Part shown: positions 1 through 60,158 of the stretch, piece after piece
Layout: the number at the start of each line of letters is the position of its first letter
Position numbering within the stretch: position 1 is the stretch's first letter
Assembly: GCF_900100335.1 (NCBI RefSeq)
Contig: NZ_FNFE01000011.1
Coordinates: 1 to 60,158 of the forward strand
Reading direction: 5' to 3'
Length of the DNA: 60,158 bases
Origin: Natronorubrum texcoconense
GTDB taxonomy: Archaea > Halobacteriota > Halobacteria > Halobacteriales > Natrialbaceae
Position numbers and translations under genes: made by a program
The notes under the pieces: model-generated
Databases searched by the model: none
Told to the model about the DNA's origin: nothing
Seen by the model: the letters and a program-made list of their open reading frames with translations, nothing else

Positions 1-95
1 ACGCGGACTAGACATCAACCTCGAGCGCGAAGGGATTGCGATCTCTTACCGGACGATCAATAGGCGACTCAAGCAGTTGCACGAAAAGGGCTTGG
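1..95. repeat. Terminal redundancy, copy 1 (circular overlap)
   Basis: The first 95 bases are identical to 60064-60158. Such an exact end repeat is what an assembler leaves when a circular molecule is cut open, and the reading frame of the repressor gene continues perfectly through the join. The alternative, a genuine terminal direct repeat on linear DNA, is less likely because a gene spans it. Confidence 0.93.
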
Positions 96-202
96 TGGAA
101 AAAGTGAATGAGGATCGGGGATGGTACGTAATCTCGGACAAAGGTCAGAAATATCTAGCAGGCGAACTCGACGCCAGCGAGTTAGAAGACGACAATGAGT
201 GA
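2..202 (+). CDS. PhiH1-repressor-like winged-helix protein (C-terminal part; gene spans the circle junction)
   Basis: This is the 3' part of a gene that begins at 59981 near the end of the window; joined, it gives 94 residues. The assembled protein starts MRPRVAWMTGNDDSILEFL and has the helix-turn-helix plus wing pattern (SYRTINRRLKQLHEKGLVEK, then GWYVISDKGQKYL) of the small winged-helix repressors first known from halovirus phiH. Such proteins bind DNA as dimers and control lysogeny or copy-control genes. The acidic tail ends ELDASELEDDNE. The stop overlaps the start of the next gene (ATGAGTGA), so the two are co-transcribed and probably co-regulated. Confidence 0.85.
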   Translation, partial: RGLDINLEREGIAISYRTINRRLKQLHEKGLVEKVNEDRGWYVISDKGQKYLAGELDASELEDDNE

Positions 203-974
203 CGACGAGGAACTCCGAGATCGGTTACTAAATGACGATTTTGATGGCGATCCAGAGACAGCCACCATCCTCCGAAAAGAAGCACGAAATACACTTGATC
301 ATCAAATTGATGCGTTAGACGATATTGATGAAAAGGCTGCACGAATCCTCCGACTGAATGTCCTCTTAATCGGAATTGTCCTCTCTGCATTATCGCTTGC
401 AGCACAGACTGACCCCACCTATATTAGCGATTCATCTATTGAAGAGTTACACATCAACGATTTCCTAAATCGTTTTGTCGGTGTCGGTGTTGTCTCGCTT
501 TTGTTTTCAAGCGGATTAGCAGCACTCACATACACCTCATCAGAGTTCAAAGCCGGCGTCAATTCAAATGACGTTGCATTATTGTTTGAGCAGGATTATA
601 CAGGGAAGCAATCGGAAGAGGCCGTGGCGAAGTCGTATGCACTCTGGATGAATTTCAATAAGAAGACAAATGTTCTGAACACACCACTAATAACTGCCAC
701 ATCACTCTTATTGGTTGTCTCAATAACCCATTTTTCACTTGGTGTCTATGACGCTTTGATTGGTGAAGTCTCTTGGATGTTGATTCTGATAGCATGGGGT
801 ATTATTGGCGTATTCGTTTACACAGCAGAACTCCCGAAACAAGTCCAACGAGCACTCGGAGAGTCGGATACTGTATTGACTATCCAATCAAAAGCACGCT
901 CCTTTATCTCTTTCATCAAGTCGATACCGTATCGGTTAGCTGGTTTTGACCGATCATGGCGCCGAAAGAGGTAG
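195..974 (+). CDS. Four-pass membrane protein, unknown function
   Basis: A 259-residue protein whose start overlaps the repressor stop by 8 bases, implying translational coupling. An acidic, helical N-terminal segment (about 1-55) containing DIDEKAARILRLNV leads into hydrophobic stretches near 58-75, 96-115, 165-187 and 195-215. The C-terminus is basic and probably cytoplasmic. The layout resembles small haloarchaeal membrane proteins of unknown role that often sit next to regulators, and it loosely recalls SLATT-type effectors, but no defining motif confirms that. Codon use is AT-richer than in the 10-33 kb block, suggesting separate acquisition. Confidence 0.75.
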   Translation: MSDDEELRDRLLNDDFDGDPETATILRKEARNTLDHQIDALDDIDEKAARILRLNVLLIGIVLSALSLAAQTDPTYISDSSIEELHINDFLNRFVGVGVVSLLFSSGLAALTYTSSEFKAGVNSNDVALLFEQDYTGKQSEEAVAKSYALWMNFNKKTNVLNTPLITATSLLLVVSITHFSLGVYDALIGEVSWMLILIAWGIIGVFVYTAELPKQVQRALGESDTVLTIQSKARSFISFIKSIPYRLAGFDRSWRRKR

Positions 975-1012
975 TGCAAATGTATATGAATGTAGACCAC
1001 AAAGCACCGCTT

Positions 1013-1135
1013 ATGGGAAAACGCAACAACTCCGACAATTCGGATAATGGGTCATCGACCGTGTTGCTTGATGGTCAGCGGATCTCGAAGGGGAAGCGCC
1101 GTAAGAACCAATCCACTTCGGAATCGGACGAATAA
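1013..1135 (+). CDS. 40-residue small protein with LLDGQ motif
   Basis: Reads MGKRNNSDNSDNGSSTVLLD then GQRISKGKRRKNQSTSESDE. It has a Ser/Asn/Asp-rich N-terminus, a short hydrophobic STVLLDGQRI core and a basic patch. The protein at 1208-1384 has the same plan (acidic Ser-rich head, then GILLDGQIV), and both stops are followed by a similar TAATAT-CTGACT sequence, so the two look like tandem copies. Function unknown. Confidence 0.5.
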   Translation: MGKRNNSDNSDNGSSTVLLDGQRISKGKRRKNQSTSESDE

Positions 1136-1207
1136 TATCTGACTTTTTCGTTTCATTTTCACCCCGCTGTAGTGGGTTTTATATCCAACTGGTTCTAATG
1201 AGTTTTT

Positions 1208-1384
1208 ATGACTGACGAATCAGACAATGAGTCGTCTTCGAACGAGAGCCAGTCCGACGATGGAATTCTCCTTGACGGCCAGATAGTTGCAAACGCAGAA
1301 AACCCCGAACCCGAAGACGGCGATTGGGATATTTACCACGCAGCAAGAACAGGGGACGATTCAGACACGGACTCGGACGACTAA
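1208..1384 (+). CDS. 58-residue small acidic protein with LLDGQ motif
   Basis: Begins MTDESDNESSSNESQSDDGI, continues LLDGQIVANAENPEPEDGDW and ends in an Asp/Ser tail. The core matches the preceding 40-residue protein, which supports both being real and related by duplication. The composition is extremely acidic and no catalytic motif is visible. A competing frame (start 1287) overlaps it and looks like a shadow, except for the repressor-tail remnant downstream. Confidence 0.5.
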   Translation: MTDESDNESSSNESQSDDGILLDGQIVANAENPEPEDGDWDIYHAARTGDDSDTDSDD

Positions 1385-1511
1385 TATTCTGACTCCAAAA
1401 TCGCTTCGGCTGCGTCAGTCAGCGCGGATTCCGATCCTCGAGAATCGCGACGAGCTCATGATGATGGTAACCGTCGAACTCAATGCGAGCGAGTTAGAAG
1501 ACGACGACTGA
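1385..1511 (+). pseudogene. Remnant of a repressor C-terminus
   Basis: The open frame ending at 1511 finishes VELNASELEDDD, nearly the tail of the winged-helix repressor (GELDASELEDDNE). At DNA level gcgagcgagttagaagacga matches 176-195 closely. No start or DNA-binding part remains upstream in frame. It is best read as the leftover 3' end of a second repressor gene, marking an old recombination point. A start at 1522 follows, just as a gene starts at the true repressor's stop. Confidence 0.45.
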
Positions 1512-1521
1512 TTATCAAACG

Positions 1522-1848
1522 ATGACATGGCAGCAACGGATTGTCAACTGGCGCTTTTCCCAAAGTCTATTTTACCGAACAATCGGATTCTTGCTGAAAG
1601 CAGGTTTTGAACTAACTGTCCTGGCCATCCCGATTGGAATCTTTCTGTTCGTACTGACGTTTCTACTGGGGGTCCCGATCTCGGGTGTAACTGGATTACC
1701 AGACCAAATTCAATACCCAAGGCTTCTTTCGTGGATTATCTTGACAGCAGTGGCATGGTCAAAACTGCGATGTTTCACGACGGATGGGCTCGAATATCGG
1801 GAGATCGACCCTGAAGCCGAAGTGATTCAAGTAGAGATGCGACGCTGA
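1522..1848 (+). CDS. Two-pass membrane protein, 108 residues
   Basis: A basic N-terminus (WQQRIVNWRFSQSLFYR) is followed by hydrophobic segments near 21-50 and 66-80 and a charged C-terminal tail. It sits directly behind the repressor remnant, just as the membrane protein at 195 sits behind the intact repressor, so a repressor-plus-membrane-protein pair may have been duplicated here. Its last 74 bases overlap the convergent gene at 1775-2356. Confidence 0.55.
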   Translation: MTWQQRIVNWRFSQSLFYRTIGFLLKAGFELTVLAIPIGIFLFVLTFLLGVPISGVTGLPDQIQYPRLLSWIILTAVAWSKLRCFTTDGLEYREIDPEAEVIQVEMRR

Positions 1849-2356
1849 CTTCTCGAAGCAACCCGAACAAATGGAGGATTTCGAGCACTCCCGCAAGGAT
1901 CAGGCTACCTGGTGAGTACCACCTGATACTGAGTCCGAAATCGAAGCCAGGGTACAGGAGCGCAACGAGTAATGCGACTATCGGGATACCTGTTGCCCCG
2001 TACAACGTTGCTGCGACTACAGCTGCAATCCCAATCACGATATTCAGATAGAGTGCAATCAGGCCGAAGACGGCAATTATGTAGAGCCATTGCTGATTAA
2101 AGATATTCTCAGTCACGTCCTTTAACATCTGAGCGCCGTCGAGCCGAACAATCTGTAGAATCTCCGTGATATAAAGGACAGTCCATCCAGCAAACGCGAG
2201 TACAACCCAACCAAATACAGCAGGCGCTTCGATGAATGCAAAAAGGAAAATTGGCAAACTTAATAAGCCGTGTGCAGCCCCTACGCTGATGATTAGGATA
2301 CCCACCAGTGTTAGATAAATCACAGCGAGTCGGGGGAGTCCTGGCGGACGGCTCAT
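1775..2356 (-). CDS. Multi-pass membrane protein, unknown
   Basis: A 193-residue protein taken from the internal ATG at 2356 (MSRPPGLPRLAVIYL). An in-frame ATG at 2386 would add ten residues with little hydrophobic character. Hydrophobic segments appear near 10-30, 33-50, 85-105, 107-128 and 138-160. No known family motif was recognised. It is convergent with and overlaps the 1522-1848 gene. Confidence 0.6.
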   Translation of the reverse strand: MSRPPGLPRLAVIYLTLVGILIISVGAAHGLLSLPIFLFAFIEAPAVFGWVVLAFAGWTVLYITEILQIVRLDGAQMLKDVTENIFNQQWLYIIAVFGLIALYLNIVIGIAAVVAATLYGATGIPIVALLVALLYPGFDFGLSIRWYSPGSLILAGVLEILHLFGLLREVSVASLLESLRLQGRSPDIRAHPS

Positions 2357-2467
2357 AGCGTGTATACATCTATGTAACGCAGTCAAAATAAACCTCTGTC
2401 TCTTTTCTCAGGTTACTGTGTCTCAGATTAGGAACAACTCGCTAACCGATCTATGTGTATCAACACT

Positions 2468-2497
2468 CTTATATTATGATAAAACACAGGGGCGGTA
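2468..2497 (+). promoter_or_regulatory. TATA box for a leaderless PadR-like gene
   Basis: TTATATTAT at 2468-2476 lies about 21-29 bases before the ATG at 2497, the spacing expected for a leaderless haloarchaeal transcript. It lies inside a longer reading that would start at 2455, which argues for 2497 as the true start. Confidence 0.55.
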
Positions 2498-2784
2498 TGT
2501 ACGATTTGACGGGATTTCAGCGTGACTTACTATATGCGATCGCTGGACAAGACGAACCACACGGATTGGCGATCAAAGAGGAACTTGAAGACTACTATGA
2601 GAGCGAGATCCATCACGGACGTCTTTACCCAAACCTTGATAATATAGTTGATAAAGGTCTCGTCGAGAAAGGCACAGCCGATCAGCGGACCAATTACTAT
2701 TCGATCACCGCTCGCGGCCGGCGGGAGTTAGAAGCTCGCCGGGATTGGGAGGATCAGTACGTGGGAGATCTCTTCTCGGAGTAG
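2497..2784 (+). CDS. PadR-family transcriptional regulator
   Basis: A 95-residue winged-helix protein starting MYDLTGFQRDLLYAIAGQDE. The PadR signature is clear: GLAIKEELEDYY, then HGRLYPNLDNIVDKGLVEKG, then the wing with TNYYSITARGRREL. PadR proteins bind operator DNA as dimers and usually repress their own or a neighbouring gene. A second copy with the same core is encoded at 46243-46842. The gene has its own TATA box. The target is unknown; the divergent membrane gene is a candidate. Confidence 0.88.
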   Translation: MYDLTGFQRDLLYAIAGQDEPHGLAIKEELEDYYESEIHHGRLYPNLDNIVDKGLVEKGTADQRTNYYSITARGRRELEARRDWEDQYVGDLFSE

Positions 2785-2882
2785 CGACAACGGATGATCG
2801 ATACTGGCTCAGGCCCGTTTGGTGCCCTGTCACTCACGTCTCGATTTGATTCTGGCGCGACTAAGTTGGAAGACAGTGAGGT

Positions 2883-3509
2883 GTGATTGAAAAGATGAAT
2901 AATGAAGACCAGCGATTAACTCCAAAGCTCGGGAAACATCTGGTAATCATCCTCATCTTTGGTTTTTCAATCCCTGCGATACTCGCAACGCTCACCGGTG
3001 CTTTTGAAGAGGCATATCAGATATCAACTGTCGTATCTAGTATTGCGACAGTTGTTCTCGTGTATGTCACGTTTCGATATGTTCGCCACACCGACCAACT
3101 TGTAGAGGAAACCCAACAGGCCCGACTCGAGGAACAACAGCGCCAACAAGAGCAACGGAAACGTGAACTCACAGCACTTCGACGAGGCTTGCTACACGAA
3201 ATCCAGGCTGGCGATGATCTGGAATTTTTCGATGAAAATGGGGTAGGGAATGGAAACGCAGTTCGAAGGCCAGCTCCAACGACGATCTATGAGCAAAATA
3301 CAGATCGGATCGGATTGCTCACAAGGCAAGAGATAGACGCGATTGTTAACTATTATACGCTGCTACAGAAGTTTGAGGACGAACTATATCTCCGAAATGA
3401 GACCAATCGGGGGAAGGTTTTCCGTTTAGTAACAACACCTGCAAAAATACAGTCGGCTGAAGACGAAGCGATAGAAGCTATTAAAACGAACATTGACGGC
3501 ACTGATTAG
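2883..3509 (+). CDS. Membrane protein with coiled coil, 208 residues
   Basis: GTG start at 2883 (an ATG at 2895 is an alternative). Two hydrophobic helices (about 18-38 and 45-66) are followed by a Glu/Gln/Arg-rich coiled coil (about 70-105), then a soluble alpha-helical domain to the C-terminus. The plan, two membrane spans and a cytoplasmic helical domain, occurs in many haloarchaeal proteins of unknown role. No catalytic residues recognised. Confidence 0.65.
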   Translation: MIEKMNNEDQRLTPKLGKHLVIILIFGFSIPAILATLTGAFEEAYQISTVVSSIATVVLVYVTFRYVRHTDQLVEETQQARLEEQQRQQEQRKRELTALRRGLLHEIQAGDDLEFFDENGVGNGNAVRRPAPTTIYEQNTDRIGLLTRQEIDAIVNYYTLLQKFEDELYLRNETNRGKVFRLVTTPAKIQSAEDEAIEAIKTNIDGTD

Positions 3510-3532
3510 AAGACGTAGAAAGCGGAGTTCAG

Positions 3533-3673
3533 ATGGCAATCAATGAGGCTACCGAGCACGATCACATCGGACTCAGCAAAGAATCGAATCATGTGACTGG
3601 GACCGAATTCCGACAAGTGGCACACTACATCCACATCCTTTTACTCACTGGTTGGGTATCCTGCAATTGCTGA
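3533..3673 (+). CDS. Possible 46-residue protein
   Basis: Open frame MAINEATEHDHIGLSKESNH, continuing with a short hydrophobic ILLLTGWVSC end. It is tightly placed between two better-supported genes, but its stop lies at the edge of the 3670-3717 hairpin and no ribosome binding site was seen. It could be non-coding. Confidence 0.25.
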   Translation: MAINEATEHDHIGLSKESNHVTGTEFRQVAHYIHILLLTGWVSCNC

Positions 3674-3717
3674 GGGATCGCCCTCCGTTGGGAACTACGT
3701 TGTGGCGAATCCCTCAG
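3670..3717. repeat. Long inverted repeat (hairpin) with repeated loop sequence
   Basis: CTGAGGGATCGCC at 3670-3682 pairs with GGCGAATCCCTCAG at 3704-3717 (one bulged A), leaving a 21-base loop. The stretch CCCTCCGTTGGGAACTAC at 3681-3698, which overlaps the stem end and loop, recurs at 4045-4062 with one difference (C for T). Confidence 0.6.
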
Positions 3718-3727
3718 TGTCAGATCG

Positions 3728-3871
3728 ATGACTGAAAAGGGCGAAAAGACCGGCCCAAACACCGAGCGATTGGAGCTCGCCGAACGGCGACTCCGGGTTG
3801 CAACGGAACTGGTTCGGTTTACGAAAGAAGTCACCACTCTTGGCACTATTGCAGTGTTAATAGCGCTGTAG
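3728..3871 (+). CDS. 47-residue small membrane protein
   Basis: MTEKGEKTGPNTERLELAER, then RLRVATELVRFTKEVTTLGT and a hydrophobic IAVLIAL end. A charged amphipathic helix precedes one short C-terminal membrane segment. Small proteins of this type (NTERLELAERRL...) are common near haloarchaeal plasmid genes. Function unknown. The complementary strand has a longer open frame (3625-3888), but its composition is unlike a haloarchaeal protein. Confidence 0.5.
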   Translation: MTEKGEKTGPNTERLELAERRLRVATELVRFTKEVTTLGTIAVLIAL

Positions 3872-3895
3872 TCGGGAGTGGGCCACAACTGAGTA

Positions 3896-3923
3896 CCCCG
3901 AGAGGGGTCCCCCGTACTGGGGG
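3896..3923. repeat. Two adjacent GC hairpins
   Basis: CCCC-GAGA-GGGG (3896-3907, a GNRA tetraloop) is followed one base later by CCCCC-GTACT-GGGGG (3909-3923). They lie 25 bases after the 47-residue gene and before the 3' end of orc1. They could terminate transcription or form part of a small RNA. No T-run follows. Confidence 0.5.
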
Positions 3924-4162
3924 TTATGAGTGCACCGTTGCCTTCTCTAACAGTTGAGAATCACACAGCCATTGCTCACGAATCAAAACCGATGGAAAAG
4001 GGCCGGCAGATTGGCGTGGCAATCAGTGGCTTCCTCTGCCGCTTCCCTCCGTCGGGAACTACTAGATAGCACGTTGTAAAAATATAAAAATATAACGGTA
4101 GATCTCTACCCCAGATTTCCGCAAAATCATTCCAAAGTCAGTAGCCTAGATTATCGTCTATA
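3924..4162. other. Intergenic region with 18-base repeat copy
   Basis: No gene was recognised. It contains the second copy of the CCCTCCGTYGGGAACTAC repeat (4045-4062) and then an AT-rich run (about 4077-4100, gtaaaaatataaaaatataa) that could be a T-rich terminator for the minus-strand orc1 gene. Confidence 0.4.
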
Positions 4163-5401
4163 TCAGATCAATCCCTTTTCACACGCATTGTCTCGCAACG
4201 AGTCTAGATCTAGTTCATCGCTCATATGCAAATTCTCGAGCGTCGAAAGCGCCGCATCAAGCGGGACGTCAACCTCGTACTCATAGTAAATTCCGCCCGC
4301 GCGGCCTTCGTTTCGTTTGACGCGATCGAGAATCCCCAGCATGGAGAGTTCGGCGAGATGGTTGTGAAATGCACGGCCACCGAGGGGATCTCGGCTCGTC
4401 GCCTGTGCAAGATTCTGGTATTGCTCGTAGATCGACTGCTTTTGAAGTGGAATGTCCTCTGGGCTCGAGACCGTCGAGGCGACGACAGCCAATAGGGTGA
4501 GGTGTCCGTGGGAGGTCAAATCTTGCATCGACTCCTCGATACGCTGCTTTTCGAGCAACTGCTTGGCGTCGCGAACGTGCTGCTCGGTCACGGTCGGATC
4601 GCTTTGCCGCCGGGCGAGATCACCGGCCTCGAGCAACAGATCCAGTGCTTGCCTCGCACTCCCCTTGTCCTGGGCGGCAAACGCAGCGCACAACGGCACG
4701 ACATCACCACTCAGAACGCCGTCCTCAAAGGCTTTCCCGGCACGTTTCTCGAGGATGTTCTGGAGGTCGTTCGCGTCGTACGGCGGGAAGTGAAGCTCAC
4801 GCTCACAGAGCGTGTCTTCGACGCGCGGGTCTAACTTCTCGCGAAACTTGAAGTCGTTACTAATGCCGATGATACCGACGCGAGAATTCTCGATCTTGTC
4901 GTTACTCCGCGCTCGAGGGAGCTGGTAAAGAATCGAATCGTCATCGCCGATATAATCGATTTCGTCGAGGACGATGAGGATGGTGCCGCCGATCTCGTCG
5001 AGCCGGTCCCAGAGCATTTCATAGACAGCGTTCAGTGGATACCCAGTTCGACTGATCTGGTCGGAGGGTTCGCGAAGCTGGTTGACTAAGGAGACGGCAA
5101 CCCGGTAACTGCTAGTCAAATCTTCACAGTTCAGATAGACAGTTTCGATATCGACGTCATCGTACTGTTCGGCGTCAGTTTTGAGATGCGTTAAGAGATA
5201 CTTTGTAGCAGCTGTTTTCCCGACACCAGTCTTTCCGTAGAGAAAGATATTCCGGGGTTGGGAGCCATTGATAACCGGCTGTAGGTAGCCGGTGTAGCGG
5301 TCAAGTTCGCTATCGCGTTCTTCGAGCGACTGGGGCTGATAGTCGTCGTGGAGGATGTTTTCATCCTCGAAGATTTCTTCACTTCGCTCGAAGAGAGCCA
5401 T
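4163..5401 (-). CDS. orc1: Orc1/Cdc6-type origin-binding initiator ATPase
   Basis: A 412-residue AAA+ protein of normal Orc1/Cdc6 length. Walker A is GKTGVGKT (56-63) and Walker B LDEID (145-149). The sensor and lid region follows and a winged-helix domain fills the last 120 or so residues. The family recognises origin boxes and loads the replicative helicase. The gene reads away from an origin with matching boxes immediately upstream, so it is probably the element's own initiator. It has a TATA box about 25 bases before a leaderless ATG, and a perfect inverted repeat just beyond that could mediate autoregulation. Confidence 0.96.
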   Translation of the reverse strand: MALFERSEEIFEDENILHDDYQPQSLEERDSELDRYTGYLQPVINGSQPRNIFLYGKTGVGKTAATKYLLTHLKTDAEQYDDVDIETVYLNCEDLTSSYRVAVSLVNQLREPSDQISRTGYPLNAVYEMLWDRLDEIGGTILIVLDEIDYIGDDDSILYQLPRARSNDKIENSRVGIIGISNDFKFREKLDPRVEDTLCERELHFPPYDANDLQNILEKRAGKAFEDGVLSGDVVPLCAAFAAQDKGSARQALDLLLEAGDLARRQSDPTVTEQHVRDAKQLLEKQRIEESMQDLTSHGHLTLLAVVASTVSSPEDIPLQKQSIYEQYQNLAQATSRDPLGGRAFHNHLAELSMLGILDRVKRNEGRAGGIYYEYEVDVPLDAALSTLENLHMSDELDLDSLRDNACEKGLI

Positions 5402-5423
5402 ATCAGTCGGCTAGCACTATTCC

Positions 5424-5459
5424 TATATAAAACCATGGCAGCAATCGTTACAAACGATT
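5424..5459 (-). promoter_or_regulatory. orc1 promoter and inverted-repeat operator
   Basis: On the minus strand TTTTATATA lies about 23-32 bases before the orc1 ATG. Just upstream AATCGTT-ACA-AACGATT (5443-5459) is a perfect 7-base inverted repeat whose half-site AACGATT equals the core of the origin boxes. Orc1 could therefore bind here and adjust its own expression (inference). Confidence 0.6.
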
Positions 5460-5482
5460 CATCTGTTGCAACCGTTCTCGGG

Positions 5483-5873
5483 ACACACCCACACCACTGA
5501 TTCAATCGTTATAGAACGAAAGGGCAGGTCGAGAACCACAAATACCGGAAAATAGATTTTGGAATAGACCTAGATTTATAATAATAGCACTACAACCAAA
5601 CCCGCAGTGCAGACGGCTGAGAAACGATTGAATGAGTGGTGTGTTAGATGTTGAATCTCGTTATCGTTGTCTTTGTTTAACCGAATCTATCTTGTTGACG
5701 TCTCTATCCTCCGAAAAAACTGAAATAGGTAATTCCTATCCGTTCACTCATCCACTGGTCGTCCGCACCGAAACGATTGAATGGGTGGTGTCTCTCTGTT
5801 GGAAGGCGTTGAAACGTCTGAATCAGTGGTGTGTCTCCCGTTTCTCGAAACGATTGAACGGGTGGTGGGTCCC
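5483..5873. other. oriC: Replication origin with five recognition boxes
   Basis: The box reads GAAACGATTGAATGRGTGGTG. Direct copies lie at 5621-5645, 5770-5794, 5811-5837 (GAAACGTCTGAATCAGTGGTG) and 5847-5873 (GAAACGATTGAACGGGTGGTG). One inverted copy lies at about 5483-5511. Between the inverted copy and the first direct copy is an AT-rich stretch (about 5537-5590) that fits a duplex-unwinding element. Inverted Orc boxes flanking an unwinding element next to an orc gene is the standard haloarchaeal origin plan. A 72-codon or longer open frame through the boxes (5632-5898) is a repeat artefact. Confidence 0.88.
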
Positions 5874-6042
5874 TGGCTCGTCTTGTAGGTTGGTTTGATC
5901 ACACCTGTCCCCCAATCGAGGTCTGTAGGTCAACTAAAGTGTGTCCACCTGCTGCATCGATTCTCTGTATTGAACACGATTTCCACGGCACACACTGAAT
6001 AAAGAAACCATGCTACCAGCTACTGGTAGCCGTCTCCGAAAG

Positions 6043-7104
6043 TCACTTGGGCACAGAACCAAGAACCGGCACGTCCTCCGTTGCATGATCATCGACTAAG
6101 GTCTCGTCGGGGCTGTACTCTCGAGATCGCGTTTCACCCTCCCGATCGACCAGATTGTAGTGGCTCATCTTCCCGAGGTCGTTCCGAACCATCCGCTTGC
6201 CCTTCGGTTCTGCAACCCGGTCGCAGTAGCGCGGATACAACTCACCCATTCCCAGCGTCCCGTTCTCGATCAGGATTTCGAGTAATACGCGCTGGTGGCT
6301 ATTCAACGAGCTAATCGTCTTTCGGCGTACCTCTCGTTTGGTTGCGTGGGTCACTGATTCGATTATTCCCGAATCGATTTGACTGGCGCCGTCGCGACGC
6401 GCGTGTTCGGCCGCGTTTCGAAGAATCCCGATAGCGACTCGTGCGTCACCGGCGGCCGCGTCGGCGATCACGGCCAGTTCGTCGCGCTGGACGCTCTCGG
6501 GCTCGAGACCGGCATCGGCCCGATCGTCAAGGATGGACACCAGCTCCGTGTCGTGATATTTCCGAAAGTGAATCCGCGGGACTGTGACCAGCCGGGAGTC
6601 AACCCGTTGCTCGAGCCGTGCGAAAAACTCCTCGTCGTCGTTGGCGATCAACAGCATCGTGACCTGCGGGTTCTCGTAGAGTTCGTACAGGACTGCTTGG
6701 TCTTCGATCTGGTCGGCTTCATCGAGGATCACGACCAGTGGCGACTCGAGTTCACGTTTGAGCGTCTGCGATAACTCGTCGGTCGGGGTCTTACGATGCA
6801 ATCCAGAGGGGGAGAGACCAACACCCTCGAGTATCCGGTGGAGAATTGCAGTGCGATTCGAGTTCCCCCAGCAATCGACGTACGCTGTTTCGACAGCTTC
6901 TGATTCTTGCTCGAGCCGGTCACAGAGGAATCGAGAAGTTGCGGTCTTTCCCGTGCCGGTCGGGCCGTAGATGAGCGCGCCGTCGACGCGATCGCCCGCC
7001 GCGACGGGCTCGAGGATATCGGACAGGTAGCTAATCTGGTCGTGTCGATGGAGAATCTCTTGTGGTTGGCTATCGGCTTCGAGAACGGTCTTCTCGACAA
7101 TCAT
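6043..7104 (-). CDS. Second Orc1/Cdc6-family ATPase (short form)
   Basis: 353 residues. Walker A is GPTGTGKT (47-54), Walker B LDEAD (127-131), a sensor-1-like LLIANDDEEF follows, and there is a winged-helix C-terminus with NSHQRVLLEIL. It is shorter than the 412-residue initiator and diverged from it, like the accessory Orc proteins on haloarchaeal plasmids and viruses. It may act at the same origin from the other flank, or serve a regulatory role. Orc boxes lie between the two genes, both of which read on the minus strand. Confidence 0.9.
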   Translation of the reverse strand: MIVEKTVLEADSQPQEILHRHDQISYLSDILEPVAAGDRVDGALIYGPTGTGKTATSRFLCDRLEQESEAVETAYVDCWGNSNRTAILHRILEGVGLSPSGLHRKTPTDELSQTLKRELESPLVVILDEADQIEDQAVLYELYENPQVTMLLIANDDEEFFARLEQRVDSRLVTVPRIHFRKYHDTELVSILDDRADAGLEPESVQRDELAVIADAAAGDARVAIGILRNAAEHARRDGASQIDSGIIESVTHATKREVRRKTISSLNSHQRVLLEILIENGTLGMGELYPRYCDRVAEPKGKRMVRNDLGKMSHYNLVDREGETRSREYSPDETLVDDHATEDVPVLGSVPK

Positions 7105-7214
7105 GTCTCTGGATGACGTGACGGTCTGTCTTAGTGTTGATCAGGCGGTTTCCGATAGTTCCGAAAAATGACTGCGGACCTGTTCTGGATCGTCCAGAAA
7201 AGGGAATTTCTACT

Positions 7215-7580
7215 CTATTCTGCCCGCGCTTTCACATCACCGTCGAACACGAGTGGTTCGACAAGGATATTCTCATGCGCGAGTTGGGGTATCTTCGACC
7301 GACCCTCCTGCTCGAATACGATGATATCGGCTTCGAACAGGATATCGAGGTCTCGACTAACCACGCTAACGTTACGGTCAAGCTGGCGGGCGAGATCGCG
7401 AACCGAGGTTATTTCGTTGGTTGTGACTGCCTTGAGGAGCCGTTCGCGTTCTGGAGTCAGAACACGTTCGGCAGTTTCGCGCCGAATCACGTGCACGTCA
7501 TCGAGGTCCGTGGTGGCAAGGGCACGGACAAATCGCACTGGAGGCTTGCGAGAGTTTTTTAGTGCCATTTCGTTTGTCAT
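7215..7580 (-). CDS. HTH protein, HVO_A0114-like putative antitoxin/regulator
   Basis: 121 residues. The core LTPERERLLKAVTTNEITSV, RDLARQLDRNVSVVSRDLDI, then LFEADIIVFEQEGRSKIPQL is a helix-turn-helix with wing, closely resembling haloarchaeal HVO_A0114-type DNA-binding proteins often listed as antitoxins. The usual partner is a small basic TumE/DUF6516-like toxin, which is not visible next to it. The divergent gene at 7801 may be functionally linked or unrelated. Confidence 0.7.
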   Translation of the reverse strand: MTNEMALKNSRKPPVRFVRALATTDLDDVHVIRRETAERVLTPERERLLKAVTTNEITSVRDLARQLDRNVSVVSRDLDILFEADIIVFEQEGRSKIPQLAHENILVEPLVFDGDVKARAE

Positions 7581-7711
7581 TTATGTTGTGTTGTTTGGTT
7601 GTTTTCCCGACCCTTTACTTGCGATGTCGCAATGCGCTATCCAGGCGTTCTGAGGCGTGTTATGGATGCGCCATGACGGACTATTGGTGCCATAGGCTAT
7701 GTTGACCTACG

Positions 7712-7731
7712 AGGTAAACATATTTATACCT
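7712..7731 (+). promoter_or_regulatory. TATA region inside an inverted repeat
   Basis: AGGTA-aacatattta-TACCT places a TATA-like heptamer (tatttat) between 5-base inverted arms. It lies about 70 bases upstream of the 7801 gene, so a transcript from here would have a short leader. Confidence 0.35.
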
Positions 7732-7800
7732 TGTGTGAGAATAGTTTGATGTGCATCGACACCTGGTTCCCAGCGAATTGACCTCCGAGCACACTGAAAC

Positions 7801-8106
7801 ATGAAACGCTCGTTCGAACTATCAGAATATGCGGGCCGGCCATACCATCTCGTGATACGGGGCGAACCCGATCTTACAGACCCCGACGAGTTCGCAGTGA
7901 CGGTCTACTACAACGATCCTGAACGGGGGTCGTCGATACCCGTCGCCCGGATCGATACCGACCACGGCCAATCGCACTTGGACAAACTCTTTCTCGAGGA
8001 CGCGCCGAAAGAGTGGATGGACATCGATCTTTGGGACGCGGTCGATTACCTCATTGATCACCATCCCGAGTATGCCCGCAAGCATCGTGATCTAACAGAG
8101 CGGTAG
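7801..8106 (+). CDS. DUF7718-like small acidic protein
   Basis: 101 residues starting MKRSFELSEYAGRPYHLVIR. Conserved-looking features are the beta-rich middle (FAVTVYYNDP), VARIDTDHGQSHLDKLFLED and the helical LWDAVDYLIDHHPEYARKHR end. The pattern matches a small haloarchaeal protein family (DUF7718, from memory) that recurs beside HVO_A0114-type HTH genes. Molecular role unknown; a toxin-antitoxin link is a guess from neighbourhood only. Confidence 0.6.
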   Translation: MKRSFELSEYAGRPYHLVIRGEPDLTDPDEFAVTVYYNDPERGSSIPVARIDTDHGQSHLDKLFLEDAPKEWMDIDLWDAVDYLIDHHPEYARKHRDLTER

Positions 8107-8143
8107 CGGCGGCACGTTCCTAACCCATTTCGGTACTTATGCA

Positions 8144-8311
8144 TCGTTCTTGAGTACGACCCATCGGCCGTCGGCAGCGTCGTTGAACACGATGAGCTGT
8201 TCGTCTTGTATCGCAACCCTGAGGTCAGCGTAGCCGCCGACGTGACAGACCTAATCATGACGAACACGGGTGACGAACTGCATCTTGAGGAAAAACAGGT
8301 ACTCAGGACAG
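8144..8311 (-). pseudogene. Possible decayed small ORF
   Basis: On the minus strand the frame ending near 8144 reads AIQDEQLIVFNDAADGRW and VVLKNDA, which looks protein-like, but an in-frame stop lies about 37 codons upstream. A short MQFVTRVRHD piece precedes that stop in the same frame. This may be the remains of a small gene between the toxin-like gene and the sulfatase-like gene. Weak evidence. Confidence 0.2.
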
Positions 8312-9553
8312 TTATCGATATCCAAGGTCTGCGAGTAGTTCCTTTATCTCTAGTTGGTCGACTTGCATCAACTCGTCGTCGGGCATTTTAGCCTGAAGTG
8401 CTTGAATCTCCTCGTCAGCATTTTCAAGCGGTGACAGCTCGTTAGGGTCTGACTCCAAATCATATACTTCTGGCTCCCAGTCACAATTTGGATATTCGAT
8501 GTATTTCATTCTATTACTACGGATTCCACGCTTCCAATTCTGTTCGCCTTTCAACGAGGTACCACAGGCCCGAATGTAGGCATCCCTATCGCTAATACTA
8601 TCTGGCGGGTGAAGAGACTCTCCGTCAATCTGGCCGCTCATTTCGAAATCAATATCGAGAAGATCCAAAATAGTCGGGAAGATATCGACTTGGCGGACTT
8701 GCTCCGAAACGCTGGCCGATTGTATGTCGGGATGGGAAATGAGGAACGGAACGTTAGCTGCGAAATCGCTAATGTTCTCCCCATGACCACTCTCGAAATA
8801 CCGATCAGGAATTGGCGATTCAGAGACATACTCGACTAATCGGTTAACTTTCCGCTCAAATGCTCGTGTATCGATCCCTCTTTTGTATTGTAACCGAACG
8901 CGGAAAATACGGCGCAATGCGTGTTGTAAGAATGACTGTCGGTATGTGATACTTTCTCCATGATCGCCATGTAAAACGATGAGTGTGTCATCGGGGATAT
9001 GATCTACAACCCTCTCGAGTTGGCGATCGAGCGCAGATAGTGCTCGAGCATAGGGATACTCTCCGTATTCGGCGGAATCATACTCATCTGGAACGTGAAC
9101 TGGTTCGTGTGTTTCCCAGAGATGCATGAATAGGAAAAACGGTTCTCTCAACGTTTCGATCTGTTCGAGTGCAGTGCTCCCCCACTCACCGTTTAGATAA
9201 TTTCTCCGGTCTCGGTACCAGTACTCATCGAACCCTCTTGCAAGCTGAGTCTCTTCCACTAAGGGTCCAGTCGGCATTGCATAGGTAGAGTACCCCTCAG
9301 ACTGCAACACTTCACCCAACGTCTTGATATCCTCATTTAAACTGACACCATCGTGTGTGTTGACACCATTTTTCTCTGAATAACAACCGGTTAGAATACT
9401 CGCAATGCAGGGTGTTGTTGTCGTTGTGGTCGAAAACATATTCTCAAAATAGATACTATCATCGACTAATTCGTCTATGAAGGGCGTGTCCGACATATCG
9501 GATGTGACAAAATCCTCTCTGAGACAGTCCACACAGATGAATAATATGTTCAT
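8312..9553 (-). CDS. Sulfatase/alkaline-phosphatase-superfamily protein with Thr nucleophile
   Basis: 413 residues starting MNILFICVDCLREDF, where the Asp residues fit the metal site. The active-site segment aligns as TTPCI-ASILTG (46-56) where sulfatases have C/S-x-P-x-R-xxLLTG. Thr46 thus stands at the nucleophile, as in phosphotransferases of this fold, and the Arg is replaced by Ile. FMHLWETHEPVHVP, HGDHGES and a GHGENISD-type segment supply other metal ligands. It may modify cell-surface glycans or lipids rather than hydrolyse sulfate esters. It is AT-richer than its neighbours and looks horizontally acquired. Confidence 0.85.
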   Translation of the reverse strand: MNILFICVDCLREDFVTSDMSDTPFIDELVDDSIYFENMFSTTTTTTPCIASILTGCYSEKNGVNTHDGVSLNEDIKTLGEVLQSEGYSTYAMPTGPLVEETQLARGFDEYWYRDRRNYLNGEWGSTALEQIETLREPFFLFMHLWETHEPVHVPDEYDSAEYGEYPYARALSALDRQLERVVDHIPDDTLIVLHGDHGESITYRQSFLQHALRRIFRVRLQYKRGIDTRAFERKVNRLVEYVSESPIPDRYFESGHGENISDFAANVPFLISHPDIQSASVSEQVRQVDIFPTILDLLDIDFEMSGQIDGESLHPPDSISDRDAYIRACGTSLKGEQNWKRGIRSNRMKYIEYPNCDWEPEVYDLESDPNELSPLENADEEIQALQAKMPDDELMQVDQLEIKELLADLGYR

Positions 9554-9606
9554 GAGTTTTTTCTAAGCTGTTATTGGTAAATAGCTTGCGAGTCTATGTG
9601 TGGACA

Positions 9607-10274
9607 TTAAAACAGCAGTATGACACTCGCTACAGTCTGCCCCCACGTTTTACAGCGATATTGAACAACCAATAGTTTTAGACGATGGATAGGGTAATCA
9701 CTACCGAACCCCGCCCGGCCAAGGACACGCGGACTCTTACTCCCATAGGAGATATCAGGGAAGATACCTTTTTTGCCACACTCTCGACCCAAGTCTCGGA
9801 GATCGGAATGGTCGTGACAGTTTCCGTTTTCTGCAACACTGTCTCGGTATTCCATCCACTGCGGATGCCGAACCAAAAATACGACTGGGATGCGGTCTAT
9901 GCCCTGAATCTTTGCGATTGAAAGTCGATGTAACCCGTCAACATGGAGGAGTTCACCGTCGCGACCGACGTTGATAGCAACTTCATCTAACGTATCGAGA
10001 AAGAGACCGGATTGCGGCGGTGACTGCCGATCTACCAGCTCGTATTGCGGTTGGTACCCATCAGATTCGATTCTCTTATAGAGGTGACCGATCTGTTCAA
10101 CCCGGTCGAGCACTTCCTGGCGACTGCTGCGTAGAACTTCGGGGCGAGCCTCCAGTACAGTCGTGGCGATATCGATAACCCTCGAGTAGTTGCATAGTCG
10201 AATACACCCCTTATGAAAGATAGAGGCCCCCTTTTCTTCCATTCCCTGCGGGCCGTTTTCAGAGTAGATCCCAT
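9607..10274 (-). pseudogene. ParB/sulfiredoxin-like domain gene, frameshifted
   Basis: One frame from 10274 encodes a natural-looking N-terminus (TARREWKKRGPLSFIRGVFD, ISPRLYWRLAP). It loses sense near 10120, where another frame picks up EVLDRVEQIGHLYKRI and then DGELLHVDGLHRLSIAKIQG-IDRIPVVFLVRHPQWMEYRD, the ParB N-terminal/Srx fold signature. After that the sequence again becomes unconvincing. The gene probably carries one or two frameshifts. Intact relatives accompany sulfatase and glycosylation genes in haloarchaea, which fits its position behind the sulfatase-like gene. Confidence 0.6.
9714..9729. repeat. 16-base direct repeat, copy 1
   Basis: CCCGGCCAAGGACACG here and at 10372-10387. 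Both are followed by a similar ...CTTACTC stretch. The copies bracket most of the frameshifted ParB-like gene and could mark a recombination endpoint. Confidence 0.6.
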
Positions 10275-10371
10275 CTATTGCCCAGTATCATCTACCACTA
10301 TTTATCCTGTTTTGTAGGAAGCCACCGAATCCGTTTTCACCAAGGCGAGCGTAGCCACTTACGAGGCCCGT

Positions 10372-10387
10372 CCCGGCCAAGGACACG
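10372..10387. repeat. 16-base direct repeat, copy 2
   Basis: Second copy of CCCGGCCAAGGACACG. It lies just after the stop of the 64-residue gene at 10396-10590, read on that gene's strand. Confidence 0.6.
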
Positions 10388-10395
10388 GGCTCGGC

Positions 10396-10590
10396 TTACT
10401 CTCGCTTTTCGTCGGCGTCAGACGAGGTCTCGAGTGCGTCGTGTATCGCGTTTCGAATGCGCTCCGGGTCGTCGAGTGCGTGTGGATACTGTTCCTCGAG
10501 CGCCTGGAACGTTCGGCGTTTGAGCGTCACGTTCTTCGATTCGGTCTCGTCAAGCGACTCGTCATCACCGCCGACGGGCTCGTCGCCCAT
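10396..10590 (-). CDS. 64-residue protein, probable ribbon-helix-helix
   Basis: An acidic head, then SKNVTLKRRTFQALEEQYPH, then a helical DDPERIRNAIHDALETSS end. A short beta strand with alternating hydrophobics followed by two helices is the RHH DNA-binding plan. It is divergent from the large structural operon, so it is a candidate regulator of the 291-base region between them (inference). Confidence 0.6.
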   Translation of the reverse strand: MGDEPVGGDDESLDETESKNVTLKRRTFQALEEQYPHALDDPERIRNAIHDALETSSDADEKRE

Positions 10591-10881
10591 GCCCGAACAC
10601 TCTCGCGGGCGGACTGTTAATCTACGCCTTCCGGTTCACGTGACTGAATGCACCTAAATACATTCTAAAGTGGATGAAACAGTTGTTAGCGGTACCTTAA
10701 TGGTGCTTGGAGTGTTTGTATATAGTAACTAGCTCATCGCAGCGGCGTCCCTCGGGACAGTCCCCCGCGACTTACAACATACTCGGGTTGAAAGGCTCGA
10801 GTTCCTGGGTACGCGGAACGCCTTCGGCGGCCGATCTGCGTGGGTGGATTGCGGACGAGAGTATCTCCAAATTCTCAGACC
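10591..10881. promoter_or_regulatory. Divergent regulatory region before the structural operon
   Basis: No gene seen. AT-rich elements include CCTAAATACATTCT (about 10654-10667) and TGTATATAGTAAC (about 10717-10729), either of which could be a TATA box for the rightward operon. A GTG at 10840 would extend the first gene by 14 residues of low-quality sequence, so 10882 is preferred. Confidence 0.4.
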
Positions 10882-11478
10882 ATGAGTCAAACACAACAGC
10901 ACCTCGAGCAACAGCGACGCGAAGCGAGTAGCGACTCGCCATTCCGTCGCGACAATCACTGGGGTACCGACGTCGACGGCACCGAGGAGACGACTGGACA
11001 CGACCCGGAGGAGTTCCACTACAAAAGGGAACGCTGCGAGTACGTGATAACTGGATTTTGGAAAGAGACGGCCGAACGGCTCCTGTGCCCGGTCGCCTTT
11101 CACGAGCCCGGTGAGTACGATCTTCATGACGAACCGTGCGAGGTCGAAGTCAGCGACCCGGAGGCGTACATTCCGAAACAAGCGCCCGAGTGGCACTCAG
11201 ACGGCGAGTACGGTGCAATGAGCCATCGCGTGCGGATCAACGAGGAACACGGGAATCTAACTGGTCCGTACGTCCCCGACCGGAAATATGAGAATTTCAT
11301 GCCTGGCGTCGAGGACTTACTCTCACACTGGTACACCGAGCTGGACTTGTCGAAACGGAACATCGACACCCTTCGTGAAACGGCCGATCGAAGGAAACGC
11401 GACGGCGACGGCCGCGACGTGGATATCGTGGCGGAACTGATGCAAGACGCTTGGCGAATGGCGAAAACTGGCGAGTAA
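10882..11478 (+). CDS. First gene of the structural operon; soluble 198-residue protein
   Basis: MSQTQQHLEQQRREASSDSP, then a conserved-looking core with HYKRERCEYVITGFWKETAE and a Cys-containing beta region, ending in a charged helix (AELMQDAWRMAKTGE). No signal peptide or membrane span, so it is probably cytoplasmic. It lies 9 bases before the next gene. Function not recognised. Confidence 0.7.
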   Translation: MSQTQQHLEQQRREASSDSPFRRDNHWGTDVDGTEETTGHDPEEFHYKRERCEYVITGFWKETAERLLCPVAFHEPGEYDLHDEPCEVEVSDPEAYIPKQAPEWHSDGEYGAMSHRVRINEEHGNLTGPYVPDRKYENFMPGVEDLLSHWYTELDLSKRNIDTLRETADRRKRDGDGRDVDIVAELMQDAWRMAKTGE

Positions 11479-11487
11479 CTGATTTCA

Positions 11488-14400
11488 ATGACACGCAGAA
11501 AACACACCTCGAGCAACAGCGACCGCTCGATCTCCGACCACCTCCGACGCGCAGTTCCAACGCCAACACGAACGCAGGCGATCGCCATCACCTTCGCGTT
11601 CCTGATGCTCGCTTCGATCGCCTTCGTGCCGATGCTCGGCGGGTTCGATGATGGAACTGCGCAGGCGGACGAATTCCACAGCCAACAACTGACCGCTGAC
11701 TCACAACCACAACTGGCAACGACTACGACCGACGACTCTGATGATGATTCGGCCTACTTCGACAATTTCGGAGATGGAACGGCTCCAAATTGGGATACTG
11801 ACCAAGATGAGGTCAGCGTCGAAGAGGGCGGATTTTACAATGACTACATGCTGGCCGTTGACAGCGGCCTTAGCGAGGGCGTACTTTGGGAGGGCGGCCC
11901 AACCCTCGATAGCAGCAGTAATTTCGAAATCACTGGGACATACCTCTCTGATTCTGGTGGCGGTAGTGAGACGACCCGACTTGGCCTTCGGGATGATGAC
12001 GAAGATTTGCAGGTGAATCTGGTCCAGGATCACGGAGATGATGCGACCTATCTGCGAAATATCGATGACAACGACGCAGTTGACGAGGTAAAAATCGCAG
12101 ACGAAAGCTTCGACAACACATGGGTTGATTTCCGGTATGAGTCCACGGGTGGGGAAGTTAGGGCGAAAGTCTGGGAGTCTGGCACATCTGAGCCAACCGA
12201 ATGGGAAGGTGAGATGGACGCTTTCGAAATCGAAAGTGAGTTTTACCTCTCTGCGGGTAGCAGCGGCGATGACCGGACGCTGAACTTGGACCAAGTCGAC
12301 GCTGGCGGCCACTCAGTCAGCGGTCAATTCGTCGACCAGAACGGAGAGCCAATCCCGAACGCGACGATTGAAGGGGTGGGCGTCAACTACGACGCGCTCA
12401 ACGAGACGGTCGACGACTTTGAAGCCGAAGCCGAAGAACTACTCGAGGAAGCCGAAAACGTCGAACTGCCTGAGGAGTGGCAGGAGTTCGAAGACGAGTT
12501 CGAGACTGGCGACGGGTTGTTCGACGCCGACGAGTTTACGGCTGACATCGACGGCACATACCCGCTTGTCAACCAACACGATGACTGGGGCGAAGGTAAC
12601 ACGAACATCTTTAGCTCCGAAGTCGGCGATCCGAGACTGCAACTCGACGCGGACCAAGACGTCATAATCAGCCTGTGGGCACTTGAGGACAACAACATAT
12701 TGCTCCCGCAAGGTCCTGTCAGCAACTCTCACACTGGCGGGATTACTGAGGGCGAAGTTGTTCTTGAGGAGTACTCGGCAGGCTCGGTGATGGAAAAAGA
12801 GACCATCGAGACTGAAAGCGAGTTCGTCGTTGAACGCGCACTCCGCTCCGACCAGGAAGTCCCGGCGATCCGAAAGGACCTCTCACCGGGCGTGTATGCG
12901 GTTTATCCGGAAGGTCAGCCAGAGAAACGGTACACGTTCACTGTCGGCGACGCCGAAGACCAGTGGAACGCCCTCGAGTCCGACCTCCGAGACGAGGCCG
13001 GCGAGCTGACCGATCATGCCCAACAAATTCGGGACAATCTCGACTCTGGTGTCTTCGAGCGCCGGACGACGACGACCGACGAAAACGGCGAGTTCGACCT
13101 GCGGATGCAGTCGGGCGTCGAACGAGCAACGGTCCAGGCCTACCGGGCGGACGGCCAGCAACTGACTGATATTACTGGCCCGTCGTTCGATGATCTTCGC
13201 GACGTCCGCGACCAGGGCTACAACGGTACATTCGTCGTCGGAACGCCACAACGAACCGATGTCCCCGAAGAGGACGTCCAGCTTCAGGGCTTCCGCACTG
13301 ACGAACTCCCACACATGGGCATCGACGCCCTCGAAGAGTGGCGGCAGTGGGCCGAAGAACAGCGGATGGACGAACGCCTCGATGAGATCCGCTCCGAGTA
13401 CGACAAACGCTTCGACGAAATGGAGCGTGGGACGCTCGAGGCCACGTACGAGGGTCACAAAGGAATAATCGAGATCAACCCGCGCGCGGAAGAACGTTAT
13501 CTCGAACGCAGCGACTTCGACGAGATCCAAGACGCCGACGACCTGGACAACGACGAGCTGGCCGAAGAAACCGGCCACATGCAGACGGCGATCACCGGTA
13601 TCGAGACAATCGGCGCACCGGATCTCGACGACCCGCTTGAAATCGACGGCGGCGAACTACTCGCCGAGTATCCAATCCCTGGCGGAATTGACGAAGACAC
13701 ACTCTCGCCGGAAATCCACTGGTCCGATGGCACGAGCGAGGAGATCGCAGACGAGTACTGGTCAATCGAATCGAGCGGCACGTTCGGAACCAGTAACACG
13801 CTCGTCATCGACGGCTTCCCGCTCGAGGACGACGACCCGGCGGCGTTCGACATCCGAATCATGGGTGGTGGCGAGGATTCGATCCTCGATGACCGGATTT
13901 CGGGCACGAACCCAGCGTTCCAGGGCGTCGTTCCCGACGTACGAAGCGTCGACCTAAACACGATGTCGCCCGGCGATAGTGACCGGGTCTCGATGACGTT
14001 CCGACCCGGCGACGGCGGCTTCGAGGGCGTCGAAGCGGTCGAAGTGTTCGACCCCGACGGCGAACAACTTGACGTCGACCTCCGTGACGACGAAGAGCGT
14101 GCGTCCTTCGAAACGAACGGCGAAGGCGAGCACTACGTCCGCGCACAGATCGAATCTGACACGGGCGAAGCGTTCACGAAGACGTTCTCGATTCGAGCAC
14201 TCGAGTCCGAACGAAGCGACTACCCAACAGTCAGAGCCGAGACCGGTACTGGTGACGAACTGTTCGCGATCGTCGGCGACGGTCTCCGCGACGCTGAAAT
14301 CAGCGTTGACGACGACCGAGTCGGCATCTCGGCGATCGTCCCATCGGGCGATACGCCGTCCCGACTCGACGTGAAAGCCGATCCGGCGATGGACCGCCAC

Positions 14401-14820
14401 ACAAACACGATCGATATCCGCGTGCTCGAGGGCAGCGACGAGCGCACGATCGACACGAGCGTCGAGACGGTGCTCCACTTCGACTCGCTCGACGAAGACG
14501 CGGCGATCTGGCGTGGCGGAACGGCGTGGTTCCGCGGCGAACCGATGGAAGTCGGTGAGACGAGCCGCTACGGTGAAGTGATCGAACGCGATAACGGCAA
14601 GGTCGTGATTCGTACGTTCACCGAGGGTGACGGTAGCCTCGAGATGTACGTCAACTCGGACCCATCGTGGGATGAAGGCCTGAAACACTCGGTCGCAACG
14701 TCGGTTCCGAGCATCAATTTCTATTTCCTGCCGTTCACCGCGGTCGGCGGGGCGATCGGTTCACTGGGCGTCACACTCGGGATGTTCGGTATCGTGGTGC
14801 GACGCCGCTGGTTCGCCTAA
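11488..14820 (+). CDS. Large surface protein, 1110 residues, anchored at both ends
   Basis: A basic N-terminus and one hydrophobic segment (about 31-50, ending near FDDGTAQA) act as signal or anchor. Residues about 85-270 look like a ConA/LamG-type beta domain (FDNFGDGTAPNW). SGQFVDQNGEPIPNATIEGV (about 279-298) opens a carboxypeptidase-regulatory-like Ig domain. A long acidic helical and beta region follows. The C-terminus has a hydrophobic span with VGGAIGSLGVTLGMFGIVV and ends RRRWFA. Cysteine is absent or nearly so. It is the likely spike or coat of whatever particle or apparatus the operon builds (inference). Confidence 0.85.
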   Translation: MTRRKHTSSNSDRSISDHLRRAVPTPTRTQAIAITFAFLMLASIAFVPMLGGFDDGTAQADEFHSQQLTADSQPQLATTTTDDSDDDSAYFDNFGDGTAPNWDTDQDEVSVEEGGFYNDYMLAVDSGLSEGVLWEGGPTLDSSSNFEITGTYLSDSGGGSETTRLGLRDDDEDLQVNLVQDHGDDATYLRNIDDNDAVDEVKIADESFDNTWVDFRYESTGGEVRAKVWESGTSEPTEWEGEMDAFEIESEFYLSAGSSGDDRTLNLDQVDAGGHSVSGQFVDQNGEPIPNATIEGVGVNYDALNETVDDFEAEAEELLEEAENVELPEEWQEFEDEFETGDGLFDADEFTADIDGTYPLVNQHDDWGEGNTNIFSSEVGDPRLQLDADQDVIISLWALEDNNILLPQGPVSNSHTGGITEGEVVLEEYSAGSVMEKETIETESEFVVERALRSDQEVPAIRKDLSPGVYAVYPEGQPEKRYTFTVGDAEDQWNALESDLRDEAGELTDHAQQIRDNLDSGVFERRTTTTDENGEFDLRMQSGVERATVQAYRADGQQLTDITGPSFDDLRDVRDQGYNGTFVVGTPQRTDVPEEDVQLQGFRTDELPHMGIDALEEWRQWAEEQRMDERLDEIRSEYDKRFDEMERGTLEATYEGHKGIIEINPRAEERYLERSDFDEIQDADDLDNDELAEETGHMQTAITGIETIGAPDLDDPLEIDGGELLAEYPIPGGIDEDTLSPEIHWSDGTSEEIADEYWSIESSGTFGTSNTLVIDGFPLEDDDPAAFDIRIMGGGEDSILDDRISGTNPAFQGVVPDVRSVDLNTMSPGDSDRVSMTFRPGDGGFEGVEAVEVFDPDGEQLDVDLRDDEERASFETNGEGEHYVRAQIESDTGEAFTKTFSIRALESERSDYPTVRAETGTGDELFAIVGDGLRDAEISVDDDRVGISAIVPSGDTPSRLDVKADPAMDRHTNTIDIRVLEGSDERTIDTSVETVLHFDSLDEDAAIWRGGTAWFRGEPMEVGETSRYGEVIERDNGKVVIRTFTEGDGSLEMYVNSDPSWDEGLKHSVATSVPSINFYFLPFTAVGGAIGSLGVTLGMFGIVVRRRWFA

Positions 14821-14829
14821 GGTGAAACA

Positions 14830-16332
14830 ATGACTACACGAAGACAATTCCTCACAGGACTCGGAGCAACGGCAGCCGTCGCGAGCGCGCCCGGCTTTAT
14901 CAACTTCTCACAACGACGGTTGGGGTCGAGCAACACACTCACTAATACGGTACTCGAGGCCGACCTCGAGACGTTCGGATCGGACGCCGACCCGTCGTTC
15001 CTGATTCACTACCAGGGCGACGACGAACGCGAGCAACTCGAGAGCTGGGTCGACAGTAATGCGGTCAAGAAACGCGAACTCGAGAACGTCAATCTGATGG
15101 CGATCTCGGCGTCGTGGGAAGACATCGGCCTGCAACAACGCGGCTACGGGCCGGCGTCGATCAACCAAATCTCGGGTGGCGTCCAAGAGAACGACTACGT
15201 TGATTATATCGACGCGAACATGAGCGTCGAAGTTCCCGAGCCGATCGACGAACTCGAGGGGAGTGACGCGTGGTCGTACGACTTCGGGTGGCGACGGACG
15301 GCCGCGCTGATGGTTCGGACTCGGTCGTGGAGCCCAACGCCGGACGGAATCGAAGGACTCGCGTTCGACGGCGACGCTCCCGAAGCAACCATTCCCGAGG
15401 CTCGTGACCTCGTGCGCGCGGACGATGACCTAATCGATAGCGTCGACACGTCGGAGCTGACGATCGCCGTGATCGACACGGGCGTCAACGACGGCTCGAC
15501 GTTCGGCGACCGAATCCTTCCCGAATCGACAGACTTCACGAGCGATTCTGATCCGACCGGCATCGACGCGGTTGCGGACGGCGACGGACACGGGACGTGG
15601 GTCGCGGCGTGTATGGCTGGATCGGATGGCTTCGCGCCCGACGCGGGCATTCTCGGACTGAAAGCACTCGGAGACGATGGCGGCGGGCAAACGAAAGACA
15701 TCGTCGCCGCGGTCGACAAAGCGATCGAAGAGGAGGCCGACATCGTCTGCCTCTCGCTTGGGTCGCCGCTCCCGTCACAAGCACTCGCGGATGCACTCGC
15801 GGACGCACGCGACGCGGGCGTGTTCTGTGTTGTCGCTGTGGGCAACGACCGATTCGTGACCGTGTTCACGAACAGCCCGGCTGATGCCGACGACGGCTTC
15901 GGCGTCAACGCGTCGAACGTCCCCGAAAGCGGCGACCGAGACGACACGAAACCCGCTTATTTCGGAAACACTGCGCCAGACCCCGACACCGGAAACGGCC
16001 CGGAGCTCGTGGCACCAGGGATGAACATCACTGCCGAACTCCCGAGTGGGCCGTCGACGCTCTCCGGAACGTCGATGGCGGCCCCGATGGTCGGCGGCGG
16101 AGCGGCACTGCTCCGGGCCAGCGAGGGCACGGACGTCGACGAGACGTGGGACCGGCTCACGGCGACCGGACACCCACTCGAGCACGCGGGCGAAACGGAA
16201 GCCGAGTTCGGACTGCTCGACGTCCAGGCGGCGATCGACGACGACGAACCGGACGACGACCGCGACGAGATCCGATCGGCCGAAGCCGAAGCTCGAGACG
16301 CGTTCAACGAAACGCTGTCGACAATTCTGTGA
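14830..16332 (+). CDS. Tat-exported subtilisin-like serine protease
   Basis: 500 residues. The Tat signal is TTRRQFLTGLGATAAVASAPG (RR at residues 4-5). The S8 catalytic triad is intact: Asp216 in AVIDTGVND, His254 in DGHGTWVA and Ser415 in LSGTSMAAPM. A propeptide-like region (about 40-190) precedes the catalytic domain and a short helical tail follows. It is a halolysin-like extracellular protease. Its position among structural genes suggests maturation of the neighbouring surface proteins, or opening of the recipient S-layer (inference). Ten bases separate it from the large surface gene. Confidence 0.95.
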   Translation: MTTRRQFLTGLGATAAVASAPGFINFSQRRLGSSNTLTNTVLEADLETFGSDADPSFLIHYQGDDEREQLESWVDSNAVKKRELENVNLMAISASWEDIGLQQRGYGPASINQISGGVQENDYVDYIDANMSVEVPEPIDELEGSDAWSYDFGWRRTAALMVRTRSWSPTPDGIEGLAFDGDAPEATIPEARDLVRADDDLIDSVDTSELTIAVIDTGVNDGSTFGDRILPESTDFTSDSDPTGIDAVADGDGHGTWVAACMAGSDGFAPDAGILGLKALGDDGGGQTKDIVAAVDKAIEEEADIVCLSLGSPLPSQALADALADARDAGVFCVVAVGNDRFVTVFTNSPADADDGFGVNASNVPESGDRDDTKPAYFGNTAPDPDTGNGPELVAPGMNITAELPSGPSTLSGTSMAAPMVGGGAALLRASEGTDVDETWDRLTATGHPLEHAGETEAEFGLLDVQAAIDDDEPDDDRDEIRSAEAEARDAFNETLSTIL

Positions 16333-16340
16333 GTCCCACC

Positions 16341-17195
16341 ATGCAACGCCGAGAGTTCCTCACGTCCGGCGCCGCGGCCTCAACGGTCGCGTTCTGGGGG
16401 CCGTTCTCGAGAAACGACGGCGAGGATGACGGCCTCGAGTACGACGACGGCGGTTATCCGATTCCCCCCGACCACATCACTGAGATCCGGGACGATCTTG
16501 ATGAACTGCGAGAGTTCCAACCGGAGTTCTACTATGGGCATATGAACTACCTCGAGCAGGAAGAAGCCCGATCGAAGGCTCGAGGGTTGTACGGCTGGAC
16601 GGCTGAAAGCGAGGATCACGATGTTACCGCCCACTACTACTGGTTTCGCCACCAGACCCAACAGTCGTTGCTCAACACGCTTTTCAATGTTGACGTTAGC
16701 TGGGGCGACGCTCACTATTTAGACCATGAGCCGACCATCGTGTTCCGAAGAGAGGACAAAACTGTCGACACGATCGTAACGACCGGCGGACACCACTACG
16801 CGCTGTACATCGACGGCGAGTGGGGTCCGATGAGTGAAGAGTACGTTTCGGGCCGCGAAACGCATGTCAATCTGATGGTGATCCGGCCGCACAACCACTA
16901 TATGGAGTCTCCCTCGAGTGCTGTGGGAGACGGGCAGTTTGTCGAAGACTTCCGCGGGACGTTCGGCTCCTTCCGTGACGTTCGCGAGGACTGGTATGAC
17001 GAGGGGATTGATGATGGCCGGTACAACAATACCGCAGATCGGGCGATAGAAGATCCATTCGTATTCTACGACGAGGAGCGCCATCACTGGTGGGATAGCG
17101 ATACGAACGACGCGTGGTTCGCTCGGAACGTCTGGATTCCACTCGGACTGAGCGAAGGCACGTCACGGAACCGGCTCAGATTCGAAGAGGACTAA
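16341..17195 (+). CDS. Tat-exported protein, paralogue A
   Basis: 284 residues from the ATG at 16341 with a Tat signal (QRREFLTSGAAASTVAFWG). The mature part includes HYYWFRHQTQQ, DHEPTIVFRRED, a DNWYD-like EDWYDEGIDDG, AIEDPFVFYDEE and HHWWDSDTNDAWFARNVWIP. The same order of motifs occurs in the next gene, so the two are tandem paralogues. Trp/Tyr/His-rich surface chemistry suggests a binding module. No known enzyme motif. Confidence 0.8.
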   Translation: MQRREFLTSGAAASTVAFWGPFSRNDGEDDGLEYDDGGYPIPPDHITEIRDDLDELREFQPEFYYGHMNYLEQEEARSKARGLYGWTAESEDHDVTAHYYWFRHQTQQSLLNTLFNVDVSWGDAHYLDHEPTIVFRREDKTVDTIVTTGGHHYALYIDGEWGPMSEEYVSGRETHVNLMVIRPHNHYMESPSSAVGDGQFVEDFRGTFGSFRDVREDWYDEGIDDGRYNNTADRAIEDPFVFYDEERHHWWDSDTNDAWFARNVWIPLGLSEGTSRNRLRFEED

Positions 17196-17201
17196 CAACC
17201 A

Positions 17202-18389
17202 ATGTCAGAGACAACACAAACACACCAAGAGTCACAACCACGACTCCAGGCGGACAGACGAGAGGTACTGAAAGCGACCGGGGCGGCGATCGCGTTCGTA
17301 GTCGTCGGCCGGAGCGGGATCGAACGGGCAACTGCATCCGATGATGACGATGCACCCACGCTGACGACTGATGCAACGACTCCAGGCGACACGGCTATCC
17401 AGGCCAGAGTCTACGAGTACACTGACGATGATGGCGGCGAGTTGGTAAACAGCGACTCCATCGAGATTGATGACGGAACGAACGACTACGATCTTGCTGG
17501 AATCGAAGGCTCAGAGGACTACTACTACGACTTCGAGATCGAACTCGGATCGAACGATAATGAGGTGTCGCCGGAGTTCGTCGAAGCGATCCTCGAAATA
17601 CCTCTCGACCCAAACGATTTCGAACACAGATCACAGTCAACCGACGAGTGGTCAGAAGTCCCAGAGAACGCCGAAATCGTCTACGACGAGTACCGTCTTC
17701 GAAAGTACCAGCCGAGGATTTCGATGGACTCGGACACTCGCCGTGGAAGCGACGGGATGTTCGCCTTCGTCGCCGACTCGGATGACGAAGACACGTTCGT
17801 GTGTTGTTATTGGCTCGACCTTCCGAAAGCCGAAACGGCGTGGGTGGACTTTAACAGCCAACTCGGCTCTCACAAGCCGATCTACGTGTTCGTCGACGAA
17901 GAGACAGAAGAAATTGAGGAGATCGTGTATTCGGGATACCAGTACCTCGCGGCCGATGTCCAACCGGACGAAGACGACCTTGAACAATCCCGTGGTGATG
18001 AGCCAACCCACGCGAGTTTCGAGGTGATCGACCCGTGGAACCACTTGTCGTTCAAAGATGACGGCCGGGGGTCGTTCCCCGAATTGCACGCACTCGAGGA
18101 GACGCGATCCACATGGACGGATCACGGCTGGTACGATGCCGCTGATGCGATCGCAGTCGAAGACCCGTGGCAGATGCGCAACCGGGAGATGTGGTGGGAC
18201 GATAGCTGGACGTCGTTCTCTGCCCGATACGTCAACATAGCTCGCCGGCTCGGAGCTGCGGGCGGCGAGCACGCAGACGAGCTGCGGGTGGGAAGCGCAG
18301 ACGGCTGGTTTTCGTTCGACTTCGATTTCGACTTGAGCTGGCCGTGGTCTGACGACGAAGACGACGATACCGAATCCAACGGAGAGTAA
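17202..18389 (+). CDS. Tat-exported protein, paralogue B
   Basis: 395 residues. The Tat motif DRREVLKATGAAIAFVVVG lies unusually deep (about residues 23-41). After an extra N-terminal domain (about 50-160) the paralogous part follows: CCYWLDLPKAETAWVDF, KPIYVFVDEETEEIEEIVYS, PWNHLSF, HGWYDAADAIAVEDPW and WWDDSWTSFSARYVNI. These match paralogue A in order and spacing. The highly acidic C-terminus ends DDEDDDTESNGE. Two diverged neighbouring copies suggest a heteromeric surface component. Confidence 0.8.
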   Translation: MSETTQTHQESQPRLQADRREVLKATGAAIAFVVVGRSGIERATASDDDDAPTLTTDATTPGDTAIQARVYEYTDDDGGELVNSDSIEIDDGTNDYDLAGIEGSEDYYYDFEIELGSNDNEVSPEFVEAILEIPLDPNDFEHRSQSTDEWSEVPENAEIVYDEYRLRKYQPRISMDSDTRRGSDGMFAFVADSDDEDTFVCCYWLDLPKAETAWVDFNSQLGSHKPIYVFVDEETEEIEEIVYSGYQYLAADVQPDEDDLEQSRGDEPTHASFEVIDPWNHLSFKDDGRGSFPELHALEETRSTWTDHGWYDAADAIAVEDPWQMRNREMWWDDSWTSFSARYVNIARRLGAAGGEHADELRVGSADGWFSFDFDFDLSWPWSDDEDDDTESNGE

Positions 18390-18391
18390 TC

Positions 18392-20248
18392 ATGGCTGAA
18401 CTCATTAACAATCCATACGCGACTGTCGACTGGGGTGCAGCGAGCCAATTAAAGGTGATGAGCCACCTTCACCCGTCCAAACTGGGGTCTCAGCAAGACA
18501 TCGTAGATGCAGTCGAAGATGCGGGAGTAGATTTCGCTTGGATGGGGGATCGTGGAGACGATCAACCTCCATGGCCGTGGGATGCCGAACCCTCTGGAAC
18601 ACTGTTTCAGGACGCTGGAACGGAGACTCGGACCCAGACTGACGAATACGAGGACTACCATTGGGACGAGGATAATGACGACCACATGATTACCATGTAC
18701 TCCGACAAGTACGTTCCAGATGACTTCGTCAAAGAACAAGACGATGTTATCGAGACAGTCGGAGCTGACACTGAATATCACGAAGATGGCGGGTTAGTAT
18801 ATCTTGCTCACACTTGGGACGCTGATAACCCCAGAGACTACGATTACTACCTCAGAATCTTTAGCGAATGGTCTCCATCTGACGGATTACTCGGAGGGTC
18901 AACGTATACGAGGCGGTGCCCGAATCCAGAAGACGACAGTATCCAGTGGGACCATCGAGAACGCGAGGGAATGTGGGACGACATCTTAACGGAACTTGCT
19001 CCGGAGTATGTTCCGTATCTGTTGACCGAAGACGATGCTGAAACCCTCTCTGGCGACAGTTGGGATGGCGGGTTCGATCTTCGGTGGCTAACAATCCCGG
19101 TCACAGACGTCGGTTCCCTTTCCGAAGAACGGCCCCCCGAAATCAATGATGCACTGCGGTCTGGGGCGTTCATATCTAATTATCGGACTGACAAGAGCAT
19201 TGATCCGCCAACTGTCAATGCGATCTACGTGGACGAAGATTCCAAAGAGATCACTGTCGACGCCAGCGGCTACGATTACATCGACTGGGTCTCAAACGGC
19301 GAAGTAATCCATACCGGGAGCACGTTCGACTACGGTTCCAATTCCGATCTTGGAGCATATGTCCGACCACGGCTTGTCAGACAAGAGAACCCAGAGAGCG
19401 GATCACTGATACAGCCGTTTACGTTCGAGGGCGCACCCCGCGATCTCGAGTCCGAGTTCAGCAGATACGGCGTTGCGAGGACTGGGTTACAATCACCGTC
19501 AGATGGGCGAATCACCCTCTCTGATGTCGATTGGAACGAATTGGAGCACCAAGAAAACATCTTGGTGGACGATGGTCCGATCACGTTAGAACCTCCTGAG
19601 GAAACCGATGTCCCAGAGAGCACGATCGCCCATTATGATGCACAATCTGCGTTCGGCGAAGGTGACGATGGCACTTCAATCTCGACGTGGACGGACGAAT
19701 ACAATGGCTTTGACCTGACTGGCGATTCCCCTACGCTTCGGGCAGACGGTATCAATGGATACCAAAGCGTTGAATTCGACGGTAGCGGCGACGTATTGAA
19801 TACCGATACGGGCGCGAATGATCAACCGATCACTGTCTTCGCAGTGGTTGAACTTCTGGGCGGTGAATCGGACCATCAGATTTTCTGGGGTGACAACTCC
19901 TCTGATGAGTTCTGGATGGCACAGGGTGCGAGTGACGGATGGAACTCAATTTCGACATCTGAGGGAGATAGGATTGATGGTAACTTCAGCACGCAAGGAG
20001 AGGCCATCATCATGGTCGCTGTCTTCGACGGATCGAACAGCTTCATCAGGGAAAACGGGGAAGAAACCGCAAGCGGAAATCTCGACTCTGATGTTCTTGA
20101 GGGCCTCTCGATCGGTGACGTTGGCTCACGAGATAATAACTGGCACGGGCTCGCCGGCGAGTTCTTAGTTGTTGGCGACCGGTTGGACACGGACCAGATT
20201 CAGGAGTGGGAAGAGAAACTCTCCGAAAACTGGGACATCTCGATATGA
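18392..20248 (+). CDS. PHP-like N-terminus plus LamG/concanavalin-like C-terminus, 618 residues
   Basis: Near the N-terminus LKVMSHLHPSKLGSQQDIVD, then AVEDAGVDFAWMGDRGD, resembles the first motifs of PHP-family metal phosphoesterases (H-x-H, then a G...D pair), though the full ligand set was not traced. An Ig-like linker (IDPPTVNAIYVDEDSKEITV) leads to a C-terminal domain typical of LamG/ConA lectin folds (DVPESTIAHYDAQS, SVEFDGSGD-like, VFAVVELLGG, WHGLAGEFLVVGDRLD). No signal peptide is visible although the neighbours are exported. It starts 3 bases after the preceding stop. Confidence 0.65.
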   Translation: MAELINNPYATVDWGAASQLKVMSHLHPSKLGSQQDIVDAVEDAGVDFAWMGDRGDDQPPWPWDAEPSGTLFQDAGTETRTQTDEYEDYHWDEDNDDHMITMYSDKYVPDDFVKEQDDVIETVGADTEYHEDGGLVYLAHTWDADNPRDYDYYLRIFSEWSPSDGLLGGSTYTRRCPNPEDDSIQWDHREREGMWDDILTELAPEYVPYLLTEDDAETLSGDSWDGGFDLRWLTIPVTDVGSLSEERPPEINDALRSGAFISNYRTDKSIDPPTVNAIYVDEDSKEITVDASGYDYIDWVSNGEVIHTGSTFDYGSNSDLGAYVRPRLVRQENPESGSLIQPFTFEGAPRDLESEFSRYGVARTGLQSPSDGRITLSDVDWNELEHQENILVDDGPITLEPPEETDVPESTIAHYDAQSAFGEGDDGTSISTWTDEYNGFDLTGDSPTLRADGINGYQSVEFDGSGDVLNTDTGANDQPITVFAVVELLGGESDHQIFWGDNSSDEFWMAQGASDGWNSISTSEGDRIDGNFSTQGEAIIMVAVFDGSNSFIRENGEETASGNLDSDVLEGLSIGDVGSRDNNWHGLAGEFLVVGDRLDTDQIQEWEEKLSENWDISI

Positions 20249-20490
20249 TGGCGTATTGATCAGTTCACACCCTCCTTACTGCCGGTTCGACGCCCCCACG
20301 ATAGCACCGAACACTTCGCAACGAACCCCATCAATCTACCGCATACAATGACCCGAACAACCCATCCAGAGAGACGAATCCACTACCAGAGCGGAGGCGT
20401 CCCGCCACCCTACGGTTAGGACGGCCCACGGACTGGCGATAGCACTGGCACGGGACTGACCCAATTCTTCAACACGAAACACAAACTCAA
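20249..20490. other. Intergenic region between structural genes
   Basis: 242 bases without a convincing gene. A 23-codon open frame (20348-20419) has no support. No clear T-run terminator was seen. The gap may carry an internal promoter for the abundant-looking protein that follows. Confidence 0.35.
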
Positions 20491-21534
20491 ATGAGAGATA
20501 TCACACAGCAATTCGGATCGATTCTAATGGTCATGGCGCTCGTGACGGCCGCGATCGGTATGGCCTTCGCGGGCGGCGCGGCCGCAACAACGGCAGAGAG
20601 CGACTACCAACTTGACGGCACCGACGAGGTCGAAGGCTTTGCGGCTGCAGACGACGAAAACGACACGGTCATCTACGAGACTGACCTGAACAGCGACTCC
20701 GTAGCCGACTTCGAGGAGCTGACCCTCGAGATCGCCTACGAGAACAACACGCTCGTCGAGTACGACGTCGACGACGCCGAAATCACGGGCGACGATGACG
20801 ATGCGACGCCGCTCGAGCTTGAGTGGACTGTCGAACACGCTGACCTCGAAAAGCTCCCTGGTGACGCTGGCGAAGTGACCGTTGCTGACGCCACGATCAC
20901 CGAACTCGAGGACGCTGAGGAAGCCGAGGCTGTCGAGACGGCTGACGAAATCGAATACGAGTTCGACAGTACGCACGCGGTCCGAACCGCCTTCTCGACT
21001 GACGATGACATTGTCTCGGAATTCGAGGCCAGCGACGACGATGACGGCATGTTCTCGAGCTTGGCCTTCTGGTCCTCGAGCGACGACATTGCGACCATCG
21101 AGGACGACATCGGAATTGATGGCGACAACACGAACGTGACGGTCTACAGCGAGGACAGTGGCATCACGGACGCGTTCGATGCCGAACTCGAGGACGCTGA
21201 CGACGGTGACCGCGTCGGCTACCTCATGACGTCGAACCTGGACGACGGTATTGTCTACGTCTTCGCAAGCGAGCCCGGCGAGAAGATCGGTGGCGACGAC
21301 GTTGACGAGGATGACACGTACATCGTGGCCCACGAGGGCGGCGAGTACGAGATCAACCTTGGCGACAACTACGAGGGCGAGGAGACGGCGAGTCTGAGCC
21401 TCACGGCGGGCGAGAAGTTCGACCGCTCCGCGCTTCAGGACGACCTGGACTACTCGCTCACTCAGGCATGGGGTCTTGACATGGACAGCATGTTCAGCCT
21501 CGACAACTGGGTCGACACGCTGACGTTCTGGTAA
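20491..21534 (+). CDS. Sec-exported acidic protein, 347 residues
   Basis: A clear signal peptide (LMVMALVTAAIGMAFAGGAA, cleavage around residue 35) and a mature chain extremely rich in Asp and Glu, predicted mostly beta, with repeated short VxxADxxITELED-type strands. The Trp-containing end (DNWVDTLTFW) is hydrophobic and could touch the membrane. Strong codon bias and its own upstream gap suggest high expression, perhaps the main shell component (inference). No family recognised. Confidence 0.75.
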   Translation: MRDITQQFGSILMVMALVTAAIGMAFAGGAAATTAESDYQLDGTDEVEGFAAADDENDTVIYETDLNSDSVADFEELTLEIAYENNTLVEYDVDDAEITGDDDDATPLELEWTVEHADLEKLPGDAGEVTVADATITELEDAEEAEAVETADEIEYEFDSTHAVRTAFSTDDDIVSEFEASDDDDGMFSSLAFWSSSDDIATIEDDIGIDGDNTNVTVYSEDSGITDAFDAELEDADDGDRVGYLMTSNLDDGIVYVFASEPGEKIGGDDVDEDDTYIVAHEGGEYEINLGDNYEGEETASLSLTAGEKFDRSALQDDLDYSLTQAWGLDMDSMFSLDNWVDTLTFW

Positions 21535-21634
21535 GCGCCCGACTCGAGCAGCAACTACCCAAAACCCTACCCTTTCTTCGACGCGACGGCGCTCCGTTGG
21601 ACGCACCACAGTTCGACTCTGTGGGGAGTGACTT

Positions 21635-22033
21635 ATGGCAACAGACCACAGCCACGGCCTTCCGGCCGACACGACCGACGGCAGATCGGCACTCACAGGC
21701 CTGCGGGAAGCCTGCGAGACCGTCCTCGAGACCGCCCTTCGACCGACGAGCATCGACGTTCGGGCGCGCTGTCAGCCCGACGGCGAGTTCCTCCAGGTCG
21801 ACGACAAGTGGGACCGAAAAACGTGGCGACACCAGCACTCTGCTGACCGCGTTCAACTCACTTCGAGCGGGCTGACCGGACACTGGTCACTCGAGCACCA
21901 GACAGGCGACGGCCGATTCGAGATCGTGGCAAGCGGCCTCGAGCGCGAAGACGCCTACGCACGCGCGGAGCAATACATGGCCGACCTCGCAGCCGTGGAA
22001 CAGCGCTGCCGTAGCGGACGAGCTGCGGACTAA
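21635..22033 (+). CDS. 132-residue soluble protein, unknown
   Basis: MATDHSHGLPADTTDGRSAL then LREACETVLETALRP (helix), a beta-rich middle (VRARCQPDGEFLQVDDKWDR) and a C-terminal helix with AYARAEQYMADLAAVEQ. No signal or membrane segment. It is separated by about 100 bases from the preceding gene and followed by the tRNA-like segment. Confidence 0.6.
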   Translation: MATDHSHGLPADTTDGRSALTGLREACETVLETALRPTSIDVRARCQPDGEFLQVDDKWDRKTWRHQHSADRVQLTSSGLTGHWSLEHQTGDGRFEIVASGLEREDAYARAEQYMADLAAVEQRCRSGRAAD

Positions 22034-22037
22034 GTTC

Positions 22038-22100
22038 GTGACCGACAGACCAGCGGCCGGGATGGCTCCATGCGGACGGGTTCGATTCCCGACGGTCGCA
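22038..22100 (+). ncRNA. tRNA-like element (acceptor stem and T-arm)
   Basis: GTGACCG (22038-22044) pairs with CGGTCGC (22093-22099) as a 7-base acceptor stem (one G-T pair), followed by a discriminator A. Directly 5' of the 3' strand is a T-arm: CGGG-TTCGATT-CCCG with the canonical 7-base TTCGATT loop. Only 31 bases separate acceptor and T-arm, about 10 too few for a D-arm plus anticodon arm. The only internal hairpin is ATGG-CT-CCAT (22062-22071). It may be a tRNA-derived attachment site, a decayed tRNA or a structured RNA. Confidence 0.4.
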
Positions 22101-22216
22101 TGTGCCCCGCTCGAGGCCTGGTATCGAGCACTGAGAGTAGCACTCGCGGGTCGCTTTCCACGGCCCGCGTTCTCACTCATCCCACCTCTCACCAGCCACA
22201 CCGCTTTTTCAGTACC

Positions 22217-22918
22217 ATGACATCCGAAGACCAAACCACGAGACGACAGCACCTGCTACGACTCGGCGGCGTCGCGCTGACGGCGATCGGCGGGACAACC
22301 TTCGCGTCGATGAGCACCAGTGCCGAGGAAACCGAATCGAAGGGCATCCTCACCGACGGTATCGAACTCGAGGGCGGCGACAATTGGGCGTTCGCCCGCG
22401 GACTCGGGGCGTTCGCCATGTCGATGGGCGGGTCGACCGGCGCCGAAACTCTCGCCGATCGGGCGCGAAACGAGTTCGGCAACAATACTGAACACTGGAT
22501 CAACTACGCGAATTGGCTCATCACCGAGTTCGACGACGTCCGCCCATCGGGCTCGGTGACAGTCAAACTCGACGTCGTCAAAACGAACTGGGTTGGCGAT
22601 GACGAGCGTGTCGAGACGGTCATCGACGCCACGTTCGACGAAGAAGCCTACGAGTACACCGACCTCGAGTGGCGGATCGACACGGCTGACGAGCCTGATT
22701 TCGAGGCCGAAATCCGCAACTCGGCGGCCGAAAACGCTCCCGACGAGCTGCAAGAGTATCGCCGGGAGTTCATCGACGAGGACGGCGACGACCACGACCT
22801 CCCCGACGAGGCGTACGTCTCGAGGCTCGCGGGGAAGTACATGCCTGCGGTCGTGTTGGGCGAGGACGGCCAGAACGTCCTCGAACTCCTGGTCGGCGAC
22901 CTGAACGGGGACTCATAA
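22217..22918 (+). CDS. Tat-exported protein, 233 residues
   Basis: ATG at 22217, then TTRRQHLLRLGGVALTAIGG, a Tat signal. The mature part begins acidic (AEETESKGILTDGIELEGGD), contains an alpha-helical segment (LADRARNEFGNNTEHWINYA) and a beta-rich SVTVKLDVVKTNWVGDDE region, and ends with helices. No enzyme motif was seen. It belongs to the run of exported proteins before the membrane-protein section. Confidence 0.75.
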   Translation: MTSEDQTTRRQHLLRLGGVALTAIGGTTFASMSTSAEETESKGILTDGIELEGGDNWAFARGLGAFAMSMGGSTGAETLADRARNEFGNNTEHWINYANWLITEFDDVRPSGSVTVKLDVVKTNWVGDDERVETVIDATFDEEAYEYTDLEWRIDTADEPDFEAEIRNSAAENAPDELQEYRREFIDEDGDDHDLPDEAYVSRLAGKYMPAVVLGEDGQNVLELLVGDLNGDS

Positions 22919-22930
22919 CCCAAACAGATC

Positions 22931-23119
22931 ATGATCGGGCGAGACGGCCGCAAACGCGACCGGAAGGGGCGATTCTCGAAATGGGATTCGGACGAACACG
23001 CAGATCACGGCCACCGAGCGCACGAGCGCTGGTTTCAGACCCAGTTTCGGCGGCTACGGTGGTTCGTCGGCGGCCTGCTACCGGGCCGCGGGCGGAACAG
23101 ACGCGGACCGCGGAAATAA
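22931..23119 (+). CDS. 62-residue basic protein
   Basis: MIGRDGRKRDRKGRFSKWDS followed by HRAHERWFQTQFRRLRWFVG and an RG-rich end. Its strong positive charge is unusual in a haloarchaeal proteome and suggests contact with DNA, RNA or acidic membrane lipids. Twelve bases separate it from the preceding gene and 15 from the next. Confidence 0.5.
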   Translation: MIGRDGRKRDRKGRFSKWDSDEHADHGHRAHERWFQTQFRRLRWFVGGLLPGRGRNRRGPRK

Positions 23120-23134
23120 CGGAGACAGACACTC

Positions 23135-23485
23135 ATGGGAATACTCAAAAACGCACGACAGTACGCGAATAAGGCATCGCTCGACGACTTCGTACCGGAG
23201 TGGCTACTCCGATACACGATCTACGCGCCACCGAACGCTATCCTCGGTGAGACACCCGAGAAACAGGTCGAAGGATCGATCATCATGATGATCTGGTCGG
23301 TCAAAACGGGGCTGTTCACGGGCGGCGTAACGGCTATCTTCGTTTTCTTCTGGGGGATTTTCCTGATGATCGGCGTCCTCCGGTGGAGCGACTGGTTCGG
23401 TAGCCGCTACGACACTGCTCGCTCGACGCTGATACCGGGGATGGGAGGTAATGGGAGCTACAAAATCCGGCGCGGTGATAAGTAA
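23135..23485 (+). CDS. Membrane protein, 116 residues
   Basis: An N-terminal amphipathic region (LDDFVPEWLLRYTIYAPPN) is followed by one long hydrophobic span (about 60-85, FTGGVTAIFVFFWGIFLMIG) and a basic tail ending KIRRGDK. The SIIMMIWSVKT stretch may form a second, shorter span. It starts the membrane-protein half of the operon. Confidence 0.7.
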   Translation: MGILKNARQYANKASLDDFVPEWLLRYTIYAPPNAILGETPEKQVEGSIIMMIWSVKTGLFTGGVTAIFVFFWGIFLMIGVLRWSDWFGSRYDTARSTLIPGMGGNGSYKIRRGDK

Positions 23486-23487
23486 CC

Positions 23488-24750
23488 ATGCCGAGAAAAG
23501 GATCTAACGGCCCGCGGGGAAGTGGCCGGCGAACGGACCTCATGAACGCGCTCCGGCGCGGTGAGCGAACGATATTCATGACGATTTCGAAGGTGTTCGT
23601 CGTGTTCCTGTTCCTCATCTTCGCTGTGATATCGGTCGCGAACAACTCGGCTTTCGTCGCCGCCCTCGCTGGCGTCGGCGTGTTCGTTACGGCCGCCGTG
23701 TTGTTCCCACTCGAGCAGATCCGGGACGGCCTCGAGTGGTTCAACGAGGGTGGCGCGGGGAAGTGGCTCCACAACGGCTACCTTCGCGTGATGCCCGGCC
23801 GATCGCCCGATGATCGACGCCGAGGCCAGATCGGGCCGAAGACACTCCTCGCACTCGCGATGGTCGTCCTCATGGTCTCGAGTCTCGCAATCGCAGGCGT
23901 CGCGATGGCAGACGAAGATAGCAACGAGACGGCGACGGTCACACACGACGAGTACCTCACTGACGGCGCGTACGCCGCGGAGTTTAACGACTCCTCGAGC
24001 GTCGAACTCACCGACCGGAACGTGAAAACGTCGATCGAAGAAACCGACGCGTTTGTGCGTGTCAAGGCTGACAACCCCAACTCCTACGCGGTCGAAGTGA
24101 CGATGAAAGTCCATCAAGACATCATCCCGCCCGCGGAAGTGGGCGACGTCTCCGATACTGACGACGACGTGACGGCGTCGTGGGAGAACACCCACGACTT
24201 CGAACAAGACGAGTCCTACACCGAGATTACGTTCACGATGGATGCCAACTCCGACGTGACGTTCGCGCCGTCGAAAGTCCGAATCCATACGATGGCGTGG
24301 AAAGACACCGCCACCAGCGGTGACGGATGGCTCGACCGGATTACGAGCCCCTTCGGCAGTGAAGGCGATCTCGAGGAACGAACCTACACGCTGAACTCGA
24401 GTGACGGTTCGATTCAGACTGTCCCACTCCAGAACAACGACGGGCAGTCGATCGACGATTGGCACGCTGTCTACCGCACGGGGCCAGACGATGATTGGAC
24501 GCCGATCACGACTGATAGCTCCGACGCGGCGTTTTATCGGACTGCAAGCGGTGGCGAGGCGGTTAAGTTCCACTTCGACACGGACAACTACGCCGACGGC
24601 GAGGTCGAAGTCGAGTTTACGGCCGACCCGAACTTACGCGACCAGTTCACCTATGAGATCCGGTCGCTCACGGCAGGCTGGACGGATATGGTCAGCTTCG
24701 ATATCCTGTCGGTGAGCGCGCCGACGTCGGCCACTGAGGTGATACCATGA
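23488..24750 (+). CDS. Membrane protein with large extracytoplasmic domain, 420 residues
   Basis: A basic N-terminus, two spans (about 30-50 and 52-72), a cytoplasmic linker (RVMPGRSPDDRRRGQIGPKT) and a third span (about 112-134) lead to an exported beta-rich domain of some 270 residues (NETATVTHDEYLTDGAYAAE onward) containing VEVTMKVHQDII. The last residues are only weakly hydrophobic. The stop overlaps the next start by 4 bases. It could be a scaffold linking the membrane complex to surface proteins. Confidence 0.75.
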   Translation: MPRKGSNGPRGSGRRTDLMNALRRGERTIFMTISKVFVVFLFLIFAVISVANNSAFVAALAGVGVFVTAAVLFPLEQIRDGLEWFNEGGAGKWLHNGYLRVMPGRSPDDRRRGQIGPKTLLALAMVVLMVSSLAIAGVAMADEDSNETATVTHDEYLTDGAYAAEFNDSSSVELTDRNVKTSIEETDAFVRVKADNPNSYAVEVTMKVHQDIIPPAEVGDVSDTDDDVTASWENTHDFEQDESYTEITFTMDANSDVTFAPSKVRIHTMAWKDTATSGDGWLDRITSPFGSEGDLEERTYTLNSSDGSIQTVPLQNNDGQSIDDWHAVYRTGPDDDWTPITTDSSDAAFYRTASGGEAVKFHFDTDNYADGEVEVEFTADPNLRDQFTYEIRSLTAGWTDMVSFDILSVSAPTSATEVIP

Positions 24751-25049
24751 ACATTACACAGAGCGTCGTAATCGTACTCGTCGGCCTGTTCCTGTTCGCG
24801 AACCTGCTCCATCCCGGTGGCTGGATACTGACGCTGCTTATCGTCGCCGTGATTATCGCTCTGTACGCACTCCTCGAGTTCGTTCCCGAGTATCTGCTCG
24901 TCACGAACCAGGGGAAAAACGCCCGGAAGAACAACCGCAGACAGCGCCGGGCCAGTGGATTGAACCCGTTCAGCCGAAACTCGAGCCGAGAGGGCGACGC
25001 TCGAGACTCGAGCACCCAGACCAATCAGACCGGAGGGAACGATGAGTGA
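24747..25049 (+). CDS. Small membrane protein, 100 residues
   Basis: Two hydrophobic helices (about 5-20 and 25-48) are followed by a basic cytoplasmic tail (NARKNNRRQRRASGLNPFSR). It overlaps both neighbours (4 and 8 bases), typical of translationally coupled subunits. Confidence 0.7.
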   Translation: MNITQSVVIVLVGLFLFANLLHPGGWILTLLIVAVIIALYALLEFVPEYLLVTNQGKNARKNNRRQRRASGLNPFSRNSSREGDARDSSTQTNQTGGNDE

Positions 25050-25356
25050 ACTGGCCGTCGTCGGAGCGATCGTGGCCGTCGGGCTACTCGGCGGCTGGAT
25101 CCTGAGCATTCGCTATCACAGCGAGTCGCGCCAACTTGAGAGCATCGCTCGAATCCCGTTCAATCTGGTGTGGATTCTCGCCGGAATCTTCTCGATTCTC
25201 GGCGGCTACACGATCACTGGTGTTATCGTACTCGTGCTGTGGAGCTATTTCTTCTTTAGCAACGCCCGGCGCGCTCGAAACGGGGATATCCAGATGAACT
25301 CTGGCGGCTGGCGTCAGCGCGCTGGCAACTGGAACCCCTACAACCGCTCAGACTGA
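25042..25356 (+). CDS. Small membrane protein, 104 residues
   Basis: Hydrophobic segments near 1-20, 38-52 and 54-70, then an Arg/Asn/Gly-rich tail (SNARRARNGDIQMNSGGWRQ). The basic-tail plan is the same as in the preceding protein, so the two may be distant paralogues or partners. Confidence 0.7.
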   Translation: MSELAVVGAIVAVGLLGGWILSIRYHSESRQLESIARIPFNLVWILAGIFSILGGYTITGVIVLVLWSYFFFSNARRARNGDIQMNSGGWRQRAGNWNPYNRSD

Positions 25357-25374
25357 CGTTTTTCGTCGCGTTCG

Positions 25375-25403
25375 AATTTATAAATCCACTCCGAATCATG
25401 ACA
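25375..25403 (+). promoter_or_regulatory. Internal TATA box
   Basis: TTTATAAAT (about 25375-25383) lies 20-28 bases before the ATG at 25403. A leaderless internal start here would allow the distal half of the operon, including the ATPase, to be expressed separately. Confidence 0.5.
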
Positions 25404-25639
25404 TGACCAGCTTTCGAAACCACACGACCGGCAGCGTGACGACGAACAACAAATCGATTCAACTCTATTTCGGCGTCAAGTTCTCGAGAGCGCCACAGAA
25501 CCCGCTGCGGAATGCGCGGGAGTACGTGGCGTTCTGTGACTCTGGCGTCGTGGTAGTGTTCCCGACCGACCGACTCCCGGCGTTCCCACTCGAGATAACG
25601 CCACCAGAGGAGTTCGACGTTCTCGAGACCACACTATGA
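25403..25639 (+). CDS. 78-residue beta-rich protein
   Basis: MTSFRNHTTGSVTTNNKSIQ, then alternating beta strands (YVAFCDSGVVVVFPTDRLPA) with one Cys. No membrane segment. The internal TATA box before it argues that it opens a sub-operon. Its stop overlaps the next start (ATGA). Confidence 0.6.
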   Translation: MTSFRNHTTGSVTTNNKSIQLYFGVKFSRAPQNPLRNAREYVAFCDSGVVVVFPTDRLPAFPLEITPPEEFDVLETTL

Positions 25640-26298
25640 GCACTCACACCCCACCCACGGACGGCCAACAGGCGACCGAACAGCAACGTACGGAGCTTTC
25701 GGAACTCCGGCGGAAGCTATCGAACAAATACGAGTACATCCGCGACGACGACCCGGAGCTATTCGAGGAGATCGACACGTTCCTTCGGACATCGTCGACG
25801 CTCCACGACGGGAGTATCGGCAGCGCGGTCAAATCCGAACTGCGCGAACTGAAACGTGACAAGAAGATGCGCGACCACCGCGGCGTCGAAGACCCGGAAG
25901 CGGCTTTCCCCGATGACTGCGAGGGCTGTCCGCACTACGGCGTCGTCTGCCCGATGGTCAAACGTTACTCCGTGACGAAAACGATCGAACGGATTCTCCG
26001 GCGTGCGGAGAGTGACGAACAGGTGCTCGAGAAACTGACCGACGTGGCGATCGAACAGGACTGTCACGTTATTCTCGACGTGCTCGAGGAGTGCCAGGGC
26101 TCGTACACGGAGTTCCTACAGGAAGGCTATGAACTGAACGCACGAGCAGTCAAGGCACTCACCGGACCGGGTGAGACGACCGACAGCGACGGCGTGACGA
26201 CGTCGTTCGACGACGGACCGTCGCCCGAGGACAAACAACGCATGGAGGACACAATCGAGGCCGTGATGGCCGACGATGAAGACGGTGATTCGTCGTGA
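25636..26298 (+). CDS. Cys-containing cytoplasmic protein, 220 residues
   Basis: A helical N-terminus (ELRRKLSNKYEYIRDDDPEL) is followed by DDCEGCPHYGVVCPMVKRYS, a C-x2-C-x6-C cluster that could bind zinc or an iron-sulfur cluster together with a later Cys. Helices follow (TIERILRRAESDEQVLEKLT), then an acidic disordered tail. Overlapping 4-base junctions on both sides place it inside the apparatus operon. Function unknown. Confidence 0.65.
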   Translation: MSTHTPPTDGQQATEQQRTELSELRRKLSNKYEYIRDDDPELFEEIDTFLRTSSTLHDGSIGSAVKSELRELKRDKKMRDHRGVEDPEAAFPDDCEGCPHYGVVCPMVKRYSVTKTIERILRRAESDEQVLEKLTDVAIEQDCHVILDVLEECQGSYTEFLQEGYELNARAVKALTGPGETTDSDGVTTSFDDGPSPEDKQRMEDTIEAVMADDEDGDSS

Positions 26299-27287
26299 TC
26301 GACTGGATGTCGGCCGTCCTCGGTGGCGGCGCGTTCCTGCTCGTCTTGCTCGTGCTCTATTTCATCGCCCTGAAAACAACGTCACTCGGCGACGACGAAC
26401 ACAATACCGAGAGCACCGAAGACCGTCTCTCGATGGACGGCGCGGAACGCCACCGACGCATCGGGTTCAGACGCCGTGTCTCGAGGCAGACGCCGATGAC
26501 AAAGGCGTTCCTCGCCTCAATCATCGTGTTGCTGTGCTATCTCGCGATCGCCGTCTACCAAGTCGCTTCAACCGGCTCGCCAAGCGAAGCCGCCTACACT
26601 GAATACGTCGAGTACGGCCTCTTCGGGTTGGTCTGCGTTGCGGGCGGTGTCTGGTTCAAGGCCAAACAGAACGCCAAGGCCGGTGAGCTACAGATCATGC
26701 TCGAGAAAGGCGAGGGGAACCGCCGGCAGACGGTCAATTTCGACCGCAGTCAAGTTCGCGAGACCGCTGACGGAACGAAACTCGTCGCCGAACTCAAAGG
26801 CCACCAGGCGTTCGGGCTGTTCTGGCGACCGTTACTCGTCGGCGACGACCCGGAGCTTCGGGACGCCGATCACCGGCTGCCCGACGACCTCGTGTTGTAC
26901 GAGGTTCCCGACGACGAGTCCGCGGTATGGGACGAACGAACGGGGGAAGTCACGATTCGGGCGAAGGCTAAACGAACGGTCGACAACCCGAACCGAGCTG
27001 CGGACTACGAGATCGTGCCGTCGGATCGCAAATCCCGCTCGGAGATACAGGACTTAGAAAACGAAAAGCGCGAACTCGAGGAAGAACTCCGGGGCGAGAA
27101 AGTCCAGAACGGGATCCTCAGCGAGAAACTGACCGAAATCGAAAACATCCTCACGAACGAGGAAGACGCCGGGATGCGCCGGCTTCGAGAGGCCAAAGAC
27201 GTCCTCGAGCCCGACCGGCCCGCGACGCCGTACCGACAGGACGAACGAGAGGACGACCGTGGCACCGCTGCGGCTCAAAGCGACTAA
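26295..27287 (+). CDS. Membrane protein with C-terminal coiled coil, 330 residues
   Basis: One span near 6-28, two more near 70-90 and 100-118, then a soluble domain with FGLFWRPLLVGDDPELRDAD. A long Glu/Lys/Arg coiled coil (about 250-300, QDLENEKRELEEELRGEKVQ) ends the protein. The cytoplasmic coiled coil could contact the ATPase at the operon end (inference). Confidence 0.75.
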   Translation: MIDWMSAVLGGGAFLLVLLVLYFIALKTTSLGDDEHNTESTEDRLSMDGAERHRRIGFRRRVSRQTPMTKAFLASIIVLLCYLAIAVYQVASTGSPSEAAYTEYVEYGLFGLVCVAGGVWFKAKQNAKAGELQIMLEKGEGNRRQTVNFDRSQVRETADGTKLVAELKGHQAFGLFWRPLLVGDDPELRDADHRLPDDLVLYEVPDDESAVWDERTGEVTIRAKAKRTVDNPNRAADYEIVPSDRKSRSEIQDLENEKRELEEELRGEKVQNGILSEKLTEIENILTNEEDAGMRRLREAKDVLEPDRPATPYRQDEREDDRGTAAAQSD

Positions 27288-27296
27288 CGACTATTC

Positions 27297-28655
27297 ATGA
27301 CCAACGCCAATTCACGCCGAGTCACAACTCGGCTCGCCATGCTGTGTATCGCGCTGTTGCTCGTCACGAGCGCCGTAGGTGCGCTCGCGACGGCCGCGGC
27401 CGCTGACGCGCCACAGCCGACGATACAGGACAACTCGAGCGACGAGAACACGACCGACACCACTCCCGAGGATTCGGACGCACCGACACAGGCCGAAATG
27501 CTGCGCGTGACGCCCGACAATCCCGAAAAGGAGTATCTGAGTATTGAAACCGAAAGCTCAGACGAGGCATACAACACGTCCGGCCCGTACGCCACGTTCA
27601 GCCTTTCCGAACCCGTCCAATCGGTCCGTGTCGGCCAATCCGGCGCTGACGCGACCGTTCTTGGCGACGGCTCGGTCGTTCGTGTCGAGTACGACGAGGA
27701 TGCGGCCGGCGAGAACGCCTCGCTCTACACGGCCGAACTGTTCTTCGCCGACGGCTCGGAACACCAGATCGACCTCTACGCTCACGATACCGATGTCTCG
27801 CTCGAGGCCGCCGAGTACGCTGAGTACGGCGGTCTCATTGATTACGTGACCGAACAAGCCGGCGGCGAAGGGTTCGAAACGACGCCCGAAGGCGCACAGG
27901 CGTACGTCGAGCACAAAGAGGAACGTGCTGACCTGTTCGATCACATGTTCAGCGAACACGTCATGATGTTTCTGACGTTGCTCATGATGGCCGCTCGGAA
28001 CTTCGTGACGTGGGTCGTCGCGATCGCCATCATCGCCGGGCTCGCGATCTACTTCGAGCGCAAACACGGCTGGATTCTTCGGCTCCAGCAGATGGCAGAG
28101 AGTCGCGCCGAACTCATGCGCGAGGCTGTTCGCCAGGACTACGAGGAACGCCGAAACGCGGCGGCGAAACACTCACTCGAGGACGTAAGCGAGGTCGGTC
28201 CGAATGCCGCCCGGTACTGGCGTGAACTCGGCGTCGAGACGGTCGACGATATGATCGAAGTCGCGTGCAAGGGCGTGATCTCGCTGACCGAAGAGGGGCG
28301 AATCAACTACGACGAGAACGGCAACGTGGTCTACGCCCACCACGGCGTCGACGACCTGAAAGACGTCGACCCGCTCACGCTCGACCAGCTCCGCTCGCAG
28401 ACGTGGCTAGGACCGCTGATTCTCGAGGGACGACTCGCGCCGACGACGGCCCTGTCGAACATCGAGAGTGCGTTGCTGGTCGCCGAGAAAGAGTACAACC
28501 GCGGAAACGAGGTTCGTGACGCCCGACGGACAGTCTCGGAGTTGAACGCTCGACTCCGCGGCCAGCGGGATTTCGAGGATGCCGAGACGTCGTCGAACGC
28601 TGCCCGTCCGAACCGTCGAACTGACTACAGCGGTGCCGCCACTGGAGGTGACTGA
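27297..28655 (+). CDS. Signal-peptide membrane protein with helix-hairpin-helix-like segment, 452 residues
   Basis: A signal peptide (LAMLCIALLLVTSAVGALAT) and an exported acidic beta domain (about 35-200) precede one or two spans (about 220-260, FLTLLMMAARNFVTWVVAIA). The cytoplasmic part contains LEDVSEVGPNAARYWRELGV-ETVDDMIEVA, a helix-hairpin-helix/SAM-like motif usual in DNA-binding or oligomerising proteins. It thus links the outside to a possible DNA-contacting cytoplasmic domain, consistent with a DNA export pore. Confidence 0.75.
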   Translation: MTNANSRRVTTRLAMLCIALLLVTSAVGALATAAAADAPQPTIQDNSSDENTTDTTPEDSDAPTQAEMLRVTPDNPEKEYLSIETESSDEAYNTSGPYATFSLSEPVQSVRVGQSGADATVLGDGSVVRVEYDEDAAGENASLYTAELFFADGSEHQIDLYAHDTDVSLEAAEYAEYGGLIDYVTEQAGGEGFETTPEGAQAYVEHKEERADLFDHMFSEHVMMFLTLLMMAARNFVTWVVAIAIIAGLAIYFERKHGWILRLQQMAESRAELMREAVRQDYEERRNAAAKHSLEDVSEVGPNAARYWRELGVETVDDMIEVACKGVISLTEEGRINYDENGNVVYAHHGVDDLKDVDPLTLDQLRSQTWLGPLILEGRLAPTTALSNIESALLVAEKEYNRGNEVRDARRTVSELNARLRGQRDFEDAETSSNAARPNRRTDYSGAATGGD

Positions 28656-28657
28656 TT

Positions 28658-30634
28658 GTGCCCTCGCTTTCACTGCTTGATCGTGCCGACCCCGAAACAA
28701 ACGACTCGCCGTCGCTACTGACGCGAGTCTCGAGTCGTGTCTTCGGCGACCCTCGAAAGGCTCCGAAACGGCTGGCGATCCTGTTCGTCTTCGGCCTGTT
28801 CGGGCTGATTACGACCGGCCTGTGGTTGATCGTGAACTCGTCGATCGACACGTCCGGTTCGTCCGCGCCGGTCGTCGGGCCGGTGCTCCAGATCCTGACG
28901 AGCGTGTGGCTGGTGCCGGTGCTCGCGCTGTATCTCACCCGGCGGTGGGTGTTCTTCCGCCGCGGCCGAAACGCCGGGCTCGCGGCCGATGTGACCGGCT
29001 GGTCGGTCAACACGGTCAACCACCTTCGCGAAGAAATTCAGACGACCGACGGCTGTACGCGAATCATTGCTTCGACGGGCGACGCCTTCGAGGATATCGC
29101 CGGCCGAATCGATAGCGCGCTCGAGGGCGAACACGACGACGATACGGTCGACTTTTGGGAAGCTGACGACCACGCCGAAGACTTCGATATCGGCCACGAC
29201 ATGTTCGCCGATGACGAGGACACGGGCCGTATCGAGGAGTTGATTGACGAGGAACAGGCACTCATCAAGGAGTACAACGCAAACACCGATCGGATTGACG
29301 AGTTGCTCGGAGACGCGCTCGACGGCGAAATCAATCCGTGGGCCGTCCTCGAGTCCGACGACGACATGGCGTCGCTGTACGACCTCATGGACGGCGGCTC
29401 TCGAGACGCCGTCGACGAGGCCCAAATCTTGATCGACGAGTGCGAACAGATACAACAGCAAATTGACGACGTTCGCGACGAGATCGAAGCGGCGACGGCG
29501 CCCGACGATGACGGCCTCGAAGCCGACGCGAAAGCCGTTCGCGACCAGATTCAACAGGGGTATACGGCGGCGATTGACCTCTCCGACGAGTTGTACGAGG
29601 TCATGAACGAGCCTGAGTTCGACGTCCCCGACACGGACGCCGAAGCCGATTCTCGAGAGCGCCAGATCCCGTGGCGCGTGCGGTTCATGGAGGAGATGAA
29701 ACACCTGTGGCTCGACTTACAGAGTGGGTTTCGAACCGGCGACGCCGTCGTCAAGTTCGGCGTTCCGGCGATCGTGACGTTCGTCCTCCAGTTGTTCGCT
29801 GTCGGACTGTGGACCCATCCCGTCGTGTACGCGCTGTTCATTACGACGAGTACTATTGTCGGGCTGTTCTGGTACTGGGTCGTCAAACGCCGCCGGCAGC
29901 GCCGGCTGAAACGCTACCGTGCGGACTCGAGTAGCGACTACTGGCTCGACTGTGCCGGCCAGTTCAAGACCGTCGAGACCGCCGACGTGACGGTCTACAT
30001 GGGCTTTATCGCCGGTCGCCGATACGCATCCTACGACCGCGAAGAGTTCGTCCGCAAAACGGCGCGAACGATGCACCAGCACGTCTCCGACGAGTGTGTC
30101 GCGCCCTCGGACCTCCAGCATTATGCCCGGTGTCTCGAGCAAATGAAGCCGAACCTCAAGGGCCACCGTGAGAACGTCCTTCGGCCGTTGATCCTCAAGG
30201 AATTGAAAGAGACCGTCGAGACCGCCGACGACGACATTATCCCGAAAGCCGAACTCGCGTGGTCAGTGATCGAACAACCGACCAGCTCGCGAATCGAACG
30301 GAAACTCGGTCACGACCCCGAACTCGTCTGCGAGGAGTACGAATGGCTCGTCGAGGACGCCCATATTCTCGACGAACGCGATGTCGAGTTCCGGGATGCA
30401 AACGGCGATGTCCAGGTAATCACGCTCGTCTTCCCCGCGGAGAAACGCCGCTTACCTGACGTTAGTGAACGGCATTCGCAGTTCTCCGACCGATTTACCG
30501 ACCGGAAGGGCGAGGCAGTGTACAAACTCCCCGACGTGGATCCACGCGACGGATTGCAGGGATTCGTTCCGACGCCACAAGCCGCCGCACTGTTCGACGG
30601 GGCCGACCCGGCGGCGGTTGCTCGAAGTAACTAA
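28658..30634 (+). CDS. Large polytopic membrane protein, 658 residues
   Basis: GTG start at 28658 with a strong ribosome binding site (GGAGGTGA at 28643-28650). Two N-terminal spans (about 28-50 and 66-88) are followed by a long acidic helical cytoplasmic stretch (about 110-340, with VDEAQILIDECEQIQQQIDD). Two further spans lie near 367-412, then a basic junction (KRRRQRRLKRYRADSS) and a cytoplasmic helical C-terminal domain of about 230 residues. Size and topology fit a membrane core subunit of the apparatus. Confidence 0.78.
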   Translation: MPSLSLLDRADPETNDSPSLLTRVSSRVFGDPRKAPKRLAILFVFGLFGLITTGLWLIVNSSIDTSGSSAPVVGPVLQILTSVWLVPVLALYLTRRWVFFRRGRNAGLAADVTGWSVNTVNHLREEIQTTDGCTRIIASTGDAFEDIAGRIDSALEGEHDDDTVDFWEADDHAEDFDIGHDMFADDEDTGRIEELIDEEQALIKEYNANTDRIDELLGDALDGEINPWAVLESDDDMASLYDLMDGGSRDAVDEAQILIDECEQIQQQIDDVRDEIEAATAPDDDGLEADAKAVRDQIQQGYTAAIDLSDELYEVMNEPEFDVPDTDAEADSRERQIPWRVRFMEEMKHLWLDLQSGFRTGDAVVKFGVPAIVTFVLQLFAVGLWTHPVVYALFITTSTIVGLFWYWVVKRRRQRRLKRYRADSSSDYWLDCAGQFKTVETADVTVYMGFIAGRRYASYDREEFVRKTARTMHQHVSDECVAPSDLQHYARCLEQMKPNLKGHRENVLRPLILKELKETVETADDDIIPKAELAWSVIEQPTSSRIERKLGHDPELVCEEYEWLVEDAHILDERDVEFRDANGDVQVITLVFPAEKRRLPDVSERHSQFSDRFTDRKGEAVYKLPDVDPRDGLQGFVPTPQAAALFDGADPAAVARSN

Positions 30635-30638
30635 CACA

Positions 30639-30881
30639 ATGGCACACGATACAGAGACAGAAACCGGACCGGTAGACGAACGATGGTCAATCAACGATGT
30701 AGCACTTCTCGCGGTGCTATTCGGAGCCGCGGCGACCGCACTCCCGATTATCGCGTATCTCGAGGGCGGCATTACCGGGTGGATGCTGCTCTTGCTCCCG
30801 CTGACGGTTGTCTTCGGCTACGAATCAGGTATTATCCCACAGTTGAAGTGGGAAGCCGCCCGCCGAATCCGTGGTGATTGA
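30639..30881 (+). CDS. Small two-pass membrane protein, 80 residues
   Basis: An acidic head, spans near 20-41 and 45-62 (ITGWMLLLLPLTVVFGY), and a short basic tail. It is sandwiched between the polytopic protein and the ATPase gene with minimal spacing, as expected of a membrane partner. Confidence 0.7.
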   Translation: MAHDTETETGPVDERWSINDVALLAVLFGAAATALPIIAYLEGGITGWMLLLLPLTVVFGYESGIIPQLKWEAARRIRGD

Positions 30882-30886
30882 TACGA

Positions 30887-33331
30887 ATGAGCGACTCACA
30901 ACAACCAGTCAAAGATATCCAGAGTACCGACGCTGAACAGGTCGAAGACACGATCACCGACCTCCAGCAACAGTATCGACGCCGCCAACGCCACACCGAG
31001 CGGGCTGAACAGGACGCCCGATTGCGGAAGATTCTCGACCAGGCGCGGAAGGCACTCGCCGACGCCGCCGACCACGATCTCGAGTCGCTACTCCATGCCG
31101 CCCACTGGATCGTTCGCGACCACGAGGATATCGAGACCGTCCTTCGACCGGACTACGACGGCCTCGAGCCACAGGTCAAATCTCGGTTTCGCGAGCAAAT
31201 CGCGCTGCGAGACCAGGGCGAGACGCCCGATTCGGCGGTGAAAGAACTCGAGACGCTGTTCCATATCGCGCTTGAACTCGAGTTAGTGTACGGCGTCAAC
31301 GACATGACGTGGTACGAGCCCGTCCGATTCTCGAAGATTGACCCCGCGCCGGGGAAAGCAAGCACGTCGGGCGAGGTGACGCCGGTCGGTCGGATTCGCG
31401 TTGGTGCCGACGAACCGATCGGGCCGGGCGACCGCCGGCCGATCATCGAACACAAATCCTGCGAGCATGTGTTGACCGTCGCGCTACCGCGACAGGGCAA
31501 GGACTCGACGAACGTTTCGCTGTGTGCGAATCTGAAAGAAGAGCACCAGTACAAGTGGATCAGTCTGTGGGACGACGGTCGTGACGAGACGAACATGATC
31601 GCCACGCCGAACGACGAGCAACCGATTCAAGAGGGCCTCGAGGAATTGAATCAGGAGCCGACGGCCTACGATACGAACGTGTACGTGCCGGCGATGAGCG
31701 GGCTTCCCTCGGAGTTGCCCGGTAACTTCGAGCCGTTCACGATCGGCGTCGACGACCTCACGGGGAAGCTGATTCTCCAGCTCGGCGGGTTCAGCGCCGA
31801 CCGGAATACGATTAGCCGCGTCGAGCAGGCACTCTCTGAGGCGAAGACAGCGAAAAGCGACGAGGTGGCCGTACTGGTCGACCGGCTCGAGAAATACGCC
31901 GAGGAAGTCGAAGCGACGGTCACGATTCGCCACCTCGCCGACGACGAGATGACCAGCGACGACCTCGATGACGGCGAGGAACTGGTTCACGACGACGGCG
32001 GCGCGACCGAGATTCGCTACGAGATGGACGCCGACGACGTGCTGCGCGAGTGCGCACAGACTGTGCTCCACCTCGCAGGCGAGGGACTGCTCGCCGATTC
32101 GGACGCCGAGACGAACCTCGATATGACCGAGATTGTCAAGCGGAAGGATCGGGTGGCGACGCTGAACTGTAACTATCTCGAGGATCGGAACGAACCGCTC
32201 AAGTACATTATCACGAACCTGTGGCTTCGGCTGTTGCTCCGAGTCCGTGACAAGGACAAGTCGCTACCGCGCGTCGCGCTCGAGGTGCGCGAGTTGAAAC
32301 AGATCGCGCCGTCGAAGATGACGATCGTCGATTACGCGAGCGAGGTGCGGCCACTCCGACAGACGCTGTACGAGATCGCCACACAGGGCGGCTCGAGGCG
32401 AATCTTGATGCTCGGGAGTACACAGAAGCTGAACGACGTCGCGAAACCCGTGCGGTCGAACATGCCGTATAAGGTGTTCTTGAAGCTTGATAACGGGCTC
32501 ATCAAGACGATGAACGATGAGATGGACTTCCCCTACGACCTATGCCAACAACTGAAAGGGTTTGAACAGGGACAAGGCGCACTAAAAGTCGATGAGGACT
32601 TTTTCTGGCCGATTTGGTGGCGTGGCGCACCGTGTGGCCTCGGTGACGGTGACGTGCCGTTCGAACGCCGCTACGGGCTCGCCTACGGATTCCGTGTCCG
32701 CTCGCACGAGGACGACCGGTGGTCGGCAGAGTACGCCGACGAAAACGACTGGTGGGCCGACAGCGACGGTACAGCGTGCTCAAGCGACGAGCCGCCCGCC
32801 GTAGACGAGTGGTACTTACTCGAGAGCGATTTCGAGGACTGCGTACGGCCCGAAACGCTGGATGCCGAGTCAGTGAAACGGTTTGCCGAACGACGGCAGA
32901 CCTACGACGTCCCGAACGATCTGACGTTCCAACGGACCAGTATCGCGAATGAAAGTCGCGAAATGCGCCTCGAGCGACTCGGACAAGCGAAAGAGCGAGA
33001 GATGGCCGAAATGATGAACGGTCAGACGGTGCCGATCAAAACCGACGGCGGGATGACAGAGGAGTATAGACCGCCAGAAACGCTACGGAAATGGCTCGAA
33101 TACTCTACAGAACGGCGTCAGAAGCTTCTTCACAGCCTTTCCGAGGTCGAACGGGGGGAGATTACTAACCGCAAAAGCCTCTCCCATCACACAGGCATTC
33201 CCGAGGGGACAATCGCAGAGTATCTGGCCGACAGTGAACTCCTCGGTGCATGCGTCGAAAAGAAAAGTGGAGTGTACAGCCTCACGAGTATGGGTGAAAA
33301 GGCAATCGGGATACAATGGAGCGAACTCTGA
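30887..33331 (+). CDS. HerA/VirD4-type ATPase with degenerate motifs and C-terminal winged helix
   Basis: 814 residues from the ATG at 30887 (a TTG at 30878 would add three). The N-terminus is helical. A Walker A-like ALPRQGKDST (199-208) lacks the first Gly but keeps GK. The Walker B-like VALEVRELKQIAP (463-475) keeps the Glu but has Arg in place of Asp. LMLGSTQKLNDVAKPVRSNM (507-526) matches the HerA/FtsK/VirD4 STQ motif. The last 70 or so residues form a winged helix (GEITNRKSLSHHTGIPEGTI). Such ATPases pump DNA or protein through membranes or package genomes. It is the last gene of the operon and the probable motor. Confidence 0.82.
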   Translation: MSDSQQPVKDIQSTDAEQVEDTITDLQQQYRRRQRHTERAEQDARLRKILDQARKALADAADHDLESLLHAAHWIVRDHEDIETVLRPDYDGLEPQVKSRFREQIALRDQGETPDSAVKELETLFHIALELELVYGVNDMTWYEPVRFSKIDPAPGKASTSGEVTPVGRIRVGADEPIGPGDRRPIIEHKSCEHVLTVALPRQGKDSTNVSLCANLKEEHQYKWISLWDDGRDETNMIATPNDEQPIQEGLEELNQEPTAYDTNVYVPAMSGLPSELPGNFEPFTIGVDDLTGKLILQLGGFSADRNTISRVEQALSEAKTAKSDEVAVLVDRLEKYAEEVEATVTIRHLADDEMTSDDLDDGEELVHDDGGATEIRYEMDADDVLRECAQTVLHLAGEGLLADSDAETNLDMTEIVKRKDRVATLNCNYLEDRNEPLKYIITNLWLRLLLRVRDKDKSLPRVALEVRELKQIAPSKMTIVDYASEVRPLRQTLYEIATQGGSRRILMLGSTQKLNDVAKPVRSNMPYKVFLKLDNGLIKTMNDEMDFPYDLCQQLKGFEQGQGALKVDEDFFWPIWWRGAPCGLGDGDVPFERRYGLAYGFRVRSHEDDRWSAEYADENDWWADSDGTACSSDEPPAVDEWYLLESDFEDCVRPETLDAESVKRFAERRQTYDVPNDLTFQRTSIANESREMRLERLGQAKEREMAEMMNGQTVPIKTDGGMTEEYRPPETLRKWLEYSTERRQKLLHSLSEVERGEITNRKSLSHHTGIPEGTIAEYLADSELLGACVEKKSGVYSLTSMGEKAIGIQWSEL

Positions 33332-33352
33332 CTGTTGGACAACAGCCAACAG
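33332..33352 (+). terminator. Inverted repeat after the ATPase gene
   Basis: CTGTTGG-acaacag-CCAACAG, a perfect 7-base stem starting one base after the stop codon. A T-rich run (ctttttaat) follows about 120 bases later. It is a plausible end for the 23-kb operon. Confidence 0.45.
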
Positions 33353-33543
33353 CTATGAAGCCCACGCAGTCATGCGATTTTTGGCCGGTTGTTGGATGTT
33401 GGACGTCCGCGGTAGCGACCCCGTATATACTAATGACGCGCACACCAGTATAGCAATCAATTTTCATCTTTTTAATATTAGATTTGGGCACCCGCCCGAA
33501 TCTGAATAAGACGATTCCGCGCCTACGCACACGCAAGAGTACC

Positions 33544-33918
33544 ATGTACCGGAACCCCAGCACCTACGACTTCGCAGTGATCTTGGTCATGACCGGAGTC
33601 GTCGCCTACACAATAGCCCGCGACCGCCTGTCGACCGAGCAGACCCCAGTCGAAGCCGCGAAAGAAGCGTTCGCCGCGGGCGAGATCGACGAATCGGAGT
33701 TCGAACGTCGCCTCGAGTTCCACCTCGATGATCGGAACGACGAGCTGCGGGTCGTCGTCGAGCAGGTCAACGGCGTCGGGCCGGCGACGTCCGAGGCGAT
33801 CGCCCGCGAGTACGAGAGTCTGGACGAACTGCGAGCGAGTGATCGGGAGCGGTTAGAAGGTGTCTCGGGTGTCGGTGAGCAGACGGCCGGGGCTGTGCTC
33901 GAGTTGGTTCGGGAGTAA
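33544..33918 (+). CDS. Membrane-anchored SHOCT plus helix-hairpin-helix protein
   Basis: 124 residues. One span (about 8-26), then EAAKEAFAAGEIDESEFERR LE-type sequence, a SHOCT module (short C-terminal oligomerising domain). Two helix-hairpin-helix turns follow (VNGVGPATSEAIAREY and LEGVSGVGEQTAGAVLELV). The combination points to a membrane-tethered, non-sequence-specific DNA-binding protein. Next to a DNA-motor operon it may tether the genome (inference). Confidence 0.75.
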   Translation: MYRNPSTYDFAVILVMTGVVAYTIARDRLSTEQTPVEAAKEAFAAGEIDESEFERRLEFHLDDRNDELRVVVEQVNGVGPATSEAIAREYESLDELRASDRERLEGVSGVGEQTAGAVLELVRE

Positions 33919-34232
33919 TACACATGAGACCGAACAGACAGCGCTTGGGGACGATTGGAGCTGTGCTTGAGCGGCATATTCGATAACACATAAGTACTTA
34001 TCGAAAGTGTTTTTGGGCGTTTCGAGCCCTGTAAAGCCAGATATCATGGTATTAGACCAGATTCCGCGGTCCCGAAATCGTTTTGTACTCCCCCCGGCAA
34101 TGGGCTATTAACGTTCAGCGGAATCGGCCGTTGAATGTAGCCCCGCGATCGAACATAGGGCCCGTACCTCGTCTTACGGTTCTCTCCCTGTTCGTGTCGA
34201 AGAGCCGCGGGCAACGACATCCGAGAAGAACA
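33919..34232. other. Intergenic region with direct repeat copy 1
   Basis: No gene recognised. It carries GGGCCCGTACCTCGTCT at 34158-34174, repeated at 34502-34518, and a GCTATTAAC element (about 34103-34111) that also recurs near the second copy. The two copies flank the small basic gene at 34233. Confidence 0.5.
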
Positions 34233-34391
34233 ATGTATGAGAGAACCAAGGGGGCCATTAAGGTCCTCAAGAAGACGGCGCGGAAAGTCCTCTCGTCCCC
34301 GCGGTGGGAGCGAGTGTTCAGTGCCGTTAGGCAAGCTGCTCAGGCAGCCTACTGGCTGTCTAAAGTAGCGCGCTCACTCGGCCTAATTTGA
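34233..34391 (+). CDS. 52-residue basic amphipathic peptide
   Basis: MYERTKGAIKVLKKTARKVL then SSPRWERVFSAVRQAAQAAYWLSKVARSLGLI (33 residues in total after the first helix start). It is Lys/Arg-rich with regularly spaced hydrophobics, predicted to form one or two amphipathic helices. It is very unlike the acidic neighbours. It could be membrane-active or nucleic-acid-binding. It lies between two copies of a 17-base direct repeat, which hints at a mobile or recombined cassette. Confidence 0.4.
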   Translation: MYERTKGAIKVLKKTARKVLSSPRWERVFSAVRQAAQAAYWLSKVARSLGLI

Positions 34392-34727
34392 CTTACCGCA
34401 ACCAAGAATAGCCCTCCGACTGCGGATCTTTTCACAAAGATCCTATTTAATAAAGAAGTGTCTAACGGATTTTGGAACGGAGTGGGAACCAGCTATTAAC
34501 TGGGCCCGTACCTCGTCTGTAGTGGAACCGAAGTTCCGATTATACTTAAAGGCAACGGTGAAACTGCGACGGGTACAGCGTGTAATAAAGGCTACCGGTT
34601 AGATAGTGGCTGAGGGCACTGTTATCAGCCATTTCAGCACCGGGATCCTTGACGGGTAGAACACGTAATTAAAACCCGTTACTCTGTCTGAGATGTTATA
34701 CATTGCTAATGTATGACTTTCTAATAT
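34392..34727. other. Intergenic region downstream of the integrase gene
   Basis: No gene seen. It holds the second 17-base repeat (34502-34518) and a hairpin GGAAC-CGAA-GTTCC just after it (about 34522-34535). Because it lies directly at the 3' end of the integrase gene, it is a reasonable place to look for attP. Confidence 0.4.
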
Positions 34728-35816
34728 TCACTCTCCGTCGAATACTTCTGTATTATCCTCAGCCATCTCACTCGCTTCGATATGCGAGTACATTTGCGAG
34801 GTTGTTTTCGGGTCGGCGTGGCGCAACGTTCGCTGCGCTGCGACGGCCCCACGCTCACGATAGAGTTTTTCGCCGACTCCGCGGCGGGCTCCGTGTAGTG
34901 TGAGGTAGTCGTCGTCCTCGAGCCCGGGGACATCGGCCTCGTCGGAGAGTCGCTTCAACAGCGTTCGCGTGCCCGAGGTGCTTATTGACGGCGGTTCGAT
35001 GCCAGTCTCGAGGATGTAACCCCAAGAGTTGCCGTCGGGTTTGTCGTGGTCCGTGTCGTCGATCGCCGCGTACAGCGACGGCGGATGCCTCGAGGGGAAC
35101 ACCGGCCAGTTGTCGGCGGGCGAGCCCAACAGCGTCTCGAGTCGTTCCAGTGGCGTCACTACCTGGTCGGGAATCGGCGTCGGTTCACGTTTCTGGTTTT
35201 TCCCGAGGACCGTAATCACGCCGTTCTCGAGATCGACGTCGCCCCACCGGAGGCCGTTGCGCCGGTCGTCACGCGCGTCGGCCAGCACTTCCGCGCCACG
35301 AACCCCGGAGTAGGCCAGCATGGCGACCAGCGCCCGGTTGCGGACTGCCTCGAATGCGTCGGTGCCGTCGACGGCGATCGCCTCGCGAGCGCGTTCGTCG
35401 ACGTACTCGGTGATCGCCCGCCGTTGCTCGGGCGACCAGAACTGTTGGTCGCCGCTGTTCGTCGTCGCTTTCGGGAGCGGTTTCTTCGCCCGGCGTTTCT
35501 CGGCTGGATTCTCGGCGAGCTGCTCGACTTCGACCGCCCACGAGAGGAGTGCCGAGACGTAGTTGTAGTACGTTCGGGCCGTCGTCGCGGCGATTCCCTC
35601 CTCGGCGTCCGAACGCCGTTTCAGATAGGAGGCGTAGTTGCGCATGGTCAGCGTCGAGACGTCGTTGACCGTTTTGCAGTCGCGTTTCTGGCACCACTCG
35701 ACCCATTTCTTGAGGCAGTACTCGAGGTTCGACGCGTAGTTACCGTCTCGTTCGGCGACGAACTCAGCGACTGCCGTCTCGAGGGTCATTCCCTCGGGGT
35801 TGTGGCCTCGAGTCAT
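34728..35816 (-). CDS. int: Tyrosine recombinase (XerC/D-like integrase)
   Basis: 362 residues. The N-terminal SAM-like core-binding domain (about 10-105) has LTMRNYASYLKRRS and TYYNYVSALLSWAVE. The catalytic domain carries Arg173 (SGVRGAEVL), His308-x-x-Arg311 (LHGARRG), His333 (LRHADPKTT) and the nucleophile Tyr343 (QMYSHI). All standard residues are present, so it should be active. It could integrate the circle into the host chromosome, resolve dimers, or both. Its start overlaps the stop of the upstream HTH gene by 4 bases. Confidence 0.95.
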   Translation of the reverse strand: MTRGHNPEGMTLETAVAEFVAERDGNYASNLEYCLKKWVEWCQKRDCKTVNDVSTLTMRNYASYLKRRSDAEEGIAATTARTYYNYVSALLSWAVEVEQLAENPAEKRRAKKPLPKATTNSGDQQFWSPEQRRAITEYVDERAREAIAVDGTDAFEAVRNRALVAMLAYSGVRGAEVLADARDDRRNGLRWGDVDLENGVITVLGKNQKREPTPIPDQVVTPLERLETLLGSPADNWPVFPSRHPPSLYAAIDDTDHDKPDGNSWGYILETGIEPPSISTSGTRTLLKRLSDEADVPGLEDDDYLTLHGARRGVGEKLYRERGAVAAQRTLRHADPKTTSQMYSHIEASEMAEDNTEVFDGE

Positions 35817-36205
35817 GGTTCAGTGACCTCGCAGCGATTGCGTAACTCCTGTAGAATGTCGACGGCATTCTCGAATGCCGGGCCACGTTCTATCGGGCCC
35901 CTATCCCCCACGCCCATTATCCCAGCATCCTCCAGCTCACCCAGGTGCGTTTGCGTGTGTGAAACCTTGACTCGCTTTCGCTCCTTCCCCGTCAACTCGC
36001 TGACTGATGTGTCATATTCTAACGCAGCGGCCTGGTCCGCAAGTTCTCTGAGTGTGAGAGGGGCGTCTCGGGAAAGTGCATCTATAGCCAACCGTCTGCG
36101 TTTTGAGCTCAGTATGTAGGTTGCATCATCGATAGACAGTTTCTCTCTACCACCGCTTTCGTTGCCGTTCTCCCCGTCCAAACCCCCGGATTCGTTGTTT
36201 GTCAT
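35813..36205 (-). CDS. DUF7344-type winged-helix regulator
   Basis: 130 residues. After an acidic Gly/Asn tail comes ILSSKRRRLAIDALSRDAPL, TLRELADQAAALE, then VKVSHTQTHLGELEDAGIMG, the haloarchaeal DUF7344 winged-helix pattern (ArsR-like). It is translationally coupled to the integrase (ATGA overlap), which suggests it regulates integration or excision, as an excisionase-like or repressor protein (inference). Confidence 0.8.
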   Translation of the reverse strand: MTNNESGGLDGENGNESGGREKLSIDDATYILSSKRRRLAIDALSRDAPLTLRELADQAAALEYDTSVSELTGKERKRVKVSHTQTHLGELEDAGIMGVGDRGPIERGPAFENAVDILQELRNRCEVTEP

Positions 36206-36467
36206 CGACTCAGCTTCACCGAGGGCGTGGACCTACAAAATAGCACCGCACACTATTGGTCTAATGTACTGTGGCTTCTGATTGAGATTAGAATCTAGTT
36301 GCAGGCTTTGAGAGTATAGAAATCAGGAGAATAAAGGATTTTGGAGTGTGTCATAAAGCTAATAACGCTATATCTTTTCGGCACTCTTTCTCCTAGATAG
36401 GAAACCACCGGGAACAAGTGTCTGACGCCTTCACGAGTGCCTACACGAAATAGAGGGGTCCGATCGA

Positions 36468-36953
36468 CTACAGTACGTCGTGCGCTTCCTCGCTCGAGTA
36501 GTCGTGCTCATTGCGGAGATGGTTCAAGAACTCCTGCGGCGCCGCCGTCAGCCCGGTCTTATAGAAATCGCACTCAGGACAGTCGTACTCCAGTTCAAAG
36601 CCTTCTTCGACGGCTTTTGGCCGATGGTTTTTCTTCCGCTGGCCGGGCGTTACCATCTCGAGCTCTCCGCTGGCGAGTTCGTCACCGTAGTTCGAGACGG
36701 CCCAGTCGTCGATTGCATCCTCGATTCGTTCGTGCCCTTCCGCCTGTGACTCGATCGGTTCGCTTTGGACCACGACCCACCCGCCGGCTTCCTCGTCGTA
36801 TCCAAGTGCGTGTGCTTTCTCGTTGCCGAGTATGAGGATCGCGACGACCTCGTTAGCATCAGAGAATAGGCAGTACTCGTAGGTTTCGTCCATTCGGATT
36901 ACTTCCTCGAGGTCGAGTGGGCTGTCAGGGAGTTTCGAGACCGTCTTCGACAT
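36468..36953 (-). CDS. C2H2-type zinc-finger protein, 161 residues
   Basis: An N-terminal alpha/beta domain (about 1-100) with EVVAILILGNEKAHALGYDE, and a C-terminal single finger: CPECDFYKTGLTAAPQEFLN then HLRNEH. One-finger haloarchaeal proteins of this kind often act as regulators. The 262-base gap upstream of the HTH gene (36206-36467) holds no gene. Confidence 0.7.
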   Translation of the reverse strand: MSKTVSKLPDSPLDLEEVIRMDETYEYCLFSDANEVVAILILGNEKAHALGYDEEAGGWVVVQSEPIESQAEGHERIEDAIDDWAVSNYGDELASGELEMVTPGQRKKNHRPKAVEEGFELEYDCPECDFYKTGLTAAPQEFLNHLRNEHDYSSEEAHDVL

Positions 36954-37025
36954 GCGATCATATTGTTCGAGCGATGGATCTTATAATTTCCTGAGATTTA
37001 ATAGGAGATGATGAGATGACGGTGT

Positions 37026-37478
37026 ATGGAAGATTCGAAACGTAAAACGTTAATCAAGAAATGGAATGACGAGATATCTGATCTCAGGAGTCAACAGGCT
37101 GAAGACGAGTCAAACCAGGACCCGATGTTGAAGGCCGAGTGGAGGTCAGTCCGGCAATTAGCATCGTACGATCTTCAGATAGGCGTTCTCGAGGAGTGTG
37201 TCGGGAAATTAGAGGATTGTGAGAGCGAAGATGATGTACTTGAAGCGTGGGGAGAGTGGCGAGATGAAGTAGAAGAGCGTGATAAGCGAATATTAGATTC
37301 GACAGAATGGTTCAAAAATAACTACAAAAAGCTACAACTCGAGGAATGTGTGGAGAGCCTTTCCGAGTACTTTTCTGAGGATCTCCTCACGGAATGCTGG
37401 CGATGCGGGGGATGGGAAAAGCCCACCAGCGATAAACGCACTACGGAGGGTTATCGTCTGGAGTGTCCGAACTGCTAA
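37026..37478 (+). CDS. Helical protein with C-terminal zinc ribbon, 150 residues
   Basis: MEDSKRKTLIKKWNDEISDL and further charged helices (coiled-coil-like, about 1-110), ending in CWRCGG...CPNC, a four-Cys zinc ribbon at the very C-terminus. A TTTAATAGGAG region just upstream offers both a TATA-like box and a purine-rich ribosome site. It is AT-richer than the neighbours. Function unknown. Confidence 0.6.
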   Translation: MEDSKRKTLIKKWNDEISDLRSQQAEDESNQDPMLKAEWRSVRQLASYDLQIGVLEECVGKLEDCESEDDVLEAWGEWRDEVEERDKRILDSTEWFKNNYKKLQLEECVESLSEYFSEDLLTECWRCGGWEKPTSDKRTTEGYRLECPNC

Positions 37479-37601
37479 TCGGGTGAGTCCAAGTTCACTT
37501 CTCGGATGGATCTACGCAGAGCCATTAGCAAACGCCTCGGGGCCCGACTGATACTCGAGGTCAAAGACAAGCGTCTCGAGAATCAATAGTACGGTTCGCG
37601 C

Positions 37602-38186
37602 TTACTCGAGTTCGACGTCGAACTCGTCCGACGCCCAATCCGCGACCGCTTGGCGGATATCATCTGTGGTCTCGACACCGAAAACTGACCCTCGGGGTTT
37701 TCCCTCCCATGCTGAGATCCAACTAGGCATCAACCGCTGGCCGGAGTGTTCGTCGTCACCGTTGATGTAGTTGATGAGGAACCAGTGATCGTCAGCAGTT
37801 CCCCGGTAGAGCGCACTCTCGAGCGGTTCCGGGTAGTCGATCCTCTCGTTCGTCGGCGGGCTAATGAGATCGGCGTCGAACAGCACGAGCGTCGGCGTAT
37901 CCGTGTGGAGCGCGTGAAGCGTCTCAACGGTTGTTCCGATCTGTGGCGTCTCCGAGTAGTATGCGACGACGCCGTCCGCAGCATTAATCGCCTGTATATC
38001 CTCCGAGACAGCGCCCTGAACATAGTCGCCACCGTGGTCAAAGTACGCGTCTTCGGGGTGGTAGAACGTGATATCTGCAAGAGATTCCTCGACGCTACGC
38101 CGCCACCACGAATCCCCGTGGCTCTGCCAGCGCATCGCACCAGCCGTGTAGATTCGTGGGTAGTCTTCTGTTGGTTGTCCGACCAT
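37602..38186 (-). CDS. Nucleoside 2-deoxyribosyltransferase-like protein
   Basis: 194 residues. PRIYTAGAMRWQSHGDSWWR at the N-terminus, ITFYHPED, VSEDIQAINAADGVVAYYSE and then QIGTTVETLHAL give the Rossmann-like fold with the GT-x-x-E active-site Glu of the deoxyribosyltransferase/DUF4406 group. Such enzymes swap bases on deoxynucleosides or cleave the N-glycosidic bond. In phages and defence islands they alter nucleotide pools or modified bases. A C-terminal extension (about 150-194) is specific to this protein. Confidence 0.78.
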   Translation of the reverse strand: MVGQPTEDYPRIYTAGAMRWQSHGDSWWRRSVEESLADITFYHPEDAYFDHGGDYVQGAVSEDIQAINAADGVVAYYSETPQIGTTVETLHALHTDTPTLVLFDADLISPPTNERIDYPEPLESALYRGTADDHWFLINYINGDDEHSGQRLMPSWISAWEGKPRGSVFGVETTDDIRQAVADWASDEFDVELE

Positions 38187-38243
38187 ACGTCGGCGTCGAA
38201 CGCGAGGGCGTTCAATGTTCCGGACCAGACCAAGGTAAACATC

Positions 38244-38423
38244 CTACACCGCATCCCGCTGCGCAAGCGCATCCTCGACCTCGAGTCCGTGGCTCGCGGC
38301 GATCGCCGTGGCGAGCTGCCACGCTCGGTCTGCGCGTTCGGGGCGCGCTTCTTGCTCTCGGTACTGGAACTCGACCAGCGCCTCGACGATTAACAGATCC
38401 TCCTGTGGAGTTCGATCGGGCAT
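38244..38423 (-). CDS. 59-residue helical protein
   Basis: MPDRTPQEDLLIVEALVEFQ, YREQEARPERADRAWQLATA, then IAASHGLEVEDALAQRDAV. Two or three helices without special residues. Small minus-strand gene of the accessory region; role unknown. Confidence 0.5.
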   Translation of the reverse strand: MPDRTPQEDLLIVEALVEFQYREQEARPERADRAWQLATAIAASHGLEVEDALAQRDAV

Positions 38424-38554
38424 CACGAACGTTGGCCGCGGCTTCTCGGATAAACATGCGGTTGCAGCCGCTACCTATATTCGTGTGAACATAGAAGACT
38501 ACCATGGCAGCCGCAAAACAGTTAGAATACGATACCGCTGGTGAGAACCGGTCG

Positions 38555-38716
38555 CTACCGGTTCCGGCGTCGTGCTCGGCGGAGTGCGCGCTTCAACTCA
38601 CGCTCCGCTTCGCGCTCGGCCTTTCGGAGTTCCTGCTCCAGTTCGCGTTCGGCCTTGCGCTGTGCACGACGCATTTCGCGTCGGATCTTAGCTTTCGATG
38701 GCTTTCGTCGTCCCAT
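38555..38716 (-). CDS. 53-residue Arg/Glu-rich single-helix protein
   Basis: MGRRKPSKAKIRREMRRAQR, KAERELEQELRKAEREAERE, LKRALRRARRRNR. The alternating E/K/R pattern predicts one long charged alpha helix with a strongly basic end. A GGAGGTGA ribosome site sits about 6 bases before the ATG, which decides this start over an overlapping frame (38593-38817) with less natural composition. Possibly nucleic-acid-binding. It is exceptional in an acidic proteome. Confidence 0.6.
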   Translation of the reverse strand: MGRRKPSKAKIRREMRRAQRKAERELEQELRKAEREAERELKRALRRARRRNR

Positions 38717-38970
38717 GGCTGCTCACCTCCGATCCCGCGTTCTCTGTGACGCCTCGCGCTCATAGCGGCGCTTCTCGAGAGGTGGCGTCGACGACGTTTT
38801 CGATGACCGTCGTTCATGCGCGACTATCAGGATGGATGCACTCGAATGTATTTAAAGTATCGGGGCCGTGGTGAAAGTGTAATATGGACCTTACAGCCCC
38901 GTAACGACAGAAATAGACGTTTGTAGTTTTGGGTGTCGACAATCGTCGTTTTTGGTATCGGCAAAGTATG
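38717..38970 (-). promoter_or_regulatory. Upstream region of the Arg/Glu-rich gene
   Basis: On the minus strand CTTTAAAT (about 38849-38856) is a good TATA box. It would give a transcript starting near 38825 that covers the 53-residue gene and an alternative overlapping frame from the ATG at 38817. No other gene seen. Confidence 0.4.
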
Positions 38971-39246
38971 CTATTCACTCACAAGCCACTGTTCAAGCTC
39001 ACCGAACGCGCCGTCGGCAACCACGAAATGATCGTATTCGGCAGGTCGAACCGGCGACGCCGTCTCTTTCCACAGCGTCACGTAGAAATGTGATTCGTCG
39101 AGCGCAACCTCGGCGCCAGTAACAGGACAGGTCGCCGTTCCGTCGTGGTTCGTCCCGCGTCGGCAGACTGTCGAGACCTCCCATTCGGGTCGGTCAGGTG
39201 GCGATCGCCCGCGAACGCGTGCGCTTCTGGATTCGGTTTCAGGCAT
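38971..39246 (-). CDS. 91-residue Cys-pair protein
   Basis: A basic N-terminus, then VSTVCRRGTNHDGTATCPVT and GAEVALDESHFYVTLWKETA. Two Cys plus His residues (His105-type spacing not traced) could bind a metal. The pattern resembles small conserved haloarchaeal treble-clef-like proteins. Unknown function. Confidence 0.55.
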   Translation of the reverse strand: MPETESRSARVRGRSPPDRPEWEVSTVCRRGTNHDGTATCPVTGAEVALDESHFYVTLWKETASPVRPAEYDHFVVADGAFGELEQWLVSE

Positions 39247-39285
39247 ACTCGAGTGTTCGAGGCTCGCAAGAGTTAGCTATATCGA

Positions 39286-39921
39286 CTACAACAGATCCAC
39301 TGCCTCGAGTTCGCAGTGCTCGAGTTCCTCGGGAATCGGCCCCTGAACACCGGGTGTGATCGACGCCGTCGACGCAACCATATCGGCAGTGTGTACGAGC
39401 TGGTCAAGCGGCGTCTCGGGTTGGGTATCTGCATACCACGCGCCCATGTGACTCTCGACGGCATCGGCGACACGATCGTCGAGCGGGGACTCGCGGATGA
39501 CGCGAGCCATTCGGAGTTCGTGGTCTGATGTCGATTTATTCGAGGGGTTCTCCGGGTCGCCGTTCTTGCGCTGGTCGTGAAGTACGACCGCGGCGTGAGC
39601 AAGCGGCACCTCCTCGGGTTCGATTAACTCCTGTTCGACGTACGTGTCGGCGAGTCGGTCGACGACCGTCGAGAGCATGAGCGTGTGCGCCCACAGGCCG
39701 CGATCGCCCTGGCACGCCGGGTGATGGTAGCCCGACGTGCTCGCCGGCACTTCCCAGAAATATTCCGGTGCTTTACTCGAGAGGTTGATCGTGAACGCGC
39801 GGGTTCGCTCGTCGTCAATTAGTTCAAGTGTTGGGAGTCGTCGAAGGGTTTCCTCCGATGAGAGTTCTACCATATGCAAAAATTCGTCCACGACTAGATA
39901 ATACTTTTTGGGACCCATCAC
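39286..39921 (-). CDS. HD-domain phosphohydrolase-like protein
   Basis: 211 residues (start may be one Met downstream). Metal-binding pattern in order: GLWAHTLMLSTVVDRLAD (His), LAHAAVVLHDQRKNGDP (HD pair), TSDHELRMARVI, AVESHMGAWY (His), and VHTADMVASTASI (final Asp). This is the layout of HD-superfamily phosphohydrolases acting on nucleotides or cyclic nucleotides. It sits just downstream of the partition genes with iterons between. Confidence 0.75.
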   Translation of the reverse strand: MMGPKKYYLVVDEFLHMVELSSEETLRRLPTLELIDDERTRAFTINLSSKAPEYFWEVPASTSGYHHPACQGDRGLWAHTLMLSTVVDRLADTYVEQELIEPEEVPLAHAAVVLHDQRKNGDPENPSNKSTSDHELRMARVIRESPLDDRVADAVESHMGAWYADTQPETPLDQLVHTADMVASTASITPGVQGPIPEELEHCELEAVDLL

Positions 39922-39983
39922 ACGCTCACATCCCTAAAATCCACACAACCGATTCAGCCGGGTGATTTGACTAATGTACGGTT

Positions 39984-40047
39984 CATATCCAATATCTGTA
40001 TCCAGTATCCAGATACAGTATCAACAATCAGAAAACGGATACAGTAT
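39984..40047. repeat. Iteron cluster 1 (GATACAG-type)
   Basis: Several copies of GGATACAGTAT/ATACTGTATC in both orientations lie between the HD gene and the ParB-like gene (for example ccagatacagtatc and cggatacagtattc, with an inverted aatatctgtatcc). The same words occur before parA and before the HNH gene. Candidate centromere or operator. Confidence 0.65.
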
Positions 40048-40446
40048 TCAGAACTCGTCGGTAGCGAGAAACTGCCGACGGCCCTCTTTGCCCGATTCAA
40101 GTACTGAGCCGTCGACTTCTTCGAGACCGACCCGAACAAGCAGTCGGAGGACGTCGGCGCGTGTCGACGGGTCTGCGTCTCGGTCGAGCACGTCCGCGGC
40201 TTCTGTGCCGATCCGCTCGAGATCGCTCGTCGCTTCCATGCCGGCGAACAGCGCAGCGAGGTTATCGTCGCGAAGCGTGAGATTTGAATGGAGGTCGCCC
40301 GCCTCAAGTTCGGCGTAGGCGTCGGCGATCGCGTCCTCGAGCACGGGAGTCTCGTCGTCGGCCTGGTTCGACGGTTCGGTTTCGTGGCGGCTTTTCGACT
40401 TCGCTTCTGCGAGTAGTTCTTCGGCTTTGGATTCGTCGTCAGACAT
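40048..40446 (-). CDS. Small acidic partition partner (ParB-like role)
   Basis: 132 residues directly behind parA with a 2-base gap. A charged disordered N-terminus is followed by helices (LEDAIADAYAELEAGDLHSN, ADVLRLLVRVGLEEVDGSVL). It has no recognisable ParB domain. Its place, size and order match the non-homologous centromere-binding partners of archaeal ParA systems. The name is by position only. Confidence 0.6.
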   Translation of the reverse strand: MSDDESKAEELLAEAKSKSRHETEPSNQADDETPVLEDAIADAYAELEAGDLHSNLTLRDDNLAALFAGMEATSDLERIGTEAADVLDRDADPSTRADVLRLLVRVGLEEVDGSVLESGKEGRRQFLATDEF

Positions 40447-40448
40447 GG

Positions 40449-41294
40449 TTATCGTGCCTCGAGTCGTTCGAGGAGATCGGTCGTCAGTTGTCGGTAGGCG
40501 TCGCGTGCGCGTTGGCCCGTGTTGTACAGTTCGTCGTCATCGAGTGCAAACAGTGTCTGTCCGGATGCCTGTTCGTTCCCGATGTTTGCAGACTCCGATA
40601 CAGATGTGCCGGCGATCTCGGAATACTCCTCCTCAAGCGAGTCGGTGAACTCGTCGGCAAGGTTCGTAGTCTGGTCGACCATCGTCGCGAACACGAGCTG
40701 GAGTTGTGGTCGTGCATCGTGATCTTCGTCCGCTCGGATCGATTCGAGTTCGGTCTGAAGATTCTCGAGTTGCTTACGCTCGAACTCTCCAGGTCGGAGT
40801 GGAGCCACCACGTTCTCAGCGGCGAATAGGCCGTTGATCGTGATATTATCCTCTTTACCGGGCAGGTCGAGCAACACAAGATCGTATCGTGGTGCGACCT
40901 CGGATTCAATGAACGACTCGAGGCGAGTGTACCGATCCTCTCGCGGGACGTTCGCGAGGTTGTTGTCTTCCGCGCCGAGACCGCTGTCGGCCGGGATTAG
41001 GTCTGGCCCTTCGTCGGTCTCGAAGACCATCCGGTCGAACACGTTGTCGATGTTCTCACGGATGAAGTCCCAGTTCTCACCGAAGATCGCTGAGATCGGG
41101 GCGTCCGGATCGACCACGTCGTCGGCCAGCCCGAACTGTGTTGCCAGATCGTTTTGCGTGCCCGCAAGGTCGATCAACAAGACGTCCAGGCCGTGGTCGT
41201 TCGCTGCTGATACTGCAATGTGTGCGGTACTGGTCGTCTTTCCGACGCCCCCTTTCGGGACATACGCGCACGAGCGGAGTACGGTGTCTACCAT
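40449..41294 (-). CDS. parA: ParA-family partition ATPase
   Basis: 281 residues starting MVDTVLRSCAYVPKGGVGKT. The deviant Walker A is KGGVGKTT (14-21), followed by VLLIDLAGTQNDLA and VLLDLPGKEDN (Walker B-like). A longer reading from 41390 would cross the iterons and its own TATA box, so 41294 is chosen. ParA ATP-dependent gradients segregate low-copy plasmids. TATA (GCTATATG) about 29 bases upstream overlaps the GATACAG repeats, implying autoregulation by the partition complex. Confidence 0.93.
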   Translation of the reverse strand: MVDTVLRSCAYVPKGGVGKTTSTAHIAVSAANDHGLDVLLIDLAGTQNDLATQFGLADDVVDPDAPISAIFGENWDFIRENIDNVFDRMVFETDEGPDLIPADSGLGAEDNNLANVPREDRYTRLESFIESEVAPRYDLVLLDLPGKEDNITINGLFAAENVVAPLRPGEFERKQLENLQTELESIRADEDHDARPQLQLVFATMVDQTTNLADEFTDSLEEEYSEIAGTSVSESANIGNEQASGQTLFALDDDELYNTGQRARDAYRQLTTDLLERLEAR

Positions 41295-41330
41295 ATACAG
41301 ATACTGGATACAGATACCAGATACATATAG
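41293..41330. repeat. Iteron cluster 2, parA operator
   Basis: ATACAGATACTGGATACAGA then TACCAGATACATAT spans the parA start and its TATA box. Same words as clusters 1 and 3. Confidence 0.65.
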
Positions 41331-41340
41331 CTTATCCAGA

Positions 41341-41724
41341 CTATCCAGTCGGTCGTTCGCCGACGAACCGCTGGTATCGGGTTCTAACAATCTTTAGCCA
41401 CACCACAGATAGCGGGTGTTCTGTTCGGACTCGTTTGAAAGTCTCCCACCGAATCCGATATCGGGCCTCAGTTCCGGAGTATGCTCGAAGAATGGTTTGG
41501 GCAGTCGACTCGATTTGCGCGTGGCAGCTTCGGCAAAGCGTTATCAAATTCCTCTTTGTGTTTTTGCCGCCAGCTGCTCGAGGCCAAATGTGGTGGAGAT
41601 GTAATCTCCGATCTCCTACTGTCTCTCGTTGATGCTGTTGTTGAGTCTTTCCACAATGTGCGCACCGATACCGGTCGCGTTGATAGACATCTTGGCGGAC
41701 GTCTTCCGGTATTTCATACCCCAT
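41341..41724 (-). CDS. HNH endonuclease
   Basis: 127 residues. RDRYRCAHCGK supplies the first Cys pair, RRLHLHHIWPRAAGGKNTKR NL is the HNH core (His-His and Asn), and LITLCRSCHAQIE gives the second Cys pair. All metal and catalytic positions look intact. Free-standing HNH nucleases cut DNA in homing, defence or virus packaging. It starts inside iteron cluster 3 and reads toward parA, so it shares that control. Confidence 0.88.
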   Translation of the reverse strand: MGYEIPEDVRQDVYQRDRYRCAHCGKTQQQHQRETVGDRRLHLHHIWPRAAGGKNTKRNLITLCRSCHAQIESTAQTILRAYSGTEARYRIRWETFKRVRTEHPLSVVWLKIVRTRYQRFVGERPTG

Positions 41725-41750
41725 ATACAGATACAGTATATGGATATTCC
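41723..41750. repeat. Iteron cluster 3, HNH operator
   Basis: ATATACAGATACAGTATATG overlaps the HNH start codon, and TATATGG doubles as its TATA box. It repeats the words of the parA operator. Confidence 0.6.
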
Positions 41751-41946
41751 ACGATAGTATTTGTGTAGTGTCTAACTGAAATCGGTAGACACCGGCCGCC
41801 GCCGTGACGGATCCTCGAGAGGGGCGGCGGACACGAAAAGTGTCGAACCCATCGAGTACCGGCAGACGCGGCGGCCACGCATGACTTTCGGATAGGGCTG
41901 TATAGCGGTTTCGCCAACTAGGAGCACACCACGTTTCCGCCGAAAA

Positions 41947-42084
41947 TCAGTCCTCTTTCGGGATTTTGACCTTGTATCGGCAGTCCCGATTCGGACAATT
42001 CGTGTGTGCGCCTCGTGGCATGGAGCCAGTGTATGTCCAGACGTGATCGCAATTGTGGCAGCGCATTCGGATTCCGTCGCTCAT
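41947..42084 (-). CDS. 45-residue zinc-ribbon protein
   Basis: MSDGIRMRCHNCDHVWTYTG then SMPRGAHTNCPNRDCRYKVK IPKED. Two Cys pairs (CxxC and CxxxxC) form a complete zinc ribbon similar to haloarchaeal DUF-type micro-zinc proteins. A perfect 14-base palindrome sits 5 bases upstream. Confidence 0.65.
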   Translation of the reverse strand: MSDGIRMRCHNCDHVWTYTGSMPRGAHTNCPNRDCRYKVKIPKED

Positions 42085-42088
42085 ACTT

Positions 42089-42102
42089 GTGTAGTACTAC
42101 AC
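42089..42102. promoter_or_regulatory. Perfect palindromic operator candidate
   Basis: GTGTAGTACTACAC, immediately upstream of the 45-residue zinc-ribbon gene. A dimeric regulator could bind here. Confidence 0.4.
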
Positions 42103-42169
42103 TGAATCGCATAGAAGTGCCGGTCGAATCTCGCTGCCGAGTTCGCCCACTCCACGGGCTCGAGGAAAG

Positions 42170-42406
42170 TTACTCGTCGGTCGCGAACAGTCGGTCGTCG
42201 AACGGCTGGTCTGGTGGCCGGGTCGTCGGGACGTACTCGCTGTCGATCGTGGAGTTCAGGCTTACCAGACAGTACGCACACCGAAGCGTTCGCCAGCCGT
42301 CGCGTTCGGGGTGTGTCTCGATGTTTTCAGGATTTGCCTGGCACTCCGGGCAATACAGGTTCGTGAATCGGCCGTCGGGGATGGTATCAGGATTGACCAT
42401 CGTCAC
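42170..42406 (-). CDS. Zinc-ribbon protein, 78 residues
   Basis: LYCPECQANPENIETHPERD and LRCAYCLVSLNSTIDSEYVP give two Cys pairs around a beta hairpin. The start may be the second Met (42400). It is the last gene of the long minus-strand operon and overlaps its upstream neighbour by 20 bases. Confidence 0.65.
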   Translation of the reverse strand: MTMVNPDTIPDGRFTNLYCPECQANPENIETHPERDGWRTLRCAYCLVSLNSTIDSEYVPTTRPPDQPFDDRLFATDE

Positions 42407-42752
42407 GTTCCTCGAGCACCAACTGGTTCCGGTGGTTGAAGCCGACGCTGACGAGCTGCCAGCCGGCGCGCCGGGCGAGTGTAATCAGGTCCCGAGTCGC
42501 GCTACTTGATTTCATGGCCTTGTCGTGGCACTCGATCGTGATCTGTGTCGGTCGCCACCGTTCGTCGTGGCCGTCGACGATCGCCCACACGCCGTCAATC
42601 GAATGCAGCATGTGGATGAACTCCCGCTCGCTCGGGTCGTCGCGGGCGGCCTCGAGTGCTTGCTCGATTTGGGAGGGTGCGGACTGCCACGGATAGAGCC
42701 GGGTCTCGGGTTCGGTCGGGTAGACGTCTCGGGAGTCGCTTACCACGGCCAA
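42387..42752 (-). CDS. 121-residue alpha/beta protein
   Basis: EFIHMLHSIDGVWAIVDGHD, ITIECHDKAMKSSSATRDLI, TLARRAGWQLVSVGFNHRNQ LVLEERD. Alternating helices and strands without a known motif. Coupled to both neighbours by overlap. Confidence 0.6.
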   Translation of the reverse strand: MAVVSDSRDVYPTEPETRLYPWQSAPSQIEQALEAARDDPSEREFIHMLHSIDGVWAIVDGHDERWRPTQITIECHDKAMKSSSATRDLITLARRAGWQLVSVGFNHRNQLVLEERDDGQS

Positions 42753-43408
42753 TCACCCCAGTCGACGTACTTGAACCCGCGCGTCGGCGGCTCGGCTGGC
42801 ACCTCGAAGCGGGTTGGATAGAGGAACGCAAACCACAGTTTGTCCTCCTCGGCCGTACAGATCGGCGCGTAGTAATCGACGGTCTCGCTAGTCGTCGAAA
42901 ACAAGACCGCCCGCCCCGGTCCCGTCTGTCGGGGCGTTCCGTTCACGCGCCAGTACGCGAGCGAGCGCCGCGGGTTATCCCCGAGGTCGGTCCCGTCGCA
43001 GTAGTCGAATACTTTGTGTCGAAGGTCGTCCTCCGACGCCCGAATCAGAACATCTTGCTCGCCGCGGTCGGGCACCGTCACGATCTCCGTCGTCGAGAGC
43101 CCACCGAATTCGGCCCCACACATACAGGTGCCGGGCTCGTCGGTGAGGAAAATGCCCGCAGTTCCGCAGACCGGGCAGTCGTCGAACCCGACTGGCGTCT
43201 GTAGCGTCGTCCCTTCCGCGGGGAGTGGGTTGCCGAAGTACTCGCGGTGCGTGTCGCCGTCACAGTCGGGGCAGTGAACCGAAATCTCGGTCGGCAGGCC
43301 AGTGACTGTCGCGTCCGCAGTCTCTCCAATCCAGCCGCAATCGTCGCAGACGTGTCGGCGGCCGTGGTGTCCGCTCGAGTCTGCCGTGGTATCAGTGTTC
43401 GTGGTCAT
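42740..43408 (-). CDS. Multi-zinc-module protein, 222 residues
   Basis: Start at the ATG 43408 (MTTNTDTTADSSGHHGRRHV), since 5' extension is Arg-rich shadow sequence. Three Cys-pair units follow: VCDDCGW with CPDCDG, CPVCGTAGIF, and CMCGAEFG. A C-terminal beta domain comes after (YYAPICTAEEDKLWFAFLYP). It overlaps the next genes by 4 and 13 bases. Role unknown. Confidence 0.65.
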   Translation of the reverse strand: MTTNTDTTADSSGHHGRRHVCDDCGWIGETADATVTGLPTEISVHCPDCDGDTHREYFGNPLPAEGTTLQTPVGFDDCPVCGTAGIFLTDEPGTCMCGAEFGGLSTTEIVTVPDRGEQDVLIRASEDDLRHKVFDYCDGTDLGDNPRRSLAYWRVNGTPRQTGPGRAVLFSTTSETVDYYAPICTAEEDKLWFAFLYPTRFEVPAEPPTRGFKYVDWGDWPW

Positions 43409-43653
43409 CGAATCACCTGGTCGAATTTCGACCGCAGCGTCTCCCGAACCTCGCCGGGTCGCCACCCACGAACCCACGGGTGTAGCGCCCGATCGTAGCC
43501 CTCGAGTACCGCCCGTGGTGGGACATCGTACCCTTCGAACGTCGCGTGTGTTCGCGCCGCCGCGAGTCGGCAGTCGTGCTCCCAAAAGATACTCGAGAGT
43601 GGACCGGTTGGCTTCGCCGGCCGCTCGAGTCCGCGGGCGTCGGTCTCTGTCAT
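43405..43653 (-). CDS. 82-residue protein with Trp/Arg-rich C-terminus
   Basis: From the ATG at 43653: MTETDARGLERPAKPTGPLS, SIFWEHDCRLAAARTHATFE, GYDVPPRAVLEGYDRALHPW, then VRGWRPGEVRETLRSKFDQV. ATGA overlaps on both sides. Not recognised. Confidence 0.55.
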   Translation of the reverse strand: MTETDARGLERPAKPTGPLSSIFWEHDCRLAAARTHATFEGYDVPPRAVLEGYDRALHPWVRGWRPGEVRETLRSKFDQVIR

Positions 43654-43832
43654 CGGTTCAGCCACCTCCCGAGGTCGTCGTGACAGGGCTCGCAAAGTTG
43701 TAGGAACTCCCGATCGCCTTCCCAGTTGCGCGTCGCGAGGTCGTCACACCGATCGCAGGTCAGCGGCTCGTCGGCGAACGCGGTGCCTCCTTCGGGCATT
43801 TTCGCGCCCGGCGCTGGGTGATTCGTGCTCAT
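43650..43832 (-). CDS. 60-residue treble-clef-like zinc protein
   Basis: From the ATG at 43832: MSTNHPAPGAKMPEGGTAFA, then LTCDRCDDLATRNWEGDREF LQLCEPCHDDLGRWLNR. CxxC...CxxC with 22 or so residues between fits a treble-clef or ribbon fold. Confidence 0.6.
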   Translation of the reverse strand: MSTNHPAPGAKMPEGGTAFADEPLTCDRCDDLATRNWEGDREFLQLCEPCHDDLGRWLNR

Positions 43833-43924
43833 AGGCCACCCCCACAGTACGGACAGCCGTCGTGGAACGTGACGAGCGTCTTCGAGACGGTCGCGCCACA
43901 GGTACACGGGACCGCGTTACCCAT
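43829..43924 (-). CDS. 31-residue zinc-ribbon micro-protein
   Basis: MGNAVPCTCGATVSKTLVTF HDGCPYCGGGL. A minimal CxC...CxxC ribbon that overlaps its neighbours by 4 (ATGA) and 8 bases, so it is likely translated as part of the chain. Too short for routine gene callers. Confidence 0.55.
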   Translation of the reverse strand: MGNAVPCTCGATVSKTLVTFHDGCPYCGGGL

Positions 43925-44099
43925 AGTGAACGACCTCCGCGTCGGTGACGCCCTCGGCGCGCTCGAGTTGGGATTTCAGGCCCTCGGCTTCGTGTGGACC
44001 CTCCGTGCCGACGCTGTAGCAATCGATCCCGCCGACCGTGATGCGGACACCGTAGGGGTAGCCGTCGGCGTTCGGGTCGCGTGGACCGAGGAGAGACAT
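43917..44099 (-). CDS. 60-residue acidic protein
   Basis: MSLLGPRDPNADGYPYGVRI, TVGGIDCYSVGTEGPHEAEG, LKSQLERAEGVTDAEVVHYG. Small beta-alpha protein. Overlaps the next gene by a single base (TAATG type). Confidence 0.55.
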   Translation of the reverse strand: MSLLGPRDPNADGYPYGVRITVGGIDCYSVGTEGPHEAEGLKSQLERAEGVTDAEVVHYG

Positions 44100-44647
44100 C
44101 ACGAATCCCTCCGAACCGGCCGTTCAATCAGTCCGTTCGCGACCGCCGCGCCGACAACCTGGATCGCCCGGTGTGGGCCGATTCCATCGGCCTGCTGGAG
44201 CGCGTCGTGGTCTGCGAGTGGAACAGACGTCGGGTCGTCCCACTCGTCGAGTAGCGCCTGAATCGTGTACTCGGTTGGATTCTTCCGCGGACTCCGTTTC
44301 CCGAGTCCGACACAGCCGCCCTTATCCATTGCAGCGCGGAGCATCCAGAGATCGTGTTCGTTCACCTCGCGGTCGGAGTCCACCGGATCAGGATAGTCCC
44401 ACGGCTCGGCGTCGAACCCGTCGACCTGCTCGAAGTCCTCTGGGGCGAAGCCACGAACGTCGTCCGCGACGAGCTTGCGCGCCTGATCGGCGTTCATCGC
44501 CGGAATCGACGAGATACCACCCGTCGGGTTTCGGAAGTAGTACCGTTCCGACTTGTCTTTCGCCGCGAGTTCGACGCCCGCATGTTGTGGATACTTTCCG
44601 GTGCTGGTGTCGCCCGCGTCTGAAATCTGTGAGTTCTTAGCAGTCAT
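44099..44647 (-). CDS. 182-residue protein with helix-hairpin-helix-like end
   Basis: Start at the ATG 44647 (MTAKNSQISDAG). The middle has MNADQARKLVADDVRGFAPE. The C-terminus includes DALQQADGIGPHRAIQVVGA AVANGLI, which resembles a helix-hairpin-helix turn (GIGPHRA). Possible DNA contact. No catalytic motif. Confidence 0.55.
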   Translation of the reverse strand: MTAKNSQISDAGDTSTGKYPQHAGVELAAKDKSERYYFRNPTGGISSIPAMNADQARKLVADDVRGFAPEDFEQVDGFDAEPWDYPDPVDSDREVNEHDLWMLRAAMDKGGCVGLGKRSPRKNPTEYTIQALLDEWDDPTSVPLADHDALQQADGIGPHRAIQVVGAAVANGLIERPVRRDS

Positions 44648-44741
44648 GAATCTCATCCATGTGTTCGTGGTGTTCTTCCGGCGTTACGCTCGTCTCGTCG
44701 CACAGTACGCAGTCGATCGACTCGGATAACTCACGCTGCAT
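44637..44741 (-). CDS. 34-residue C2H2-like zinc finger
   Basis: MQRELSESIDCVLCDETSVT PEEHHEHMDEIHDC. C-x2-C followed by His residues (HHEHMDEIH) gives a one-finger micro-protein. It overlaps neighbours on both sides (11 bases each). Confidence 0.55.
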   Translation of the reverse strand: MQRELSESIDCVLCDETSVTPEEHHEHMDEIHDC

Positions 44742-45129
44742 CGATCGACACCTCATCCGGGCCGTCGTTGTGTTTGTAGAACGTGAATCGGTAGCCGTCC
44801 TCGGTCCACCACCATTCGGAGTCTGCAACGCTCGAGCCCGACCCCATGCTCGTCTTTTTGACGAACCGGACGCCGTCGATCGTGAACGTCCACGGGATCT
44901 TCTTGCCCGCGGCGAGCTTATCACCGAAGGTCGGAACAGTACTCTCGTCAACTTCGAACCGGCCGTCGCCGGTATGCCGATCGGCGACCTGTCGTTGCTC
45001 GTCGGTGAGCCCGTGTTCCATCGCGCGGTCGTACTCGGCGGTGTCGGGTTCGGCGTCGCCGTCGACGACCGCGAATAGGTTCGTGAGCGCGTGTCCGAGT
45101 GTGTCGCCTTCGATGATTTCACCGGACAT
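44731..45129 (-). CDS. 132-residue acidic protein
   Basis: MSGEIIEGDTLGHALTNLFA then a helical region. The second half is beta-rich with Trp (SEWWWTEDGYRFTFYKHNDG). Not recognised. It is part of the overlapping gene chain. Confidence 0.6.
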   Translation of the reverse strand: MSGEIIEGDTLGHALTNLFAVVDGDAEPDTAEYDRAMEHGLTDEQRQVADRHTGDGRFEVDESTVPTFGDKLAAGKKIPWTFTIDGVRFVKKTSMGSGSSVADSEWWWTEDGYRFTFYKHNDGPDEVSIDAA

Positions 45130-45517
45130 CGATACCGACCTCCTCGAGCCACTCGCCGGCCGTCGTATCCGAGAGAATCTGCTGGTCGCCCTCGATTCCG
45201 ATACTCCAGACGGCCGATGTTTTCATTTCCCATTCGGCTTCCTGGCGTAGCTCGAGCGACGGTGGCGTGTCGTCTGGTTTCCGAAGGTTGGCTTTGTGTC
45301 CGTACTCGCCACGGAGCCGGTAGACACGACCGCCACGGCCCTCGAGATATACCGTCAGCGTTTCCTCGGAGTTCGACCCGATGCACTCGCTATCCGTGTC
45401 GAACACCTTGAGCGGAATTGAACGGTCGTTGATTCGAACCTTATCGCCTTTGCTCAGACTCGCAACCGTCGCGTTGAGGTCGTCGTCGTGGTCGAACTGC
45501 ATGGGTTCGGGGTTCAT
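45119..45517 (-). CDS. 132-residue beta-rich protein
   Basis: Start at 45517 (MNPEPMQFDHDDDLNATVAS). LSKGDKVRINDRSIPLKVFD and LTVYLEGRGGRVYRLRGEYG suggest an SH3-like or KOW-like barrel. Sequence 5' of the ATG looks like shadow. Function unknown. Confidence 0.6.
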   Translation of the reverse strand: MNPEPMQFDHDDDLNATVASLSKGDKVRINDRSIPLKVFDTDSECIGSNSEETLTVYLEGRGGRVYRLRGEYGHKANLRKPDDTPPSLELRQEAEWEMKTSAVWSIGIEGDQQILSDTTAGEWLEEVGIDVR

Positions 45518-45915
45518 CCGACTTTCACCTCGCCGATCTGTTCGACCGCTTCGATGCGACGTACTTCGGGCTTTGATCGGACCCACTCACGGGCGGCGTC
45601 TTCCGTCTCGTCGGCGTGTGTGAACGTCTCGTATCGCTCGCCAGAGGTCGACTGTTCGTCGGGCACGACAGCTCGAATCTCGTATTCGGGAATCTCGACG
45701 AACGATTCCTCGTAGGATGCGTTATCAACCGGGTTGTAGGCGTCCTCGAGTCGTTCCCAGATCGATCGCCACGAATCCCCGGCAGCCCGAAGGTCGGCGA
45801 TGGTCTCTTTGAACGGGTTCTCGTCTTCGATCTGCTCGAGCACGTCGTCGGTCGCGACAGTGATCGATTCGGCCTCGGTGGTCTCGGGGTCTGGAAGTCG
45901 GCTATCGGTACTCAT
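45514..45915 (-). CDS. 133-residue protein, unknown
   Basis: A helical N-terminal half with ETIADLRAAGDSWRSIWERL EDAYNP (an HTH-like helix pair seen in haloarchaeal small proteins) and a beta-rich end. ATGA overlaps at both ends. Confidence 0.6.
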   Translation of the reverse strand: MSTDSRLPDPETTEAESITVATDDVLEQIEDENPFKETIADLRAAGDSWRSIWERLEDAYNPVDNASYEESFVEIPEYEIRAVVPDEQSTSGERYETFTHADETEDAAREWVRSKPEVRRIEAVEQIGEVKVG

Positions 45916-46250
45916 TCTGAATCACTCTCCTCGATTCCAAGCGCGTCCGCCCACGAGTTGTGGAAACTGATTGAGAGGGATTTGCTCGATGTCCGGTCGA
46001 CCGTCGCGCTGTTAGCCTTCCGTTCGCGCGTGCGTCGGTTTTCGTACCAGTCCTCGATAACCTCGGCTGTCTTCGGGCCGATCCCATCGACATCGGTCAG
46101 CGGGTCGTCGGATTCGACCGCCTCGAGTAGTTTCTCGACCGTCGTGAATGCGTCCTCGATGTTGTGGGCGACGGCACCACTACAGCGCATTCGCTGTTGA
46201 ATCCCGCCCTTTCGAAGTAGCGTGTCGGTCGCGTAGTTGGATTCAGTCAT
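45912..46250 (-). CDS. Helix-hairpin-helix protein, 112 residues
   Basis: LTDVDGIGPKTAEVIEDWYE NRRTRER is a clear helix-hairpin-helix DNA-binding motif with a basic tail. The rest is helical. It overlaps the PadR-like gene's end by 8 bases. Likely DNA-associated. Confidence 0.7.
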   Translation of the reverse strand: MTESNYATDTLLRKGGIQQRMRCSGAVAHNIEDAFTTVEKLLEAVESDDPLTDVDGIGPKTAEVIEDWYENRRTRERKANSATVDRTSSKSLSISFHNSWADALGIEESDSE

Positions 46251-46842
46251 CGGCCGGCACCTCCACGTCGCCCCTCATCGCTTGCTCGATGTCCTTGTAC
46301 ACGTCGTACTGCGATTCGTACACGAACGTATCGAGATAGTCGTCGATGTCTCGAGCGCGGGCGATCACCAGCTCGTCGCGTTCGATCGTGGCCGCCGACG
46401 CACTCGAGGGAAGGTCGACGGGGTGAGGAACGATCGACAGCAAACGGTGAAGCGTTTCGGCCATGTCCTCGCCGTCGCGCTGGTAGTTCAACAGGAGGTC
46501 GTGAACGTCGCCCGTGAGTCCGATTTGGTCATCGCTGTGGCCGACACACGACGCTTCCCACGACCGGCGGTTGTCGAGTGCTTGCCAGCCCGAGTCGGTC
46601 AGCGTGTAGACGTTCGTTCGGCCGTCCGCTTCGGCTTTCGTGACGTATCCGCCCTCGACTAGTGCGTCGAGATTTGGATACAATCTCCCGTGATTCTCCT
46701 CAGTCCCGTAGTAGTCCTCGAGTTTCTGTTTGATTTCCAGTCCGTTCGGCCGCTCGAGCGCGGCGATTGCGAACAGCGCGTCGCGCTGAAATTCTGGCAG
46801 TTCTCCCATCGTCTCAGGCTCTGATTTGTCATCGTTCGCCAT
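46243..46842 (-). CDS. PadR-like regulator with C-terminal extension, 199 residues
   Basis: The N-terminal winged helix ELPEFQRDALFAIAALERPN, GLEIKQKLEDYY, ENHGRLYPNLDALVEGGYVT, then TNVYTLTDSGWQAL is a paralogue of the regulator at 2497. A further 100 residues form a dimer or effector domain. A TATA box (CTTATA on the minus strand, 46867-46872) lies 25-30 bases before its leaderless start. It heads the sub-operon running to 42170 and probably autoregulates it. Confidence 0.85.
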   Translation of the reverse strand: MANDDKSEPETMGELPEFQRDALFAIAALERPNGLEIKQKLEDYYGTEENHGRLYPNLDALVEGGYVTKAEADGRTNVYTLTDSGWQALDNRRSWEASCVGHSDDQIGLTGDVHDLLLNYQRDGEDMAETLHRLLSIVPHPVDLPSSASAATIERDELVIARARDIDDYLDTFVYESQYDVYKDIEQAMRGDVEVPADD

Positions 46843-46957
46843 ATATCAAATTTCGCTCTTTTCTACTATAAGCGTTCCCCAGACTACCTGTTTTCTGGCC
46901 TCGAGAGTCCGAGCTATTGGGTAATAGCTCTCGAAAATGAGAAGAGAACCGCCCCGG

Positions 46958-47548
46958 CTACAGCGTCGGTTCGGTCGGTTCGGCTAGCGCCTCGTACGCA
47001 CGTTTCACCCGCCGGAACGCCGCCTCACTCCCGCCCTTGTCGGGATGTGCCGTCTTCGCTTCCCGGCGGTAGGCCTGCCGGATCTCGTCGGGAGTGGCGT
47101 CGGGCGAGACCCCGAGCGTGACGTGTGGTGGTTCGTCCGCTTCGGCGACCACCGGGTCGTCGGCGGGCGGAAGGCGGGCGTTCGCGAACTCCGATTCGCC
47201 CGTCGTGACCGGCCGGGATTCCATCTTGCGTTTCTCGCGGTTGTAGAGGTACAGCGACCGGATATTGTCCCGCAGGCGCGTGTACGCATCGCAGGCGGCG
47301 GCGTACTGCTCGCCGTCCATCGACCAGCGTACGACCGCGCTCGGCTCGTCGGGGTTCGCGTCGGCGTAGGGGTAGTTCGGGTTTCGTTTCTGGTGATCGG
47401 CCGTGGTCTCGAGTCGCCAGTCGTCAGCCCCGACGCGCTCGAGTTCGGCCTCGAGGTCGTCGATCGACTGTCGGAGTGACGTGTCGAAGCGGTTGTTCGG
47501 CTCTCGGTTCTCGGGTTTGGTTCGTGGGAATTGGTGTGGCCAGTTCAT
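46958..47548 (-). CDS. J-domain (DnaJ-like) protein
   Basis: 196 residues. The C-terminal 50 form a J domain: LGVSPDATPDEIRQAYRREA KTAHPDKGGSEAAFRRVKRA YEAL, with the HPD tripeptide that stimulates Hsp70 ATPase intact. The N-terminal 130 residues are helical and specific to this gene. Viral J-proteins recruit host DnaK for replication or assembly (known for other systems; inferred here). It is the last gene of the upper sub-operon. Confidence 0.85.
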   Translation of the reverse strand: MNWPHQFPRTKPENREPNNRFDTSLRQSIDDLEAELERVGADDWRLETTADHQKRNPNYPYADANPDEPSAVVRWSMDGEQYAAACDAYTRLRDNIRSLYLYNREKRKMESRPVTTGESEFANARLPPADDPVVAEADEPPHVTLGVSPDATPDEIRQAYRREAKTAHPDKGGSEAAFRRVKRAYEALAEPTEPTL

Positions 47549-47551
47549 GGG

Positions 47552-47761
47552 TTATCGGACCTCCTGTAGATCGGCGAAACTCCCCTCGTGTGCGGTGATC
47601 CACTCCGAGTGTAGGCCGCGTGCCGTGAGCGGAACGATCACCAGCTCGTCTGGAGCGTCGTCGTTCTCCACAAGGATGTGTTCGCACTCGGGGGTCGGTT
47701 GGTTCGGGTTCGGTTCGACGAGTTCCTGGTCGAAGTCGAAGCCGTCGGATTCGGTGCTCAT
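47552..47761 (-). CDS. 69-residue acidic protein
   Basis: MSTESDGFDFDQELVEPNPN, then CEHILVENDDAPDELVIVPL TARGLHSEWITAHEGSFADL. A common small haloarchaeal protein pattern (TARGLHSEWITA) that is not characterised. ATGA overlap upstream. Confidence 0.6.
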   Translation of the reverse strand: MSTESDGFDFDQELVEPNPNQPTPECEHILVENDDAPDELVIVPLTARGLHSEWITAHEGSFADLQEVR

Positions 47762-48342
47762 TGCTCGCCCTCGCTGTACTCTGCCTCGAGCGTCCGATTC
47801 ATCCCGGCGACAAACGGCGTTTCGTCGACCGACTTGAGGTAGACGAGTCGGATCTCTTTGGCCCCGCCGAAGAACTCGTCAAAGTCGTCGCTATCGAAGT
47901 TGGGCGTTGGTTCGGTGCTGAATCGGATGTCGTAGTCGTCGCTCTCGTCGCCGTGAATCGTCACCGAGTGGCGGGCTTGTACGTCGCCGTCGACGATACG
48001 GAACCAGCCCCGGCCGCCGATCGTCATTGGTCTGGCGTCGGCCACGAGTCGACCGTCGGCAGCTTCGAGGATCGATCGAAGTTCGTCGGCACTCTCGTAT
48101 TCGAAGTGTGCGCCTTTCTCTCGGTCGTGTTCGTCTTTGTAGCAGTCCAGACAGTAGTACCGCTCGTCGGCACCGGGCTCGAGTTGTTCGTTCGGACCCG
48201 CGATGAGCTTGTCCGAGACGATGTCCTCACTGGCATGTTCAAAGCGCCCGTACAGCACGCGGTACGTCGCGTCGTCGTCCGAAAGTTCCGTCTCGCAGTA
48301 CCGGCATTCGGCGGTCTCGTCAGATGTGTTGGATTCGTTCAT
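47758..48342 (-). CDS. Cys-pair protein, 194 residues
   Basis: AECRYCETELSDDDATYRVL at the N-terminus and ERYYCLDCYKDEHDREKGAH form a treble-clef-like zinc unit. A C-terminal beta-rich domain follows (GGRGWFRIVDGDVQARHSVT). Uncharacterised. Confidence 0.6.
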   Translation of the reverse strand: MNESNTSDETAECRYCETELSDDDATYRVLYGRFEHASEDIVSDKLIAGPNEQLEPGADERYYCLDCYKDEHDREKGAHFEYESADELRSILEAADGRLVADARPMTIGGRGWFRIVDGDVQARHSVTIHGDESDDYDIRFSTEPTPNFDSDDFDEFFGGAKEIRLVYLKSVDETPFVAGMNRTLEAEYSEGEQ

Positions 48343-48545
48343 CGGTCGGTCCCCACGAACTGCTCGAGTTCACGTTTTCGGCGTCGGTAGCCGTCGTGGC
48401 CGCCCGCGCGGTTCGCGTTGTTCTCGCTTCCGATTCCACAGCCCATCGAGTGTGCGAGCACGTCGAGTTTGTGTTCGACTTCGAAGGTCTCGCCGCAGGC
48501 GTCGCAGTCCCATTCGCCAGCGTGTTCGTACTCCGTGTCTATCAT
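48339..48545 (-). CDS. C2H2-like zinc-finger protein, 68 residues
   Basis: EWDCDACGETFEVEHKLDVL AHSMGCG: a Cys pair followed by His and Cys at finger spacing, then a basic tail (YRRRKRELEQFVGTDR). ATGA overlaps at both ends. Confidence 0.6.
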   Translation of the reverse strand: MIDTEYEHAGEWDCDACGETFEVEHKLDVLAHSMGCGIGSENNANRAGGHDGYRRRKRELEQFVGTDR

Positions 48546-48751
48546 TCCAGTTCCTCCACGGGTTCGGCGTCACGGAGCACACCCATCGACGCGCCACACT
48601 CGCGGCACTCGTCGTAGGCCTCGGTGACGGTTTCGACGAGTTTGTCGGTCGCGTCTTCGGTGCCTTCGCTCTCGAGTTCGAAGCTCTGGCAGCCGTTCGG
48701 ACAGCCCGCGACGACAGTCTCGCGCTGTTCGTCAGTTCGATGCCGGGTCAT
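48542..48751 (-). CDS. 69-residue zinc-module protein
   Basis: VVAGCPNGCQSFELESEG and AYDECRECGASMGVL give C-x3-C and C-x2-C pairs around an acidic helix. Chain-overlapping small gene. Confidence 0.6.
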   Translation of the reverse strand: MTRHRTDEQRETVVAGCPNGCQSFELESEGTEDATDKLVETVTEAYDECRECGASMGVLRDAEPVEELE

Positions 48752-48837
48752 TGATCGTCCTCGCTTTCGAGTTCGTCCAGCGCCCGTTCCACGTCTTCCG
48801 GGTCAGCCTGTTCGTCGTCGGGAATCAGACAGGTCAC
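48748..48837 (-). CDS. 29-residue acidic micro-protein
   Basis: GTG start, MTCLIPDDEQADPEDVERAL DELESEDDQ. It overlaps the upstream stop (GTGA) and the downstream start (ATGA), exactly the junctions used by every neighbour. That is the main evidence that it is translated. Confidence 0.45.
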   Translation of the reverse strand: MTCLIPDDEQADPEDVERALDELESEDDQ

Positions 48838-49352
48838 GCCTTCTCACCCCGGTTGAACCCCGCCGGCAGCGGGTCGCCGACGTCGCCGGGATCGGCCGCC
48901 GCGAGTCGGTCGGCCAGCGATTTCGGCTCGCTCGGGTCGCGAATGCCGTATTTCTTCAAGCGCGAGCGGACCGTCTCGAAACAGCGGTAGCCGTCAAACA
49001 GGTCGACCAGCTCCGACAGTGATCGGTCGGCGAACAGCGCCTCGAGTCGGTCGGCGTCGTCGGTCCACGGCTTCGGGAAGTCGAACACGCGTGTCTGTTC
49101 GGTTCGGTCGCGGTCATCTACCGGGACCGTCGGCCGCTCCGGCGCGGCGTCGGGAAGCGCGAGTCCGTGCTCGGCAAGCGTCGTCTGGTCGGTTTCCGTT
49201 CGGTCGTTCGTGACGAGTGGCGTGGGTTCGTGGTCGCGCTCGAGTGTCGGCCACTGGGCGAGCCACGTCGTCTCGAGAGTCGGTTCGATATCGGCGTCGG
49301 TCAGCGTGCGTGTTGCCATTGTTGGGGTTCCTTTCGGGTTTCGGGTGCTCAT
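48834..49352 (-). CDS. 172-residue protein, unknown
   Basis: MSTRNPKGTPTMATRTLTDA, an acidic Thr/Pro-rich middle, and a C-terminal helical domain (FADRSLSELVDLFDGYRCFE TVRSRLKKYGIRDPSEPKSL) that looks like a homeodomain-type HTH. Possibly DNA-binding. Confidence 0.6.
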   Translation of the reverse strand: MSTRNPKGTPTMATRTLTDADIEPTLETTWLAQWPTLERDHEPTPLVTNDRTETDQTTLAEHGLALPDAAPERPTVPVDDRDRTEQTRVFDFPKPWTDDADRLEALFADRSLSELVDLFDGYRCFETVRSRLKKYGIRDPSEPKSLADRLAAADPGDVGDPLPAGFNRGEKA

Positions 49353-49654
49353 GCGGGCAATGCCTCCGGCGTCGCGTCGGTCTCGGGTGTGTCTCGAAGC
49401 GCGTCGCGGATGGCCTCGAGCAGTTCCCCGAAGTCCATCGGCTCGGCTGCGTGGTCGTGATAGGCTGCGATTACGTCATACGGCGAGCAGTTGTCCCGCC
49501 CGTCGTCACGAACGCCGAATCCGAAATCGGCGGTCGTGTAGTAGATCGATCCGTCCGCCGTCGGGAGGTGTCTCGAGGCCGTGACGTCGTCGCCACAGAC
49601 GGCGATCTCCCAGCGAAAGCGGCCCTGCGTGTCGATTACGTGGCGCTCGATCAT
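49349..49654 (-). CDS. 101-residue protein, unknown
   Basis: From the ATG at 49654: MIERHVIDTQGRFRWEIAVC GDDVTASRHLPTADGSIYYT, beta-rich, ending in a helix (MDFGELLEAIRDALRDTPET). Overlaps both neighbours by 4 bases. Confidence 0.6.
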   Translation of the reverse strand: MIERHVIDTQGRFRWEIAVCGDDVTASRHLPTADGSIYYTTADFGFGVRDDGRDNCSPYDVIAAYHDHAAEPMDFGELLEAIRDALRDTPETDATPEALPA

Positions 49655-50547
49655 CGGTCGGTGCCTCCGTCGGTCGCGACCGCCGCGTCGATCTGGTTGC
49701 ACATCCAGCCGCGTTGTTTGCCGATGCCGCCCTGTGCGCCCTCGGCGTCACGGAACGGGAATCGAACCTCGAGCGTGCCAGGAATCGACAGGCCGTCGAA
49801 TACACCGCGCTCGCGAAGTGGCTCGGCGTATTTCGTTTCTCCGAGTAGTATCTCGAGTGTCACGTCCCGCGGATCCACGTCGTCGAGCGACGCCCGGATC
49901 CACGACTGGAGGCCTTCGAAAACCCGGAGCGCCCACTGGTCGAGTAGTGTATCGACGTCGTCGCCACTCGGGAGTCGCTTGCTCGAGTCCACCGGGATGC
50001 CTTCGAAGTCCTGTGGAACGCGCTCGTAGTAGTCGATCGGCTCGTCGGGCTCGAGGACAGCGTGTTCGGCCGAAATGATCCGCGCGTGGGTCTCGGGAGT
50101 GGTCGTGAACGCCTCGTAGTACTGGCGTTTGTTCGTCCAGTAGCCGCCTTTGTACAGCTTCTTGGCCGGCGTCGGCTCGAAGACGTCGTGTTTCGAGCCC
50201 GAACAGCCGACGGCCACGAGTCGAAGCGGGTCGCGATCGCGGTAGTCGGCGATCGCGTCGCGGACGCGATAGCAGTAGGACATGCCGTGGCCAACCGATC
50301 CGATATCGGCCCGGCCGCGTTCGATATCTTCGACCGCGTGTTTCACGTCGATGAGGTTCTCGCAGGTGGTCGCGAGTCGGGCGGGCATGCAGTCGGGAAC
50401 GTTCACGCCCCCGAGTACGTCCAGCAAGAGTTCGTACAGCGGCCGGTCGTCTGCCGCGACGGTGGTTGCATCGCGGACTCCCCAGACCCAGTGGCTCGTG
50501 ACCGCGAGGTCGCCGTTCGGGAGTTCGTGTTCGCGAGGATTAGTCAT
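49651..50547 (-). CDS. DUF6884-like protein, 298 residues
   Basis: After an N-terminal helical domain comes LRLVAVGCSGSKHDVFEPTP AKKLYKGGYWTNKRQYYEAF, then RIISAEHAVLEPDEPIDYYE. This G-C-S-x-S-K plus SAxHG-like pattern is typical of DUF6884, a YaaA/DUF1643-related family tied to nucleic-acid modification or defence loci (family knowledge, from memory). It sits next to a DNA methyltransferase, which makes a DNA-modification role plausible. Confidence 0.7.
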   Translation of the reverse strand: MTNPREHELPNGDLAVTSHWVWGVRDATTVAADDRPLYELLLDVLGGVNVPDCMPARLATTCENLIDVKHAVEDIERGRADIGSVGHGMSYCYRVRDAIADYRDRDPLRLVAVGCSGSKHDVFEPTPAKKLYKGGYWTNKRQYYEAFTTTPETHARIISAEHAVLEPDEPIDYYERVPQDFEGIPVDSSKRLPSGDDVDTLLDQWALRVFEGLQSWIRASLDDVDPRDVTLEILLGETKYAEPLRERGVFDGLSIPGTLEVRFPFRDAEGAQGGIGKQRGWMCNQIDAAVATDGGTDR

Positions 50548-52291
50548 CGCTCTCGATCACCTCCGAGTACGCTGGTACTTCGGCGTCGGGATCGGCCGTC
50601 ACACCGCCACCGAACTGTGAGAGACTCGGCGTCTCGTCGACCAGGAGATGGCGACAGAGAGCGCGGGCGAGATTCACGGGAACGGCGTTCCCGATCTGTG
50701 CCGTGACGCTCTTTTTCGTTCCACCGGCCAGCTCGTACTCAGCGGGGAAGCCCTGTGCTTGCTTGAGTTCGTCCGGCTCGAGCATCCGGTAGCGGACGTC
50801 GAGTCCGTAGGGGAACACCTCCGGCATGCACAGCGCGAAGCGTTCCTTCTTGGTGACTGTCGGGAGCGGGGCGTCGACCGGCTGCGCGCGGCCGTTGCCG
50901 TAGTGCTCATCAAGGAACGGCGCAACGATCGGATTTGAGAGTGCGAACGCGCCGCCCTTCTCGGTCGCGATCGTCGGCATCGGATCGTCAATATCCCGCA
51001 GCGAGCCACCGTGTGAGTAGTGCAAGATCGACGGCGAAACGAGGTAGCCGTCGGTGTTCTTCGCCGTGACCGTGTGCAGTGGCCGGTCCTCCGGGTCGTA
51101 GAGCGGGTTCGAATGAATACCTCGGCGCGGGCCGTTACGTGGCATCACGAGCGACCGGGTTTCGGCGGTCGCCATGCCGATTGCGCCCTTTTTCGCGACC
51201 GTCGGGAGCGGACCGTCTGTCGGTGCCGGGACGCCGCCCGATTGCTGTCGAAGGCAGAACGCCTCGGGCGTCGTGAACGCCGTTCGGCCGCCCGGCACAC
51301 GGACCAAGAACGGATGATCGACGACTTCGGCGACCGTCGCCGCGTATTCGGCCGGCACGACGTTTTCGCGGAGGTCTCGAAGTTCGTCTTTCCCGATCTC
51401 CTCGAGCGCGTCGGCCAGTCCCTCGAGTCGGCCGTCACAGTGGCGGCGGACGCCCTCGGCGATTCGAGCCATCGTGCTCTTCGCGAGCGGCTGGACGCGC
51501 GGGTTCTCGAGGTCGCGCGTCCACAGACTCGTGCCGAGGTCCGACCAGTCGATGATATCCGCCGCCGTCCGACGGTCCGGCTTGTCGGGGTCGGCGTCGT
51601 CGTGCGTCGGCTCCGGCGCGGTCGGACAGATCGACTTCGACGCCAGGATGAACAGCCGTGTTCGGGATTGCGCTTCCCCGAAGTCGGCGGCGTTCAGGAT
51701 AGATCCGTAGGCCTCGTCATCGTCGTCGTACAGCACCGAGTAGCCGAGTGCCTCGAGCATGCCGACCCAGCGCCGGAAGATCGATCCGTCGCGAGTGGGC
51801 TGGCCGTCGACGATCGGCCCCCAATCACGAAACTCGGGGACGTTCTCGAGAACCAAATGCTCGGGTTGGAGCAGTTCCACCCAGTGGAGGACGTGCCACC
51901 CGCTCGCCCGTTTCTGTTCGCTAACGGGTTTCCCACCGCGGGCACGGCTGTAGTGCGTACAGCTTGGGCCGCCGACAAGGAGATCGACGTCGCCCGGTTC
52001 GACGACGTCCGGTGGGTGGAGTTCCTCGATTTTCGCGTGGTAGTGTTCCGCCCACGGGTGATTTTGCTCGTGCGTGGCGATGGCGGGTTCCCAGTGGTTC
52101 ACGGCGTGGAGTTCGACGTTCTCGCCGAGCCACCAGTGAACGCGACCGTGGTTGGGCGTGATCTGGTCGACCTCGAGGCCGGTTTCGCGGGCGATCGTGT
52201 CCGCGTGCGTGTCGATAATCGCTTTGACGAGCCCCGTCGAGAGGCCGCCAGCGCCCGCGAACAGGTCAACGGCGACGAGTTTGTCGCTCAT
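50540..52291 (-). CDS. C5-cytosine DNA methyltransferase
   Basis: 583 residues. Motif I is DLFAGAGGLSTG (9-20). Motif IV is GGPSCTHYSRARGG with catalytic Cys111 (PSC instead of the usual PCQ). Motif VI is LENVPEF, motif VIII QSRTRLFIL, and motif X GNAVPVNLARALC. A long region between VIII and X contains repeated target-recognition-like segments (PTVAKKGAIG, PTIATEKGGA, PTVTKKERFA). It methylates cytosine at an unknown site. No restriction enzyme lies beside it, so it probably protects the element from host nucleases. Confidence 0.93.
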   Translation of the reverse strand: MSDKLVAVDLFAGAGGLSTGLVKAIIDTHADTIARETGLEVDQITPNHGRVHWWLGENVELHAVNHWEPAIATHEQNHPWAEHYHAKIEELHPPDVVEPGDVDLLVGGPSCTHYSRARGGKPVSEQKRASGWHVLHWVELLQPEHLVLENVPEFRDWGPIVDGQPTRDGSIFRRWVGMLEALGYSVLYDDDDEAYGSILNAADFGEAQSRTRLFILASKSICPTAPEPTHDDADPDKPDRRTAADIIDWSDLGTSLWTRDLENPRVQPLAKSTMARIAEGVRRHCDGRLEGLADALEEIGKDELRDLRENVVPAEYAATVAEVVDHPFLVRVPGGRTAFTTPEAFCLRQQSGGVPAPTDGPLPTVAKKGAIGMATAETRSLVMPRNGPRRGIHSNPLYDPEDRPLHTVTAKNTDGYLVSPSILHYSHGGSLRDIDDPMPTIATEKGGAFALSNPIVAPFLDEHYGNGRAQPVDAPLPTVTKKERFALCMPEVFPYGLDVRYRMLEPDELKQAQGFPAEYELAGGTKKSVTAQIGNAVPVNLARALCRHLLVDETPSLSQFGGGVTADPDAEVPAYSEVIESDD

Positions 52292-52554
52292 CGGTCGTCA
52301 CCTCGCTGCGGGAAGATCGGATGCTGGTCCGAGGTCTGAATGCGGTCGACTGCCGGGTCGTAGTCGGGTTTTCGGCCCGCGCCGTGGCGCATATCCCGGA
52401 CTGCGATGCCGTCGCAGTTGGGGCAGTGACAGAGCCGACCGTCGTTTGTACCGTATCCGCGGACATACTGGGGCGTGACGTGTGACCCGCAGTTCTGACA
52501 GGCGTTCGTCGTCGTGCCGGCCGTCGGCGTCCACTGTGGTCGATCGGTGCTCAT
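52288..52554 (-). CDS. DUF7563-like zinc-ribbon protein, 88 residues
   Basis: From the ATG at 52554: ACQNCGSHVTPQYVRGYGTN DGRLCHCPNCDGIAVRDM. CxNCGSxVTxQYVR...CPxC is the hallmark of a small haloarchaeal zinc-ribbon family (DUF7563, from memory). Sequence 5' of this ATG belongs to neighbouring genes. Confidence 0.7.
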   Translation of the reverse strand: MSTDRPQWTPTAGTTTNACQNCGSHVTPQYVRGYGTNDGRLCHCPNCDGIAVRDMRHGAGRKPDYDPAVDRIQTSDQHPIFPQRGDDR

Positions 52555-52646
52555 TGGAGCACCCCGCCGAAGTAGATGGCGACCACTGGAGCGCCGAGGA
52601 TCAACGCCGTGAGGACGCTTGCGAGGAGGACTCTGAACAGACGCAT
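52551..52646 (-). CDS. 31-residue single-span membrane peptide
   Basis: MRLFRVLLASVLTALILGAP VVAIYFGGVLQ: a basic start and one transmembrane helix. It overlaps the downstream start by 4 bases (ATGA) and the upstream stop by 1 base, like its neighbours. Could be a micro-holin or membrane regulator (speculative). Confidence 0.5.
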   Translation of the reverse strand: MRLFRVLLASVLTALILGAPVVAIYFGGVLQ

Positions 52647-53719
52647 TACGAATCGGCCTCCGTGTCGCCGAAGAACTCATCGAGCGCGTCGTAAATCTCG
52701 CGCGCCTGTTGTTCATCAAAGCTCGCGACCGACGGGCCAGCGAACGCCGACGGTGGGTGTGCGACCGTGAAGAACCCGCCCGGCGTCGTGTCGGGGCCGA
52801 CTTCGACGCGGTGTTTGCGTTTGGGCGAGATGTCGATCGTTCGGCCACGTCCGCCGTCGGTCATCACCCGCGGCTTCCGAGCGACTGTGTCCTCGTCTGG
52901 GGACACTAGATGGTGCTCAGTCTCGTCGGTCCAGTGCGCCCACACGTCGTTGCACGAGAGGCACATCACGTTGAACTCGTCTTGCTGTTGGAGGTCGCCA
53001 TCGCAGTCGTCTCGAGGGCAGTCTTCGTCGTCCCAACAGTAGCCGGCAGTCCCGCCGTCGGTCATGAGTCGGTCGGCGGTCGTGTCGTGTTCGTCCCACA
53101 CCGCGCTGTATTGGCCGACCCACTCGTGGTCGTGATCGATCACGCCGAAGAAGTTCGTCACCCAGCTTACGGCCCGTTCGTAGGCCCGACTGGTATCTGT
53201 ATCAGTGTCGCAATGGGTGAGTTCCCACCATGTGTTCGCGTGGTTGATCGTTGTGGCGTCCCGCAAAGCATCCCATTCGGAGGTGATCGATTCCGAATCT
53301 CGACTAGGTGCCTCGAGAGTGATCGTCGCTTGTGTTCCGCCGTCGGTTCGAATCTCCCGTCCTTCGATTTCGGCGCGCGTCTCCGGGTCGGCTTCCGCGA
53401 GTTGGGCTTCGACCACGCCCGCGTGCGAGTTCGTCTCCCGCGTCTCGCCCGCCCGAAGCGCGACCGTCCGGTCACGCGCCGGTCGGTAGCCGAGTCGTTG
53501 CGTGCGGGATTCGAATCCCCAGTCGCGCTCGAGGTCGCCCTCGTCCGCGAGTTTCTTGCATCGGTTTCGAGCCGTCGACTCGACGATCGGGAGGTCAGCC
53601 GCGACCGTCTCGGGAAGGACGCCCCCACCACCGACGGTCTGGTCGTTCTCGTAGCACTCGGTGACGCGCTCGAGGAGTTCGGCGTCCGTTACCTTCTGTT
53701 CGACCGGGTTTTCGGCCAT
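52646..53719 (-). CDS. Winged-helix plus Cys-rich protein, 357 residues
   Basis: From the ATG at 53719. The N-terminus, MAENPVEQKVTDAELLERVT, VAADLPIVESTARNRCKKLA DEGDLER, is a winged helix. A zinc-like cluster follows in the second half (YCWDDEDCPRDDCDGDLQQQ, VMCLSCNDVW). The C-terminus repeats a TDGGRGRTIDISPKRKHRVE beta region. It may be a transcription regulator with a zinc-binding sensor. Confidence 0.65.
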   Translation of the reverse strand: MAENPVEQKVTDAELLERVTECYENDQTVGGGGVLPETVAADLPIVESTARNRCKKLADEGDLERDWGFESRTQRLGYRPARDRTVALRAGETRETNSHAGVVEAQLAEADPETRAEIEGREIRTDGGTQATITLEAPSRDSESITSEWDALRDATTINHANTWWELTHCDTDTDTSRAYERAVSWVTNFFGVIDHDHEWVGQYSAVWDEHDTTADRLMTDGGTAGYCWDDEDCPRDDCDGDLQQQDEFNVMCLSCNDVWAHWTDETEHHLVSPDEDTVARKPRVMTDGGRGRTIDISPKRKHRVEVGPDTTPGGFFTVAHPPSAFAGPSVASFDEQQAREIYDALDEFFGDTEADS

Positions 53720-54345
53720 TATTCGACACCCCCGAGTGCCGCAGTAGCCGGCGCGTCGGGTGCGACGTCCTCCGCTGGCTGTTTTGCTGGGTCGTCGTGA
53801 CGAACGCGGCTGAACAGGTCTCGCTTCGAGAGCGTGAACGAGTCGAGTTGCTCGCCATCGGCGTGAATCTCGAGGATGTACGGCGCGTCGCACTCGGGCG
53901 TCTGCGGCCAGACGAACTCCGTCGTGTCGTCGACGTCGACGACCAGGACTTGGCCCGCCTCGAGCGCGGTCGCGTCCGGGTGTCGGTGGCCCGAGGGTTC
54001 CGTCGTTCCCTCGGGTTCTGGTTCGGGCTCGGCGACCGTTCCGCCGTCCGTCGCGATCGGCTCCGGCGTCGGGTCGGGTTCAGGAGTGATCGGCTCGCCG
54101 GTGAGCTCGCGTTCGCGCTCGTCGATGTAGCCCATTGCCTCGTCGAGATCGCCGCCCGACAGGATCTGTTTCGCGACTGCGCGGTACGCTTCGAGAAGTT
54201 CGCGGCTCTGGATGCCTGCGATTCGGGCCTCGGCGAGATCCTTACTCGATTGAAGGAAGCGCGCCGGGTCCTCTCCGTACTGTTCCTTGAGCTTCGGGAA
54301 CTCCGCACGGTCGCCGACGTCCGGGTTGAAGGCCTTGCGGGTCAT
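53719..54345 (-). CDS. 208-residue protein with Pro/Glu linker
   Basis: A helical N-terminal domain (KLKEQYGEDPARFLQSSKDL, SRELLEAYRAVAKQILSGGD), a flexible ITPEPDPTPEPIATDGGTVA linker and a C-terminal beta domain. Similar small helical modules occur in haloarchaeal plasmid operons. Not recognised. Confidence 0.6.
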   Translation of the reverse strand: MTRKAFNPDVGDRAEFPKLKEQYGEDPARFLQSSKDLAEARIAGIQSRELLEAYRAVAKQILSGGDLDEAMGYIDERERELTGEPITPEPDPTPEPIATDGGTVAEPEPEPEGTTEPSGHRHPDATALEAGQVLVVDVDDTTEFVWPQTPECDAPYILEIHADGEQLDSFTLSKRDLFSRVRHDDPAKQPAEDVAPDAPATAALGGVE

Positions 54346-54521
54346 CGCGTGGCCTCCTTGAGCGTGAGGAGTGTGTCGTACGCGCGGTCGTACGTTGGCG
54401 TCGCCGAAAGAACGACATCGGGCGTCTGTCGTGCTACGGTCTGACGGCTCGCGTCAGCCGGCTGTTCGGTCTGTGAATCTGCTCCACTAGTGTTAATACT
54501 CTGGGTTTGGAACTGTGTCAT
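54342..54521 (-). CDS. First gene of the long minus-strand operon, 59 residues
   Basis: From the ATG at 54521: MTQFQTQSINTSGADSQTEQ then a short helical end (YDRAYDTLLTLKEATR). It directly follows the shared leader (19-base repeat 5 bases upstream), so it may act as a leader-linked regulatory peptide. It overlaps the next gene by 4 bases. Confidence 0.55.
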   Translation of the reverse strand: MTQFQTQSINTSGADSQTEQPADASRQTVARQTPDVVLSATPTYDRAYDTLLTLKEATR

Positions 54522-54526
54522 GCTTC

Positions 54527-54592
54527 GTGGGATTGGTCTTTGGATAGTCGTCGCACGAAGCAACCCGGCCGCAGTGTGTGCCACCACACTGC
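54527..54592 (-). promoter_or_regulatory. Shared operon leader, copy A (hairpin plus 19-base repeat)
   Basis: Reading the minus strand: a hairpin GCAGTGTG-GTGGCA-CACACTGC (54571-54592, perfect 8-base stem), then 25 bases, then ATCCAAAGACCAATCCCAC (54527-54545) ending 5 bases before the ATG. Copy B at 59208-59290 has the same hexamer loop and the same 19-mer but a different stem. Confidence 0.65.
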
Positions 54593-54732
54593 ATTCCGCG
54601 ACGATTCTGGAGCGAACCACCGCGAGGCGAGATGCTTCGTTACCTGTTACATTCAGTTGAAGTGACTTAATACTTCCCATTGGTCAGCGTGATGCACGGG
54701 ATTTAAGAGAGTTGCAACCGTATTATATGGTA
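54593..54732. other. Divergent promoter region
   Basis: Holds the upstream part of the leader A transcript. A TTTAAGA element (about 54701-54707) fits as TATA box for the rightward regulator gene. Confidence 0.35.
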
Positions 54733-54996
54733 ATGACAGAGCGGTGCGGAAACGACGATAATGACAGCTACGATGAGAAATTCATCGAACAACAGTACGA
54801 ACAGACATACACTGATACGGATTTTCTCGAGGCTATTCGCGAGTGTTCGGTGGCGTCCACAGGGAAGGTCGCCGACGAGATCGGTTGTAACAGAACCACG
54901 GCGTTGCGCCGATTGGATACGCTCGAGGAACAAGGCACGGTCGCAGTAGATGGCGAGGTCGGACGGACGAGAGTGTGGGCGGTAGTCGACGAATAG
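54733..54996 (+). CDS. Small winged-helix regulator, 87 residues
   Basis: MTERCGNDDNDSYDEKFIEQ then FLEAIRECSVASTGKVADEI GCNRTTALRRLDTLEEQGTV AVDGEVGRTRVWAV. A MarR/ArsR-like winged helix with no extra domain. Divergent from the long operon, so probably its regulator. ATG at 54727 is an alternative start. Confidence 0.8.
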   Translation: MTERCGNDDNDSYDEKFIEQQYEQTYTDTDFLEAIRECSVASTGKVADEIGCNRTTALRRLDTLEEQGTVAVDGEVGRTRVWAVVDE

Positions 54997-55005
54997 ATCG
55001 GGCGG

Positions 55006-55695
55006 TTACTCGAGATCGCCGATTTCGATGTTCTGCTCTTCGTAGTACGGACGGCTTTCGTCATCTCCGAGCTTGTCTTTCGCCTGTCGCCGCGTCTTGT
55101 AGACAGCTTCCCGATCGACACCGCGGGAGGCGTGCCACCGGTCGACGTTTTGGTTCGAAGTGAGTGAGCCCGGTCCCGTGTCCAGCGCCCAATAGTCCAG
55201 AGCCTCTGTCGGCGTCATTCCGTGCTGGAGTAGATACATCATGGAGAGTCGTGCGTGATACAGCGCCGCCCGCCAGTGTTCGGGGTAGCGGATGAAGTAC
55301 GGGAAGTAATCGTGCGTGAGTGCGTCTGCATAGCCCGTCGGTCGATCGACGTCGAACTTCCAAATCGCTGCTTGGTTCTGGTGTGCGTCCGTGATTGCGT
55401 TGAACGTCTCCGTGTCGAACTCCAGTTCACGAACTGGTTCGCTTCGGTACAGCTCTGGCGGGACGAAAGCGAAGAACACGCCTTCGCTATCGTAGACCAA
55501 GTGGTTCTGTGCGCCGCCACGAAGCCATGCGCGTTCGTAGTAGTCGTTGAGGTTGTTCTCGAGAGCCTTCTGGAAGCGCCCGAGTGCGTCGTCGAGTTCG
55601 TCGTACGTGATTTCGGACATCGCCGCAGCTTCCTTTGTCGACTCTTCAGTGAGTGGATTCAACGACGATCCGTTGGAATTTGGTTCAGATACCAT
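55006..55695 (-). CDS. 229-residue protein with HTH-like C-terminus
   Basis: The core begins MSEITYDELDDALGRFQKAL. A beta domain (VYDSEGVFFAFVPPELYRSE) and helices follow (YPEHWRAALYHARLSMMYLL). MTPTEALDYWALDTGPGSLT, then DREAVYKTRRQAKDKL, looks like a helix-turn-helix. It has its own TATA box inside a 9-base inverted repeat. Uncharacterised haloarchaeal family. Confidence 0.65.
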   Translation of the reverse strand: MVSEPNSNGSSLNPLTEESTKEAAAMSEITYDELDDALGRFQKALENNLNDYYERAWLRGGAQNHLVYDSEGVFFAFVPPELYRSEPVRELEFDTETFNAITDAHQNQAAIWKFDVDRPTGYADALTHDYFPYFIRYPEHWRAALYHARLSMMYLLQHGMTPTEALDYWALDTGPGSLTSNQNVDRWHASRGVDREAVYKTRRQAKDKLGDDESRPYYEEQNIEIGDLE

Positions 55696-55711
55696 TTCAT
55701 AGTTAACGATA

Positions 55712-55747
55712 CGTTCACTCGATAAAACTTTTTCGTCAGAGTGAACG
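55712..55747. promoter_or_regulatory. Operator: 9-base inverted repeat around a TATA box
   Basis: CGTTCACTC (55712-55720) and GAGTGAACG (55739-55747) flank GATAAAAC, which read on the minus strand is a TATA box about 26-34 bases before the 55695 start. A dimeric repressor bound here would block TBP. Confidence 0.6.
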
Positions 55748-56450
55748 TTTCGTCCGTGTGGAGGTGGGGCGTCGTTCAGAACCTGTCCGATTCTCGATAT
55801 AGAGTAAGCAACTTTCAGGGAATATTTTTTTCTTGGTCAGAATCCCTCCGAGAGTCCGGGCAAGGGTCAGAGAGGTTCAGACGGTCGCGAGAGTAGAGAA
55901 CGACAGTGCAGACAGGGACACGACCGACAGAACGATAGATTCCACGACCAGCCATGATGAGACTGAATCACCCGGGACTAGACAGATACTAAAGATGTGC
56001 CAACTACTGCCGTATTAAGTTTTTAACGAAACTCTTAAATGCTGTAGTATTCTACTAGACCGCAGTCAGTCTTTTGAGGCAAGGAGAAGGGGAACGTAGC
56101 CGCAGCCGGTCCCGCAGCTTGCTCTATCGCTGTTGTACGGGGTGTTCGTTATCTGCGCCCGAGAGACTCTCTTGTGGCCGTCTGGAATGCCCTGAGACCT
56201 GCCTACACGTTCGGAGGGAATATTGCAAAGAAAAAAATATCCCGCCACTGTTAAGCATCGGATTTCTTTCCAAGTGAGAAATCGCAAGAGGGCGGGCAGA
56301 TTCATCCCACAAGAAAATCTCTCCCAATCGTAATTCTTGCCGCTTTTCTCCCTGTGTGAGATTTTTCTTTGAGTTTTCCTCCAATTTCTGATACTGATTC
56401 ACTCTACTGCCGACGATGGCTATATACGACAACCGTCTGTTGTCTCTCCT
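55748..56450. other. Intergenic region upstream of the MCM-like gene
   Basis: No convincing gene. Short open frames such as 55833-56018 have un-haloarchaeal composition. AT-rich runs occur near 55819-55830 and 56015-56055. TATATA (56421-56426) is the TATA box of the MCM-like gene at 56451. Confidence 0.4.
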
Positions 56451-57659
56451 ATGGGACATTCTTCGAGTGGACGAACTCCACAAACACTCGCGAACGAGCA
56501 CAATATGTTCGACAGGCTTTGCGAGACGATCTCTTTGCCCGGGATAGATTCCAAGGTCGTTCAAGCAAGCGTTCTCCAGCTCGTCGGAGGATCTCGCCAT
56601 GAGCGAAACGTTGGCGCTGCGATCCGCGGTGATATTCACCTCGCTGCTGTTGTAGACGCGAGCGTGAACCTTTCGAGGTTCATCTCTGTACTCGAGGACC
56701 TCTCACAATCTCCTGCGCATCTCAATGGGACAAGTACAACGCTCACAGGTGCCGTTGGAACTGTTAAAGGGGGCTCACTCACTCCTGGTCCGTTGCTTGA
56801 CCGGGAGGTGTCCTCAGTGTTCATCGAACGGTTCGACTCGACGAACTCAAACGTTTCAGAAGCACTACAACAGATTCTCGATACAGGCTCGTACTCGTTC
56901 ACAAAATCAAATTACCGATCAACAGTCAGTGCACCCGGCTCAGTATTTATCGGACTGAACCCGAAATATGGTTCGTTCGACGATTACGAGCCGATCGGGG
57001 ACCAACTGCCTCTCACACCTGGAGTAGCACAGGCCGTCGATCTGGTGATTAGCAACACACAAGACTCTGAACCGTTCGAAAGCGCCGAGAAAAGCCTCCC
57101 CGGTGATGTCGCAGCGGAGTATATCCAAGCTACTACAACCATCGAACCGCGGTTCACGACCGAAGCGACGGAAACGATCGACTCCTATCTTTCTGAATAC
57201 GAGTCCACAATCGAAGAAATGGAGAATAGCTCTAGTTCGCCCCTGCTCTTCAGTCCCGATCGCGTACGCGAGTCGATGCACCGGCTCGCAGAGGCCCACG
57301 CAAAAAGCAACCTTGAGTCCGAAGTCACCGCGGAGAACGCCGGCCAGGTCCTTGACCTTGTGAAAAGCGTGCATTCCTCGATCGGGATTGACACTGAACT
57401 GAATACAGGGACTTACGATGGGGATGTTGTCGAAGCTGGCACATCAAAATCACAGCGCGACCGCATCAAGAACCTCAAACAGGTCATCTCAGACATCGAA
57501 ACCCGGGAGAACGCGGCCGATCCCGAGTTAGTGCTTGAACGGGCTGATGAAATCGGGATGAATAGGACCAAGGCAGAACACGAGATAGAAAAACTGAAAC
57601 AAAAAGGTGAGATCTACAGCCCGCCCCATTGCGAAGATGGCGCACTACGGACAACATAG
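56451..57659 (+). CDS. Degenerate MCM-like protein (AAA+ remnant plus winged helix)
   Basis: 402 residues with the MCM order from the AAA+ start onward: LQLVGGSRHERNVGAAIRGD IHLAAVVDAS (43-71), GPLLDREVSSVFIERFDS (113-130), EALQQILDTGSYSFTKSNYR STVSAP (137-162), FIGLNPKYGSFDDYEPI (167-182) and QAVDLVI (194-200). The Walker A GK(S/T) is absent (VVDASVN), Walker B DE is ER, and the arginine finger RFDL is AVDL. The N-terminal OB/zinc domains are missing. The C-terminal MCM winged helix is present (ERADEIGMNRTKAEHEIEKL). Expressed from a leaderless promoter, it is probably a non-catalytic MCM decoy or adaptor. Confidence 0.82.
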   Translation: MGHSSSGRTPQTLANEHNMFDRLCETISLPGIDSKVVQASVLQLVGGSRHERNVGAAIRGDIHLAAVVDASVNLSRFISVLEDLSQSPAHLNGTSTTLTGAVGTVKGGSLTPGPLLDREVSSVFIERFDSTNSNVSEALQQILDTGSYSFTKSNYRSTVSAPGSVFIGLNPKYGSFDDYEPIGDQLPLTPGVAQAVDLVISNTQDSEPFESAEKSLPGDVAAEYIQATTTIEPRFTTEATETIDSYLSEYESTIEEMENSSSSPLLFSPDRVRESMHRLAEAHAKSNLESEVTAENAGQVLDLVKSVHSSIGIDTELNTGTYDGDVVEAGTSKSQRDRIKNLKQVISDIETRENAADPELVLERADEIGMNRTKAEHEIEKLKQKGEIYSPPHCEDGALRTT

Positions 57660-57800
57660 GCTGTAATCAACTTTCTTCGACCACCGGACCCACTCTATCC
57701 ACTGAAAAATTATACAGATACGTACGTACCTTTCGAGAATCTTTTTCTGAGAGACAAAGCACAAGCTATCGGCCGCGGCTTACCGTCTCCTCTCGCCGTC

Positions 57801-58958
57801 CTACACCACTCGTTTGGTGACGGTTGCGAGCTGGCCGTTCTTTGGCGTCTGGTCACCAGTTTCGAACTTGACGACGGCCTTACTGTCGAGGTCCTCGTCC
57901 CGAAGGTCGTCGTCCTCGAGTTCAAGTACCTCTTTCACAGCGACGTAACGTGCGAATGGGTCTGCCGATTCGTAGGACTTGAGCCGCTTCTTTAACACAC
58001 TGCTGACGTAGTGCATTGGATCTTCGTACTCTTCGGAGTGCTCGAGATCACTGGCTTGTAGCGTCTGTTGGAATGGCCTCTCGGTGACGATCGCCGAGAG
58101 CGTTTCGAGGTCGGATCGGAACTCGGCAAGGTCTTCGATCCAGTTTGCGACGTCCCCGACCGTGGCGTCTCCACCCTCGACGTTGCTCTTTCTCCACGTA
58201 TCGAAGTCGACGGCGGCGATATTGTCGTCGAGACTTCGCTCCGTGAGCGTAACCAGGTGCGGAATCCCGTCTTCGCGCGCACTCTCTGTCGTGTACTGTC
58301 GCCCGTCGTCCTCGTTCGGATGCGAGGCGAAGTGTTCGCGAATCAGCGGTTCATACTGGTCGATCTTGTATCGGAGGCCGCTTTCGTAATCGGCACGTCG
58401 GACTCGGTGCCCGAGGTAGTCTTTTATTTTCTGTTCGATCAACGTATCCGAAACGGCGTCTGCCTCGTGGCGGATCACTGCGGCAAGAATCTTCGCCGTC
58501 ACCTTCTGGTTGTTCTTGAGCACCTCGGGCTCGACGCGATCGGGGTGAATCTCGAGTTCGTCACTCCAGTGCTGGTCAACCGCGTCTTTCAGTTCGTCCC
58601 ATGAGAGTGCGACGCCACTCGTCGCTAAGTCCTGTGGTGAGTAGGTTGGCGTGTAGCTTGGTGCGGTTGCGGGCTGAACTGCGCCCCCATCTGGTTGGGG
58701 AACCTGCGCAGGCCCGTCGCCTCCTGTCCGGTATTTCTCGTCGACGTCTTCCGGCTCAATTTCACCAGCCATGAGCGCACTCACATCGACAACGCCATCG
58801 CGAATCGCGCGTGGGTGAATGTCGCCCGCAACTCTCGAGTAGAACTCTTTAGCGATGTGTTTGAGCCCGGCCGACTGCGAACAGTCGAGCATATCATACG
58901 ATACTGCTTCGATGAGTTCCTTCTCTTCGGAATCTGCTTGTACTGAAACGTTTGTCAT
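57801..58958 (-). CDS. 385-residue protein, unknown
   Basis: MTNVSVQADSEEKELIEAVS then helical segments, a Pro-rich linker (QVPQPDGGAVQPATAPSYTP), and a long helical domain with KNNQKVTAKILAAVIRHEAD, LIEQKIKDYLGHRV and HYVSSVLKKRLKSYESADPF. No membrane segment or catalytic motif. Last gene of the second leader-controlled minus-strand operon. The composition suggests a DNA- or RNA-associated protein. Confidence 0.65.
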   Translation of the reverse strand: MTNVSVQADSEEKELIEAVSYDMLDCSQSAGLKHIAKEFYSRVAGDIHPRAIRDGVVDVSALMAGEIEPEDVDEKYRTGGDGPAQVPQPDGGAVQPATAPSYTPTYSPQDLATSGVALSWDELKDAVDQHWSDELEIHPDRVEPEVLKNNQKVTAKILAAVIRHEADAVSDTLIEQKIKDYLGHRVRRADYESGLRYKIDQYEPLIREHFASHPNEDDGRQYTTESAREDGIPHLVTLTERSLDDNIAAVDFDTWRKSNVEGGDATVGDVANWIEDLAEFRSDLETLSAIVTERPFQQTLQASDLEHSEEYEDPMHYVSSVLKKRLKSYESADPFARYVAVKEVLELEDDDLRDEDLDSKAVVKFETGDQTPKNGQLATVTKRVV

Positions 58959-59233
58959 TGGCGACCACCTCCAATGGTCGCACGGCCCGATCTGCGAGAC
59001 ATCGAAACTTGCTGCCCACCCGTCTGAGGAATCTTGCCAGTATTTGAGGGGAGATCTATAATTCCGAAACCCGACAACAAAAAAGGTGTATTAGATCCTT
59101 TCTGGTTGTGGGTGTGGCCCCCTCCGACCTCACGTCCGGTTAGCTGTGAATGTCGTGTCTCTTTACGTCCGCAACGCTCAAAATTAGGCGCTCTATCTGG
59201 CGAGTCGGTGGGATTGGTCTTTGGATCTTGCAT
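58955..59233 (-). CDS. Possible 92-residue leader-operon protein
   Basis: MQDPKTNPTDSPDRAPNFER, a Gly/His-rich middle and a basic end. Its first codons are encoded by the shared 19-base repeat. It overlaps the next gene by 4 bases (ATGA), which favours translation, but the composition is unusual for a haloarchaeal protein. Alternatively the stretch is a long untranslated leader. Confidence 0.4.
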   Translation of the reverse strand: MQDPKTNPTDSPDRAPNFERCGRKETRHSQLTGREVGGGHTHNQKGSNTPFLLSGFGIIDLPSNTGKIPQTGGQQVSMSRRSGRATIGGGRQ

Positions 59234-59290
59234 TGTAGTTGTGTTTGTCGTAGTCAGTACGCCCGTAGCGGCTAGCCTGTGCCACCAGGC
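59208..59290 (-). promoter_or_regulatory. Shared operon leader, copy B (hairpin plus 19-base repeat)
   Basis: Reading the minus strand: GCCTG-GTGGCA-CAGGC (59275-59290, perfect 5-base stem with the same GTGGCA loop as copy A), then about 48 bases, then ATCCAAAGACCAATCCCAC (59208-59226). The stem sequence differs from copy A while pairing is kept. Confidence 0.6.
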
Positions 59291-59321
59291 CTCGCTCCAG
59301 GGAATCGTTACGTGCGCGCGT

Positions 59322-59612
59322 TCATCGTCCTAACTCAACCTCGCCGACTCCGAACAGTTCGACAACTGGTTCGATCCAATCCGGCACGCGCTCGGGGAGC
59401 TCGTCGCGACCGGCGACGCCAGTCAGTTCGGCGAACGGTGCGCCCTCGAGAATGAACGTCTCTCCGCGACGGTGGATCTCGAGGACTTGGTGACCGATTC
59501 CGACCGCTCGAAGGGTCACTTCACACGTAACCGACGGCGGTACGTCCGCGCCGACGTCGGCCAGCGAGATCTCGACCGAATCGCTTTGCGTATTCAACTC
59601 CGTGACTGACAT
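59322..59612 (-). CDS. 96-residue protein (HalX/HVO-type small protein)
   Basis: From the ATG at 59612: MSVTELNTQSDSVEISLADV, a beta-rich middle (VTCEVTLRAVGIGHQVLEIH RRGETFILEGAP) and an acidic end. An upstream ATG at 59732 would add 40 low-quality residues. Unknown function. Confidence 0.55.
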   Translation of the reverse strand: MSVTELNTQSDSVEISLADVGADVPPSVTCEVTLRAVGIGHQVLEIHRRGETFILEGAPFAELTGVAGRDELPERVPDWIEPVVELFGVGEVELGR

Positions 59613-59980
59613 ACTACCTGATGAGTTCTGGAAGCCCTTGAATAGCCATTGGAGATTTCCGAATTTCCGAAAGTCCGGATTTCCCCAACGATTGTTGGCA
59701 GTTGGTTTATGGTCGCGCGTGGTGTCTGTCATAGTAGGCGTCAGTTTCGGACGTCGTGGACGGCGTGGTTAGAGCACGCCCGTCCGCTTTTCGTAGGGAC
59801 AGGTTACCCGTCCAGAGCGTCGTATCTGCTGACACTCACCCTGTTGTTAGTCAGTCACTATAAAGCTTGGCACCAAACAATGCCACAACTTACAATATTA
59901 TGCGCATCATAGCAATATTTAATGCCTAATGAGATTGTATGGTATGGAACTAAGAAGATGACATGGCTATTGCGCGGTAG
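59613..59980. other. Intergenic region before the repressor gene
   Basis: No gene recognised. TATTTAA (about 59917-59923) is a likely TATA box for the repressor at 59981, giving a leader of roughly 35 bases. Confidence 0.4.
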
Positions 59981-60158
59981 ATGCGCCCGCGTGTTGCATG
60001 GATGACTGGGAACGATGACTCTATACTGGAGTTTCTCGGTGAACGCGACGTTGCCCTTTCGCCACGCGGACTAGACATCAACCTCGAGCGCGAAGGGATT
60101 GCGATCTCTTACCGGACGATCAATAGGCGACTCAAGCAGTTGCACGAAAAGGGCTTGG
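59981..60158 (+). CDS. PhiH1-repressor-like winged-helix protein (N-terminal part)
   Basis: MRPRVAWMTGNDDSILEFLG ERDVALSPRGLDINLE is the standard opening of haloarchaeal phiH1-type repressors. The frame continues at base 2 of the window and ends at 202. Start at 59981, or the Met codon at 60002. See the C-terminal entry for the domain description. Confidence 0.85.
   Translation, partial: MRPRVAWMTGNDDSILEFLGERDVALSPRGLDINLEREGIAISYRTINRRLKQLHEKGL
60064..60158. repeat. Terminal redundancy, copy 2
   Basis: Identical to bases 1-95; see copy 1. Confidence 0.93.

Follow-up and report, generated by a model that had tools for sequence, protein, structure and literature searches.

A predicted plasmid-vesicle gene module of the pR1SE type on a circular plasmid of Natronorubrum texcoconense

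Introduction

A contig of Natronorubrum texcoconense (NZ_FNFE01000011.1; 60,158 nucleotides, analyzed in full and called the window), part of a 4.64-Mb haloarchaeal assembly, carries a long run of same-strand genes for exported proteins, membrane proteins and a motor-like protein. What kind of apparatus do these genes encode? The original prediction, made from the DNA sequence, proposed a membrane-bounded transfer agent (plasmid vesicle, pleomorphic virus-like particle or new secretion machine) on an autonomously replicating circle, and hinted at the plasmid pR1SE.

pR1SE has been shown by experiment to travel between cells in self-encoded plasmid vesicles (reported in PMC10818511). Infectious vesicles carrying the plasmid and plasmid-encoded proteins have been demonstrated for pR1SE only (PMC10818511). 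Infection by the vesicles spreads while host growth stays largely unchanged, and removal of N-glycosylation lowers vesicle production (PMC10384203). In a review, such plasmid vesicles are termed plasmidions (PMC10117752). Lücking, Alarcón-Schumacher and Erdmann (2023) described a family of 41 plasmids, the apHPVs, which are recognized by at least five of the six markers ORF6, 8, 17, 21, 23 and 24 and have two gene clusters with a variable region in between (PMC10818511).

Results and Discussion

The element: The ends of the contig were found by sequence comparison to overlap exactly over 95 bp. Thus, the element is a circular plasmid of 60,063 bp, as had been predicted. The expected integrase and ParA were also detected:

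4163-5401, minus strand: Orc1/Cdc6 initiator (PF22703, 4.9e-27; PF09079, 1e-16)
5490-5875, no strand assigned: repeats beside cdc6, candidate origin (five copies of ACGATTGAATnnGTGGTGTG type, one inverted)
34728-35816, minus strand: tyrosine integrase (PF00589, 2.5e-10)
40449-41390, minus strand: ParA-type partition ATPase (PF13614, 8.7e-18)

The inverted and direct repeats at 5490-5875, which adjoin cdc6, probably form the replication origin. An MCM-like gene on the plus strand (56451-57659) encodes an AAA+ domain without the N-terminal domain, and its product has VDASVNLS where the full-length MCM on the Halorussus vallis plasmid unnamed4 (L013) has the Walker A GDPGTAKS. This suggests a non-catalytic remnant or a regulator. 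A cytosine-5 DNA methyltransferase gene (50540-52291, minus strand) adjoins a DUF6884 gene within a long run of small genes on the minus strand (about 37-56 kb); no complete defence system was identified.

The gene block: The block extends from an ATG at 10882 to a TGA ending at 33331 and contains about 20 genes, all on the plus strand, in agreement with the roughly 21 collinear genes predicted. ORF numbers follow the gene order of pR1SE (L004), with ORF6-9, 17 and 23-25 as published anchors; the numbers of ORF13-14 and ORF18-22 are inferred by counting between them. Fractions of plasmids refer to the comparison described below. The genes, with one accessory gene downstream, are as follows (all plus strand):

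10882-11478: w01, 198 aa, no signal or TM, in front of ORF6 (pR1SE counterpart L004:5098-5754, profile E 2e-73; 8/14 plasmids)
11488-14820: ORF6 homologue of cluster 1, anchored surface protein of 1110 aa (matches pR1SE ORF6 by profile; hydrophobic segments at both termini, 32-50 and 1086-1104)
14830-16332: ORF7 homologue, Tat-exported subtilisin-like protease (Tat motif RRQFL; PF00082, 3.4e-33; 14/14)
16341-17195: ORF8 homologue, Tat-exported (profile match; Tat motif RREFL)
17202-18389: second gene of ORF8 type, paralogous to and in tandem with the preceding one, Tat-exported (RREVL; profile recovers pR1SE ORF8, E 1e-81)
18392-20248: w06, flexible-region gene, no signal peptide found (phrog_10356, 7e-10; 0/14 apHPVs)
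20491-21534: ORF9 homologue, acidic coat candidate with Sec-type signal (E 1e-89 to pR1SE)
21635-22033: w08, small accessory gene (on 5 relatives, absent from pR1SE)
22217-22918: Tat-exported protein, ORF13 by count (RRQHL; homologue of pR1SE 16713-17450; 14/14)
23135-23485: small membrane protein, ORF14 by count (homologue of pR1SE 17450-17833; 12/14)
23488-24750: ORF17 homologue, first gene of cluster 2, membrane protein with three hydrophobic segments (E 1.5e-120)
24747-25049: small 2-TM protein, ORF18 by count (14/14)
25042-25356: small 2-TM protein, ORF19 by count (14/14)
25403-25639: small protein, ORF20 by count (13/14)
25636-26298: ORF21 homologue, soluble, Cys-containing (14/14)
26295-27287: ORF22 homologue, 2 TM (14/14)
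27297-28655: ORF23 homologue with signal peptide (Sec-type), exported domain, TM and cytoplasmic domain (14/14; hydropathy)
28658-30634: ORF24 homologue, membrane protein whose helical insert varies and whose C-terminal region is winged-helix-like (14/14; model and fold comparison)
30639-30881: w19, small 2-TM protein (homologue detected on L008 only)
30887-33331: ORF25 homologue, HerA-fold motor with C-terminal winged helix (profile searches, AlphaFold model, fold comparison)
33484-33918: w21, accessory gene downstream of the motor, TM, SHOCT and helix-hairpin-helix (6/14 relatives)

Four proteins carry Tat motifs and two others Sec-type signal segments. Besides the 1110-aa protein, transmembrane segments were detected by hydropathy in at least eight proteins, encoded by the genes starting at 23135, 23488, 24747, 25042, 26295, 27297, 28658 and 30639. 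The predicted protein inventory was therefore confirmed: at least four Tat or Sec exported proteins, a secreted protease, an anchored 1110-residue surface protein and at least seven membrane proteins. The transcriptional picture was not. True 4-base overlaps, described as many, number only three (at 24747, 25636 and 26295), in addition to one 8-base overlap (at 25042). A TATA-like box (25376-25386, plus strand) lies 24-26 nt upstream of the gene start at 25403 and probably serves as an internal promoter; the same box precedes the ORF20 gene on the relatives L005 and L015. This box argues for more than one transcription unit in the block, and the proposed single 23-kb operon is unsupported.

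Relationship to pR1SE and the apHPVs: We compared the motor-bearing neighbourhoods of 14 PLSDB plasmids, using one profile built per block gene. In pR1SE, 16 block genes have counterparts that keep both strand and order (Kendall tau 1.00). Each of the 14 plasmids carries 13-18 orthologues in the same order (Kendall tau 0.96-1.00). The subtilase ORF7, ORF8, ORF13, ORF17-19 and ORF21-25 were found on all 14, and ORF9, ORF14 and ORF20 on 12 or 13. With the profiles made here, all six apHPV markers are present. The two clusters and the intervening variable region, which includes w06 and w08, were also observed, and the subtilase and the ORF25 motor are both present, as in apHPVs. Judged from its sequence, the block is the predicted plasmid-vesicle module of a further, divergent apHPV, a kind of element already described.

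The hint of pR1SE was thus well founded, the block being orthologous to the plasmid-vesicle genes of that plasmid. As for the nature of the transfer agent, a membrane-bounded agent is the best reading by orthology, whereas neither the suggested new secretion machine nor a pleomorphic virus is supported. Because the block matches the established pR1SE set nearly one to one, the claim of novelty, which had been staked beforehand on the absence of such a match, fails.

pR1SE and pR1SE2 of Halorubrum lacusprofundi (NZ_KX687704 and NZ_KX906370) share with the texcoconense plasmid 16 collinear orthologues, including ORF6-9 and ORF17-25, and are likewise circular plasmids with an integrase and an AAA initiator. 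However, their motors are only 39-40% identical to that of the texcoconense plasmid, which lacks an identified RepH-type ORF1 and has a duplicated ORF8 and the extra genes w06, w08, w19 and w21. The closest relatives (motor 72-75% identical) are the Natronosalvus halobius plasmid unnamed2 (NZ_CP099999) and the Natrinema versiforme contig AOID01000019. The latter has the nearest motor (75%) and was named an apHPV in PMC10818511. The N. halobius plasmid also has w08, w21, an integrase and ParA, and its ORF20 is likewise preceded by the TATA-like box, but w06 was not found on it and its ORF6-8 are only 33-40% identical to those of the texcoconense plasmid. The tandem ORF8 arrangement (16341-17195 and 17202-18389) is not unique, since a second such gene is also present on L008, L012 and L014. 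On some relatives, the profile of 17202-18389 matches a separate downstream gene instead of ORF8.

Selection and conservation: Against the N. halobius plasmid, dN/dS was below 1 for every gene compared (about 0.2-0.6). Since the gene order is kept on 14 plasmids and dN/dS is below 1 throughout, the collinearity of the block is not due to chance. These values also bear on the possibility that the plasmid is a decayed or domesticated apHPV, in which the genes are kept, no infectious vesicles are made and the element is maintained by Orc1/Cdc6 and ParA alone. Many partial apHPVs exist (PMC10818511), motor copies in three other genomes (G119, G090 and G279) contain in-frame stops, and the MCM-like gene of this plasmid appears to lack a Walker A. 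However, the core genes are all open and full length, and the low dN/dS extends across the block. We therefore regard decay as unlikely.

The amino acid identity to N. halobius increases from the first genes to the motor: w01 and ORF6-8 reach 29-40%, ORF9 47%, ORF17-24 54-66% and the motor 72%. Such a gradient is expected for, and does not prove, a variable vesicle surface combined with a constant loading machine.

The ORF25 motor: The open frame of the motor gene from 30878 encodes 817 aa, with a HerA-fold core at about residues 187-530. The family profile begins at the ATG at 30887, which is more likely the start than 30878. Thus, an overlap of the motor gene with the preceding gene is doubtful. 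No match above chance was detected for ORF25 in Pfam, NCBIfam or PHROGs, and a profile search of solved structures, tried for a HerA identity at the sequence level, gave one weak, unrelated match only. An AlphaFold model was built on 12 sequences (pLDDT 63; P-loop region below 50). Its best match was HerA (Z 14.1, 281 residues, rmsd 5.2), followed by VirB4 (Z 11.3) and TrwB (Z 11.2), with a Foldseek E of 2.8e-7, and the last 80 residues matched MarR-type winged helices (Z about 9). The model, which is of modest confidence, supports a RecA-like core resembling those of HerA, VirB4 and TrwB and a C-terminal winged helix.

The motor differs from these hexameric DNA motors in its nucleotide-binding motifs and in the winged helix. 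Its Walker A is ALPRQGKDST and its Walker B is EVRE, where the canonical forms are GxxxxGK[ST] and hhhhDE. All aligned family members have PRxGKDST and, in the Walker B region, ExRE. The family therefore has Asp at the canonical Ser/Thr of Walker A and a Walker B without the usual Asp-Glu. Because both motifs deviate in all members examined, ATP hydrolysis by the motor is not assured, and we term it HerA-fold rather than file it as HerA. The predicted HerA/VirD4-like ATPase holds as a fold, but the canonical Walker motifs are absent. ORF25 has been reported to resemble VirB4, TrwB, HerA and a viral packaging ATPase in structure (PMC10818511). As far as the main text of that article was available, it contains no mention of the Walker motif deviation or the winged helix in ORF25, nor of the rise in conservation, the internal promoter or the helicase-less 'MCM' neighbours described below.

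The matches of the motor fold to TrwB and VirB4 (Z about 11), together with the membrane proteins of the block (at least eight), would also suit a contact-dependent, conjugation-like system, in which motor and membrane proteins form an intercellular channel. Several results argue against this. HerA outranks TrwB and VirB4 in the fold comparison; TraG-D_C (PF12696), the coupling family tried, has no match anywhere in the texcoconense genome; no relaxase was found among the main proteins scanned, a set of longer ORFs; and PLSDB types all 14 relatives as non-mobilizable. In addition, pR1SE moves without cell contact (PMC10818511). A conjugation-like channel is thus very improbable.

Distribution of the motor: The motor was found in full length on 14 PLSDB plasmids, pR1SE and pR1SE2 among them, and in 27 of 391 sampled Halobacteria genomes (17 of 86 genera). 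One scan of GTDB contigs gave 12 motor loci. No second copy was found in the texcoconense genome. No motor relative was detected in IMG/VR by a motif-based scan or in the 50,697 phage records of INPHARED.

This distribution speaks against a pleomorphic or other virus with virion proteins too divergent for recognition. An exported surface protein, the chronic-type life cycle of pR1SE (PMC10384203) and the resemblance of w06 to virion proteins would fit a virus. However, besides the absence of motor relatives from both collections, ORF6, 8, 9, 17 and 25 have no PHROGs match, and apHPVs form their own cluster in the published gene-sharing network (PMC10818511). Pfam and PHROGs gave no capsid, portal, terminase or spike match in the block save for the C-terminal part of w06, in searches that divergent proteins could escape. 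We give the viral reading almost no weight; where a plasmid vesicle ends and a virion begins is partly a matter of definition.

The C-terminal part of w06 resembles a virion structural protein family (phrog_10356), and w06 is 28.7% identical over 39% to a protein of Halorubrum spindle-shaped virus BLv25. No homologue was found on the 14 apHPVs. Since this part is like virion and spindle-shaped halovirus proteins, w06 may have been exchanged between plasmid and virus.

Proposed mechanism: For pR1SE, the proposed roles are vesicle shaping for cluster 1 and plasmid packaging for cluster 2 with ORF25, the plasmid being recruited by ORF25 (PMC10818511). Mass spectrometry of pR1SE vesicles detected the core proteins except ORF25 (PMC10818511). 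For the texcoconense plasmid, gene content, gene order, export signals, predicted motor fold and circularity were observed; from these we infer vesicle transfer, how the two clusters share the work, the protease substrates and the role of the motor. In our main reading (probability about 0.8), this is a pR1SE-like module in which the vesicle surface is made by cluster 1 (ORF6-9) and loading of the plasmid is the task of cluster 2 (ORF17-25). By orthology, the Tat/Sec-exported cluster 1 proteins (ORF6, ORF7, the two ORF8 and ORF9) would go to the outer face of the membrane. There, the subtilase ORF7 would trim cluster 1 surface proteins, its presumed substrates, and the cluster 1 proteins would form the surface of a budding vesicle. 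ORF17-24, which are mostly membrane proteins, would form a complex at the bud. The HerA-fold motor would dock on this complex and move the circular plasmid into the vesicle, which would leave without lysis and deliver the plasmid to a plasmid-free cell.

A more specific proposal is that cluster 2 is a dedicated vesicle-loading machine, in which ORF25, bearing Walker motifs peculiar to the family and a winged helix at its C-terminus and joined to a membrane complex of ORF17-24, would recognize the circular plasmid and pump it into the budding vesicle. We put this forward tentatively, as possible but doubtful. If true, it would be a mode of DNA packaging distinct from viral terminases and conjugative secretion and common to all relatives. 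No known fold supporting a channel was found in ORF24 and the other cluster 2 proteins. In the ORF24 model (pLDDT 67), a helical insert at about residues 180-315 matches Snf7/CHMP/Vipp1 hairpins (Z about 10). This ESCRT-III likeness was rejected as a sign of a budding role, since most family members lack the insert or have a dissimilar one and long helical hairpins reach such scores by chance. A weak likeness to winged helices (Z about 8) was also seen in region 503-596 of ORF24. The DNA-binding helix-hairpin-helix noted in ORF23 occurs in only two of 15 members and was not relied on. w21, with its TM, SHOCT and helix-hairpin-helix, is a possible membrane tether for DNA.

As a complete, divergent member with a duplicated ORF8, the texcoconense plasmid sets the constant part of the module (above all ORF17-25, including the motor) apart from the variable part (surface proteins and the inter-cluster region). 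This contrast points to candidate proteins for DNA loading and host recognition. ORF13, 14, 18-20 and 22, which are not on the published core list, are nearly as constant as the core, and the near-constant small membrane proteins, with the deviant motor motifs, offer new handles on the mechanism of loading and budding.

Neighbours of the motor on related plasmids: On ten relatives, a gene annotated as 'MCM' or 'ATPase' (hypothetical on L013) lies just downstream of ORF25, usually directly adjacent:

L007:22451-23410, L008:24174-25139, L009:22419-23378, L011:22415-23374, L012:21449-22396
L013:19814-20788, L014:22266-23210, L015:22400-23338, L016:22095-23036, L017:22394-23335

The gene is missing at that place in the texcoconense plasmid, pR1SE, pR1SE2, N. 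halobius and N. amylolyticus. All ten copies examined encode the MCM N-terminal (OB/zinc-finger) part followed by a short C-terminal domain, and lack the AAA+ helicase. Thus, a role of this gene as a replication helicase is doubtful.

On L013, the motor has a second place in the record. The contig G383:C5 carries a first motor copy at near-identical coordinates to L013 and a further, equal-scoring copy at 119900-122266. The two records suggest that the apHPV motor is duplicated on one plasmid of 131 kb.

Follow-up and report, generated by a model that had tools for sequence, protein, structure and literature searches.

Why should a haloarchaeal mobile element keep a gene for an MCM homologue that has lost its helicase motor? 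The question is raised by a 402-aa protein encoded at 56451..57659 on the forward strand of a 60,158-bp stretch of DNA from Natronorubrum texcoconense (the window, analysed over its whole length), which is one entire contig of a 4.64-Mb genome assembled in 11 contigs. The last 95 bases of this contig (60064-60158) are the same as the first 95 (1-95), and this terminal redundancy therefore indicates that the contig is a circle of about 60,063 bp. The element carries an orc1/cdc6 gene (4163..5401, reverse strand; TIGR02928, 1.8e-133) and a second, divergent orc1/cdc6-like AAA+ gene (6043..7104, reverse strand; TIGR02928, 2.1e-54). Five ORB-like repeats (AACGATTGAATsrGTGGTGTG, one of them inverted) adjoin orc1/cdc6 at 5490..5875 and are likely to represent the plasmid origin, as predicted from their sequence. 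Measured around the circle, the dead MCM gene lies about 9 kb from this region. A protein encoded at 18392-20248 matches a virion structural PHROG (7e-10), and thus the element may be virus-related. A gene block at 11488-35816, encoding a subtilase, an 817-aa protein, an integrase and others, is common to the window and plasmid unnamed2 of Natrinema thermotolerans.

The gene has an ATG start and an intact open frame. A predicted leaderless promoter is supported by a TATA box (TATATA, 56421..56426, forward strand), recognized from the letters alone, which is centred 27 nt 5' of the ATG, and by a TATA at the matching position in the alignment of both Natrinema orthologues described below. The full open frame proposed in an earlier, sequence-only reading of this locus was thus recovered, and its own promoter remains a prediction from sequence. 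The N. pallidum orthologue, FGF80_RS18885 (L087 9872), is annotated with a GTG start upstream of an ATG that fits the conserved TATA, and its start is likely to lie 114 nt downstream of the annotated GTG.

Residues 12-201 (56484..57053) form a degenerate AAA+ core matching the Pfam MCM P-loop domain (PF00493, 5.1e-17; 62.2 bits against a cut-off of 23.3), and residues 223-306 (57117..57368) match the MCM lid domain (PF17855, 1.3e-7; 32.4 bits against 27.4). The C-terminal linker and winged helix (residues 320-402, 57408..57656) show about 70% identity to the host MCM, although the archaeal winged-helix model, MCM_WH_arc, matches residues 337-392 at 0.0012 and 19.3 bits, below its Pfam cut-off of 26.1. 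The NCBIfam MCM model (9.6e-38) aligns residues 13-391 with its positions 275-674 of 682. Since this match begins at model position 275, the N-terminal A, OB and zinc domains of MCM are absent, in agreement with the earlier claim. The protein also matched a PHROG helicase (2.5e-43) and a solved archaeal MCM (1.6e-27). Profile searches, on which the sequence-only reading had staked its assignment, therefore matched MCM in both Pfam and NCBIfam, and the gene is confirmed, from its predicted product, to encode a homologue of the MCM superfamily with an AAA+ core, lid and winged helix.

Alignment with the chromosomal MCM of the host (G000:C10, a 700-aa extein with an intein directly behind Walker B) revealed the extent of the loss. 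The former Walker A (residues 68-75, 56652..56675) reads VDASVNLS where the host has GDPGTGKS, the former Walker B (residues 126-129, 56826..56837) reads ERFD instead of DELD, and Ala195 (57033..57035) stands at the arginine-finger position, where host SRF has become QAV. The Walker A lysine, Walker B acidic pair and arginine finger are all missing, as had been claimed. The protein retains the sensor-1 asparagine (in NPKYG) and the lysine of the PS1 hairpin. Among the 39 rows of an alignment (A10) comprising the window protein, 5 chromosomal MCMs and 33 of 37 viral loci, the window protein alone lacks any of the lysine, acidic pair and arginine, and the viral rows are intact (33/33), so that such loss is unusual for mobile MCMs. 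Of eight plasmid or viral MCMs that were fully read, one more is dead, a full-length protein of Haloarcula sinaiiensis pHsi139, and that of Halorussus pelagicus has lost the arginine finger.

An AlphaFold2 model built from the 39-row alignment, of which all other rows are MCMs so that the model is not independent of homology, has an MCM fold (pLDDT 85.1, pTM 0.78). It matches SsoMCM (6mii_E) with Z 36.2 and an rmsd of 2.3 over 303 residues, and 8x7t_D with Z 35.5 and an rmsd of 6.0 over 375 residues that include the winged helix. With 19 near-identical MCM rows, pLDDT was 48.8, the core falling below 50 and the lid and winged helix reaching about 80. The 39-row model is the better test; its AAA+ core and lid overlay solved MCM structures, and the predicted fold is compatible with MCM; the earlier suggestion of a retained fold thus agrees with a model that was itself built from MCM homologues.

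The window protein matched 28 plasmid records in a tblastn search. The best two, on N. thermotolerans unnamed2 and N. pallidum pNPA70 (42-44% identity), are annotated as 'hypothetical proteins'. Both plasmids keep the neighbours of the gene, namely a small wHTH protein gene upstream (54712..54996, forward strand) and a convergent gene downstream that encodes a 385-aa protein of unassigned family (57801..58958, reverse strand), no copy of which was found in five other genomes searched. Two conserved non-coding blocks, one upstream of the dead MCM gene (56016..56109) and one at 58955..59320, are also common to both Natrinema plasmids; Rfam gave zero matches across 54990-59400, both blocks included. 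A homologue of the divergent orc1/cdc6-like gene is present on both plasmids as well. The proposal that this divergent Orc is a specific partner of the dead MCM is unsupported, similar genes having been found in 6/6 genomes searched.

The N-terminal part of the three proteins was then searched against 392 genomes of the order, of which five matched at E <= 6.2e-13. These were the window, G161, G170, G167, where the gene is on a contig of 101.5 kb, and G078, where the match is a 142-aa fragment. The next match, at 2.0e-8, was a 757-aa frame. In G170 the active mcm is followed by the dead gene after 88 nt. A conserved operon of mcm and dead mcm was rejected, as the dead gene has its own TATA-like stretch there and the genes found behind it in G170 turned up near mcm in neither of two relatives; the arrangement was seen in one genome only. 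A dead MCM core without a winged helix was found on a 389-kb plasmid of Haladaptatus caseinilyticus (L119 5830-6705), and no further plasmid record matched this relative. Viral contigs yielded no relative with either the window protein or a three-member profile (13 and 54 candidate stretches). A candidate from Halorussus vallis (H71) was rejected as a broken dead MCM, being a frameshifted full-length MCM with the P-loop lysine. One search gave 80 candidate loci, part of which were inspected singly (L080, at 65% identity, fell outside that part).

Six further dead relatives without an N-terminal domain were thus identified, some of them on plasmids of Natrinema and Haladaptatus and the others in genomes belonging to two family groups. 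All seven members lack the N-terminal domain, Walker A Lys, Walker B DE and finger Arg, and about eight residues of the h2i hairpin are deleted in every one, so that the parts of the predicted proteins serving ATPase activity and DNA translocation are shown to be gone. The sensor-1 Asn is retained in three of the seven and the PS1 Lys in six. Six of the aligned members have a full-length open frame, and the seventh is without the winged helix; winged-helix stretches in G020:C18 and Halomicroarcula rubra (L084), which look broken or have an in-frame stop, were kept out of the intact set. In the core tree the dead members group as a single clade (support 100/100), which persists when motif and deletion columns are masked and the two longest branches are dropped. 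The branches are long and long-branch attraction cannot be wholly excluded as its source, but the h2i deletion common to all members lends the single clade separate support. The losses of the three motifs had been proposed to be independent, a point that is not supported, as all three are common to the whole clade and may reflect one old event. No description of this type of MCM was found in a literature survey that covered few subscription papers.

Selection was assessed in two other pairs, since the window gene and its orthologues are saturated at synonymous sites. The N. thermotolerans and N. pallidum genes gave dN/dS of 0.245 (NG86) and 0.187 (ML) at dS of 0.9-1.1, and G161 against G170, both from another family group, gave 0.283 and 0.213. 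The AAA+/lid body of the dead MCM is therefore under purifying selection, which bears out the expected selective retention. Three copies are broken, namely G161:C85 (two stops), G176:C17 (one stop) and a fragment on N. versiforme pNVE414, indicating that the gene is accessory and dispensable in places. Intact G161 against broken copies gave dN/dS of 0.35-0.41, but 0.10-0.14 in an 81-codon piece. Neutral decay had been named as the finding that would speak against a function; in intact pairs dN/dS is well below 1, while stops and decay do occur in three relatives.

Within the protein, the core contrasts with the winged helix; the two show about 26% and 70% (residues 320-402) identity, respectively, to the host MCM. 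This was examined by comparing own-family with other-family identity over 58 chromosomal MCM rows, which include the four own hosts, two rows being repeats of own hosts; the rows were drawn from 137 candidate chromosomal frames, the rest having been dropped for inteins, truncation or duplication. In the core, own-family minus other-family identity was 0.002 for the window, 0.009 for N. thermotolerans, 0.007 for N. pallidum, 0.014 for G167, 0.011 for G170 and 0.007 for G161. The corresponding values for the winged helix were 0.102, 0.064, 0.104, 0.090, 0.238 and 0.161, an excess in 6/6 that was reached in 0-3 of 5000 label shuffles, which ignore kinship. When a larger winged-helix set was used (95 loci and own hosts), the family of the window ranked close to the top but tied with other families (Natronoarchaeaceae 0.70, Haladaptataceae 0.70, own host 0.675). 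A single clade of the six dead winged helices was rejected (AU p 6.75e-37), though their cores form one clade. The evidence points to a link with the host through the winged helix rather than through the AAA+ ring.

A winged-helix excess was also found in 6/7 plasmid MCMs tested (H. xanaduensis, N. halobius, H. hubeiense, H. pelagicus, N. thermotolerans plasmid 6 and H. sinaiiensis, but not Actinarchaeum), which suggests that a host-like winged helix is common among plasmid MCMs. The first five of these show a core excess too (0.028-0.045); the dead full-length H. sinaiiensis MCM has the winged-helix excess without a core excess. What is peculiar to dead MCMs is a core without a tie to the host family. 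Either exchange or co-evolution could suffice for the host-like winged helix. Recent gene conversion from chromosomal mcm was rejected at the DNA level: the best third-position identity between each winged helix and the chromosomal copies was 0.40-0.62, the medians being 0.24-0.50. The Natrinema pair has a recombination boundary close to the junction of core and winged helix (third-position identity 0.77 against 0.50, Fisher 3.8e-6), and since the similar stretch continues beyond the gene, this looks like an exchange between plasmids rather than capture from mcm.

MCM-type winged helices also occur apart from MCM cores. They stand behind unrelated N-termini in Natronorubrum daqingense (L089 4620-5204), near parA, and on two Haladaptatus plasmids (L121 and L122, 5503-6234). 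A stop separates an N-terminal sequence from the MCM-type winged helix in H. rubra (L084 7755-8357). In Halorussus pelagicus, a 225-aa gene annotated as MCM (L184 1131-1808) consists of the C-terminal lid and winged helix only and lies directly upstream of the full-length plasmid MCM.

We tentatively propose, at a probability of about 0.42, that the protein is a non-catalytic MCM derivative kept by haloarchaeal mobile elements, whose winged-helix docking steers or throttles helicase recruitment. The winged helix, which we infer to be the working part, would dock on a partner shared with the host MCM during initiation, candidates being the MCM hexamer and an Orc1/Cdc6 protein bound at an origin of the plasmid or of the host, with the dead AAA+/lid body as a scaffold. 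Occupation of this dock could then steer or throttle helicase recruitment without any DNA unwinding by the dead MCM, so that the plasmid origin might be favoured, for example, or plasmid copy number limited. This proposal draws on the loss of the motors in 7/7 members, the single clade of dead cores (100/100) with dN/dS of 0.19-0.28, the own-family excess of the winged helix (6/6) beside 0.002-0.014 in the core, the AU rejection, the MCM-type winged helices on other N-termini, and the two orc1/cdc6 genes and ORB-like repeats of the element. Archaeal MCM is recruited by ATP-bound Orc (PMC7776575, available text), and in yeast the Mcm winged-helix domains latch onto ORC/Cdc6 (PMC5538431, available text). 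The proposal is weakened by the tie of the own family with others on the larger set, the winged-helix model falling below its cut-off, the lack of visible recent DNA exchange, the three broken copies and the distance of about 9 kb to the predicted origin. In addition, the likeness of the winged helix to the own family is not unique to dead MCMs, and the winged helix could bind DNA instead.

An unlikely alternative places the function in the AAA+ body, which would co-assemble with host MCM as a dead subunit and stall or modify the hexamer. The predicted core fold (Z 36.2 to SsoMCM), its purifying selection and the retained PS1 Lys and IRGDIH strand are in line with such a ring poison, as is the solved PfMCM-AAA double octamer (4r7z) among the fold matches, according to which an AAA+ ring without an N-terminal domain can form; four of four M. 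maripaludis MCMs co-purified, according to a review (PMC3984812, available text). However, the residues of both ATP interfaces are lost, the absent N-terminal domain is described as important for hexamer formation (PMC7776575, available text), and in a ring partner one would expect the core to follow the host MCM, whereas here the winged helix does so and the core does not. It is rather improbable that the protein is a regulator of transcription or copy number that contacts plasmid DNA through its winged helix and oligomerizes through the dead core. The gene does have a small wHTH gene and blocks of conserved non-coding sequence as neighbours, and winged helices of the MCM type occur on other N-termini, in one case near parA, but no operator was identified, and it is not obvious why a transcription regulator should need a winged helix like that of the host MCM.

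It is more doubtful still that the gene is a decaying MCM copy that hitchhikes on the element without a present function. Its rarity (matches at E <= 6.2e-13 in 5/392 genomes of the order, including one fragment) and the broken copies in G161:C85, G176:C17 and N. versiforme pNVE414 would fit such a remnant; dN/dS of 0.19-0.28 between intact copies and 6/7 full-length frames after long divergence (Natrinema core dS about 1.1-1.8) argue against it. The predicted motifs rule out a conventional ATPase, and a cryptic enzyme whose unusual site still binds or hydrolyses ATP is highly improbable: a sensor-1 Asn and a sensor-2-like Arg are retained in some members, but the P-loop lysine and acidic pair are missing in 7/7.

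A kept motor-less MCM separates the function of the winged helix from that of the motor. The archaeal MCM winged helix has been implicated in MCM regulation and is incompletely characterized (PMC7776575, available text). Should the match to the host family reflect a binding partner, these plasmids would point to that partner and to the way in which extrachromosomal elements reach the archaeal replisome. A broader generalization, which we regard as doubtful, is that the MCM winged helix serves haloarchaeal mobile elements as a host-specific docking module, kept similar to the host version, whereas the motor may freely die, shorten or give way to unrelated domains, and that motor-less proteins thereby enter helicase recruitment at origins.

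Compared with known systems, the window protein aligns over its full length with the core, lid and winged helix of the chromosomal haloarchaeal MCM, which, unlike the window protein, keeps the N-terminal domain, all ATPase motifs and the complete h2i hairpin. With the 'outlier' MCMs of haloarchaeal plasmids and viruses it shares carriage by mobile elements and, in 6/7 plasmid MCMs, the host-family-like winged helix, but none of the 33 viral rows has lost its Walker A Lys, Walker B acids or finger. Of 13 haloarchaeal outliers described in 2014, nine are motif-intact and four consist of the N-terminal domain only, and none in the available text of that report is of the window's type, with a dead core and no N-terminal domain (PMC3972481). 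The inactive MCM homologue of Methanopyrus kandleri (Bae et al., 2009), compared here by description only, is likewise a naturally inactive archaeal MCM, but it is not haloarchaeal and has a full-length structure according to the available text of PMC3972481. The H. sinaiiensis pHsi139 MCM (WP_004966078; L180 712-2814, annotated MCM) is equally dead, with Walker A SDPGTFTS, Walker B SRVD and finger TQC, and has lost the sensor-1 Asn as well. Unlike the window protein, it keeps the N-terminal domain, and its core groups with active MCMs, which suggests a probably separate loss. Thus, inactive or truncated archaeal MCMs are already known, and what is new here is a host-resembling winged helix on a dead core.
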